Source of the DNA: Tetrahymena thermophila SB210
Lineage: Eukaryota; Ciliophora; Oligohymenophorea; Hymenostomatida; Tetrahymenidae
Direction of reading: 5' to 3'
Length of the DNA stretch: 64,000 bases
Assembly (NCBI RefSeq): GCF_000189635.1
Contig: NW_002476194.1
Span: forward strand, 53,974 to 117,973
This document shows positions 1-64,000 of this stretch, piece after piece. Within the stretch, counting starts at the first letter, position 1. Each line of letters begins with the position of its first letter. A model generated the notes under the pieces. It searched no databases. It saw only the letters and a program-made list of their open reading frames with translations, and had not been told where the DNA came from. A program made the translations under genes and the position numbers.

Positions 1-3000
1 ATTGTTTAAAATTTGACAGCTTGCACAGTTTTTAATATTACCTAAACGTTAGATGATTAAAAAAATTATATTTTAATATTTTTAGCTAATTAACAATTTA
101 TAAAATTAGTTTTGTAAAGACTATTTGATTGTTTCAATTAAATTAGCAGACATTTATGTTAAAATAACTAAATGAATAACTAACTTAATTAAATTAGGAT
201 AATTCTAGCTTTCATATATTTATTTATTAAGGAACTTTAAAATTTATATTTATAGGTAAATCTTTTAAATTGGATAGACTATATATTATTTATAAAAACT
301 AAATATATGAAAGCCATTCCCTTATTATCAATAAATATTTATTTGTGAATATGTAAAAAATAGTAATTACAAAAAGAGCTTAGCTATTCGAGGACAATCT
401 AATTTAATTGATTTAGTTTAATTTAGTAATAAATAGTTAATTTTGGAATGTATGACTTCTAATAAATAAATTAATATTGAATGTTAAAAGTATCGCAAAA
501 AACAATGTCTCCAACCTTTACAAATTACCTTTAAATTAAAAGAAATAATCATTTGAAAATTAATTTAAATTAATTTGAAAAATAATACCATTTATTTAAG
601 CAATAAGCATATACTTATTCCAAATTATTATTTAACTCATTTATGTAGTAATCATATAAATTGTATATACCAGCTATTTAAGGGTTACTATTTTGTTATA
701 TGAACTCTTTGTCTTCAAATAAATAATCTGGATATAAAATTTATGTCGAAGGAAGAAGGATGCAATACTGTGTTTGAAGGACTATATCTGCATATAGGAA
801 ATATTCAAAAGAACATTATAAGCAATTATTTACTGATGAGCATAGTTAGCACCTTTTAAAAATAAATATACATTTAATTTTAATTCAAATTTTTTTATTT
901 GAATAGTAGAAAAATTAAAATAAATAATTTATTCTAAAATTAAATAAATTATAATTTCAATAGTTTTATCTTTTAATAATAATTTTGATAATACTCATTA
1001 AATTTTTTTTTTTAGAATATATTACCCTTAGCTACATTACTATTTTATAGGGGTGATATCTAATTATTTATATATCAATTATATCGTAAAAATTTAGTTG
1101 CCTTAGCTCTAGCTTTAGTTTGATATTTACTCGATCATTAAACTGCTATAACATTTTTAATTTCCAACCCACAAGTATGATGATGGACATCTTAAACATT
1201 AAGGAATAGTAGAAAGTTCTTTACACTAATTATCATATGCAGCACAATATTAATTATCATTTAATTACTTGTATACGCATGGCATATAGTTATAAACTTA
1301 AATTATGCATTAATCTTACTTTACATTCATTTTAGTAAATGGGGTGCAAGAGACTAGAATATATTTATAATTTACTTTATATTTATATCAAAATAATAAT
1401 CTTAATGATTACATTAAAGAGGATTATAGCACTCATTTTAATTACAAGCTTTACATACTGAGCCAGTAGATTGTATACATTTCCCTTTATTTTCATAAAT
1501 AATTTAAAAAATAATAAGTTTAATTTTTTTTTTAATACTAAAAAATGAATTACCATTAAAACCCAAACAAAAACCATCTTATATAGGAATGCATGAATCT
1601 CCAGATAGACATTGTGTGATATGACAAAAAGTACATGAACCAGAATTAATAGAAATACATTTATAATTATTGTCTACACATGTATTTAATGGATCTATAG
1701 GTATGCATTTAGGAGTTTCCGAATTATCCAAGCAAAATAAGTTCATCTAACAAGATAACTGTAAATTTGTTTAAAATAATTAACAAGTTTTTTATGAACT
1801 AATTTTACTAAATCTGAATTATTTTGAGACTAAGATTTCGATAAGCAACGACCATTTTTATCCAAAGCTAAATAAAATAAATATTTTATTTATTTTTAAC
1901 AAAAAAAAAAATTTAATTAGTTTTTATAAATACCAAAAGTATTTGAATCTTCCATTTCGACGCAATACTCTAATTTAAGCAAATCGTTTGTTATTTTACA
2001 AAACCTAGTTTATTTTTTTTTATGTTAAATAATTCAATCAATAATTTTTAAAAAATAAATAAATAAATTTTATTACCCTGAAACACACCATTTAGCACCA
2101 AATTACCCTGCTTATTCTGCTAATAAGCATTTTTAAGTTTTATTCTCTTAAGAGATATACAAATTTTAAGTCATTTCAAAGCATTCCTAATTTAGTAAAC
2201 AATAATTCTTTGAACATAGAACAGTTTAAGGTACTTCTTTTTGTTAGCATGTAGATGTTCCTTATTTTCTACCTGGGAAGCCTTAAAGTTCAGAGTAATC
2301 AACATGTACACAATTATTTAAGCTATCTAGGCATAAAGGTCCAAAGGTACATTAATAAGCAGAATTTAAACTATTATAGCAACCACAATACATAGCCGTT
2401 ACTAAATTAAGTTTAATAATAATTTTTATAAATTGCTTAAAATTAACTTTAATCACAAAAATATTTTATTTTCAAATTTAAATTTACTCTTTGATAAGCA
2501 ATTTGTTGTATTTTAACAATTTTTTAACTACTGATCTGTAAATTTTTAACATTATCCCCTAGTATCTTTTATTACATAATCTAAGTCTGTATCTGAATTT
2601 ACACACAAATATGAACTATTTATATATGCAGAGCAAAAGCTTAGGACCATATCAACAATCATTTAGCTTGAAGAACCTCCCTCACGAATACAAACATGGT
2701 TTCCATCATCTTTACAAGGGCTTTCGTCATTATCTAATTATTTGCAGTAAAAACTGTCATCAATATTACTTCTTTGTTTCCTACAATATCCAGGAGCACA
2801 CCAAATAGCATTTTTACTGGTATCTGTGTCACCGACATTTCCAAAACACTGGTATGTACCTTTCTGAGTCATTATTCTATTTAAAGTTGCATCACTAGAT
2901 AAGATCCTACATGATTAATTTATATCTATACAATATAACTTAGAACATCTATTTTATTAATAAAATTTTATTCAACAAATAGTACTAAAAATATTTTATA

Positions 3001-6000
3001 ATTTAATTATCTTTAAATGGTAATTATTTTTGAATTATTTTATCTTTAGGATTTAAATTAGAGAGTGTTTTACTTAATTGCTTGAGGCTAGTTTTCGATA
3101 AGACAGATATTGTTATTGTCAGCTCCTACGATTTAGTTAAATTATAATTCATAATTCACACATGCCTGACTAACAGCAGAACTTGTATCTTGACAGATAA
3201 AGTTAACTGAAAAGTTGCAAACTTGTATTTGATTGTTGTAATATACTCCTACAAAGGCGCATGTCCCATCAATATATTTACCCTATTATATAAAAAAATA
3301 TATTATTTATTTCTACATTTTTTAAGTTTCACATCATACAATTAGATTTGTATTTTATTATATAGTCTAAGGCCAAACATCCCATTCAGAGCACCCCTAA
3401 TAAGAAGCATCAAAGTTATTTAAACAGATAAACTAAATTTATTAATTGCAATATTTTATTTGGTTCTAAGCAAAGATATTTAGGTAAGCACAGCTTCCGT
3501 CAACATATCTACCCTATTAAAATCAATATTTTAATAAAAGTAAAAACAAAATTTAAACTTGATTACAATAGGTTTAGTTTAGTCTAATTAGTTTAAAGTA
3601 TTAATATCCCACCAGAAAACAGCTTCATCTTTTAATTTTCTATTATCTATGCAAACACTATTTACTTATTCATTCCAAAATAAAATTTATTTAGAAGCAT
3701 AAGTATTTAAGAAAGCACATTTCATGTCAGAAAATATCCCCTTTTTATAATGAAAAAATTTCAATAAATAAATGATTTAAAAATTAAATTAAATTTTACA
3801 ATCACTTGAGTTTGTGAGTTAATTACATTTGATGTAGGACGTTGCCAGATAAGGCATGCTTAATTGGTTTAAGTATCATCCAAGCAAACATTTTTTATTT
3901 ATTAATTGCATTATTTAATAATTTTATTAGAACGTTCATCAAGAAAGGCACAACTATTGTCTGTTCGTATTCCCTATTTTTCATTCATATCTTAGAAATG
4001 AATTTATAATGAAAAAAATTTTTTACCACAGCCTATTTGGTTATTGAAGAATCTAGAGAATTCATATTCCAATTTAAACAAGCTTGATTATTTTAAGAAG
4101 TATTATCTATACAGACCCCAAAAACACTATAATTGCAATTTTATATTGGTTTATTATCATAAATATTTAAAATAGCGCATGTATTGTCTTAGAATATACC
4201 CTTAATAATTAATTAAATTTTTAAGAATTAAAAATATAAAAAATACTTACAACAGGATATATATATTATGGAGAAGGAGTAGTATTCCATTAAATGCATC
4301 CTTATTAGTTGTTATTGACAGATGAATTATATATGCAGACATTATTTTAAATATTGCAATCTTTAATTTAATTTTGAACGAAAATATTTAGATATGCACA
4401 AGAGCCATCTTTGAAGATCCCCTTTAATAAAAATTATAATATACTCTTTATATTTAATTCAGACTAAATCAGTAATAAATAGTGAATGTTAGTAAAAAAA
4501 TATCAAAGGAATTTGAATAAAGTTGTAAATACAATAGGATTCGGATCAAATTAGTCTTTCCACCAAAAAGCAGCTTAATTACTCTAATCCCTATTATCTA
4601 AGCAAATATTAGTTACTTAACTATTCCAGAATAAGATAGATTTTTAAGCATAAGTATTTAAGAAAGAGCATGAATAGTCATTGAATATTCCCTTAATTAA
4701 TTAAAATAAATTTTATAAACCAATCAATTATTAAAATTAAGAAAGTTAATTCTTTACAATAACTTATTCTGGAGAGTTAGTTACACTTGAGACTGCAAGT
4801 TACCAGTTTAAACATGCTTGATTACTTTAATTTCTATTATCTAAGCATATGGTTTTTATTTGTTAATTACAATTTTTAATTATCGAATTTTAATATTTAT
4901 TCTAAAATGCACAACTATTGTCAGCAAATATTCCCTATTTAGTTTTATTAAAAATATGTGAATTTAAAATATAATTTATCCATTAATTTTTTTTATATTT
5001 CACCATTTATAATTGTATATATTAAAATTTTAATTTTACCACAGCCTAATTAGAATTTGAAGAATCTAGAAAACCCATATTCCAATTTAAACAAGCTTGA
5101 TTGTTTTGTGAAGTATTATCTAAACAAACCCCATAAACGCTATAATTACAGTATTTTATGGGCTTATTAGAATAAATATTTAAAATAGCACATGTATTGT
5201 CTTAATAAATACCCTTAAAATAATAAATTAAAATTAAAATTTTTTAAATTATATAAAAATGGTTACAATAGGATATATATATTATGTTGAAGGTTTAACA
5301 TTCCATTAAATACATCCTTGCTAGCTGTTATTGTCAGAAGAATTATATATGCAGACATTATTTACTGTACTACAGTCTTTTATTTAATTTTGAACAAAAA
5401 TATTTAGATATGCACAAGAGCCATCTTAGAAGATCCCCTTTACAAAAATTATAAAAATATTATTTAATTCTAAATGAAATTTATATTTGACCTAGCTTAA
5501 TCTAGTAAATAGTGAAAGTGGGAAAAAATATCATAATTAAAAGAAATATCAAAAGAATTTGAATAAAATTGTAAATACGATAGGATTTGGATCAGATTAG
5601 TCTTTCCACCAAAAAGCAGCTTAATTATGTTAATCCCTGTTATCTAAGCAAACATTAGTTGCCTAACTATTCCAGAACAATATAACTTTTTAAGCATAAG
5701 TATTTAAGTAAGAGCATGAATAGTCATTGAAAATTCCCTTATTTAATTAAAATAAGTATTACAAACTAATCAATCACCAAATTAATAAAGTTAATTTTTA
5801 CAATAACTTAAGTTGCTGAGTTAGTTACACTTGAGGCTGCAATTTACCAGTTTAAGCATGCTTGATTACTTTAATTTCTATTATCTAAGCATATGGTGTT
5901 TATTTATTAATTACAATTTTTAATAATCTTATTTTAATAGTTATTCTGAAATGCACAACTATTGTCAGTATATATTCCCTATTTAGTTTATTAAAAATTT

Positions 6001-9000
6001 GTGAATTTAAAATATAAGTTATTTATTCATTTTTTTTATATTTCGCATTTTATTGTTGTAAATATTAAAATATTACCACAGCCTAATTAGAAATTGAAGA
6101 ATCTAGTTAATTCAAATTCCAATTTAAACAAGCTTGATTATTTTGAGAAGTATTATCTAAACAGACCCCATAAATACTATAATTACATTAATTTATGGGC
6201 TTATTAGAATACATATTTAAAATAGCACAAGTATTGTCTTGATAAATACCCTTAAAATAATTAGTTAAAATTAAATCTTTTAAGAATTAAAAATAAAAAG
6301 ATGCTTACAACAGGATATGATGAAGAAGTATAATAATTCCATTAAATACATCCTTACTAGTTATTATTGATAGATGAATTATATATGCAGACATTATTTT
6401 AAATATTGCAATCTTTTATTTAATTTTGAACGAAAATATTTAGATATGCACAAGAGCCATCCATAAAGATTCCCTTTTCATAAATTAAAATAATATTATT
6501 TATGAAATTTATATTTAGCCTAACTAAATCTGTAATATATTGTGTAATTTAGTAAAAAAATATCATAATTAAAAGAAATATAATTGGATTTTATATAAAG
6601 TTGCAATTACAATAGGATTTGGATCAGATGAGTCTTTCCACCAAAAAACAGCTTAATTATTTTAATTTTTATTCTCTAAGCAAACGTTACTTACTTAACT
6701 ATTCCATTATAATATAGCTTTTTAAGCATAAGTATTTAAGAAAGAGCATGAATAGTCATTGAAGATTCCCTTAATTAATGAAAATATTATAAACAAATCA
6801 ATTATTAAATTAAGAAAGTTAATTGTTTACAATAACTTGGTTTGGCGAGTTAGTTACACTTGAGAGTGCAAGCTACCAGTTTAAACATGCTTGATTACTT
6901 AAATTTCTATTATCTAAGCATATGGTATTTATTTATTAATTGCAATTTGAGATTTGTTTATTTGAATATTAATTCAAAAATGCACAACTATTGTCAGTAA
7001 ATATTCCCTATTTAGTTTAATTAAATATATTTGAATTTAAAATTTAAGTATCTATAGATTTTTATTATATTCAACATTTTATTATTGTAGATATTAAAAT
7101 TTAAATTTTACCACAGCCTAATTAGAAATTGAAGAATCTAGAGAACTCATATTCCAATTAAGACAGGCTTGATTGTTTTGAGAATTATTATCTAAACAGA
7201 CCCCATAAACACTATAATTACATTATTATATAGGCTTATTAGAATAAATATTTAAAATAGCACATGTATTGTCTTAATAAATACCCTTAAAATAATTAAT
7301 TAAAATTAAATTTTTATAAAATTAAAAATATAAAAATGGTTACAATAGGATATATATATTGTTCTGAAAATGTAAAATTCCATTAAATACATCCTTGCTT
7401 GTTGTTATTGACAGAAGAATTATATTTACAAACATTATTTATTGTACTACAGTCTTTTATTTAATTTTGAACAAAAGTATTTAGATATGCACAAGAACCA
7501 TCGTTGAATATACCCTTTAAGAAAAATTAAAAAAAATATTATTTAGTTCTATATGAAATTTATATTTGACCTAACTCAATAGTAAATAATGAAAATAGGG
7601 AAAAATATCAGAATTAAAAGAAATATCAAAGTATCTGAAAAAGCAATTACAATTGGATTTGGATCAGATGAGTCTTTCCACCAAAAAACAGCTTAATTAG
7701 CCTTATCCCTATTATCTAAGCAAACATTAGTTACTTAACTATTCCAGAATAATATAGCTTTTTAAGCATAAGTATTTAAGTAAGAGCACGAATAGTCATT
7801 GAAGATTCCCTTATTTAATTAAAATAAATAATAATAATTAATGTATTATAAAATTATTAAAGATAATTTTTTACAATAATTTGAGTTGGTGAGTTAATTA
7901 CACTTGAAGCTGCAACCTACCAATTTATACATGCTTGTAAATTTTGATTTTTATTATCTAAGCATATGTTGTTAATTTGTTAATTACAATTTAAAATTTC
8001 CTAATTTTAATATTAATTCAAAAATGCACAACTATTGTCAGCAAACCTTCCCTATTTAGTTTTATTAAAAATTTGTTAATTTAAGATCTATATTATGTAA
8101 AAATTTTTATTTTATTCAAATTTAGAAAGTTGAAAGTATCAAAATTTTACCACAGCCTAATTAGGAATTGAAGAATCTAGAGAACTCATATTCCAATTTA
8201 AGCAAGCTTAATTATCTTGAGTAGTATTATCTAAACAAATTGCATTGATATTAAAATTGCAGTTTATTATTTTTTATTTAGTATATATATTTTAAATGGC
8301 GCATGAAAAATCACTAAATATTCCCTAATTGATTTAATTAATATTTTTTTTAAAAATTAAAGTAAATTTTTAGAATAAAAAGTTAAAATTTAATAAATAC
8401 TATTGGTTAAGTTGTTTATTATATAGATGAAAGATTCCATGAAATACATCCTTATAGATTATTATTGAGAGAAGAATTATAAATACACACACCAGTATTT
8501 TAAGTGTTGCAATTATTGATTTTTTTACTATCGTATACATCTTTATATGCACATGTTCCATCAGAAAATATTCCCTAATATTATTAATTATTTGTATAAA
8601 AATAAATTAAATACAACAATTTTTATTTTTAAAAATATTAACTTTTTCTTAAAATATATATAAATAATTAATTAATTAAAATATATTATACTATTATTAT
8701 TTGATTATTGTTTTAAGAGATTTACTGAGTATTCCATTAAAAGCAACCTTATTAATTGTTAGCAGTACTGTCTAAGCAAACCGAATTAATATTTTAATTA
8801 CAATATTTTATTTGATTGTTTGAATAGACTCCTAAGAATACGCATGTCCCATCAATATCAAATTTACCCTAACAATTATTTAATTAAATAATTTCTTTAA
8901 AAAATTAATAAATTACTATTGGCTATGAAGTATCTAAAATATTTAATTTAGAGAGATCCCAACAAGTGTTGTCAGTTGGATTAAAACATACTGAGTTAAC

Positions 9001-9775
9001 ATATAAATGAGAGCAATCATTTTAGGAATTCACTTTCTAACTTTATGTTATACAGTTTCTTTATATACCTGAAACACCTAAAATCCCATACTAAGTATAA
9101 AGGGTTTGCATTTATGAAGTATTATATATATTGCATTTATTATTATCATTTTAGTTGATGCAGTAATTATCTGCACAAGAAACTGCATTTAGATTATCAT
9201 TTAATCCTAATATGCAAACTTTAGACACTCCTGATAAACCATTTAAACTAGTTTGAGGCAGATCTCTATAACCTATGCAAGTTATTGAAGCATCTTTACT
9301 TTATAATTAACATACAGGATTTGTTGAAAAATCAGAAAGATTACCAGAGTATAAAGTAATCACCCAATTCTATAAATTAAGCTATAGTAAATCTGTATTT
9401 TTTAAATATACAAAATTAGTTATGTAAAATATTTTATATTAACACTTTAAGCATAGAATTTAATTTACTAAACTAATTGCATAAAAAGAAAGAATTTTGA
9501 TTTGTAAGGCACCGCCCTCCTTTGAAGCCTCCAATATTAACAAGTTAAGTATTTGTAACATCATAACATGATTATTAATCTACACAACAAAAACTTGCAC
9601 TGTTGTTAAGATTATAGTTACTACATCCTTAAGTTATCCATGCACATTAATCATTATAGTTAGCGCCTGTTGCTAAAGCACAGTTGCATGTTAATATAAA
9701 CTACCAATCGTATTAGCTATTTAAGCATCTTATAAAAAAAATAAGTTATAAACAAATATACTTTATTCTATACAT
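1..9775 (-). CDS. Giant Cys-module surface protein, copy A (partial, 3' end outside window)
   Basis: Minus-strand gene whose 3' part lies beyond the left edge. The start ATG at 9775-9773 opens a hydrophobic signal-peptide-like stretch (starts MYRIKYICLQLIFF). Exon 1 is 9469-9775 and exon 2 is 8917-9392; their phases join (1, then 0), and both are Cys-rich. From exon start 8868 down to about 3040 there are 23 exons, each encoding one module of about 60 residues of the form G-I-x-x-D-x-x-C-A-x-L-N ... C ... V-C-L-D ... A-C-x-W. Below 3 kb, Cys-rich exons of furin/growth-factor-receptor type follow, for example CRCPSSYLWVG-like text near 1.15 kb (LRCPSSYLWVGNQKC). The gene is homologous along its whole visible length to copy B, which continues into a beta-helix and a membrane domain, so copy A probably does too (inference). 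No function is recognised. Predicted location is the cell surface. Confidence 0.75.
3040..8868 (-). repeat. Tandem array of 23 Cys-module exons, copy A
   Basis: Exon starts, read as the plus-strand signature ..tAYCCCt, recur at about 3283, 3513, 3740, 3973, 4202, 4426, 4690, 4931, 5213, 5442, 5737, 5979, 6253, 6472, 6772, 7012, 7283, 7515, 7808, 8053, 8323, 8570 and 8868. Exons are roughly 190 bp and introns roughly 50-80 bp. Four module types follow each other in fixed order, giving a higher-order unit of about 1.03 kb. The marker ccacagcct occurs near 4025, 5040, 6075, 7110 and 8151. The introns repeat along with the exons, so the array grew by DNA duplication of whole exon-intron blocks. 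Confidence 0.85.
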
Positions 9776-10690
9776 TCTTTTTCTTTTTCTACTTTTTTAT
9801 CATAATTATACTAAAAGAAAATTAATTATCATATATTTTACAAAAGAATCCAAATAATTACAATTTTTTGAAAAGAAATTGTGGTTATCCTAAATCTCTT
9901 CTGACTTTCTACTTTGAAAAAAAAAGTTATTTGATTTTCCTCTAAAAATTTAAATAAATTTCTCGTATTAAAATTTTACCAATAAATTAGAAGTAGGTAC
10001 TTATGTAAAAATATAAAAATTTAGAAATGTAATAAATTAATTACCATACAAAGTATATCAATAATTAATTTGTTGTAAAAATTAATATTTACATAAAAAT
10101 TGAATTTAAGGTATCAAAAAATTACTATTTTTTATCTCAACAAATCTTTTTACATTTTAGCTAAAAATATTTCTTTCGAATTTTTCATAAAATACATTAA
10201 AAATAAAATAAAGGCTATAAAATATTGTGTAAATCAAATAAGAAGGCTTAAAAAATAAAATGAAACTAGTCATAGTTTTCAACTAAGCCCAATAATAAAT
10301 GCTAATTTAAAAAGAGACTCAAATAAGTATTAATAAACCCATTTTAAAAATATTATTAATTTATTAAAAATTATGTACATATTAATTAAAGTTTAAATGA
10401 TTCTTTCTTTTAATTTTATTGAAAAAATATTTAATAGTAAAAAGATAAAATAATTAAATTTGAAAACTAAAAAAGAAAAAAAAATAAATATAAAATCAAT
10501 TAGAAATTATTTATTTAATAATTAATTTAATTATTTTAAATTTTTCTTTTGATTTTTTTAACTAAATTGTAAAATAAATATCTTCAAAACTTATTTAAAA
10601 TAATTTAATATTAAATATTCAAAGCATCAAGTTTTTTGGATCAGCAATATTATAAAATTAACTATTTTATTTTTTACCTAAAACATTTAA
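9776..10690. other. Intergenic region 5' of giant gene A
   Basis: AT-rich DNA with no convincing coding frame. It lies between the divergent starts of giant gene A (minus) and LRR gene 1 (plus), so it should carry promoter elements for both. It is conserved with 32019-32960 upstream of copy B, including a shared block around 10140-10230 (ctttcgaatttttca). No specific motif can be assigned. Confidence 0.6.
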
Positions 10691-12863
10691 ATTATACATT
10701 TAGGATTTAGGAAATCCGAATACCCGATATCCGAGATAACGAGAGTTTACAGTAATACAACCGTTAGCGAAAATATTAAAAGCTTGCAAGAATGTATTAA
10801 ATATCTAGATTTAAAAATCATTTCTATTTTTAATAGGTATAGTAAATAGATTGATATTGATATTATTAGAGAATCTATTTTCTCAAATAATAATATTCTG
10901 ACTATTAATCTTGATTTTACAAATGACTTAACAGTTGTTAGGATTTAAACGTTAGTTTTTTTTGAAAAATTAAATTAATGGAGATGGTATCAATTTTTTA
11001 TGAGAAAATTGAAAAAATTAGTGACACACTATTTGTAATTTTATTGAGATTTTTAAATATTCACTATCAAAAAATAAAATAAAGCTAATTTAAATAAATG
11101 AGATTTACTTTTTTCTGTATATATTATGTGTTTTTTTTAGTTTCTTCACAAGACAGATTTTTTTTAAAAGTTTTAAAAAAATGTTATTTTAAAATTAAAA
11201 TAAGAAAATATTTTTAAGAATTTGCTAAATTGTCAAATTAAAAAATAATTATATTTATTTTAGAGATTTAATTAGCTATTTTGTTTTTTAATTAATTACT
11301 TTATAAAGGATTAGGTTTTAACTATCTTCTTAATTTTTTTATTTTTTGCTTTACTTTGATTAAATTTTAAGTTTATAAAAGTTAAAAAAAATGGATAAAT
11401 TAAAAATAGCTCTTTAAAAATAAGAATTTAAAGTCTTAGAAGAAGTATTTTGAATTTAAATTAGTTTTAAAATTATTCAATTTTATTTTTTTTTAATAAA
11501 AGTTTCTTTCTTCTTTGTTATTTCATCACACAGAATTAGAATTATATTTAGGGTAAGAAATATACTTTTTATCAAAAATATTTTATTTTTAATTCTATTT
11601 TTTATAAGAAAAAAAAATATTGGCAATTAAGAAGCTTCTCAAATAGCAAAAACCCTAAGAAAATGTTAAAATCTTACTAAGCTAAAGCTTGTGCTATTGT
11701 AAAAAATTTAATTTAAAATTAATTAATTCTATCAAATAAAAAAGTGAAAATAAAATATCAGAATATGGTGCTGTTGGTTTGGGAATCGCATTTCTGTAAT
11801 TGGTAAATCTTAAAATTTTAGAAATAAATCTAAGGTAACTTCCAAACTAGCTTTTATTTTTGCTCAATAACTTTAAATGTTTAATTGGGAAAAAAAATTA
11901 ATTTAATTTATTAATGTTTTGAATAAAAATGTTAGGGATAATAACATAGGTCCTAAAGGAACTGTGTAGATTGCTAATTCATTATCATATCTCCCACAAC
12001 TGAAAAATTTAACTTTGAATTTAAAGTAATAAATATTTTTTTATTTTATTCCTTTTATAAATGAAGTACTATTAAAAATAATTATTGGAATGTAATAAAA
12101 TATGAAAAGTGCTTTGATAAATAAATACTTATAAATATTTCAGTAAATTTATTCAAATTTCCTTAAATTAATTTATAATTAAAAATAAGTTTTTATAACT
12201 CTAGTTTAGTTAATTTAAATTTATTTTATTAATTTTTTTTTAAACAATTTCAAATCATAACAAATAACTTTTTTTCAATCAAGTAAAAATTTTATCGGTG
12301 ATGAAGGAGCATCTAAAATTGGTGAAGCTATTGCTAAAAGCTTAAATATATCTTTTTTAGAACTAAACTTAGCGTAAAAATTAATTTACTTATGAAATTT
12401 TGATGAATAAGTTAAAAATTAATAATTTTTAATTTTAATCTTTTTACCTACATATTTTATTTAATTTTAACAAAAATAGAAATAACTAAATTCTGTCAGA
12501 GGGTATTTCTAATTTATCTGAAGGAATAAAAAACTCTAAGTGTTTGATAAAATTGATACTTGATTTATAGTAAAATATTTAATATATATCTTAAAACAAA
12601 ATAAAAAATATTATCAAAAGTAATAATTCAATCAACGAAAGTGATTGCCAAAATTTAATTAATAGAATAGGGAGTAATAAAAATATTTTCTAATTAAATA
12701 TTATTATTTCGTAAGTTATTTATACATTTGCTAAAATAATTTTTTTTAAATATTGCATTTAATTATAAAAAGGTCTAATTTGATAAATGAAGAAGCATAA
12801 AAGAAACTAAGAATATAAGCAAAAAAAATAAATAGGATTGTGAAAGGTTACTTCTATCTTTGA
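10690..12863 (+). CDS. LRR gene 1 (one repeat per 90-bp exon; 5' end uncertain)
   Basis: Plus-strand gene encoding RNI/GALA-like leucine-rich repeats. Firm exons are 11609-11698, 11745-11834, 11936-12025, 12284-12373, 12480-12569, 12621-12710 and the terminal exon 12773-12863 (TGA at 12861). All internal ones are exactly 90 bp with phase-2 introns on both sides, and each encodes one 30-residue repeat, for example IGPKGTVQIANSLS..LPQLKNLTLNL and IGDEGASKIGEAIAKSLN. Coding-looking text at 10700-10950 (ILTINLDF) and an exon end at 11552 (ELELYLG) probably belong to the 5' part. I could not find the start codon or join these pieces, so the 5' limit is approximate. The partner is unknown; such repeats normally bind proteins. 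Its end is 194 bp from the end of giant gene B (convergent). Confidence 0.75.
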
Positions 12864-13057
12864 TTTACTTGGGTTATGAAGCATTTATTAATAAATATCT
12901 TTATAAATTATCTTTAAATTTTATGAAATGCTTTTTAAAAATTTGTTTATTTAAAACAAAAAAAAACAAAACATAAATAAAACAAACAAATTAAACTATT
13001 TAAGTTTTATTTAATTTATTTTTAATTATTTTAAAATCAATTCTATTTTCATTAAGT

Positions 13058-15025
13058 TCATATTAAAGGTTTATTTGATTTTAAGATTTAAAATTATTTA
13101 GTTTAGCAGTTTTTTTGAAAATTATAAATAGCATTTAATTATTTACTAGTGTTTTATAATAAAGAGTCAGCTTAATATTTTATTTCTTATATATCTCCTA
13201 TTTTTTATCTTTAAACTAAAATATTAATTTTGTTAGCTAGTTTTTTCCACATTTATTTAGCATTAATTTAATTTTTAAAGAGCTTAATTATTATATAATT
13301 GATTTTTTTATGATTTTATAGTCTAAAATAAGATTTTTGTAAAATCTTTAGATATATCTACTTCAGTTAATATTTGATAATCATTAAAAATACTCTCAAA
13401 TTAACAATCAAAAAAACAATAAAACAATAGTTGCTTATTTCATCTTACTAAAGAGAAGCAAATGCTAAAATTTAACTTAAAATTATGCTATTGATCATCA
13501 TTTTATCCAACTAATTAGATTTTTCTGTTTGATAAGGCTAAGCTAATTAATTTAAAAATAATTAGAAAGAATAATAATAAATAAAAACATATTTATTTAC
13601 TTAAATGAAGAATAAATTTATATGACAAAATTGAAGCAAGAGATAAACCAAACTAAATACCAGAATTATCTGTTAGACTAATAGCAGCAATCATAATCAT
13701 TTTACAAACAATTTTAACTATCTCCCAATAATAATATTATTCTTTATACTCATGATATATAAATCCAAGCTTGCATTTCAATTAAAATAAATTTAAATAT
13801 ATTATTTTTCTTTTAAGTATGAGAATCAATATTGATGGAACTAGCAAAACCCAAAATATCAAAATGGGAATTATATAAATCAATAAATTATATTAAAATT
13901 GCTTATCACATTAAATTCTAGTATATCTCAAAAGATAATAAATCCCATCTACTTCTGTGCAAAACATCTATTTTGTTATGTTAAAATTTTTATTTTAATA
14001 AAATTATTGAAATAAATAAAAATATTACAGATTCTAAAATTAAGCTAAAGATCCCAGAAATATTTAATACAATAATTATTACAAAACAGTTTATAAGGCT
14101 TCTTAAATATACTATCCATGGTCTATTAAACTAAATGAAAATAGTAGAAAGGAGAATTGTTAAACCATATAAAATGGCCAGCTAAACTTAGACAAAAATG
14201 ATTCTATAGAAAATGTAAAAATCTTTTATTTGGAAGTAATATAAGTAAAAATCAGAAATCCAGCAATCAAAAACATATACAAACCCATAAACAGGATTTG
14301 ACAAAAATCTGATGATTTAAAAGTTAGGCCCAAAAAAAGAGGTATTAATTTGGTATATTAATCCAATTGTTTAAATGTAATTTATTACAAACTTAAATAT
14401 GATATAGTTATCAGAAATTTTTACTTCCTTATACTCTGCAGAAGCTTTAAGTTTGAGAGATATTTTTTTCAAAATAAAATCTGTATATGCTTTTTTGCAA
14501 CTATACATTAGGATTAAGTTTAAAGATATTGCAGCTATAATGTAAAATAATTTAAAATGTAAGCTTTGCCTTGCCACCGAACAACTTTTATAATTAAAAA
14601 ATTAAATTAAATAATTCATATATTTATTTTTGTTTGCTAATTTAGCAAATAAATTATTTAAAATAAAAATTATATTTTAAAATGGTATCTATCTCATTAA
14701 CTAAAGGCTAATTTCTTTATTTAGAGATTCTTTTTATCTTTAATAATATTTTATTTAAAATTCTCTATTTATTTAAGAGGAAAATATTATTTTTTAATAT
14801 TGAGAGTTTTTTTGATCTCATAAATTAAAGCAACTAATTAGATATTTGTGATTTTAGATTTTTATAAATACATATTAAAATCTAAGAAAATTTGAAAAAA
14901 AAATCAATTTGTTTTGCTTATTTAAATATTTTACGCTTAGCATTTATATTCATCAATTTTATAATATTTTTATTTCCAATATTATCCTAAAATATCGCAA
15001 TCTTCGCAAAGAGCTCCTAAATGAC
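13058..15025 (-). other. Membrane domain and C-tail of giant protein B
   Basis: Four phased exons. 14935-15025 encodes the end of the Cys pocket (GALCEDCD..., then KCQAC). 14029-14584 encodes hydrophobic helices (FYIIAAISLNLILMY, CFVIIIVLNISGIFSL). 13601-13967 starts MFCTEVDGIYYLLRYT and carries the helix IIPILIFWVLLVPSILIL, then YYYWEIVKIV and another helix. 13058-13542 encodes QPYQTEKSNQLDKM, a last helix (FIVFLIVNLRVFLMII) and a basic tail. Introns are 13543-13600, 13968-14028, 14585-14934 and 15026-15088. The long intron (350 bp) stands out among introns of about 60 bp. Confidence 0.85.
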
Positions 15026-18000
15026 CTAATTTGTAATAATATTAGCATAATTTTAATAAAATAAATTAATTAATAAATAATAGAATACCTTCAGCACAAT
15101 AATAAACTTCTTGTGAACTTTTATCAATTTTAAGTTAGTTTAATTAATGTCTTTATATCGATTAGCTTTAGGTATCCCCAATACAATTAGATAGCTAATT
15201 ATAGCATTTTAAAGTATTTTATGATTAGTTATCTCTTCTCCAGTAACCGTTTGGTAGAAGGTATGTTTATTAATAGCAAATAAAACCATCAATTTTAGGG
15301 CATAAGTTACATTCTTAGGAATTTTAAATTAGTGAAAACGAATTATTTTTGCATGGAAGACAACCATCATAAATATTAAGAATTTTAGCTCTGAAATAGC
15401 CGCTTTAACAGTCTTTATCAAACTCAAAGTTTATAACTAAATTGTAATTATCAGCTTGTTAAATTTTTATTCTGTCAAATAGTAACTATACTGACAGTAT
15501 TTCATTCGCTTTTCCATAGATTTTTAAATAATTTGTCAAATTGAAACTTCCATCTTTAAAAGGAATATTTGTTTCTTCCATAAAAGTATTTAACGATTAA
15601 GATACTTTCTTTACCTTTAAATATAAATTATCACCTTCTAATTCTTTGTATTGCTACCCTTATTCGTCTAAAACAAACACTAAAAGCTCATTCTAAAGAA
15701 AAAAATGAGTAAAAAAAAATCTATAAAAATAATTTTACCTGCAACTAACCGCTTGTTTAAACTAATATTTTAGAGTTATTTTAGTATAGAGTTTGTTTGT
15801 AAGTAATTTGCATTTAGCTTGGAGAAGTTATTTGCAAAGAACCAAAATAATTTGCTTAATTTTATAAAACCTTATTTTATTCACTAATGAGACTCATATA
15901 CTAATTAATGTTAGAATAAAAAATAGCTCCAATGTAGGCACTATTCTTGATAAATGTATTTTTGATAAAATTGATATTAATTTATTGATTTTATTGCAAT
16001 TATTAGTAATAAATAACTCCTCCTTTATTAAAAGCTTTGTTTTATATGAATTGACATCCATAGACTATTGTGCTAAAGTCTTATTAAAACTAAATAGTTA
16101 AAGACCCTCCATTAAAAGCAGAATTTTATTAAAATATGCAATTTTCTATTTTATTTTGATAGTTTTTTTCATATTAAAGTTATCTTTTTGCTTCAATTAA
16201 GCTTATTTATTATATTAGTAAAAATCCTCCTATTAAGCTTCCTTGATTCTACTAAAATAAAGAATTCTGTAACTAAAATTGTTGTACAAGTATTTGTATT
16301 GGTGAAATTTGACAGAATTTACATTAAAGCTGACTAAACGAGGAATTTTGAATCACTACAAAATTAGAATTATAAAAAATAATATTGTTAACACTTGTAA
16401 AATTATTGTGCTAGATATTGTAGTATTAAGATTAAACGATCTACACATTTTTAGCATTAATATTCATAAAATTTGAGGTAACAATAAAATTCTAATAAGT
16501 ATTGTTATATTCATTGTATTGTATGTTTTATAATATGTTAAATAAAGCTGGGTAGAGGAAAAGATAGATTTTTTCATTTTAATTTTACAAATTTATTTAA
16601 TTTTGAGATGACTCAAAAATACTTCCAGCTATATACAACTAAGTAACTTGAGTGAAATCAAACAAAGAAAAAGATCTGAATTAATTACTTTAGCTTTTTG
16701 CTTGATCTATAATTTATAATAAATCTTGTAATTGAGAAGATGGATCATTATAGAATGAAGATGATATAATAAAAACTCTTCCAATTCCAATCCCATTAAA
16801 ATTGAGATAAAAAAATGCTCCCTGCAGAGCAAAATTATTTTGCATAATGCTATCACTCATTTTAAAAAAGAGATTTCCTTAAAATGGGGTTATATAAAAT
16901 GATCCACCTTATATTGTAGCTAAATTATTAGATACTTCTGAATTTTCTAATATTATATCTATATTACTTATACTTGTTGCATCTACATATACTCCTCCCC
17001 CTAAGCTATTTGATTCCAGTAAAGCAGCTCTATTTTGTAAAATTTGTGTTTATGTTATAATTATTTACGAATATTATTATCCTTAAAAATAAATTGCTCC
17101 TCCTTTTTGAGCAAATCCTTGTTATAATAAACAGCTATTCAGTGAAAGTCGAGAAGACTTAGAGAATACTAAACCTCCAAGAGTAATTGAGGTATTTATA
17201 TTTCTTTACATCTGATTTTAAAAATAGCATTCAGTTAAATTAGCATGATTAGAAATAATAGAGATAGCATTCCTCGAAGCTGTACTATAATTGTTTATAA
17301 ATTTAGAAAAAATAATATTAACATAGCTTTAATATGCATCTATGCATATACAAGAGCAAGCACTTTATTAATCATTTACTACCTATAATTAAAAAATTTT
17401 TTTTTAAATAATTTATTATTAAAAATAACTTACTCATATTTCAATAATAATTAACAATTTTAAGTTAAATTTTTTATTTTTTTTATTCTAAATAAAACAA
17501 ATTTTTTTAAAAACAAGTATCTTTTATGTTAAAAATCAATAAAATAGAAAAATGAAGGTTAGAATATGTGAGAATTTCTTAAAAAATCATTTAAAAAAAT
17601 TTTTTGTGTTAGAATAATTTAATTAAGTTAATATTAAAAAAATGTTTTAATTAAATTTAAAAAAGCAATTAAAATAAATTATTACTTAATTTTAATCAAA
17701 AAGGGCTGTATTATTCTAAAAGTTCAAGTTGCTAAGTGAAATTTTTTAAAGAGCACTAGTTTTTATTGCTAATATTGAAAAAATATTGGTTGATTATTAG
17801 ATAAACATTTGATTATTATTAGCATTTATGTAATTGATGTTAATTACTGAGTTATATCCCTGATGACTAGCAAATTCGTTTGTTATAAAAATTAACGGGC
17901 TAGTAGTTGTTATATTTTAAATATTCATTTATTAGAATTTTATACTTTTATAGATTTATTTAATAGAGAATAATTCAGTTTTTAACTATTAGCCTTGCCA

Positions 18001-21000
18001 GTTATTTACAATATTAATAACTCTTGAAGTGTAATACTATGCTTACGAAATTTAAAATATATTTATCTGGTTAGGATGTGAAATATTAACATCTATTATT
18101 GCTACTTTATAGCATAAACTGATTGAGAATAGATTCGAGTTTAAATTTTCATCTTCTTAATTTTTATAATTGACAACAATCCCTTACAATTTCAGAGAAT
18201 TTAATTCAGTAGAGTTTCCAACATAATAAAATATAGAGGACTGAGTTAACTAAATTGTATTATTACTGATTAAAACTTAATTAAACTAGAATAAATACTA
18301 TTGATCTTTCATATAAATTTATCTCGCCAATTTTCCGTCATCAAAATTTTAGAATAAATAACTTTTTGTTAAAATATTATTTATAACAGAAAGCTGCAAG
18401 CAAACCATTTGATTTACTACTATTAAGCTATTAAATTCTTTATCGTTTTTAATAATGTTTCTATCAAAAGTTATCATTTCAAAAAGGCCATAAACAATTT
18501 TTGTTATTATGAGTAATTGTGAATTTTAATAAACTTAATTTCTTTAAAAATTAAAATTGGATATTTTCAAACTTGCATTTGGAAGCTTGTCAAAAGGTGT
18601 AATCTAAAACATTATAGATTTTTATATCATTAAGTTATCATTTAGCTTAAGATTATTTGCTTGAAAAGTTAAATTTTAATAAGAAAGATTGATGATTGAA
18701 GACTACTAAAAGTACACCTAAAAATAGTAAATAAATTATTTACATTTTAAATTTAAAAAAGAAAAAATTTACTTATGAAACATTGAAATTTTCTATTTAT
18801 AGAGAAATATTTTATGCTTAGATGCTTGCTTAAGTGTTTATGAAACTAAATAGGCTGCTTTGATATATAAACAAATTATTAACAGAAGAATTTGTAATCT
18901 AGATAGTCTATCTCAAATTGAAAATTTTAATGTTGAAAAAAAAATTTTGAATGCCGAGAACTTCATTAGAAAAAAAACCCTAGTAAAGCTTAGTATTATT
19001 TGATTATATCTACTAAACATCATATGACTAATTAAATAATCCATTTATTGAGCAGTTAGTAAACTAAAATGAATAAGTATCCTAATTATTTATGATAATG
19101 CTCTAGCTATTCTATAGATTTGCAATTTATGAAAAGTTTAAATTTTTAAATTACACATTTAGGAACCCATTAATAGAAATTGATTCTTTAATATTTATTT
19201 CACTTACTTAAGGATTATTTTGATCTTTTGTATAATTTCCAATAATATTAATTTGAAATACTTGCAAGTTAGGAATTAACTAAAGCAAAGAAGTTGTAAT
19301 TGAAATATGATTTTATAAAACACATTTTGTATCTAAAATGTGAACGTCTACTTACAATTCTCTAACTCCTAATTCATTCATATAAACTAGAGCTTTTGTA
19401 AATTCAGATTCATTTACTATCAATTTATCCCAATTGGCATCACTGGCTCTTTGGAAATTTAAAGGTATTTGCTCTGTTCCACTCCCTATTTCATCAAATA
19501 TGCCAAGACATTTAGCAAATATAGTTGTTTACTTTCTATATGCACATTTTAATTAGTTATTCTTACATAAAACACAAGAGTTGGTATCTTAATCCCATCT
19601 CCACTCATAATCATTTACTAATTTTAAGTTTAAATTCAACATATCACTTTACATTGATAATTCTTGAATTGATTTGCATGAATAACATTTAGATTTATAT
19701 AAGCTAAATGGATTGTTTGTAATAGGATTATAATCACAAGATAAGCATCCTAAAGGGCACAAAGAGCAATCTTATTTGAGGGAATTAAAATGAGTCATAT
19801 ACTTAAAATTTAAGTCAGTTAATTAGTAGAATGATAAAATCTAAACTGAGATATTGGATATTTATTTTTACAAATTAACATAAGAGCAAGAAATACAAAT
19901 AGGACTAAAATTTTTCATGTAGCACAAATCACATGATGGTCCACATAAATTTTTTATGCATCTTTTATTCTACAAGAAGTAGCCTGCTAAGCAAGAAGAA
20001 CATATTATCTCATAATTATCAGATGACTAGATATTTAATCTATCTTATAAAGATGGTTGTATTTATTCAAATATAATCTATTATGTTCTGTTTTTTAGTT
20101 CTATCTACTGAATTTTATCATTTACCATTTCACCTATAAAATAAATAAATAAATATTTTTTTACATATTTCTAAAAGAAAAACATTTTTAACTTTCATAA
20201 CAAGTAGAACACCCTTCTGGACATTATTTGCATCCAAATAGAGTAGGAAACAAAACAATTTGATCATTTTAACTTAGGCATTAAGTACATTAAAATATTT
20301 CATTGTTAGCATTATCAGTATAACTGTAACAGCCTACACATGAATTGATCTTTATAAATTTATTAAAATATTAAAATAATTTTTACTATTTAATCATTTA
20401 CTTATTTTGAGCAATCAATCTAACAAATTTTAAGATTAATGTTAAATGATAAGCTTTATCCACATTATAGACAATATGGTTGATTTTCAGAGCTGAACGT
20501 AACCGTATTTAAGCAGTTTGATATATAATTCGGATCTGCTTTATTATTGCATTGATAAGGACTGCCACTTTAATTTATACTTACAAATTAATAACAAGCA
20601 TAGCATTTTGATTCATAAGATAAACTACTATCCCACCAATTTTAGCTTGTTAAAGATTATCTAGAGCCATCTGACTTCCCAACATATTCAATCAGACAGT
20701 CCTAAGAAATAGGTATGCAATCAACCACTAAAATTATAATTTATTTTAACAAAAATAAAAAAAAATTAATTTTACTGTTAGGGCTAATCATGAAACCATC
20801 AAAACACTAAAAACATTTCTTAATTATTGATGCAGAATATTTTTAGCTTAGTTATATATCAAAATTGCTTGTCAAGTTATATTTTATATTACCTACAAAA
20901 AAAACTATTTATCAAATGAAAAAATATAAATTATCCTACCTTAATAGCACGAAAAGCATTTATCGCCACATGGCTCACATCCAGAATAATCTTTTGTCAC

Positions 21001-24000
21001 AACAAACTAAGAAGAGCATAAAGAGCACAATATACTGTATTAAGCTATGCTTAATTTACTAAAATCAATATCCACTTGTTATCCATTTTCTAAAATTTAA
21101 CTCCAATTCACACTTTATTAATTATAGTAACCACCATAAAAGCAGCTCAAGCAGTTTTCAGGACAAGGCTCACATTAATTTAGATAACTTAATGCATATT
21201 TATATTCACAGGTTCGACACACTTTTATATTGTTTAAAATTTGACAGCTTGCACAGTTTTTAATATTACCTAAACATTTGATAATTAAAAAAATTATATT
21301 TTTAAATTTTTAGCTAATTAATAATTTATTTTATAAAGATTAATTCAAAGTTTAAATTAACTAAAAAGAAACTTATGTTAAAATAAATAAATGAATAATT
21401 TATTTAAATTAAGATAGTGTTAGCTTTCATATATTTATTTATTAAGGAACTTAAAATATATATTTATAGGTAAATCTTTTAAACTGGATAAACTTTATCT
21501 TGAAAAAATCTCTTTATTTATAAAAACTTATCCCTTATTATCCATAAAATATTTATTTGTGAATTTATGTAAAAATAGTAATTACAAAAAGAGCTTAGCT
21601 ATTCGAGGACGATCTAATTTAATTGATTTAGTTTAACTTGGTAATAAATAGTTAATTGTGGAATTTATGATTTCTGATAAATATATTAATATTGAATGTT
21701 AAAAGTATCGCAAAAAAGAATGTCTCCAACCTTTACAAATTACCTTTACATAAAAAAAAATAATTATTTGAAAATTAATTTAAAAAATAAAAAAATAATA
21801 CCATTAATTTAAGCAATAAGCATTTACTTATTCCAAATTACTATTTAACTCATTTATGTAGTAATCATATAAATTGTATATACCAGCTATTTAAGGGTTA
21901 CTATTTTGTTATATGAACTCTTTGTCTTCAAATAAATAATCTGGATATAAAATTTATGTCGAAGGAAGAAGGATGCAATACTGCGTTTAGAGGACTGTAT
22001 CTGCATATAAGAAATATTCAAAAGAACATTATAAGCAATTATTTGCTGATGAACAAAGTTAGCACCTTTTAAAAATAAATATTCATTACATTTTAATTCA
22101 AATAATTTTTATTTTATTCTTATAAAAACTAAAAAAAGTTATTTATTCTCAAATTATATAAATTCATAATTTCAATCATTTTATCTTTTAATAATAATTT
22201 TGATAATACTCATTAAATTTTTTTTTTTGAAATTAAGTATTTGATTTTAAAATCTTTGCTAATTTTTTAAAGCTGGTATCTATAAATCATAGATGTATTG
22301 TATAAAACCAATTATTAATAAAAATTGTTTAATTTTTTTTGCTTTTAATACAAATGATTTTATAAAAATAAGATAAAATTAATTAATATTTCTTTTTTCT
22401 AGAAAAATAATTTAAATAATATTAAAATCAATAAATTTTGTTTAAAAAAAATATTACCCTTAGCTACATTACTATTTTATAGGGGTGATATCTAATTATT
22501 TATAAATCAATTATATTGTAAAAATTTAGTTGTCTTAGCTCTAGCTTTAGTTTGATATTTGCTCAATCATTAGACTGCTATAACATTTTTAATTTCCAAC
22601 CCACAAGTATGATGATGGACATCTTATACATTAAGGAATAGTAGAAAGTTCTTTACACTAATTATCATATGCAGCACAATATTAATTATCATTTAATTAC
22701 TTGTATACGCATGGTATATAGTTATAAACTTAAATTATGCACTAATCTGACTTTACTTTCATTTAAGTAAATGGGGTGCAAGAGACTAGAATATATTTAT
22801 AATTTAATTTAAATTTATATCAAAATAATAATCTTAATGATTACAATAAAAAGGATTATAGCACTCGTTTTAATTACAAGCTTTACATACTGAGCCAGGA
22901 TTTTGTACACATCTCCCTTTATTTTCATAAATAATTTAAAAAATAATAAGTTTAAATTTACTATTGAACACTAAAAAATGAATTACCATTAAAACCCAAA
23001 CAAAAACCATCTTATATAGGAATGCATGAATCTCCAGATAGGCATTGTGTTATATGACAAAAAGTACATTAACCAGAATTAATAGAAACACATTTATTAT
23101 TATAGTCTACACATGTATTTAATGGATCTATTGGTATACATTTAGGAGTATCATCCAAGCAAAATAAGTTCATCTAACAAGATAACTGTAAATTTATTTA
23201 AAATAATTAACAAGTTTTTTATTAACTAATTTACTAAATCTGAATTATTTTGAGATTAAGATTTCGACAAGCAGCGACCATTTTTATCCAAAGCTAAATA
23301 AAATGAATATTTATTTTAATTAAAAAAAAATTTATTATTTTTTATAAATACCAAAAGTATTTGAATCTTGCATTCTGATACAATATTCTAATTTAAGTAA
23401 ATTGTTTGTTATTTTACAAAACCTAGTTTATTTTTTATATTTAATAATTTAATCAATTATTTTTTTAAAATTAAATAAATAAATTTTATTACCCCTAAAC
23501 ACACCATTTAGCACCATATTATCCTGCTTATTCTGCTAATAAGCATTTATAAGTTTTATTCTCTTAAGAGATATACAAATTTTAAGTCATTTAAACACAT
23601 TGTTAATTTAGTAAACAATAATTTTTTGAACATAAAACAGTTTAAGGTACTTCCTTTAGTTAGCATGTAGATGTTCCTTATTTTCTACCTGGGAAGCCAT
23701 TAATTTCAGAGTAATCAACATGTACACAATTATTTTAGCTATTTAGGCATAAAGGTCCAAAGGTACATTAATAAACAGAGTTTAAACTATTATAACAACC
23801 ACAATACATAGCCGTTACTGAATTATGTTTAATAATAATTTTAAAAAATTGCTTAAAATTAGCTTTTATAGCAAAAATATTTTATTTTAAAATTTAAATT
23901 TACTGTTTGAAAAGCACCTTGCTGTATTTTTACAAATTCTTAACTACTAATTTGTAAATTTTTAGCATTAACCCCTAGTATCTTTTATTACATATTCTAA

Positions 24001-27000
24001 GTCTGTATCTGAATTTACACATAAATATGAACTGTTTTTATATGCAGAGCAAAAGCTTAGAACCATATCAACAATCATTTAGCTTGAAGAACCTCCCTCA
24101 CGGATACAAACATGGTTTCCGTCATCTTTACAAGGACTTTCGTCATCTCCTAATTACTTACAGTAAAAACTGACATCAGTATTACTTCTTTGTTTCCTAC
24201 AATATCCAGGAGCACACCATATAGCATTTTTACTGGTATCTGTGTTACCGATATTTCCAAAACACTAGTATGTACCTTTCTGAGTCATTATTCTATTTAA
24301 AGTTGTATCACTAGATAATATCCTACATGATTAATTTATATCTATACAATATGACTTTGAGCATCTATTTTATTAATAAAATTATATTCAACAAATATAA
24401 AATTTAAATAAAATAACTAAAAATATTTTATAATTTAATTATCTTTCTAAATGGTAACTATTTTTGAATTATTTTATCTTTAGGGTTTAAATTAGTGAGT
24501 GTTTTACTTAACCGCTTTAAGCTAGTTTTCGATAAGACAGATATTGTTATTGTCAGCTCCTACGATCTAGTTAAATTATTATTCATAATTCACACATGCC
24601 TGACTAACAGCAGAACTTGTATCTTGACAGATAAAGTTTACTGAAAAGTTGCAAACTTTTATTTGATTATTTTAATATACTCCTACGAAGGCGCATGTTC
24701 CATCAATATATTTACCCTATTTTATAAAAAAATATATTATTTATTTCTACATTTTTAAGTTTCTCTTCATACAATTAGATTTGTATTTTATTATATAGTC
24801 TAAGGCCAAACATCCCATTCAGAGCACCCCTAATAAGAAGCATCAAAGTTATTTAAACAGATAAACTAAATTTATTAATTGCAATATTTTATTTGGTTCT
24901 AAGCAAAGATATTTAGGTAAGCACAGCTTCCGTCAACATATCTACCCTATTAAAATCAATATTTTAATAAAAGTAAAAACAAAATTTAAACTTGATTACA
25001 ATAGGTTTAGTTTAGTCTAATTAGTTTAAAGTATTAATATCCCACCAGAAAACAGCTTCATCTTTTAATTTTCTATTATCTATGCAAACACTATTTACTT
25101 ATTCATTCCAAAATAAAATTTATTTAGAAGCATAAGTATTTAAGAAAGCACATTTCATGTCAGAAAATATCCCCTTTTTATAATGAAAAAATTTCAATAA
25201 ATAAATGATTTAAAAATTAAATTAAATTTTACAATCACTTGAGTTTGTGAGTTAATTACATTTGATGTAGGACGTTGCCAGATAAGGCATGCTTAATTGG
25301 TTTAAGTATCATCCAAGCAAACATTTTTTATTTATTAATTGCATTATTTAATAATTTTATTAGAACGTTCATCAAGAAAGGCACAACTATTGTCTGTTCG
25401 TATTCCCTATTTTTCATTCATATCTTAGAAATGAATTTATAATGAAAAAAATTTTTTACCACAGCCTATTTGGTTATTGAAGAATCTAGAGAATTCATAT
25501 TCCAATTTAAACAAGCTTGATTATTTTAAGAAGTATTATCTATACAGACCCCAAAAACACTATAATTGCAATTTTATATTGGTTTATTATCATAAATATT
25601 TAAAATAGCGCATGTATTGTCTTAGAATATACCCTTAATAATTAATTAAATTTTTAAGAATTAAAAATATAAAAAATACTTACAATAGGATAAATATATT
25701 ATAGAGAAGGAGTAGTATTCCATTAAATGCATCCTTATTAGTTGTTATTGACAGATGATTTATATATGCAGACATTATTTTAAATATTGCAATCTTTAAT
25801 TTAATTTTGAACGAAAATATTTAGATATGCACAAGAGCCATCTTTGAAGATCCCCTTTAATAAAAATGATAATAAACTATTTATATTTAATTCAGACTAA
25901 ATCTGTAATAAATAGTGTATGTTAGTAAAAAAATATCAAAGGAATTTGAATAAAGTTGTAAATACAATAGGATATGGATCAGATTAATCTTTCCACCAAA
26001 AAGCAGCTTAATTACTCTAATCCCTATTATCTAAGCAAACATTAGTTACTTAACTATTCCACAATAAGATAGTTTTTTAAGCATAAGTATTTAAGAAAGA
26101 GCATGAATAGTCTTTGAATATTCCCTTAATTAATTAAAATAAATTTTATAAATCAATCTATTAAATTAAGAAATTTAATTCTTTACAATAACTTGTTCTG
26201 GTGAGTTAATTACACTTGAGACTGCAAGTTACCAGTTTAAACATGCTTGATTACTTTAATTTCTATTATCTAAGCATATGGTCTTTATTTGTTAATTACA
26301 ATTTTTAATAATTTTATTTTAATAGTTATTCTAAAATGCACAGGTGTTGTCAGTAAATATTCCCTATTTATTTTTGTTAAAAATTTGTGAATTTAAAAGA
26401 ATAGTTTTCTATTCATTTATTTATATTTCACAACTTATAGTTAAAATTATTAAAATTTTAATTTTAATTTTACCACAGCCTAATTAGAAATTAAAGAATC
26501 TAGAGAACTCATATTCCAATTTAAACAAGCTTGATTGTTTTGAGAAGTTTTATCTAAACAGACCCCTTAAACATTATAATTACATTATTGTATGGGCTTA
26601 TTATAATAATTATTTAAAATAGCACATACATTGTCTTAATAAATTCCCTTAAATTAATTAATTAAAATTAAATTTTTTAAGAATTAAAAATATAAAAATG
26701 GTTACAATAGGATATATGTATTATGCTGAAGATTTAAAATTCCATTAAATACATCCTTGGTAGTTGTTATTGCCAGAATAATTATATTTACAGATATTAT
26801 TTTGGGTATTACAGTCTTTTATTTTATTTTGAACAAAAGTATTTAGATATGCACAAGAGCCATCTTGGAAAATCCCCTTTAACAAAAATTATAAAAATAT
26901 TATTTAATTTTATTTGAAATTTATATTTGACCTAACTCAATCTAGTAAATAGTGAAAGTGGGAAAAAATATCATAATTAAAAGAAATATCAAGGGAATTT

Positions 27001-30000
27001 GAAAAAAATTGCAAATACAATAGGATATGGATCAGATTAATCTTTCCACCAAAAAACAGCTTAATTATTTTAATCCCTGTTATCTAAGCAAGCATTAGTT
27101 ACTTAACTATTCCAGGATGATATAGCTTTTTAAGCATAAGTATTTAAGTAAGAACATGAAAAGTCTTTGAATGTTCCCTTATTCAATTAAAATAAGTATT
27201 AGAAACAAATCAATAATCAAATTAATAAAGTTAATTTTTTACAATAACTTAAGTTACTGAGTTAGTTACGCTTGAGGTTGCAAGCTACCAGTTTAAGCAT
27301 GCTTGATTAGTTTAATTACTATTATCTAAGCATATGGTGTTTATTTAATTATTGCATTTTAAAATTATCTTATTTTAATAGTTATTCTAAAATGCACAAC
27401 TATTGTCAGTAAATATTCCCTATTTAGTTTTATTAAAAATGTGTGAATTTAAAATATAAGTTAATTATTCATTTTTTTTATATTTCACTTTTTATTGTTG
27501 TAAAAATTAAAATTTTACCACAGCCTAATTAGATATTTAAGAGTCTAAAGAACTCATATTCCAATTTAAACAAGCTTGATTATTTTGAGTAGTATTATCT
27601 AAACAGACCCCATAAATACTATAATTACATTAATTTATGGGCTTATTAGCATACATATTTAAAATAGCACAAGTATTGTCTTGATAAATACCCTTAAATT
27701 AAATAGTTAAAATTAAATCTTTTAAGAATTAAAAATATAAAAATGCTTACAACTGGATATGGCGAAGAAGAATAATTATTCCATTAAAAACATCCTTACT
27801 AGTTATTGTTGATAGGTGAATTATATATGCAGACATTATTTTAAATATTGCAATCTTTTATTTAATTCTGAACGAAAACATTTAGATACGCACAAGAGCC
27901 ATCCTTGAATATCCCCTTTTCAAAAATTAAAATAATATTATTTAATTCTATATGAAATTTATATTTAGCCAAACTAAATCTGTAAAATATTGTGTAAGTT
28001 AGTAAAAAATATCATAATAAAATGAAATATAAATGGATTTTATATAAAGTTGCAATTACAATAGGATAAGATTAATCTTTCCACCAAAAAACAGCTTAAT
28101 TATTTTTATCCCTGTTATCTAAGCAAGCATTAGTTACTTAACTATTCCAGGATAATATAGTTTTTTAAGCATAACTATTTAAGTAAGAGCATGAATGGTC
28201 TTTGAATTTTCCCTTATTTAATTAAAATAAATATTTCAAACAAATCAATGATTAAATTAACAAATTTAATTATTTACAATAACTTAAGTTACTGAGTTAG
28301 TCACGCTTGAGGCTGCAAGCTACCAGTTTAAGCATGCTTGATTAGTTTAATTTCTATTATCTAAGCATATGGTGTTTATTTATTAATTGCAATTTAAAAT
28401 TATCTTATTTTAATAGTTATTCTAAAATGCACAACTATTGTCAGTAAATATTCCCTATTTAATTTTATTAAAAATGTGTTTATATAAAATCTAAATAATT
28501 TATAAATTTTTATTATATTCATCTTTTGATAATTTGAAGTATCAAAATTTTACCACAGCTTAATTAGAATTTAAAGAGTCTAAAGAACTCATATTCCAAT
28601 TTAAACAAGTTTGATTATTTGGAGAAGTATTATCTAAACAGACCCCAGTAATATTATAACTACATAATTTTATTGGCTTATTATTATAAATATTTAAAAA
28701 AGCACAAGTACTATCTTAGTAAATACCCTTAAAAATAGTTAATTAAAATTCATTATTTTAAGAATTAATAATATTGTGTATGTAAGTAAAAAATATTATA
28801 ATTTAAAGAAATATCAAAGGAATTTGAATAAAGTTTCAAATACAATAGGATTTGGATCAGATGAGTCTTTCCACCAAAAAACAGCTTAATTTAATTAATT
28901 TTTATTCTCTAAGCAAACATTATTTACTTAACTATTCCATTATAATATAGATTTTTGGGCATAGGTATTTAAGAAAGAGCACGAATAATCATTGAATATT
29001 CCCTTAATTAATGAAAATAAATAATATAAACCAATCAATTATTAAATTAACAAAGGTAATTCTTTACAATAACTTGTTCTGGTGAGTTAGTTACACTAGA
29101 GACGGCAAGCTACCAGTTTAAACATGCTTGATTACTTTTTCTATTATCTAAGCATATGGTGTTTATTTATTAATTACATTTTGAAATTGTTTTATTTTAA
29201 TATTAATTCAAAAATGCGCAACTATTGTCAGCAAATATTCCCTATTTAGTTTAATTAAAAATATTTGAATTTAAAATTTAATTTATCTATAGATTTTTAT
29301 TATATTCAACATTTTATTGTTGAAAGTATTAAAATCTTACCACTGCCTAATTAGAAATTGAAGAATCTAGAGAACTCATATTCCAATTTAAACAAGCTTG
29401 ATTGTTTTGAGAAGTATTATCTAAACAGACCCCATAAACATTATAATTACATTGTTGTATGGGCTTATTAGAATAAATATTTAAAATAGCACACGTATTG
29501 TCTTAATAAATACCCTTAAAATAATAAATTAAAATTAAATCTTTTAAGAATTTAAAATAAAAAATGGTTACAATAGGATATATATATAAATATTGCGCTG
29601 AAAATGTAGAATTCCATTAAATACATCCTTGCTGGTTTTTATTGACAGTAGAATTATATTTACAGACATTGTTTGAAGTATTACAATCTTTTATTTAATT
29701 TTGAACAAAAGTATTTAGATATGCACAAGAACCATCTTAGAAGATCCCCTTTAACAAAAATAATAAAAATATTATTTAATTCTATATTAAATTTATATTT
29801 GACCTAAATCAATCTAGTAAATTGTGAAAATTGGGAAAAATATCATAATTAATAGAAATATCAAAGGAATTTGAAAAAACTTGCAATTACGATAGGATTT
29901 GGATTAGATGAGTCTTTCCACCAAAAAACAGCTTAATTATCCTTATCTCTATTATCTAAGCAAACATTAGTTACTTAACTATTCCAGGATAATATAGCTT

Positions 30001-32018
30001 TTTTAGCATAAGTGTTTAAGTAAGAGCATGAATAGTCTTTGAAGATTCCCTTATTTAATTAAAATAAATAATAAAAATTAATAATAATTAAATTATTAAA
30101 ATAATTTTTTACAATAATTTGGTTTGTCGAATTAGTTACATTTGAAGCTGAAACCTACCAATTTATACATGCTTGCTTATTTTATAAAATTCTATTATCT
30201 AAGCATATGTCGTTGATTTGTTAATTACAATTAAAAATTATTTTATTTTAATATTAATTCAAAAATGCACAACTATTGTCAGTAAATATTCCCTATTTAG
30301 TTTTATTAAAAATATGTAAATTTAAAATCTAAGTTTTCTATAAATTTTTATTTTATTCCACATTTGAAAGTTTAAAGTATCAAAATTTTACCACAGCCTA
30401 ATTAGAAATTGAAGAATCTAGAGAACTCATATTCCAATTTAAGCAAGCTTAATTATCTTAAGAAATATTATCTAAACAAATTGTGTTGATATTAAAATTG
30501 CAGTTTATTATTTTTTATTTAGTATATTGATTTTAAATGGCGCATGAAAAATCACTAAATATGCCCTAATTGATTTAATTAATTAATTAATATTTTTTTA
30601 AAAAAGTAAAGCAAATTTTTAGAATAAAAAGTTAAAACTTAATAAATACTATTGGTTAAGTTGTTTATTATATAGATGAAAGATTCCATGAAATACATCC
30701 TTATAGATTATTATTGAGAGAAGAATTATAAATACACACACCAGTATTTTAAGTGTTGCAATTATTGATTTTTTTACTATCGTATACATCTTTATATGCA
30801 CATGTTCCATCAGAAAATATTCCCTAATATTATTAATTATTAGTATTAAAATAAATTAAATAAAATAATTTTTATATTTAACAATTTTAACTTTTCTTAA
30901 AATAAATATAAATAATTAATTATTATACTATTATTATTTGATTATTGTTTTATGAGATTTACTGAGTATTCCATTAAAAGCAACCTTATTAATTATTAGC
31001 AGTACTATCTAAGCAAACTTAATTAATATTCTAATTACAATATTTTATTTTTTTGTTTGAATAGATTCCTAAGAAGACGCATGTCCCATCAATATCAAAT
31101 TTACCCTAACAATAATTTAATCAAATAATTTCTTTAAAAAATTAATAAATTACAATTGGCTACGATGTATCTAAGATATTTAATTTAGAGAGATCCCAAC
31201 AAGTGTTGTCAACTGGATTAAAACATACTGAGCTAACATATAAATGAGAGCAATCATTTTAGGAATTCACTTTCTAACTTTATGTTATGCAGTTTCTTTA
31301 TGTACCTGAAACACCTAAAATCCCATATTACGTATAAAGGGTTTGCATTTAGGAAGTATTATATATTTAGCATTTGTTATTTTCCTTTTAGTTGATACAG
31401 TAATTATCTGCACAAGAAACTGCATTTAGATTATCATTTAATCCTAAAATGCAAACTTTAGAAAGTCCTGATAAACCATTTAAACTAGTTTGAGGCAGAT
31501 CTCTATAACCTATGCAAGTTATTGAAGCATCTTTACTTTATAATTAGCATACAGGATTTGTTGAAAAATCAGAAAGGTTACCAGAGTATAAAGTAATCAC
31601 CCAATTCTATAAATTAAGCTATAGTAAATCTGTTTTTTTTAAATATGTAAAATTAGTTATGTAATATATTTTATATTAACAATTAAAGCATAGAATTTAA
31701 TTTACTAAACTAATTGCATAAAAAGAAAGAATTTTGATTTGTAAGGCACCGCCCTCCTTTGAAGCCTCCAATATTAACAATAACATGTTAAGTATTTGTA
31801 ACATCATAGCATGATTATTAATCCACACAACAAAAACTTGCAGTGTTGTTATAATTATAGTTACTACATCCTTAAGTTATCCATGCGCATTAATCATTAT
31901 AGTTAGCGCCTGTTGCTAAAGTACAGTCGCATGTTAATATAAACTACCAATCGTATTAGCTATTCAAGCATCTTATAAAAAAAATAAGTTATAAACAAAT
32001 ATACTTTATTCTATTCAT
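13058..32018 (-). CDS. Giant Cys-module / beta-helix / multi-pass membrane protein, copy B (complete)
   Basis: Minus-strand gene of about 19 kb with several dozen introns. The ATG at 32018-32016 is followed by a signal-peptide-like stretch (MNRIKYICLQLIFF). Exon 1 is 31706-32018, and the second exon starts at 31629. Order from N to C: Cys-rich head; 26 Cys-module exons (31110 down to about 24.5 kb); furin-like Cys-rich exons (24.5-19.45 kb); a parallel beta-helix-like region (about 19.45-15.24 kb, with rungs such as AFNKGGVIYY and FIKNSAYIGAIF); a Cys pocket containing GHLGALCEDCD; several membrane helices; and a cytoplasmic tail. Resolved 3' exons are 14935-15025, 14029-14584, 13601-13967 and 13058-13542, ending in TGA at 13060-13058 with all phases matching. 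The C-terminal layout is, from memory, that of the large family of ciliate putative transmembrane proteins. Ligand and role are unknown. Confidence 0.8.
15240..19450 (-). other. Beta-helix-like region of giant protein B
   Basis: Reverse-strand exons read as runs of Asn-, Ser- and small-hydrophobic-rich rungs with recurrent GG and N-x-A motifs, typical of right-handed parallel beta-helices of the polymorphic-outer-membrane/pectate-lyase kind. It opens near 19.45 kb with NESEFTKALVYMNELGV and ends near 15.24 kb just before KCYNQLSNC. The boundaries of individual exons were not resolved. Around 17.38-17.75 kb the DNA looks intronic. The fold assignment is by pattern, not by alignment. Confidence 0.6.
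19450..24500 (-). other. Furin/growth-factor-receptor-like Cys-rich region of giant protein B
   Basis: Reverse-strand exons rich in C-x-x-C and C-x-x-C-x(n)-C, such as CEPCPENCLSCFYGG near 21.14 kb. The counterparts in copy A include LCSSVNNCLQCSFEYF (about 0.8 kb) and ISINSGSCTFCH (about 1.64 kb). This is the usual extracellular linker between N-terminal modules and the beta-helix in large ciliate surface proteins. Exon borders are only partly resolved. Confidence 0.65.
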
Positions 32019-32960
32019 TGCTTTTCTTTTTCTACTTTTTTATCATAATTATACAAACAGAAAGTTAATTATTATGAATTTTACAAAAGAATCCAAATAA
32101 AAACAAATTTTTTGAAAAGAAATTGTGGTTATTCTAAATCTCTTAATACTTTCTACTTTGAAAAAAAAGTAATAATTTACTTTTCCTCTAAAAATTTAAT
32201 CAAATATCTCATATATTAGAATTTTACCAATAAATTAGAAAGGATTTTTAGAAGTGGGTGCTTAAGAAAAAATATAAAAATTTAAAAGTGTAATAAATTA
32301 CCATACAAAGTATAGAAACAATTAATTTGTTAGTAGAAATTTATATTTACTTAAAAATTGAATTCAAAGTATCAAAAAATCACTATTTTTTATCTATACA
32401 AATCTTTTTACATTCTACTAAAAATATTTCTTTCGAATTTTTCAAAAAATACATTAAATATAAAATAAAGACTATAAAATATTGTAAAAATCAAACATAA
32501 GGCTTAGAAAATAAAATGAAATTTAATTATAGTATTCAACTAAACCCAATAATAAATGCTAATTTAAAAAGATACTTAAATAAGTCATAATAAACCCATT
32601 TTTTTAAATAAATAAATAATAGATTTTTTTTATTGAATTACTTTGCTAAATATTCTAAATTTATTAAAAATTATATGTATTTATTGATGAAAATTTAATT
32701 TTATTGAAGAAAAAATTTAATAGTAAAAGATAAAATAATTAAATATAAAAATTAAAAAGAAAGAAAAAAAAATAAATTTATAAACAAATTAGATATTATT
32801 TTATAATTATTTTAAATTTTTCCTAAAATTTTTTTAACTAAAGTGTAAAATAAATATCTTAAAAAATTATTTAAAATCATTTTATTATGAAATATTGAAA
32901 ACTCCAAGTTTTTGGATCAGCTATATTATAAAATTAAATATTTTATTTTTAACCAAAAAC
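21229..32960. repeat. Segmental duplication, copy B
   Basis: Partner of 1-10680. It covers the 5' half of giant gene B plus about 900 bp upstream of its start codon. Differences include an in-frame 6-bp addition in exon 1 (exon 313 bp against 307 bp), an intron insertion at about 22222-22455, and the changed number of modules. Confidence 0.9.
24500..31110 (-). repeat. Tandem array of 26 Cys-module exons, copy B
   Basis: Exon starts lie near 24717, 24948, 25174, 25407, 25633, 25858, 26125, 26364, 26647, 26875, 27176, 27420, 27691, 27912, 28211, 28450, 28725, 29001, 29240, 29513, 29743, 30048, 30291, 30563, 30817 and 31110. The four-type unit marker (ccacagcct or a variant) lies near 25462, 26475, 27519, 28553, 29339 and 30391. 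Compared with copy A there is one more four-exon unit, and one module is missing between 28725 and 29001, hence 26 rather than 23 exons. Confidence 0.85.
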
Positions 32961-34025
32961 ATTCAACTAAAATTAAAAAAAATAGAAAAACATTAAAAAA
33001 AGTATTTAAATTATTTTATATTTTAAATTTAATTTTTTTATTAAATTTAGATAAATTTTAATGTAAAATATAATATCCTTGAAAATTCATTTCTATTAAG
33101 ATAAATTTAATATAATATATAGTATCTTTTAAAATTAATTTCTATTAAGATTTTATCTTTCAAAATATCAAACTTGTCAGTTTATTTGTTTATTTTATAA
33201 CTTAAAAAAATTTTAAAAAATATAAAATTTCATTTTTAAATAATTATTTTTTTTATTAAATTAAGATAAATTAAATAATATCACTTTTAGAATTAGTTTC
33301 TATTAAGATTTTTATTATTTTTAATGTGTTTTGATTTTTCTATCTTATATAATTTACTATTTAACTTTACGAAAACAATCATTCAATGAAAATTAAAAAG
33401 TTAGAAATAATTAATAATATTTAATAACTAAATCAAATTTTTAAAACGAACGAACAATTATTTCCATATTAAATCAAGATAAATTTAATTTTATAAATAA
33501 ATAAATAAATACCATTTAAAGTTAGTTTCTATTAAGGTTATATAATATTCAATTTTTTATTTAATTAATAGATCTATTAGTATATTTAGTAATATTAACT
33601 ATTTTATTAAATACTAATATAATCAATTAACTAAAAATAAAACAAAAAAATAAAATAAATGTTAATCTCAAAATAATATTTTAATAATTGGTTAAATGTA
33701 AAATAATTTGATTTCTTCAGAATTTAATATATTTTAAATCTATTTTTAACTTCAAAAGTTTGTTTCATCAAAATTAGATCACCTATAAGAAATTAACTTA
33801 AATATTAGGTATAAATTTTTTCAATTATTAAATTTCACCAAAAATTCATTTATTTATTATTTAAAAAAGGGGTAAAAAAATTGATGAATAAGGAATAGTG
33901 TAGATAACATTTTCTTTATAAAATTGTTAAAATCTCATAACCTTAGAACTCTTTTTTTCGTAAAAACTAAATTTTATTTTATGTTCATTATGCTCTTAGA
34001 ATAAATTAATTTATTGATTTTCAAA
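32019..34025. other. Intergenic region 5' of giant gene B, with degenerate repeats
   Basis: No coding frame was recognised. The first 900 bp match the region upstream of copy A. From about 33.04 to 33.54 kb there is a degenerate repeat: ttctattaag occurs at 33091, 33140, 33298 and 33527, each preceded by attaaat(t/c)aagataaat-like or aaaattagttt-like text. It separates divergent genes (giant B minus, LRR gene 2 plus). Confidence 0.6.
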
Positions 34026-36300
34026 ATGCGCATGGGCAGAAAAGTTTTAGAATAATATTTAAAATAATGTTAACGATTTAAAAATTAAAATAGAAGAATG
34101 CTTTTTTCTTGTTTGCAAAAGCATTGCTTTGAATATTTTAATTAAGCTTCCTATTGAAATTTTCAATCTTAATATTTATTTCTAACTTTTTTACTTTTGT
34201 TAATGTTTTTATTTTTTTTACTTGATTATAAAAAATATTAACAAAATTAATATTTTTACAGAAAAAATACTATATCATATAATTGTATCCAAAGTTTAGG
34301 CTTTAGTTTATCTAAATGCTAAAACCTAATTACTTTAAATTTAGACCTTTGGTAAAATTATTTACTTTAGTGATTATAAGTAACCTCCTCTAATTTATTC
34401 ACTTTTAAAATTCTAAAAGGGATTGTTAAATAAAAGATCAAGGATTATTAAGTTTAATCTCATAGATCTCAAGATGCACAAACCTTTCAACTTTAATGCT
34501 TTAACTTAGGTATTAATAAAAACATTAAAACTATTTTTTTTTTTCATCAAGAGTATTAAAATTATATTTTATCCATCTCTTAAAAACCTGATCTTCTGCT
34601 TATTAAGAATTATTAATTTGGAATAAAGAATTGTTTATACAAAACAAAAGATGATTTATAAAAAATAACAATGAACATCCTAATTTTTTTCCCTATTGAT
34701 ATATTTTAAAAATTAGTTAATTAATGCTTGAAATAAAAATTTACTGAAAAGTTTATTAATTCTTTTATAAAGTGAAAAAAAAAAAATCGAATTTGGAATA
34801 AAAATATTATTTTAATTAATTTTTCTTTTGTTTAGTATAATAAATGAACAAAGCTTTTAAAAAAAATATAAAATTTATTCTTTATTGAATATATTTTAAT
34901 TTTAAAATAATTATTTAAAGGGATAATTAATTGTTCTTTAAGGATTCTTTAGGTTTTGAAAGATTGATGAACCTTAAAAATTTAAAAATGGATCTAAGGT
35001 AAAATTATTTCATTTCTTTTTTAGCTATTTTTCTCAATAATTCGTTACTGGGTTTCTTAAATATTTTAATCATCAGAACATATTATAAATATTTTTAAAA
35101 TTTCTCAGAATTCCCTCTGCCTATCTTATCAAGAGCGAGCTTAGGATATATATTTAGAGAATAAAATTTTCTTTATTTTAATTTAAATAATTTTTGGAAT
35201 CCATATATTTTATTCATCACAAGAATAATTTTATTATTTTTCTAATAGAATTATTAATAAAATAAATACTAAAAAAAGGGGGAATTTAATTTATTAAAAA
35301 GGTATTATTACTTTAGGCTCTTGTTTAGAAAAATGTAAGAATCTTAAAAATCTTTTTATTGATCTCTCTAGGTATTTATTTTCTTTATTTTATAAGCTAA
35401 ATTAAAAATAGTAGCAAAATGCTTTTAAAAATATAATTATTAATACAAAATTGTATCTAATTTAATTTTATATTATTTATAAAGTGGCAATAATTTATCA
35501 ACTGTTAGTATTAATGACTCAGTGCCCATAGTATCAAATCTTAAGCTTATTTAATCTTTAACTCTTAAACCATGGTAATGATATTTATTTATTTATTTTA
35601 ATTATTAATAAAAAATATTGAAACAATTTGTTGAAAAGAAAAAGTAATTTGAAAAAGATATCAAAGTATAATTCTAATATTTTGACTAACTTTTATTTCT
35701 TTAAATATTCCAATTATTTAATAATAATTTAGTATTTTTTTTCATTTTGAATTATTAAATAAAAAATATTATTGAGTAAGACTATTCAAGTATTTAAAAA
35801 TATTTTCAATTCCAAAAACAAAATAGATTTAAATAATTGTAAATAGATACATATATTAATTATAAAAATAGATGTTTATTAAAAAAAATATTTGAAGAAT
35901 TGTTGAATTTTATTTTGATAACAAACATTTTTCTCATTAACTTCAATTAATTATATAATAAATAATTTTATTTTATTTACTCACCTATTAAATTTATATA
36001 CGTTTAAATAATATTTTATTTAGCTTTTTTATTTACTAAAATCTATTTCTTAAAAGGTATAAAAAATATGAAAAAAGTGATATTAATTATTTAATTCATC
36101 AATTAAATGAATTGCGAAAACTAAATTATTTAAATCTAACAATTGAGTAATCTTAATTTTTAAAAAAAATCTTAATTGCATTTTAAAATAATAATAATAA
36201 TAATAGTTTCTCTGCACCTGTAATAAAGGATATGAAATAGTAATTCTATAATAAATTGAAAAGATAAAATATTAAATTAGTTTAGATATTAAATGTGTGA
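34026..36300 (+). CDS. LRR gene 2 (one repeat per exon)
   Basis: Plus-strand leucine-rich-repeat gene. The likely start is ATG 34026 (MRMGRKVLEQYLKQC), but the join to the next exon was not resolved. Well-supported exons, all with phase-2 borders, are 34262-34351 (KCQNLITLNLDL), 34921-34998 (RLMNLKNLKMDL), 35279-35371 (LGSCLEKCKNLKNLFIDLS), 35485-35574 (IVSNLKLIQSLTL) and the terminal exon 36057-36300 (LNELRKLNYLNLTIE), with TGA at 36298. A further exon probably lies at about 34371-34485 (LLNKRSRIIKFNLIDL). The repeat type and exon design resemble LRR gene 1. It converges on the PH/LRR gene that ends at 36867. Function unknown. Confidence 0.7.
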
Positions 36301-36866
36301 AAACTTATTTTATATAATTAAACTATATAATGTGAATCATATTAACCTACCTTTAAAATAAAATGGTTTAAAATTATTAAAATAATAAATACTATTAAAT
36401 TTTACATATTTTTATTTAATTTTTTATTATATTTTTAATTTTTGTAAAGTTAAAATATCGTACCTCAATGATAAAGATAAAATTATATTGAACTATAAAT
36501 TTTTTTTCTAAAGATATTTAGTTTAATTTACATAGTTTTTTAAATAAATTTATAATAAAAGTGAATTTTAATCTATTCTTGAATTAATTATGAAAAAACA
36601 ATAAATTTACACTTTAAATAATTTATAACTATAAATATTCAATGAAATAAACACTAGAAATATTATGATTGAAATGTAATTGATTCTTTAGTTAATGCAT
36701 ATTGAAGTTTTTATATTGCCATATGACATCATTAATCGCTTTGAAACAAAAATAAAATTAATATGATGAATGAAAAATTTAACTATTGGTTATTTTTTAT
36801 TTAAGAAAAATCAAGTTATTGATAAAATATATTGGTTATTAGTTAACTTATTTTTGCTAATTATAT
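36301..36866. other. Convergent intergenic spacer
   Basis: AT-rich DNA between the stop of LRR gene 2 (plus) and the stop of the PH/LRR gene (minus). It should hold both 3' UTRs. I see no gene or distinct signal. Confidence 0.6.
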
Positions 36867-39800
36867 TCAGTTTTATTAGCTTTATATTAATGAAAACGAA
36901 AAAAATTAACTCCTTAAGTTGTTAGATTGCTTATCTAGCTCGGTATATGTTTTTTCAAATTAGTTGAAAGTAGTAAAGTCAATTTTTATTTCCTGAATTG
37001 TAAAATTTTCATCAAGTACTTTAATTAAATTGGTATAAGCTTCAACTGAAAGCGGATTACCTCTTAAAGAAAGTAATTCAGTCCTATAATTGTCTTAGAA
37101 ACTTAATATAAAGCTTGCTAATTAATTTGGTAAAGGATTTTTAAGGTTATCTAAATAAAGTTTTTTAAATATTTATCTTTGTGAAATGAAAGCACCAAAA
37201 TTTGAGAGTTCGTTTATAAATTAGTTTCTTGATAAATCAAGATCAATCATTTCAAAATCCTCCAAATCTCTTTTATTTTACAAAATAAATTAGTAAAAAA
37301 CAAACTGATTAAATATATATAAAAATTTTTACTAAATCAATGGTTGAGCTTAATTCTATATATCTTCTATAGTTTTCATAAACCTCTGTAAACCTTTGTC
37401 TGTTATTTAGTTTCCAGCAAAGCTTAATCTCTAAAAGAAATACACCTATTCCTTTCTTGGGCTATTTTAATTTGATTTATTGCTATACCTAAGACTAACT
37501 TATCTCCAAGTTGTCTCTTCTGGAATTTCATCTTTCACTGGATTGTAATAATTATGCATTTACCATTTGTATCTTTCCTTTATTGCATCTAAAATTAAAG
37601 AAAAGAGTCCATCTTTCAAATTACAATCATCTAAAACCAAATTTTAAAGCTACTAGCAGTTCTCACTTTATAAATATACATTCAGTTATCTCACACTCTA
37701 ACCAATATTTTAAGAAAATAAATTTTGAAGAAAAAAAAACAACAAAAAAAAGAAAGAATAGAATCATTTTATTATTTACCTCAGGGTCCATTTCATTTTA
37801 GCTTAAATTTATAAAATTTATTCTAGTTTTTTTTAATGGTTTACTAAGGTATTTAAATAATTCTTTTATAGAAATAGGTGATAATCCAGAATTTTATAGA
37901 TTAATAATTTGTAGCTTCTAATGAGACGTAATTGTGTCAAAAATTAATATGCATAGTTTTTGTTCTATTGCAAGATTTTTCTTAGATAACTCTTTATTTG
38001 AAATAGCATAGTGTGAAAGATTTAATTCAATCACATCAAGGTCATTAAAATATTTAAATAAGTTTCCATTGTTTCCTATCTTTATCAAATAATGCATGTA
38101 AGCTTTTAATGCTACCATGTTTCTTATTGTTTTACTCCACATTAAGCCAACTCTTGTGCTGTCATATTCAATAACTAAATTCCTATTTAGAAGTTTTACA
38201 ATGAATGCATGCTTTTTTGCTATAAAAATTAAATGAATATAATAATTAAAGTTTTTAAAGAAAATAGAATTAATTATACCTACAATAAAATCTTCAACTT
38301 AATCAATTTAAATTTCTCCAAAACCATTTGGTTTCTTTTAAACTATACTTTCCTTTCCGTTGCTTTAGTTAAATTTTAATTCAGGAGCACTTTTATACCA
38401 AATTAATGTAAACTACTTTAATTCTAGCCATCTAAACTTGAATTTATCTTTGTTCTCTTGATATTTTTTAAAATTTTTACTTATTCAATTGTTAAAAGGC
38501 TTAAAAATTTAAATTATATGCTATGAATCGAAAAATAAAAAATAACTGTACATACTGCTTTTTTTAAATACCGAGGCCGCCTTAATAATATCTTCATCAT
38601 ATAGATTCCTTGAATCTTCTTAAACTTATTCTATAATTTAAGGTTTGTCTTTAGTTTTTTATTTGGAATTGGATATTGGAATATTAGCTATAAGAGTAGT
38701 ATCTATCAATTACTGTATCAAATAGTCGTTTTAAATTGTATTTATCATTTATGTTTATGAAATTTTTTTTTATAATTAATTTTGCTGACTCAAACTTTTG
38801 TATTTAAAGTTAATAGGTAAAAATTATATATTGTTTTATTATTCTTTTTCTTTATTTTTTTCTTTCTATATTGGATGCTACTGCTACAACTGTTGCTCTG
38901 ATTTAATAGACTATTGACTACCCTAAAAAAATAAATTTTTATTATAAATATTATCTAGGAAAAATCAATTTACTTACTGCTTTACTTCTACTTGATGACT
39001 GGGCAGAATAAATATCACAAAATTGTTTTTACAAGTTTTCAAACATTATTTCCTCTAATTCAATTTTATTTTAGCTATTTAAAAATTTTTACTCATTTTA
39101 TTAAATTATTAATTAGTTATTTTTCAAATTTGATTGATATATTTTTGGAGTTGAATTTTGAAATTATAAATTGTTTATTTGATTTATTTAATTTAAATTC
39201 TTTTCGATTTTTAGTTAAGGAACAATAATTTTATTTTATTTATATTAATTCATTTTATTGTGCTTTTTAAATACTCTTAAAACTGCTATTATTATTTCGC
39301 TATTTTGAAAAAGCTTTGGTATTTATTCTTGCCCTTTATTTAGTTCTTTTAATGAAGACATTTTTTGTAAGTATAGAGGAATATTGATTAGTTATTTTTA
39401 AATTAAGAAATTATTTGAGAGCAATTTTTATTAAACATCTGTCTCATAGTTACAGTTATAGAGTGGGTAGATGTTTTCAGCAAAAGGAAACAAGTACTAA
39501 ATATTATCAAGAGATGCTTATAAAATAATATGATAAAAAATATACAATATATTTTTCTTTTTTTTCAAAAATTCAGAAACTTTTTTTCTAGTTTAATTAT
39601 TTTATTGTAATATTTTAAGTTTTTGTTTTTATTCTGATTCATAAAATTATATTTCACATTCTACTTGGCTATATTATTTTAGCAGCTTTTCAAATACATT
39701 AAAATTATATTCTTCCATTTCTTTATCTTTAATATTATAAGCATAAAGTATCTAGTTTTCATCTTTGATCCATCCTAGCTTCCCTTTGATTTTTATTTCT

Positions 39801-40930
39801 TATTTAGCCCTTTTCTTTTTTAAAATTGAAATTTTATCACTTATGTCTTGATTTAATTCTTAATCCTTTAAAATATTTTGATTATCATAAGTTAATATAT
39901 TAGTTTGATTACTTAAAATTGAAGTATCATTTATTTTCATTAAATATTAATCAATTAACATATCGCATGTAACTTAAGACTATTCCAATCTTGAAGTGAG
40001 TATTTCAATTTTTTATTCAATATCATCTTATTTATTTCCTATTTAATTCTATGAATTTAGCTAATTAAGGTTTATAGATAACTTTATTGATTTGGTACTT
40101 GATTACGCTTCTTCTGGAGGATATACACAAATTTAATATGGCTCTTTTAAATGCTCAATTAGATAATCTTAATATTAATATAATTCATAATCTTCTACCA
40201 TTTAGTAAGGTTGAATTTTAACGGATTTAACAGTAAATAAAATTTCTTATTCTTCAAATTTAAAAATTTGAGATCTTTTAGAACTATTCTACATTAAATT
40301 GAAGGGTATTTTAATATTATCATCATAGATAGACTTTTTACTTAAAAAGTAACTCAATTATTCTTATTCCTACAAAAATTATTCAACTTTTTAAACTCTC
40401 TATTCATTTGTTTTAGCATCTTTTTTATTCTTTAAATATCTACTCTATAAATAAGTTCTTTTATATCCATGTATATTATTTCTAATATCTTTTTATAATA
40501 AATAGATTATATGAAACACATTCTAATTTAAAAAATTAAATCATAATTTTGGAGTGTAAAATAATTTACCAATTTTTTTATCTCTCTCCAACTTTTCTCT
40601 AATGTAAATGTCTAAGTGAGAAGGAATATTCTTTCCAGATCTCTACATATTTTATTTTACTGATTATATTTTTTCTTAAACAGCGAGTTATGGCTACTCG
40701 ATTAGAACATAGTTTAAATACTTAATGATATTTTCTGTTTATTCAATCTAATTGTAAAGTTGTTAATAGTATTAATTTGGATCTAAATATGATATTTTTT
40801 TTAAACTTTCAGATTCGTAATATTTTTAGATAGCTTCATCTTCTCTTTTAAACTTCTCAAAAACACTTTGGCTATTTACATTAGATAGTAAAGCATAAGT
40901 AGATGTATTTGCTGAATCCAAATTATCCAT
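36867..40930 (-). CDS. Coiled-coil + PH + LRR protein, CARMIL-like layout
   Basis: Minus-strand gene, 7 exons: 40570-40930, 38978-40488, 38556-38922, 38456-38280, 38219-37780, 37697-37333 and 37269-36867. These add to 3624 bp, a protein of 1207 residues ending in TGA. The start ATG 40930 is preceded in frame by TGA. Residues 1 to about 740 are Gln/Lys/Glu/Asn-rich and mostly helical or coiled-coil. About 750-850 is a PH domain: FKFRWLELKQFTLIWYKS, then RNLVIEYD and a Trp before the C-terminal helix. From about 850 on come ribonuclease-inhibitor-type LRRs (LQNLVLDDCNLKDG, FQRLSFAGNQITDKGL, IDLDLSRNQF, LLSLRGNPLS). PH directly followed by LRRs is the arrangement of CARMIL actin regulators. The long N-terminal extension and the absence of a capping-protein motif that I could see make orthology uncertain. 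A lipid- and actin-linked scaffold role is inference. Shares a 505-bp divergent promoter with the TraB gene. Confidence 0.85.
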
Positions 40931-41435
40931 CCACTCTTCTTATCAAATATTTTTTTATATCGCAAATTAAAAAAATTTAATCACTTTATTAATTAATTGA
41001 TTAAAAATTTAAACAATAAAGATATGATAAAAAATCATAATTAATAATTTGATAAAAAAATATAATATTATTCATTTATTGAAAAAAGAAATTTATTTAT
41101 TTATTAATTTAATAAAGGTAATCAATTAAAATCTTATCAAATATTTAACTTTATGTGATAGAATTCAAATCATTTTTGGTATATGAAAATTTTGATAGAT
41201 TTTATTTTGTAAGGAATACTGTCCTGGTTGATAAAAATTTGATTGATCTTGGATTATTTTTTATGTTTTACATTAATGAGATTTTTGATAACTTTCCAAA
41301 ATTTTAGTTAAGATATTAAATTTTAAAAAATCTTTTTGTTCTCGAAAAATATATCTTATTGAAATTAATCAATAATTTAATATCTACCTAAGTATTTTAT
41401 TTAATTATAATTTGTGGATTTATCAGTAAATAATA
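40931..41435. promoter_or_regulatory. Divergent promoter region (PH/LRR gene and TraB gene)
   Basis: 505 bp between two divergent start codons (40930 on minus, 41436 on plus). It is AT-rich and no individual element can be named. In-frame TGA codons close both upstream frames (directly before 40930, and at 41286), which supports both chosen starts. Confidence 0.55.
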
Positions 41436-42882
41436 ATGAACTTTAACAAGTGGATTTAAAAATATTCACAAAACTTACTCAGATGTGGAACTTTTGATTT
41501 AGATAAGTAGTTTTACCATGAGGTAGATTTATGTGGTTTTTAAAACAAAAACAAACAATCTGCATTGGATCCATTTTCAGATTATCCTTCTGATTTATTG
41601 CAATATTAAGAGGAGTAGAAAGCTGGTATAGCTGCTTAAAAAAAGCAGATATTATCTAAAATTTATAGAAAATCTGAAATGCAATTAAAAAACTTGGCTA
41701 GATATTCACATTTTTAAAATTCAACTTCTGAAAGCGATTTATCAGATGATAAAAATATATCATATTAGCATGAATAAAGTTTTATAACGAAATACTTAAA
41801 GAGTGTAGATGGCAGAGAATATTTGATTAGTAAGTTTCTTAGTTTTAAAAGCTTATTTTATCTTTAAAATAACTATAGATGGTAAGCATTATTTTATTTA
41901 TTTATCTTGAATAAATAGTTGGAACATATCACTCTCTTTAAGAATGCTCAGTAGAAGTTATGAATCTTTTTAAGAAGTTTGATCCTGATAGTGTGGTTTT
42001 AGAATTATGTTAAAATAGATTTTATTCTCTAAATGATTCTAGTGGTAATACAAAGACTTAGCCACATAGAGTATATAATGATTTAGAAAAAGATCCAGAA
42101 AATTTATCTTTTCTTCTTAAATCTAGTGAATTTTAAGTTGCTTATGAAGCAGCTTAAAGATCAAAAAAAGGCTGTTAAATTATACCAGCAGATTTAGATT
42201 TATACTATATTTAAAATAGAACAAAATACTTAAGAGCCTAGTGCACATGCAATGTTAGGCAGTTTAGAGATAAGAACAGTCCTGTAAACAAATAAATAAG
42301 TTCAAGAATATTAAAAGATTTTTATTAGTTTTTAAATTTAAAAAAAGATGAAATAAGTTCTTTCGTATTTTTTCTTTGGCTTAATACCGTATATAGTCAA
42401 GAGAATGTTTGGTTACAAAATAGAAGTAAATGATTAAGTATAGAAGATGGAATAATTTTTAAGTTCAGAATCTAGACATTGCATTACAAACGTTGTTTAT
42501 TATGAGAGAGAATACAACATTTTAAATTACACTTGCAACTAATCACAGGGCTAGAAAATATTTAGTAAAGATATATCAATCTATTTATCTACTATAAATC
42601 AATCAAATAAAATCTAATTTAAAAATTTTTTTAGCAATAGTAGGTTACAGTCACTTGAATTAAATATATGATATGCTTTTAAAAAGAGAGGAAATACTAA
42701 AAGAATACATTTAGAATACAAAAGATGAATTTTAATTATTTTAATTTAAAGAAAATAACTTTCAAGAGATAAATTATGATAAATTATTTGAAAGAAATAA
42801 ATCTGTTGATGAATTATATTCTAAAATAGATTATAGCTTTAGACAATTTGAAAGATAACCTTATTGTGCAAAATTAGAGTGA
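41436..42882 (+). CDS. TraB/PrgY-family protein (TRABD-like)
   Basis: Exons 41436-41829, 41919-42425 and 42464-42882 add to 1320 bp, 439 residues, stop TGA at 42880. Introns are 89 bp (41830-41918) and a very short 38 bp (42426-42463), with phases 1 and 1. The TraB domain begins at about residue 125: REYLIIGTYHSLQECSVEV, then DPDSVVLELCQNRFYSL. These match the family's V-G-T-x-H-x-S and V-x-V-E-L-C-x-x-R motifs. Later come MRENTTF and AIVGYSHLNQI, the family's R-D/E and V-x-G-x-G-H-x-x-G-I motifs. His is kept at both GxxH-type sites, while the second Gly of the last motif is replaced. TraB proteins are metalloprotease-like in fold (Tiki relatives), and several sit on mitochondria. The N-terminal 125 residues are not conserved and could target the protein, but no clear signal is visible. 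Confidence 0.85.
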
Positions 42883-43861
42883 AAATATAGAATCATATTT
42901 TAATCTTTTAAAAATGTTTAGGAAATGTTTTTTTAATATTCTTTTAAGTATTAATTTATATTTTGTATTGTTTTCCTAAATTAAAATTTATCTAATTCTG
43001 ATTTTTTATAAATTTACCTTTTTATTTTTTTAAATCTATTATTAAGAAATTTTACTTTATCTTGCTAAAAAATATGTATGTTTTATAGTCAATATTTTAA
43101 TTTGAATAATTTATAATTGATTTTTTTTTAATTATATTTTAAATTATCCTAATACTGATTTTATAAATTAAAAATATCAAAATATGTTTTTACTTTTCAA
43201 AAAGAAAGAGAAGTACTTATTTTAATAAATGGAATTTAAAAATTAAATTAATAAAAGAGTTAACAAAAAATACATCAATATTAAAAAATTAATTTCATGA
43301 GTAAAAATCTATCTAAATTTAAATTTTCATTAAAAGAATATTATTTCTACTTAAGACAAACCTTGAACTAATCAAAGGAATTTATTTTGAAGAGATAGTG
43401 AAATTTTTTTAATGATATTTATAAATTGAAATTTAAAAATGTTTTATTTAATATTTACCAAATTTTCTTTATTATAAATTATGTTTGATATTTTAATTTA
43501 ATTTAACACTTTCTTAAGTTAGTTAATTAATTACAAAATAAAAAGAAAACACTTGCTTAAAGTAAACTGAATGAAAAAATAAAAGGTATTTTCACTTGCA
43601 TGATATAGATTATAACTAATAAGATTAAGGTATATTATTATTTTTTTTTTATTGAGAATATTATATTATTTTAAGTATTTATTTAAATTTGTATTTAGAG
43701 ATATCTAATTTATTTTTTAGTTTTTCATTAATATTTTATTGATTTTTGGATTAGATTAGATTAGTTTGAAATTTGTACAAAGTTAATCTTTAATTATTAT
43801 ATTCTGTCATTTAATTGTTATTAAAAACTTTTTATTTTTTAGTGAACTGGAATCAATCTAC
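42883..43861. other. Convergent intergenic spacer
   Basis: AT-rich DNA between the TraB stop and the RNA polymerase I subunit stop. It should hold both 3' UTRs. No gene is recognisable. Confidence 0.6.
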
Positions 43862-46800
43862 TCATTCAAGCTTAAAGGCAAGCTTGATATTCATAGCAGC
43901 AAGCTCGTTAGTCAAGTATCTTAATACAAAAGGAATTACTACTTTAGAACACTCAGCATTTTGGCACTTTCTGCATTTAGGTTTTGACTTTTAAACACCC
44001 TTATTGTAATTATAGAAACTATCAATAGCCTCACCACTCATTAAATTAGTATGTAGGTATGTTGAGACCAATGAACCACAACTATTACAAACATAACCTT
44101 CAGAATAATCTGAGCAGTTTAAGAATCTATCATGCATACAGAAGGAGATACCGTGAGAAAGAAGAGCATCTCTTTCCATTTCACCCATTCTAATACCACC
44201 ACCTCTCTTTCTACCTATTTTTTTATTTTTTTGTATATAATTAAGTAAGCTAGAAGACATATTTTTTTAATAATTACCTTTAATAGGTTGTTAAGTAAGC
44301 ATATCAACGGGACCAGTAGATCTTGCTTAAGCTTTATCTGAAACCTTTAATATATTATTAGAAATAACAATTAATTAACAATCTTTAACAAAAATTTTAA
44401 ATACCATGTGACGTAATCTTTGATAGTATACAATACCCATATAGATATCAACTTTCATCATGCAACCATATGTACCGCTATACATAACTTCGTTACCGTA
44501 ATAATTATAACCATGAGATTAAAGTTATTTACCGAAATAATTAACAATATCATCATCTTAATAATTTTAGAAAGGTTAAGTTTCTAATATATTTCCATTA
44601 AGAGCTCCAGATTTACCTGCCATACTTTCGATTAACATACCTTTTTTATTAAAATTTAATTAATTAGTTAATCTTCTTGAATAAAGAGTAAATTTACCAA
44701 TTGTCATTCTGGAGGGGAAAGCGTGAGGGTTAATGATAACATCAGGAGTAATACCACTTTCAGTGAAGGGCATATCGATATGAGGCCAAAGGACAGAAAG
44801 AACACCTTTTTGACCGTGACGAGATGAGAATTTATCACCAATAATAGGATTTCTGGGAATTCTAATTCTATATTCAACTCTTGGTTCTTTAGTTTTTTCA
44901 TCATGGACTAAAGCTATACCATCTAATCTACCTAATTCTGAGTCCTTGTGGTAGAAAGTTTTCATAGCATTTTTTTAAGTATCATATATTTAGAAGACAG
45001 CAGTGCCTTTTTTAATTACTGATCCAATAGCTGGAATACCATCACCTTCTAAACCTTCAGCGATTTAACTCTCTAAATAATTTTCAAATAGAAAATATAA
45101 ATTTTAATTAAAAAAAAGATTAAGATAATTTACTGTCAATATTTTTAACTTCATTCAACATCTTAAATTTAGAATTTTTTTCTTTATTTAATTCAGCAAC
45201 ATCGTATGAGTAGTTTTTATAGACACAACCATGTCCGAATCCTCTTTCGTATGATGATTTATTCAGAATCATAGCGTCTTCCATATCATAACCAGTATAA
45301 CTGATAACTGCAACGATAGCATTTGTTCCAGAAGGATAATCAGAAAGACCATAACTTTCAGGATCCATACCTTTAACCATAGGAATTTAACCATTTAATA
45401 ATCTATATATTCTGTTATCAAAGCGATAAGGGAAATTGTGCATAGAAGTACCCATAGTTTGCTTAGCCATCTAGCACTGATACATATTTCTAGGGGATTA
45501 GTTATAATTGAGGAAAGGAATTTAAGAAGGTAAAATTGAAAGAATGTATGAAGGTGAGAGTTCTTAGTATTCAGTATCGTTTCTAATATCTTCTTCAATG
45601 CAAGCAATAGAAAGATGGACTTATTCGAAAGGAGTAATCCATTCTAAGGCATTTAATTTCAAGTGCTTAACAGGACGAACAAAACGAGCTTCATTAGTGT
45701 GTAAAAAGATACCTGGGAAAATATTTTGTTTTTCAAGATTAAGTTTAGGAACATAACCGATTTCCAAATCAGCAGGGATTAAACGAGTAGGATCTTGCAT
45801 AATTTTTAAATATTTTAATGATTGGCAGAATGTTTATGCATTTTTAGATTCAATATAACCAATAACTCTACCATCAAGCATAATAGTAACAGAAGTAGGA
45901 GGGAATACGATAGACAAATCGTTTACAATAGGATTCATACCTATCTCAGTGCAGAGAGTTACTAAATTGAAGTGAATATTACCATCATACCCAGGTCTGG
46001 TAAGGGGTTTGCATGATTAAGAAATGTGATTTAACAAACCGCAAGGACCACCATCAGGAGTGTGCACAGGGCAAATGAAACCCCAATTTTCAGGTAATAA
46101 TTTTCTAACTGTTGTTGTTTTCATTTCTGTAAAATAAGCACCTCTATGGACACTTCTAAAGTGACTCAAGAAACGCATATTATTTAACTTATCAGCTATA
46201 ATTGTGAAACCTTTAGCCTTTATTATGATAGTTTTTAATCAATATAAATTTTTTTAGAAATGAATTTAAATATTACTTGCATGAGATCTAAACCAGTTTG
46301 GGATTTTAAATTACCAGTAGAGAGGAAATATTCAATTTTATTTCCAATAGAGCCTTAAAATTCAATGGCTTTTTTTAAGTAAGCGATATGAGGAATTCTA
46401 ATAGCTTCTTCGGGTCTAGAACCATCCTTAAAAACTTTAGCACGGATACCTAAAAGCATTTCTTCTAACTTTTCTCTTAAAATCATCATATAGAGATGAC
46501 CAGGTAAGAGGACTTCCTAATTTTGCAAAGAATCTAAGTTATCAGGACAAATTTCATCACTGACTAAGGCATATAATTTGCTAATCATAACACAAATAGT
46601 GTTGAGCTTATCGATGTTATTATTTAAGTGAACGCAAATGTTTTCATTCATGAAAATTTCACCAACTTGCTTATCAGTAATTTCTGGGTTAGTGATGTTG
46701 AGTACGACTCTGAAATTTTTACCTAAGTGAGCCAAACATTCTTCCTTAGTATTTAAACTCATTGCTTTACTACCCCTAATAAGTACTTCAACTCTATCAC

Positions 46801-48294
46801 TAATAGCACTCTTGCTGCTTTAACCTTTAACTAACTATTTAATTAATATTGTTTAAAATTTAATAACTCCTATTATATTACATTCATTTTAATTATTTTT
46901 TTATGTAAAAATCATTCATTAAACTATAATACTTAATAAATTTATCATTAAATAAAAATTTACTTTATTGTAAATTTGAAGGTCAGAAATATCAGCTAAA
47001 GCTTTAAGGATAACGATAGCTGGAATCAAGAATTCTTGCTTTCTGTGAAGAATACGCAAGAAAACAGAACCATCAGAAACATAGTGGAGAGTAATTGTTT
47101 TTGAGTATAAATCTTCTCTCACACACTTCATTTAAACTGCAAAAGGTGTGTAATTAGGACCTCTATTAACATAACCTGCTCTGATAAAAGCAATAGGATA
47201 ATTTCTTTTTTGAAGGATAAGCATTCTGACTATCTTTTCATTACCATTGACAATAAAATATCCACCAAATTCATTGCAATCTTCGTGAGCTTTCACTAAT
47301 TCCTTAGGAGTCATTTTTGCTAAATGGCAATGATCACTTCTAACGATGATAGGAATGTCGCCTAATCTAATATTTATGCTTTCAGGCTTTCCTCCATCAA
47401 TACTACGAGCTACCTTTGCGAAAAGAGGAGCTCCATAAGTCTTTCTTCCTATTCTACATTCTTCGGGCATTAATTTATTGTCTTCAGCTACACCTGAATC
47501 GGCTCTGATAGGAGTGCTAGAATATAATTATTAAAAAAGTTTAAAAACATTACAACTATAAGAAATTGTTTTTGAAATATCATTAAATTTATTTATCTAT
47601 TATTAACCTTATCATCCACCATCATCATTATTATCAAATATAAAAGTATCAAATAAATCATTCTATCTTAATGGAATTATAAACCTTGGAAAATAAATTA
47701 TTTTTGAAGATGGTTAAATTAGCTACTAAATATAAAGTATTGCTTAGACAATTTGTTATTTTATAATTCCTTTAAAAAAAAGTCAAAATCGAAAGTAAAT
47801 TTTATCATATTTGAAATAAAAATGATTCTATTCTATTAGTTTTTGTGGTATGCTGTCCTGTTTGTAAAGTAAATTAAAAAATGTACTTTTCTTTAAAGTA
47901 GAAGATTTCTTTTAAAAAACATTGATGGGACTTATAAATAAATTAGTCTTGTTTAAGATTTGAAAACCAAATCTTCAAAAAATACCACTTTTTGGTTTGC
48001 AGATGAAAGGTAATTAAACGAATAAATCATAATTAATTACGCTATTTCGAGGTTTTCAATCCAAACCTTCATAGATTTAAAGGGCAAGTAACTCTACTTG
48101 TATTCTTCAGATCTTTATTCTTTAATAATTTCAACTGGCTACAAGTACTAAGTGATTTTTTTTAATCCTTCATCGTAAATGAAGTTGAAAGAGTCTATGT
48201 GAGCAAAGGCAGCTTACTTAAGCTTTTTTGAAAAATCTAAATTTGATTGCTTTGCACGAGCAATATGATCTTCTCTACTTAATGATTCCTTCAT
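43862..48294 (-). CDS. RPA2: DNA-directed RNA polymerase I second-largest subunit (Rpa135/POLR1B)
   Basis: Minus strand, 8 exons: 48041-48294, 46964-47516, 46277-46834, 45134-46217, 44698-45072, 44405-44640, 44278-44344 and 43862-44214. They add to 3480 bp (1159 residues, TGA at 43864-43862), close to the yeast length of about 1200. This is the beta-like catalytic subunit that makes pre-rRNA in the nucleolus. Family blocks in order: [156 protein letters not shown], and a C-terminal zinc ribbon (CNSC...CRKC) ending [22 protein letters not shown] and [13 protein letters not shown] point to Pol I rather than Pol II or III. Introns 2-7 are 57-129 bp; intron 1 is 524 bp. All phases close. Confidence 0.97.
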
Positions 48295-49936
48295 GTTTAA
48301 TTTTCTTGATTCTTAATTTATTTATTTTAAGGATTTATTATATAAGTTAATTTTAAAAGATAGATATTTAATTATCTTAATTTATTCACTCTTCTTCTTT
48401 TCTTATTTTTGATTTTTTTTTGTTTGTTTACAATATCAAACAATGAGTTTTGCTTTAATTTTTGTATGTGTTTAATCAAGTCTTATAAAACCCTTATTAA
48501 TTCTAGTTATTTTTTATTTTTATCAATAAAAGACACAAATCAATGCCATTATGTCTTTGTTATTTTGCATTCATTTTTATTTATTTTTATTTTTAGTTTT
48601 GTTTATTTTTGCTTCTAATATTCACTTTCATTAATTTGTACTATTAATTTTATTTTCTTGCACAATAAATCATTTATTTTTGATCCACATTTAGCAATGA
48701 TTAACATTAACAAGCCATGTTAAACTTTAACGAATATATAAAATTTTTAGAAATTTTTTTACTTTATTATAAGAATTTTAGCAATTAAAATATTTTAGAA
48801 CAAATTAGTTTCTTAATTAAAATTAAAAATCATACAGAAATTAATTAAATTATTTTCATTCTTGAAATATTTCATAATAACAAATTATAATAAAATTTAT
48901 AATTAATTAAATGAAAAATTAATCAAATTGTTATTTAATTGGTTTATTATTTATCAATTGTTAAATTTACAAAATGCAAGAAAAAAAGTTAAGATGTTTT
49001 TATTCTCAAAATAATTTTTAATTTAAAAATCTAATCAAAAATTGTTTATTTATTTCCAAATAATAAATCTTATTAAAATTCAAAAACGCCAATGGTAAAA
49101 TTTTCATTTTTTAATTTGACTGCTTTAATTGATGGATAATAATAATAATAATAAAAACCCTAAGTATACTTTGAATAAAGTATTTAAGCAATTATTTAAA
49201 ATTATTTAGAAAAATGTTTGTAAATAATTTAAATTAAAATAAGACATACACTACCAAATAATATTTAAAGTATGAAATAGTAAAAATTAAAAAATGAACT
49301 AGTTCTAATCAAGTAAAAATACTGTTTAGAAAGTATAATTGACAAAATCAACCAAGACCATAAACTTAAAAATTGTTGAATGGTAATAATTTGATATTGA
49401 TAAGTATGTATGAAAGTAATTATATGAATAAAATTATTAATTAATATTTTCGATTGAGTTAGAAAAATAAATAGATTGGTAGATGAAAATTTAAAATTGA
49501 GAAATTATGGATTTAGATGAAATAATATAAATGCCTATTTGAATAAAGACAAAGTATTAAAAAATATATTTATGATCATAATCGATATTCTCAAATAGGA
49601 TTATTTTTAGAATTATATGGAAGTGAAGACTTGGATTTACTTTAGCGATAAATTATTATTAAGATATAAGCTTTTTTTATAGTTTTTAATTGAAGATTAT
49701 TTTTTCTAATTTATTAGTTAAATACTAAGGAACCAATAAAGAAATAAAGAAATAACAAACTTAGTATATATAGATAGTCCATAATTTATACCAAACTAAT
49801 AATAAGGACTGCAAACATTTTTGTTAGAAATTGAAAGCTATACTTCTATATTACTAGTATTGACCTCTTTGATAAATTAGTTTGAAGATAAATACCAATA
49901 AAACGAGTAACAATCAAAGGTAGAAGCATAAATTTT
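48295..49936. other. Divergent intergenic region (Pol I subunit and PIP kinase)
   Basis: 1.64 kb between two divergent start codons (48294 minus, 49937 plus). It is AT-rich; short ATG-led frames exist but close at TGA quickly (for example 49508-49533). It should carry both promoters and 5' UTRs. In-frame TGA at 49883 supports the downstream start. Confidence 0.6.
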
Positions 49937-52900
49937 ATGAGTAGTAAGGCAGATATTTAATAACAAAAATCATTTATTTCTCAAAACACAAAGAAATTGG
50001 ATGATTTATCTTTTGGCATTCAACCTCGCACATACTAGGATGATGAATTTTTATAATAAACAAAATTTAACTTAGATGAGGTAAAAACAATCAGAAAAAC
50101 ATACATAAAACATGCATACAAAGAGGATTTAATGAATAGAAAAATTTTTAGAAGCTCATTGGGAATACTTGGCATGGATAATGCTTGTTTTTTGGCTGAT
50201 AGAATATTTGATTTAATTGATAGTGACAAAAATGAGTGGATTAGTTTTATGGATTTCCTGAAATACTTAGATGTCATTATGAATAGGGATGACATTAAAA
50301 AAGCATAGATGAGTTTTTAGTTTATTGATCGTGAAAATAAGGGCAGAATTCTTTATGAGGATATTCAGTACCTAATACAAAAAGTAGCTCTTTTTTGGAA
50401 AGAATTAACAGGATAGATAGTTGTACCTTAGCGCTAACACATAGATGAAATATTTAGGGCTTTGGATCCAAAGAATACTGGAGAAGTGCGTCTAAGTGAT
50501 TTTTAAAAGATGTATTACAACCAGGATTGTTACTTTTAGTGGTTTGAATTCTTTAATCAAGATGAGTTAACAGAAAATAAAATTGCAAAAATTGAAAACG
50601 AAGAGATAGTAAAATAGAAAGATTAGCTCTTGAAGCTTCAAATAGAGGCAAATCTTAAAAATATAGAATAAGAAATAGTTTAGTTGACTGTCCAGCTTAA
50701 TAAAGTATCAAGTAAATTTAAGGAACTTTTATAGAAAGAGCATAAGAATACAGTTACTAAATTAAAATAGAAGTAAGTTCCTCTTATCAAACTATAACAA
50801 GTTTAGTAAAAGTAACAATCGAACTAATCAACTTCAAGATAAGTTTAGTAGTAACAACAATAATAAAATGCTAACTATATCTAACTTAATAAGTCCAGTA
50901 ATTAGATAGATTTAGGTTCTGCAACAAGGAGATAGAAGATTGATCAAAGTTAAGATTAATACTAATCAAATAATTTACAAGAAAAAAAGAAAGATTTAAA
51001 TAATCTTGAGAAGAATAAAAAAAATGTTTTTGAACACGTAGTAAATTAAGGATAAACTTTTAACTAAAGTAAGCGGTCAAGCAATATCTAAACTCAATCC
51101 TCTCCATAAGAAAAGAGAAATTCAATATAAAAAAACGGAGAAAATACAGTGGAATTCTAAAGCAATTCATCAACTTCTTCAATATTAATAAATAGTAAAA
51201 AATTTAATTAAAACTAGCAACAAATTAATGATGTGAATTTACTTAAAAAGTTTCATCCGTCTATTGACTTTTCAACATCGTCAACAATGACCTTGAACTT
51301 ACTTGCCAATATGAAATTACAGTAGCCTCATTCTAATGGGAGAATTTCTATTTTTAACTAAAACAATGTCTCACTCGATTAGATTAAGGCAAAACAAAGC
51401 GTCGTTTAACCAGTACATAATAATCTAGAATAAAGCAATATCAAAAATAGCTCTAATTTACCAAGTTATAGGAATTAAAATATCATCACTAATTAATCTG
51501 TTACACAAAATTATTCCTAAAGAAATAGTGGTGCTATTTTTGATTAATCAGCTTATTATGAATTAAATAATTTTAAGGCTGCATAAAAACAAAAATAAGA
51601 GCAATCTAATTCTTGCTCTTTTTCAATTCTTTCTTGCGGTGGGTTAAAAGATGTGGCAGAAACGAAAAGTTTAGAAGCTGTTGTTGAGTAAAAGACTAAC
51701 AGAGACGAATCTTCCACCACAAGAACTAGGAGAAAGCACAAGATTTTTGATTAAATCGCACCTCAAAGAAGCTAAGAACTAGCTCTTAACTTTCTAAGCT
51801 TTAATGATCAACAAGGCTAACAATAACTTAGGCAAGTTAACAATAAAGAAAAAATATTTAATACTTCTGCTGTAATCGTCAGCAATAACTCTAATATCAC
51901 AAAAGAAGAGGCATAAAACAATAAAGTCTTCAATAATTAATTTCAAAATTAAACCTAAAATAATAAAATTGTGAATAATTAAAATTAAACTCAAAATTTT
52001 GATAAATCTATAAATAATTCGTTTTTAAATTAACAAACTCCCTCAAATAATAACAATAAATAATTAGAAAATCAGCAATAAAATATTAAAATTAATTTAA
52101 ATTCTGCTGTTCCTCAACATAACTAAAACTTAAATAAATAAGATAACTATGCCAAAATTTACCAAAATTCCTAAAAAGAATTAAATGATATAACTGAAGA
52201 CTTAAATAATTAAATCCCTATATTTAATGGACCACTCAAAATCGAGCTACCAACTGATTAGAATTTAGGAGATACAGATCCTTTAAGCGAAGATGAAACT
52301 GACTACAGAAACAATAGGCCATTCTAGGAAGCAAAATTTCAAGTACTTGAGCACTAAAATAGCATTATAAGCAACAATTCACCTAAAAGAGATGCGAATA
52401 TATTTGACACAAAACAGTCTCCTATATCTGGTATAAGCAGCTAAAGCGATGTAATATAAAATTTAATTAAAAGAAATAACTAAACAAATAGCAGTCTCTA
52501 ATCTCCTTATTTAAGAAACCCTAAATTATATCTCGAAAATAGCTATTCAGAATTTAACAGCTAGCCTGAAAACCTGAAGCAACCGTTAAATGACTATTCA
52601 TAGTATTCGGAGGCTTACCTAGATCAAGAAAGCGAATTTAAATCGAACATAGAAAATAACTTATAAAATATGTCAGCTGTTGAGTATATTGCAGAAGAAT
52701 ACAAAAAAATAGAAAAGCAAATACAAGGATATATTGAATTAATAGCTGATTATCAAAAATAGTTAGCTGAATTAGAGGAAAAAATGAATACAAATAAAAT
52801 TGTAAAGTATGTCAATAAGAATGGCAATAAAAAAATATAAGAATTAAGTTAATCTGCGATAAGAGAAGAGTCCTTTTAGAATTCATTAGAGTCATACTAA

Positions 52901-54766
52901 TTTATTTAAAATTAAAAAGATAAACCTCAAACTAAATATAATTAACTTAATTCTATTACGAATTTTTTATAACCAGAATCTAAAGTGCAGAATAACAATC
53001 ACAATTTAGTTCCTCATCCTGTAAGATTCAGTACTTGCATACCACAAATTTCTAACTTTACTTCCAATGCTGGATTGGTAAGACATAAAAGTATTGCTAT
53101 TGAAAATTCTTTTGAGAGCATTAACTAAAATAATTTAAGAAAGAGTACCATTAAAAATATGCCAGCAGTTTTAAGCGATAAACAAAAAAAGTAAAATCTA
53201 GATAGAAAAAGAAATCTTTAGCTCTATATTGGACATTAAAACTGGAATTTAGTCTTAGAAATGATGCTTGTTATAAGAAGTGCTATTAAATCATTAAAAT
53301 AAATTAATCATCCTGCCTTCTAGAACCACGGATAGCAAGGCACTAACAACTCCAGTATGTTCACAGAAGGTAATTAAAATGTTAGCTAATTAAATGGAAA
53401 TACTGCTCTTTAAAATTAGAGCAGCTATTATTAAAATAATTAGATTAACTTGTTTCATTAGAATTCGCAGTATATTCCTCTAAATTAATAAAAAAGCAAT
53501 AATATTAATAACAATAATCTTTAAGTTCTTCCTCTCCAGTCTACATTCTCCTACCTTGAAAATTAAAGCTCTGTGTTCCCAGACAAAAAAACATTTTCGA
53601 ATTTCCCCAACTTATCAGCAATTTATGGGAATTCTATGGCTGCAGTAAATTTAAATTTAGAACTAAAGCCCAAAGATTTTATGACAAACAATTAGTAATT
53701 GCTTTTTAATACTATCTCAAATAATAATTATTAATTTGCTAATTTGGAATATATTGATTATTGTCCTCTTGTTTTTGAGAGTATTAGAAGGTCCTCGAAT
53801 ATCTCCCATGAAAAATTTCTTCGCTCTTTAGGACCTGAAAACCTAATTGGCAATTTGATTATGGGGAGAATGTCATAAATTTCAGAGCTCTGCAGGTCTT
53901 CGAATAAGCCTTATAAAAAATTTTAGTATTACAGTGAATGTGGTTCTTTTATAGTAAAAATTATTCAAGAATAAAGTGCTAAAAACTTTTTAAAAGTACT
54001 ACCACAGTACCACCAGTATATCACATCTTAACCAAATTCTCTCTTGATGCGTATTTATGGATTATACAAGCTGTAAACAAGAAAAGATAATACAAGCAAC
54101 AAAAGGAATTCTAGTAGCTTTGCTGATTAACAAAATGTAAAAAATTAGAAGTAAGAACAGTTGGAAGATGTATATTTTATAGTTTGTTAAAATATTTTTA
54201 ATACCAATCTATCAATAAATCATAGATTTGAAATAAAAGGTAGTACAAAAGGTCGTAAAGCTGAAAAAAAAAATACTCCAAGACCTGATTAAACTCTACC
54301 AAGAAAAGATAAAGATTGGATTAATTCAAATATTAAAATCAGAGTAGATTTGAAGCTAAAATAATAAATCCTAGACCAATTGTAAAGCGATAGCTAATTC
54401 CTTTCAGATAATAAAATATTCAATTATTGTGCTTTAATTGGTGTTCATAGCTTTGAAAAATATGAAGATGCCAATCAATATGATTTGTATAACTCAAATT
54501 ATTCATCATAAATGTAAACTAACTAAAACTAAAACGAGTAAAATAATTAAACAGCTTCGGAGTCAACCCTTAGTAAAATATAATCAATAGATAGAAAATA
54601 AGTTTTCTTTTTGGGGATAATAAACATTTTTACAGAATATACTGCTTCAAAAAAAATAATTGCAGCAATTAAAAATTCAATTTTAGGTGGATAATAATCT
54701 ACAGTCGATCCACAAACATATTCAAACCGCTTTCTTAGCTTTTTCTAATAAAACGTTTTAGATTGA
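49937..54766 (+). CDS. EF-hand phosphatidylinositol-phosphate kinase-like protein, intronless
   Basis: One uninterrupted 4830-bp frame, 1609 residues, TGA at 54764. The first ATG after the in-frame TGA at 49883 is 49937. The N-terminus carries three EF-hand-like loops at residues 95-106 (DSDKNEWISFMD), 131-142 (DRENKGRILYED) and 177-188 (DPKNTGEVRLSD); only part of the calcium ligands are canonical. Residues about 225-1300 are low-complexity, rich in Gln, Asn and Ser, with a coiled segment near 915-960. The C-terminal 280 residues are a PIPK catalytic domain: FIVKII (Lys1341, ATP site), YHQYITSQPNSLLMRIYGLY, HRFEIKGSTKGR (1430-1440), LIGVHSFE, FLGIINIFTEY and VDPQTYSNRF near the end. Catalytic Asp of MDYSLL-like and IID motifs are both Asn (1496, 1563). 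Related kinases fused to EF-hands are known in apicomplexans, where calcium/ARF control has been proposed. Substrate class is PI4P by homology, but activity is doubtful. Confidence 0.88.
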
Positions 54767-55803
54767 TTGATACCTAAGTTTATTTAAATAGAAAAATCAA
54801 ACATTTACAGTAAAATAAATAAATAAACATAACAAACAAACAAACAAATAAATCTTAATTTAAAAATTTTAAACTTTTTAATAATTAATAAGTTATTAAT
54901 CTACTTATACTATTTATAAATATACTATATAATTTATATTAAAATCAGCATATTCTTGGTAGAATTAGTCACTATTATTTTAAATCCATCACTAAAAATT
55001 TAAAATTCTTTAATTAATTGCATAAAATAAGCAGAAATAATGATATACTCAAAACATATTAATTTAAAACTTTATTTAATAATTAATTAATTTTTACTAT
55101 TTAATGTATAAAATGTAACTTAATTAAATAGCTTTGTTTTTAGAATTTAATTTAACTTATATTAAACAATTATTTTACCTTATATCTTATATTTATTTTA
55201 TTGAATGTATTTATGTAAGTTGAATTTCTTTAAAACAAATAAATTATCAAAACTCTTTTTAATTATTTATTAGAAGATTTATTTTTTCATTTATTTAATT
55301 TATTTATTTTAGTATTTGAACTTAAATTGAATTTTAAATAATTATCGGAATTCATTATGAATAAATATTCTTCATTAATTAATTTTATTTATATTTAAAT
55401 AAATTTTGGAAATTTATTATTAATAAGAGATATATTAATTATATAAAATAATTCAATATAAAAAAATAAAAATTCTTGAAAAATAAAACTAATTTATGCT
55501 TGAAGTTATAAATAAAATTATATTTTATTTCTTAAATGTAAAAATTTTGCTTTTCATCTAATTCTAGCCATTTTGAAATATTTTAGAATACTGCAAATAG
55601 ACTTTCACAGATTTACTATTTTACTATAGAGAGAATTGTTTAAGATATAAATATTTCAGACAAAATAAATTAAAATGTTATATAAATTTAAATATTTATG
55701 CAGAGTTGGTAAAACCATTTTTATAATTAATACACTAATAATAAAATAATATAAATAATTGGTTTATATAAATAAATTAATAAAATAGGAATTTAATTTA
55801 AAT
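54767..55803. other. Convergent intergenic spacer
   Basis: About 1 kb of AT-rich DNA between the stops of the PIP kinase (plus) and the C12orf4-like gene (minus). No gene is recognisable. Just after the kinase stop lie short aaac/aaat repeats (about 54815-54850). Confidence 0.6.
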
Positions 55804-57570
55804 TCACTCTAAAACTTAAAGAAGAACATCTTTGATTTTTTCATACATTTCCTTCATTCTGTTGTTTTCTAATGGGAGGATTATTTCAATTTTTTAGAGA
55901 AATTGTTAGGTGTAGGTGTAATCATAGGAAAGTATTTATAATTCACGTTTAAGACTTGTGCAAAATTCTTTTATAAATTCAGTATTTGTTTTTAAATCTT
56001 TTTATTACATGATAATAAGCTGAATGGGTATGATAATTTTTTTAATCTGAAATTCATTCGATATTTTAATTATGTATTTTAAAAAAGAAAAGTCTAATTT
56101 TTTATTATCTTCTTTTCTTGTTATTGTAAACATATAATGCACATTTCCACTACATGAATGGCGAGTAACTACTACATCTCCTTCTACTTAAATATTTTTT
56201 TCTGTTTTTTAATAAAAATTAATTTTCGTTTTGATTTTTATTTTTTCAACTAGTTAATTAATAAAAATATTTTATTACTTTAAATTGCATCCTAATATTA
56301 TTAGTAGAAAGAAGGAAAGTGTATGTCTGTTCTAAACTTAAAGTACCTTTTAAGGTGATGATTGAATTTTGAAACGCTAGTCATTATATTTAGAATTGCA
56401 TTTTTTTAATTCTAACCGTAAATAAAATTTTTATAAGTGTTATTATCAAAATTAACCTTTTTTAAATAGTTCAAATTTGAAAGAACACTTTAAATTGGTT
56501 TACTACTTATTTGAATTTGGAATATCCTCTTTTTTTACATGCCCAAGCAGAGTTAAATTTTATGTTTGTTTCCTTCATTTTTTTTATTGTTTCCTTAAAT
56601 TAAATTTTGAATACCGGATGTTATTTATGAATAAGCAGATTAACTTGACCCATTATTTATACTTCCCCCTACATTTGTTGATGTATCTAAATTCTATATT
56701 TCTGTAAGAAACTCTTCATATATATTACTTTGTTATGCATTTTCTGATAGATCTTAAAGTTTTAAACTCAAGAATTCTTGTCTTTATTCATATAATTAAT
56801 TAACAAGTTATTCATATTCGCTTAAAAACACTAATCCTTAATCATCAAATCTATTTTTAAATTCATTTTCCATTTATTCTTACTTTTATAAGTGAGAGTT
56901 AACTAATAATGCTATTTATTATTCTCCTGCACCATCTTAGCAAGCCTTATGAATTACTTATGAGTGCTTATCATTTTCCTACGCTTCTTTTTCCTATTAT
57001 TCATTTTGTAATAATTTATCACTTCAAAAGATGTAATTTAATTACATAATATGTTTAAGCAAACATTTAATCTGATTGAGCAAGTTTAAGATGAAAGTTT
57101 TTAAGAGCTACAAATGCTTTTGGATATGTGCTTAATTCAATAAATTTAGCTTTCATATCATCTTGCTAGCTATTTATATTTTCATCCATTTTCTTCCACA
57201 AATCTAATATTGGCTTTATATTTTTTTCTTTGCTTCTAAAAAATTCAAGCAATGAAGGGTTGGTAGCTCCAAGCTTTTTATTCTATTTAGCAAATTATAG
57301 CTTCTATTAGGAATCGCTAATATTATTGCTCACAAATTCATTTTCTTTTTAAAATGAATCAGATTACTTCGTATTTTCTTTATTGCTTTGTTCATCTTTA
57401 TATGCTTTATTATAATAATAAAGATTGTAATAAAAAATGGATATAATAATTAAATTTTGGATACTCTTCAGCGAGTTAGAGGAAATTTAATTTGACTTTT
57501 AATCAGGCTTTGTACATAAATCATCTAATAAATCTATTTATCCTTTTGAGTTATTCTAGCTATTATACAT
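55804..57570 (-). CDS. C12orf4 homolog (FERRY complex subunit Fy-4 family, DUF2362)
   Basis: Exons 57065-57570, 56279-57021 and 55804-56249 add to 1695 bp, 564 residues, TGA at 55806-55804; the human protein is about 552 residues. Introns are 43 bp (57022-57064) and only 29 bp (56250-56278), and both phases close. The C-terminal domain is the clearest match: GDVVVTRHSCSGNVHYMF, then LKYIIKISNEFQIKKIIIPI, a Cys-containing helix (FCTSLKREL) and QKIEIILPL. These correspond to the family's GD/EFYITRHSNLSEVHV..F, LKVC..HDITTISIP and VQFLVP. The DIHFPSFYQQYQDA segment matches the family's DFHFPRIEEQ. The N-terminal half is helical (LLEFFRSKEKNI, FDDQGLVFLSEYEQ). In animals the protein belongs to the five-subunit FERRY Rab5 effector on early endosomes that binds mRNA. 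The same role here is inference. Confidence 0.8.
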
Positions 57571-58757
57571 TTTTTTTTTCTATGCTTTATAATTAAATGA
57601 TTAAAATCTTGCTAAATTATGATATTTATTTTTGATGAAGAGATATTTTTTAACAAAACAAAACTAAAAACAAATGGGCAGTTGAAACCTCAATACAGGA
57701 TAATTAAAAAACGTCTAAATTAATTTTTTAAAAATTCAATATAAAATATTTCTTTTAATACATTATGTGAAAAAATTCGTATAATAGAAATATAAATAAA
57801 AATCAAATGTTTTATTTTGAAATCTAAATATTTATTTATAATTATTAATTTTGGATTTAATAAAATCTGACTTAAATAATATCATTTATATTATTAGAAA
57901 TTATAATTTAATAACTTATTTGTTTTTGTTTACTTATTTAATTTTTTGAAAAACTTGTTTTGTAAAGAAATCAAATTATATAAATTTTGAATGCAACTTT
58001 TAAATTTTATCCAGAATTAATGAAAAACTATGTTGATTGTATTATTATAAATTATTAAAGAATATTTTTGATTTTTTCAAAGAGAACTGGGAATAAGCTG
58101 ATTTTTTTTTTGATATATTTATATAAATCTTTATATTTTATGAGATCTTCAAAAAATTAAGTATTTTGTTTATAAATTTGCATTTATTTTTTTTATTTGT
58201 TAAACAGTCGATTTAAACTTTTAATAATCAAACGATAAAATTTTATTCAAATCTGATATAAATTGATTTAAATTGATTATTAAAAAATTAGAGAAACATA
58301 AAATCCGGTATTTAAATTAACTCATTATTTTTTTTTCAATTATATCTAGAAAAAATTAGATAATTGGCTAATGTCCTTTCTTACATCTTTTTATTTACTT
58401 TAACAATTTATATTGATTAAAATTTCTTTGTTTATATAGATAATGAGTTTATATCTCCAATTTTATGTGAATACAAGTTAAGTTTTTTAATAACAAATTA
58501 AAAAAATTAACTATTTTTAAAAATCTGAAAGTTAAAGAAACATCAAGTACACAATTTTACATAAAAAAAAGATATTTTCTCAAGTTAATTTTCAATAAAC
58601 TAAAATTCGGTGATTATAAATTTTGATAAAATAAGATTTAAATTTATATAATAAAAACAAATTTATAAAAGTCTCTATATATATTAATCATAATCAAAAT
58701 AATAAATATTCACTCATTTATTTATTAATTTGTTTATTTCTATATCTATTCATACAT
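57571..58757. other. Intergenic region upstream of the C12orf4-like gene
   Basis: 1.19 kb of AT-rich DNA between the stop of the downstream-placed minus-strand gene (58758) and the start at 57570. It should contain the promoter of the C12orf4-like gene. No gene or clear motif was seen. Confidence 0.6.
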
Positions 58758-61397
58758 TCATTCTTCATTTTCATTACTGTCTTTGTTTTTTAGTGGGTCG
58801 TGCTAACTCAAAAATATAAGTAACTTCCTGTTACAAAAACAAAGTTTTAAAAAATGTATCATAATTTTTTGTTCGTTTTTATATTTAGTTTTTCCAGATT
58901 AAATCCACTCATCGCTATAATTTTGAAGAAAGTCTTAAAAATACAAAGAGTAGTATTTATGAGAAATAATTTTTTTCAAAGAAAAATGAGTATAGGAAGT
59001 GGATATTAAAAATTTTTTTAGTTTTTGACGGAGTTCATTTAATAAGGATTGGGAAGGATTTTAAATTTAAATGTACTTAGACCTATCAAAATTATCTTCT
59101 TTTTTTGCACTTTGTTAATCAAATTGATTGTTTTTTTACTTTTTATTGTTGTTTAAATTAGATTGTTTAAATTAAATTTCTTGATCAAAATTATGAGACT
59201 CATTTTCTTGAGTCAATTTCTAAACATTTTCTGCATTATATTATATTTTATGACAAAATTTTTCATTATGAGCAATTTATGTTTATTAATCACTTTTATT
59301 ATTTGAATTTTCATCAAGAATATAAATATAATTAATTTAAGAATTCATCACTTTTAAAAACTGTTTGATAACATTTTTAGAGAAGTTGAATTTCTTAGAC
59401 TTTTTCATTGATAGTATCACAGATTGATCATTTTCTTCTAGTTATTTAAAGAGCCTTTTCTTATAGTTAGAAACTAAGAAAAACGATTTTCCACCACTCC
59501 TTGAATTTTATTTCATTTGATGGAAGAAAGAATCCTCCCATTCTTCCTAATTTTCGTATTCATCAAAAAATTTATCCTCATTTTCTATTTATTTTAAAAT
59601 ATCACATCTATTTTTTTATTTTTAGTCAGACTTTTCCCCCTTTTTATTCTTTAATGAAGCCTTTTAGCTACGAAAATTCAATAATTGTTATTTTTTCAAA
59701 TCTATAAGGAATTCATCACTAAAAGTAGAAGCAATCTAGCTATGCTCATTGGTAATTGATTCATTTTGATTATCTTAGTTGCAGTCTACTTATACATTTT
59801 CTTGCAATTTTTGTTACTATTTAATTACTGATGTTTTAGGTGAATTCAGGTTTTATTTTAATTCTTATTAAATTTTTATTGTATGCTTTTTTTTCAAGTT
59901 AGAATTCTAACTTAGGAGTGACTCATGATTACTCTCTACCTTTACTGTATAACTTAATTTATTAATTAAATCTTCATCAGACTTTTAATATAATTTTCTC
60001 TTTTTAAGCAAGCCTTTATCTAATTTAAAGAGTGTTTGATTTTGAAGAGTTTATTAAGAACTTTACATTTTCTACTCATCGCAATCATGATCTTTTTAGA
60101 AATTATTTTCAATTTTTAAATAATTATCTTTAAATTGAATAAACTAGTTAATTGTTGATTCTACTTCAATTTCAGTATCATTTTTAGATTTTTTTCTAAA
60201 ACCACAAGTCTATTTTTTAAAGTATTATAATGAATAAAGCTTAGATTGATTTTTAAATTCTCCCTAATCTTCTTATATAGTTGGGTTGTTTGAGTTTTAT
60301 TGTTACTATTTTAGTACTTTTTATTCTGACTATTAATTATTGCTATTATCATTTTATTAGCATTAATTATCGAGCTAGTTAAAAAGCTAAATTTGCTACT
60401 ATTTAAGCTAAGTGTGCACTTTTAATTCTTCGTTTTTTTAATTTTGTTCATAGTTTATATTTATTTTTTTAGCTTTTTTTTCTGAATCATATTCATTTTT
60501 AATAATAGTATTTAAAATATGTACCCAATTATTATTCTCGTTTTTGTCATTCTGCTTTTGCAAACTGTTTTCTTATCTAACCCCATTTTGTTATCCTAAA
60601 GTATCTTTGGAGCTTGAGGAATCTTAACAGTCATTTTGTTTATTTTTATATACTTCTAAAGTTTTTCGCTTAGAATTATAAAAGCTCACTTTCTAATTGT
60701 CTTTAGTTTCTTGAATTTGATTATTAATCACTAGATTACTAGGTTCCTCATCTAAAGCAATATTATGTACCTATTTTTTAGGAATGATTTAATCAGGTTG
60801 TTAACTGTTATTTTATGAAATACTGTTTGAATAGCAATATTCATAAGTATTAATTGGAACTTATCCAGGAAAGCCTTAGTAGTAAGTTGACTATTAAGGC
60901 TAAACCATGTGCGAGTAATTGGGATATAAAGATTTTTGTAAAGGATTTATATGAATCATATGTTAATTGGGAAATAATTAAGATGGATTTATCAGTTGAT
61001 AATGTTGTTTATCAGCGATTATTATTGAAGAAGATTGATCGTTATTGATTTATAAAACATTATTTATATATTAAAATTAAGGATCTTTTTCATTACAATT
61101 AACATGTAAGTAATAGTTTTGTGTTGTAGGTAGTCCATCAGGGGTGTTTAAGTAATTGTAAAAAGAAAAAGGTCTCTCGTTTGCTGTTACTTCTAATGAA
61201 TGAAAGTTTTGGTTTAATTAATTTCTTTAGTTGATATTATGGTGATGAAGATGCGGAAGAGAATATCTAGATTTAAATTCTATTTTATTTTCTGGTAGAT
61301 ATATAGGATTTTAAGTACTTAAAATATTCTGAGCAGGGTGGAGACTTGTCATAACTTTGTTTGGCCTTGTTTTTTATTATGTAGATTGCATATTCAT
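58758..61397 (-). CDS. Asn/Gln/Lys-rich protein of unknown function, intronless
   Basis: A single open frame of 2640 bp (879 residues) from ATG 61397 to TGA 58760-58758, with TAA/TAG as Gln and no in-frame TGA. The frame stays open upstream of the ATG for a short way, but I see no earlier ATG. The N-terminus (MNMQSTQQKTRPNKVMTSLH) and first 250 residues are rich in Asn, His, Pro and Gln. The middle is low-complexity Asn/Lys/Gln. The best-structured part is residues about 615-690: an acidic patch (FFDEYENQEEWEDSFF), then SGGKSFFLVSNYKKRLFKQL and KFNFSKNVIKQFLKVM, which look like an ordered, possibly DNA- or protein-binding fold. The C-terminal 80 residues include YYSLYFQDFLQNYSDEWI. No signal peptide and no membrane segment. 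I do not recognise the family. Confidence 0.75.
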
Positions 61398-62040
61398 TTA
61401 TTAAATTTTTTTAATATTATTGGAATATTTTGACTAGCAACTCTTTATTTGATGTGAAAATGAATTTTAATTATTTATTTGTTTAGATGCTTTAAGGCAA
61501 AATAAATAATCGCAATTTTTTTGAAAGTGAGAATTCTTATTTAAATTTGTTTATAATTAAAAATAAAATTCATTCGGGATATTTAAACAACAAAACAAAC
61601 AAATAAAAAAAGTTGTTTTATAATTGTAAATTTAACTTAAAAAGTAGATCTAACATTATCTTAGTTAAGGTAAAAAAAGAATAAAATGAATTTATTACAA
61701 ATTTAAAAGCTCCAATTAGAGTGTAAGCATATAAAAAATGAGTTTTAATGTAAAGTTCAAATCATGTTTAATAATCATTTAAAAAATGCCAAATAAAACC
61801 AATATTTTTGGGTTATTTAGTAATTTTGGCCAAATAAAACATTTAAATAACTTAATATTTACCTTAAAAGTATATTAACATTTATTTTAAATTTAGTAGA
61901 ATGAATTTTATCATAGATTTTGTATTTAAATTCTTAAATTTTACTTTGAAAATATATTTAATGCTTGATCTTTTTTACAAGAACCTATATTTTTTTATAT
62001 TAATTTTAATTTTGCTAAAATGAATTTTTATCTTTCAGAA
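61398..62040. other. Intergenic region
   Basis: AT-rich DNA upstream of the Asn/Gln-rich gene; presumably its promoter. Nothing distinct was seen. Confidence 0.5.
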
Positions 62041-62493
62041 ATGGGTTAAGAAACTTATAATGTACTACGCAAATCTGCAGTTGCTTTTTGGAGATAAAGA
62101 AAAGAATATTTAAACATCAAATAAAGGATTATAAATACTCTTAACATTAAATAGGTAAATAAGAAATCACTAAAAATTATTTAAATGGACTTTAGATGCA
62201 ATTTAAATTACTTAGATTATTTAAAAACAAACTTAAATTTACCTCAATTTTCATTTTATAAGTGCAACCAAAATTATCAAATTTTATTTCTATTTGATTA
62301 AAAAAAAATTATAAATTTAGCTTACATCATGAATTAGTATTATACTTAAATTTTACAATTTTAGCTTAAAAATAAAAAATAAATATTTTTAATTTTTGTA
62401 CATTTTTTGCTAAATTAGTTGAAATACTAATTCTTAAAAAAAACTTACAGATACTTTTACAAAAATTAAAGAATAAGTACAATTTTTTTGTGA
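62041..62493 (+). CDS. Doubtful 150-codon ORF
   Basis: Open frame from ATG 62041 to TGA 62491 under the ciliate code. The first 37 residues (MGQETYNVLRKSAVAFWRQR...) have a mixed, protein-like composition; the rest is Asn/Leu/Lys/Phe-rich and reads like AT-rich noncoding DNA. A GTAAAT at 62155 could be a splice donor, so this may be a first exon rather than a whole gene. No homology recognised. Confidence 0.25.
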
Positions 62494-64000
62494 GCTTGAT
62501 TAATTTATTATTAATTAAAAGTAAATCTGCATCAATCAAAATTGGGAGCTGTTGAAAAAAAAAATTAATTATTGTTTAATGTATTTTTTTAATTATTAAT
62601 GGATTCTTCTTATTATCTATTTTTTAAAAAGTTTATTATAACAAAAAGTGTTTCTAAAAATAGTAAAAGCTATTTTTGTAAACTGAAGATAATTATTAAA
62701 TGAAAAAATTTAATCTAATTAAATTCTCAGCTCTAATATTTCTAAAATTAATATATGATAAAATATTTTGATTTAAAAAAAATAATTTTTTCGTTAATTA
62801 ATTGTGCAAAATCAATAAATTTAAATTATTTTTTAATTATTAAAACCATACTTTTTTCACCTTTTCACAGATTAGAAGCAAGCTTTAATTTTTGTTATCA
62901 AAAAAGTAAAATATTTAAAGAAATTTTATAATATTAAAAAAAATTTTATTCTTCTAATTTTTCTGTTTAAACACATTTTCTTTAAACAAAACTTAATTAT
63001 TTATATTAATTAATAGTGAAAAATTATTTATTTTATTCTTCATTAATTAATAATATAATTCACTTATTTAAATTTAATAATAACATTTATTAATTAATAA
63101 AAAATGTATGTTTCATTTATTTTTTTTACTTTTTCTTAATTTTATTTTAAAATTTAATTCAGAATGTTATATTATTTTTAGAGTTATATATGATATTTTT
63201 GGAATTTATTTCATATTTTTAGAAGAAATAAACTATAAAATAAAATAAATTTAATAAAATATTAATTTGAAAAATAAAAATTGTGAATAAAATTCTAAGA
63301 TATTTAATATTTTAATTAAAAAAATTTTTTTTTTCATAAATTTTATTTTGATTTTTTTTAATTTCATTTGATGTTATAAATAAATAATATTAATTCAATT
63401 CAATCTTGTTAATAAATAAATAAAAGAAACAACTATTCATAATTTTAATAAAATGTGTACATTAATTGAGATAATATTTAAAAATTGCTATTAAATTTAG
63501 AGATATTTGATAATTTAAAATATTAAATTTTTTGTTTATTCATAAATTTTATTTTGAAATTTACAACAAAGTGTAAAATATATTTAAATATTAATCTAAT
63601 TTATTTAAAGTTTATTTATTTTAAAGTTATAACTAAATATTACTCATTCAATTTAATTTTAAGAAAAAATAAATAAACTTTAAATAAATTATATAAATAT
63701 TTAATTTTAATAAAATATTTATTTTAATTCAAATAAAATTTAAAAATTGTGAATAAAATTCACTGATATTTGATAATTTAAAATATTTAAATTAATTATT
63801 AATTCATAAATTTTATTTTTAAATTTACAACAAAGTATAAAATACTATTTTAATATAATTTATTTCATTTAAAGTTATAATTTATTAAAATTCATTCAAC
63901 ATAATCTTATTAAGAGATGAATTAGATAAAATATTCATTTAATTGAAATAAAATTTAAATATTTTGAATATTGTAAAAGATATTTTTGATTATTTTAATA
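62494..64000. other. Featureless AT-rich DNA
   Basis: Nearly pure A/T with long homopolymers and only short open frames. Related words (attcataaattttattttga, aaattgtgaataaaattc) recur at about 63280-63350, 63540-63560 and 63740-63820, suggesting old degenerate local duplication. No gene seen. Confidence 0.5.

Follow-up and report, generated by a model that had tools for sequence, protein, structure and literature searches.

Ciliates carry large families of giant surface proteins whose role is mostly unknown, and some large membrane proteins of broadly similar build act in mating recognition. According to the available portion of PMC10901506, the members of the mating-type recognition complex of T. 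thermophila range from 92 to 212 kDa, and one of them, MRC2, combines eight TM helices with a pectin-lyase fold. The same portion describes MTA, MTB, and MRC1 as proteins with a Cys-rich GFR-like region and five TM helices; MTA and MTB form a head-to-head pair with mating-type-specific N-termini and a terminal exon that encodes the TM and GFR parts. The Ser or immobilization antigens, as presented in the available parts of PMC4136848 and PMC3341644, are Cys-rich surface proteins encoded in tandem; the former source describes them as GPI-linked and places the T. thermophila candidates often in tandem arrays. Repeats encoded by rows of similar in-frame exons are also characteristic of the Tetrahymena LRR genes, whose 90-bp phase-2 exon design is genus-wide, the exons numbering tens of thousands and the genes well above one thousand; these rows are thought to grow by unequal exchange (PMC6564038, available part).

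The window analyzed here is a stretch of 64,000 nucleotides from a T. thermophila macronuclear chromosome (positions 53,974-117,973 of the 117,973-bp contig C304; window positions below zero lie to its left), and searches were run on the 101-Mb, 445-contig assembly. The assignment to this species agrees with a TERT fragment of 89 aa from the same genome that is identical (89/89) to PDB chain 6d6v_A, the T. thermophila protein. Under the standard code no reading frame reaches 150 aa, and under table 6 there are 306 frames of at least 120 aa. Self-comparison of the whole contig revealed a single large tandem repeat, C304:45610-64663 versus 66670-86939, with 89-91% identity, and the tandem duplication is real. 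Copy A spans window positions -8363 to 10690 and copy B 12697 to 32966. The two giant genes lie head-to-tail, both on the minus strand, with start codons at 9775 (A) and 32018 (B), 22,243 bp apart. The reading that we consider probable, on the strength of sequence comparisons, is a tandem duplication of a unit in which an LRR gene and a giant receptor gene face each other; the giant products are predicted to be polytopic surface proteins with a disulfide-rich ectodomain on 6-8 membrane helices. The genes and borders of the locus are as follows.

Positions 1..9775, on to about window position -8044 (C304:45929), minus strand: giant gene A, 5' part; 46 exons projected from B, ~4,500 aa, 23 module exons.
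Positions 13058..32018, minus strand: the whole of giant gene B, with 49 exons, GT-AG at each internal junction, and a frame free of internal stops.
Positions 10764..32966, no strand: duplication unit B, in which LRR1 faces giant B, ~22.2 kb, from sequence comparisons.
Positions 10691..10763, no strand: tandem junction between the right end of unit A and the left end of unit B, from sequence comparisons.
Positions 9776..10690, no strand: sequence 5' of giant A with homology to the B flank, from sequence comparison.
Positions 32019..32966, no strand: sequence 5' of giant B with homology to the A flank, from sequence comparison.
Positions 10764..12860, plus strand: LRR1, 5'-truncated LRR gene that converges with its partner, giant B; it has six 90-bp phase-2 LRR exons plus a final exon.
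Positions 33870..35574, plus strand: LRR2, likewise from the large LRR family but outside the duplication, from sequence comparisons.

A first-pass annotation of this DNA had described a giant gene for a Cys-rich, membrane-anchored protein as duplicated in tandem. The self-comparison, the gene models, and the borders bear this out, as they do the spacing of the start codons and the conservation of exons (94.5% identity), introns (3788/4148, 91.3%), and ~0.9 kb of upstream DNA (781/877, 89.1%); the 3' flank is 85.8% identical. The interval proposed was 1..32960, but the duplicated DNA goes further, with giant A extending ~8 kb to the left of the window. Special constraint on the 0.9-kb promoter was considered and rejected, the flank being 89.1% identical versus 91.3% for the introns. 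Further copies had been suggested to the left, where C304 instead begins with CCCCAA telomeric repeats at a distance of 45.9 kb from the giant A 3' end. Searches of the 101-Mb assembly with the 5' flank, the N-terminus, and the modules found no third copy. The 5' flank gave 51 matches, among which the 2 at this locus alone cover it and the other 49 are short (≤69 bits), while the giant N-terminus and the modules had no match beyond these two genes at E 0.001.

Gene models were obtained with a home-made HMM trained on C304 and with exons set by hand. The small first intron of the HMM model for giant B was dropped and the read-through start kept; this start, MNRIKYICLQLIFFIRCLNS, looks signal-peptide-like by eye. 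Giant B comprises 4,677 or 4,695 aa, depending on one splice pair, and projection of the longer version onto copy A gave 46 exons and 4,521 aa with no internal stop and one TT donor, so the shorter splice version suits A better at that point. The masses of the two proteins are 518 and 538 kDa (about 520-540 kDa), and their identity is 91.1%. Pairwise comparison of A and B over the whole protein gave dS 0.126, dN 0.043, and omega 0.34, and omega in five regions was 0.22 (N-terminus), 0.38 (modules), 0.29 (Cys-rich), 0.32 (helix region), and 0.45 (C-terminus). None of the 6 exonic gaps between A and B breaks the frame, versus 52 of the 63 intronic gaps (each gap assigned by its start position), and substitutions at codon positions 1, 2, and 3 number 241, 160, and 347. 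The last exon is without third-position bias (16/10/12), so the frame of the tail is unsure. Both copies look functional, and the selection acting on them is purifying.

The first-pass annotation had further suggested that the duplicated unit may be an LRR gene, a shared promoter, and a giant gene, with LRR1 and LRR2 as probable duplicates of each other. Such a divergent unit, in which LRR and giant genes share a promoter and were duplicated together, would fit the position of LRR1, divergent and ~1 kb upstream of the giant A start codon. However, the homology upstream of the giants ends at 10690 (A) and 32966 (B), short of both LRR genes, and LRR1 begins at the junction without the first ~115 codons of its counterpart LRR0, the relic of an LRR1 duplicate that adjoins giant A at its 3' end (C304:45090 to ~45850, outside the window). 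LRR1 thus stands divergently upstream of giant A because of the junction alone. These borders refute a shared-promoter unit, save for the case in which a lost LRR1 duplicate was later replaced by LRR2, and such a unit is very unlikely. LRR1 and LRR2, in turn, share no DNA match longer than 75 bp outside the giants' 5' flank, and their repeats are on average 26% identical, versus 27% among repeats inside either gene. Another LRR locus (L034) matched the LRR1 exons at 0.31-0.48 in its best windows, which were selected from the entire locus, unlike the LRR2 exons, which matched at 0.24-0.41. By these sequence comparisons, LRR2 is no duplicate of LRR1. The annotation had stated beforehand that the absence of further copies, or unrelatedness of the two LRR genes, would tell against it; no further copies were found, and the two LRR genes are not duplicates.

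The duplication of an LRR gene facing a giant gene, the reading preferred here, is traced by a more sensitive comparison that extends the unit leftward. C304:45090-45429 resembles window positions 10764-11099 (75%, E 1.6e-61), C304:45443-45541 resembles 11227-11321 (79%), C304:45531-45557 matches 11360-11386, and C304:45610 onward pairs with 12697 onward. Block order and strand are alike beside both giants: LRR 5' exon, non-LRR DNA, and the 3' end of the LRR gene. Since the relic LRR0 sits at the 3' end of giant A, the unit consists of an LRR gene facing a giant gene at its 3' side, and the size of unit B, ~22.2 kb, agrees with the start-codon spacing expected if the units abut directly. LRR0 retains an ATG-headed first exon, from C304:44744 in the HMM model, and is without the LRR body (the DNA of window positions ~11,390-12,697), with a 22-bp gap in its last exon. 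LRR1 has the LRR body and lost its 5' part because the duplication junction cuts there; no ATG was found upstream of it in the corresponding frame of C304:64664-64960. Judged from this arrangement, the partner of LRR1 by descent is giant B, the gene that it faces.

The exon design of the LRR genes, which the annotation had called unusual, is present as six 90-bp phase-2 LRR exons in LRR1, but it is shared across the genus according to the available part of PMC6564038, and LRR1 itself belongs to the 90-bp-exon LRR genes. As a control, 8 kb elsewhere on C304 contained 9 open AG-90-GT segments, so that the LRR sequence counts and the 90-bp length alone says little. LRR0 and LRR1 are 75-79% identical, whereas the giants reach 91% in their introns and 85.8% in the 3' flank, so that a common age for the entire duplication unit does not follow; gene conversion would account for the difference, and so would faster change in decaying genes. 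The LRR genes would be bystanders, damaged by the duplication or afterwards. Neighbouring genes at a duplication junction may in this way mimic a shared-promoter unit.

The predicted giant proteins have a common layout: a signal-peptide-like start, an N-terminal domain, 23 or 26 modules, a Cys-rich and CxxC region, a beta-helix-like region, and 6-8 membrane helices. The corresponding features are listed below.

Positions 24508..31105, minus strand: 26 module exons of gene B (58-aa repeat, phase 0), from the gene model and module searches.
Positions 3074..8868, minus strand: 23 module exons of gene A, from the gene model and module searches.
Positions 28060..28727, minus strand: three module exons found in B and absent in A; the nearest sequences are other B exons (0.874, 0.966, and 0.948).
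Positions 18773..24310, minus strand: Cys-rich and CxxC part of gene B, growth-factor-receptor-like; the final exon of this part extends into the helix region.
Positions 15739..18717, minus strand: beta-helix-like part of gene B; in the paralogue on contig C259 the homologous exon is above the Pfam Chlam_PMP cut-off, whereas B itself is not.
Positions 13058..14584, minus strand: C-terminal polytopic membrane domain of gene B, from the gene model and hydropathy.

In the 4,695-aa version of giant B, the N-terminal domain covers aa 1-263 and the 26 modules end at aa 1752. The Cys-rich and CxxC region, with 105 Cys and 25 CxxC, reaches aa 3106, and the beta-helix-like region together with a Cys-containing stretch reaches aa 4227, followed by the C-terminal membrane region. 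At a hydropathy threshold of 1.6, the C-terminus has 6 membrane segments in B and 7 in A, plus one within the helix region of each. The TM segments are distributed across the last three exons, and the CxxC region lies in earlier exons.

Automatic modelling gives a paralogue at C259:246653-257667 a length of 2,919 codons; its collinearity with the giants begins at aa 1601 of A or 1773 of B, and identity is 26-31%. Among 23 exon ends of B that were compared, 19 have a mapped position in the paralogue, and for 11 of the 19 a C259 exon end in the same phase is no more than one residue away. The paralogue thus resembles the giants in its collinear Cys-rich, CxxC, beta-helix-like, and membrane parts and in its exon ends, whereas it has no module array: it contains at most one module, a single marginal match (E 0.042, with two proteins searched) at aa 236-280 that is not an exon of its own. 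Pfam gave no match over cut-off in the parts submitted, the beta-helix exon of B included, whereas the C259 exon homologous to it (26% over 524 aa) matched PF02415 Chlam_PMP with 44.2 bits versus a cut-off of 20.6. GG[x][hydrophobic] motifs, which together with FxxN we take to mark PMP repeats, occur 8 times in B aa 3107-3998 versus 0.2 in shuffles (0/2000 reach 8) and 7 times in the paralogue versus 0.2 (0/2000). FxxN is weakly enriched in B (16 versus 8.8, 21/2000) and occurs 11 times versus 7.2 (172/2000) in the paralogue. The predicted structure of the B beta-helix exon alone had a pLDDT of 35.5 and no usable fold, so the helix fold of B rests on homology. With a long disulfide-rich ectodomain, a signal-peptide-like start, a polytopic anchor, and signs of purifying selection, the giants are most likely receptors or adhesins, in which the row of modules would act as a long stalk or a multivalent binding surface.

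The module array is an unusual feature of this locus, and the searches found it in no other gene of this genome: all 49 genome-wide module matches (49/49) lie inside C304. The module exons are mostly 153-180 bp long and in phase 0, with one module per exon. Alignment of 46 of the 49 showed four Cys in 35 of them, and the remaining 11 are without the second and fourth Cys jointly, which suggests a disulfide between these two (C2-C4). Like the Tetrahymena LRR genes, the giants derive a repeat from a row of similar in-frame exons; the LRR exons, however, are 90 bp long, in phase 2, and spread over a great many genes in the available part of PMC6564038, whereas the giants use an unrelated Cys module, in phase 0 and in two genes. 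Unequal exchange between phase-0 exons would have built the array out of a single module-like segment; this module, at first part of an ancestral exon, would have become an intron-flanked unit and would then have multiplied. Drawn from one paralogue, this passage from one ancestral module through an intron-flanked unit to many copies is the simplest reading. We propose tentatively, and with more doubt than conviction, that an orphan disulfide module with at most one ancestral copy became a frame-neutral row of 23-26 phase-0 exons in one T. thermophila receptor lineage, which would add a second system of exon arrays to that of the 90-bp LRR exons, with array length still changing and the pair kept alike by gene conversion. 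If this is true, almost any subset of module exons could be skipped with the frame intact, and ectodomain length would be an evolvable recognition or adhesion trait. The locus offers an array-less relative, arrays of 23 and 26 exons, inter-copy recombination, and constraint side by side, and could be used to test the origin of exon arrays and the importance of ectodomain length.

Exchange between the copies is suggested by two long tracts of identity.

Positions 15513..16710, no strand: 1198-bp tract identical between the copies; the A partner, -5616 to -4419, lies outside the window.
Positions 24767..25685, no strand: 919-bp tract identical between the copies; the partner in A is 3334..4252.

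The identical runs of 1198 and 919 bp include introns, and when the same mismatches were shuffled 2000 times, no run exceeded 208. Their natural reading suggests gene conversion, although collapse during assembly could also have produced them. The tracts would likewise fit an assembly artefact at the level of the whole locus, with the copies being alleles or a misjoined repeat; yet the copies differ by 6.7% mismatches over 18,923 aligned bases and in their numbers of modules, the junction carries LRR1, and the flanks are unlike on either side, so an artefact of this kind is hardly credible. Within the arrays, 20 of the 23 B module exons that have an A partner match that partner best, and 3 of the 23 match another B exon better.

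These signs of recombination between and within copies, in tandem genes for Cys-rich predicted surface proteins, recall the often tandem Ser antigen candidates (PMC4136848, available part). The first-pass annotation had suggested a variant-antigen locus as one reading of the linked array and its shared 5' region; the copies would be alternately expressed and would diversify in the manner of the Ser or immobilization antigens. We consider this quite improbable. Only two copies were found genome-wide, neither has a broken frame, and omega is 0.22-0.45 across the five regions and 0.38 in the modules themselves. Moreover, whereas the available part of PMC4136848 describes a GPI linkage for the Ser antigens, the hydropathy of the giants indicates a polytopic C-terminus of several membrane segments followed by a longer tail, not a GPI-type C-terminus.

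The duplicated receptor-like genes of our preferred reading belong, by their C-terminal domain, to a much wider family. This domain was matched in at least 119 rows at E 0.001 or better, at least 115 of them outside C304 (3.5e-16 to 9.7e-4); the counts are lower bounds, as 129 of 313 candidates were scored, and because the query is hydrophobic, some of the weakest rows (down to E 9.7e-4) may be false. After merging, the domain recurs at at least 114 other loci, and at least 61 of these lie in at least 21 same-strand clusters with gaps of ≤40 kb. Among the matches listed, 37 spacings are below 25 kb, with a median of 12.3 kb. Tandem copying is thus ordinary for this gene family, 61 of the 114 loci listed sitting in same-strand clusters.

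The breadth of the family also bears on a part in mating recognition, which the annotation had also considered; it could be that of a giant relative of MRC2 or of the mating-type locus proper. By description alone, the giants resemble MRC2 in a beta-helix-like region, putatively of the pectin-lyase type, in 6-8 predicted membrane helices, and in the predicted character of a large surface protein, and they share with MTA, MTB, and MRC1 a Cys-rich, CxxC-containing GFR-like region and several membrane helices. In contrast, at 518 and 538 kDa they far exceed the sizes given for the known complex members in the available portion of PMC10901506, and they differ from MRC2 in a long module array and a CxxC region. 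Their 6 or 7 C-terminal segments differ from the five TM helices of MTA, MTB, and MRC1, their TM part spans three exons with the CxxC region encoded earlier, unlike the single terminal exon of MTA and MTB, and both giants lie on the minus strand with no head-to-head pair. The same portion of PMC10901506 gives MTA and MTB as the sole mating-type-specific genes, which speaks against a mating-type locus here, and a similar C-terminal domain at so many other loci tells against a mating component. A role of this kind is improbable, whereas the giants may act more broadly in recognition or adhesion. One family member, on contig C10, has a different ectodomain, with WD40-like matches below the cut-off (PF00400, 26.2 bits versus 27) and an automatic model that ends before the adjoining membrane domain; ectodomains therefore appear to vary on a similar membrane part.

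The DNA upstream of the two tandem genes for giant Cys-rich surface proteins contains a listed tandem repeat at giant B, in very AT-rich sequence, but none in the repeat list at giant A, where the 5'-truncated LRR gene LRR1 is located, indicating that the distal upstream DNA differs between the copies. Another tandem repeat perhaps accounts for the stop of the assembly at the right end of the contig (C304, NW_002476194.1). The features concerned, with a polymerase gene located between them, are:

Window 33045-33151: 49-bp tandem repeat, upstream of giant B
Window 43862-48294, minus strand: RNA polymerase I second-largest subunit gene (best PDB match RPA2, E 1.5e-287)
Window 63440-63964: two tandem copies of a 264-bp unit, near the contig end

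Outside the window, gene prediction yielded an 864-aa protein with 11.8% Cys, repeated CxxC motifs, and a hydrophobic C-terminal tail, which is possibly another surface protein:

C304:26244-29571: predicted Cys-rich protein

On contig C10, a member of the family sharing the C-terminal polytopic membrane domain of the giants carries a WD40-like ectodomain:

C10:739325-747340 (L051, L052): membrane-domain family member

It lies in a cluster of four, all on the same strand.
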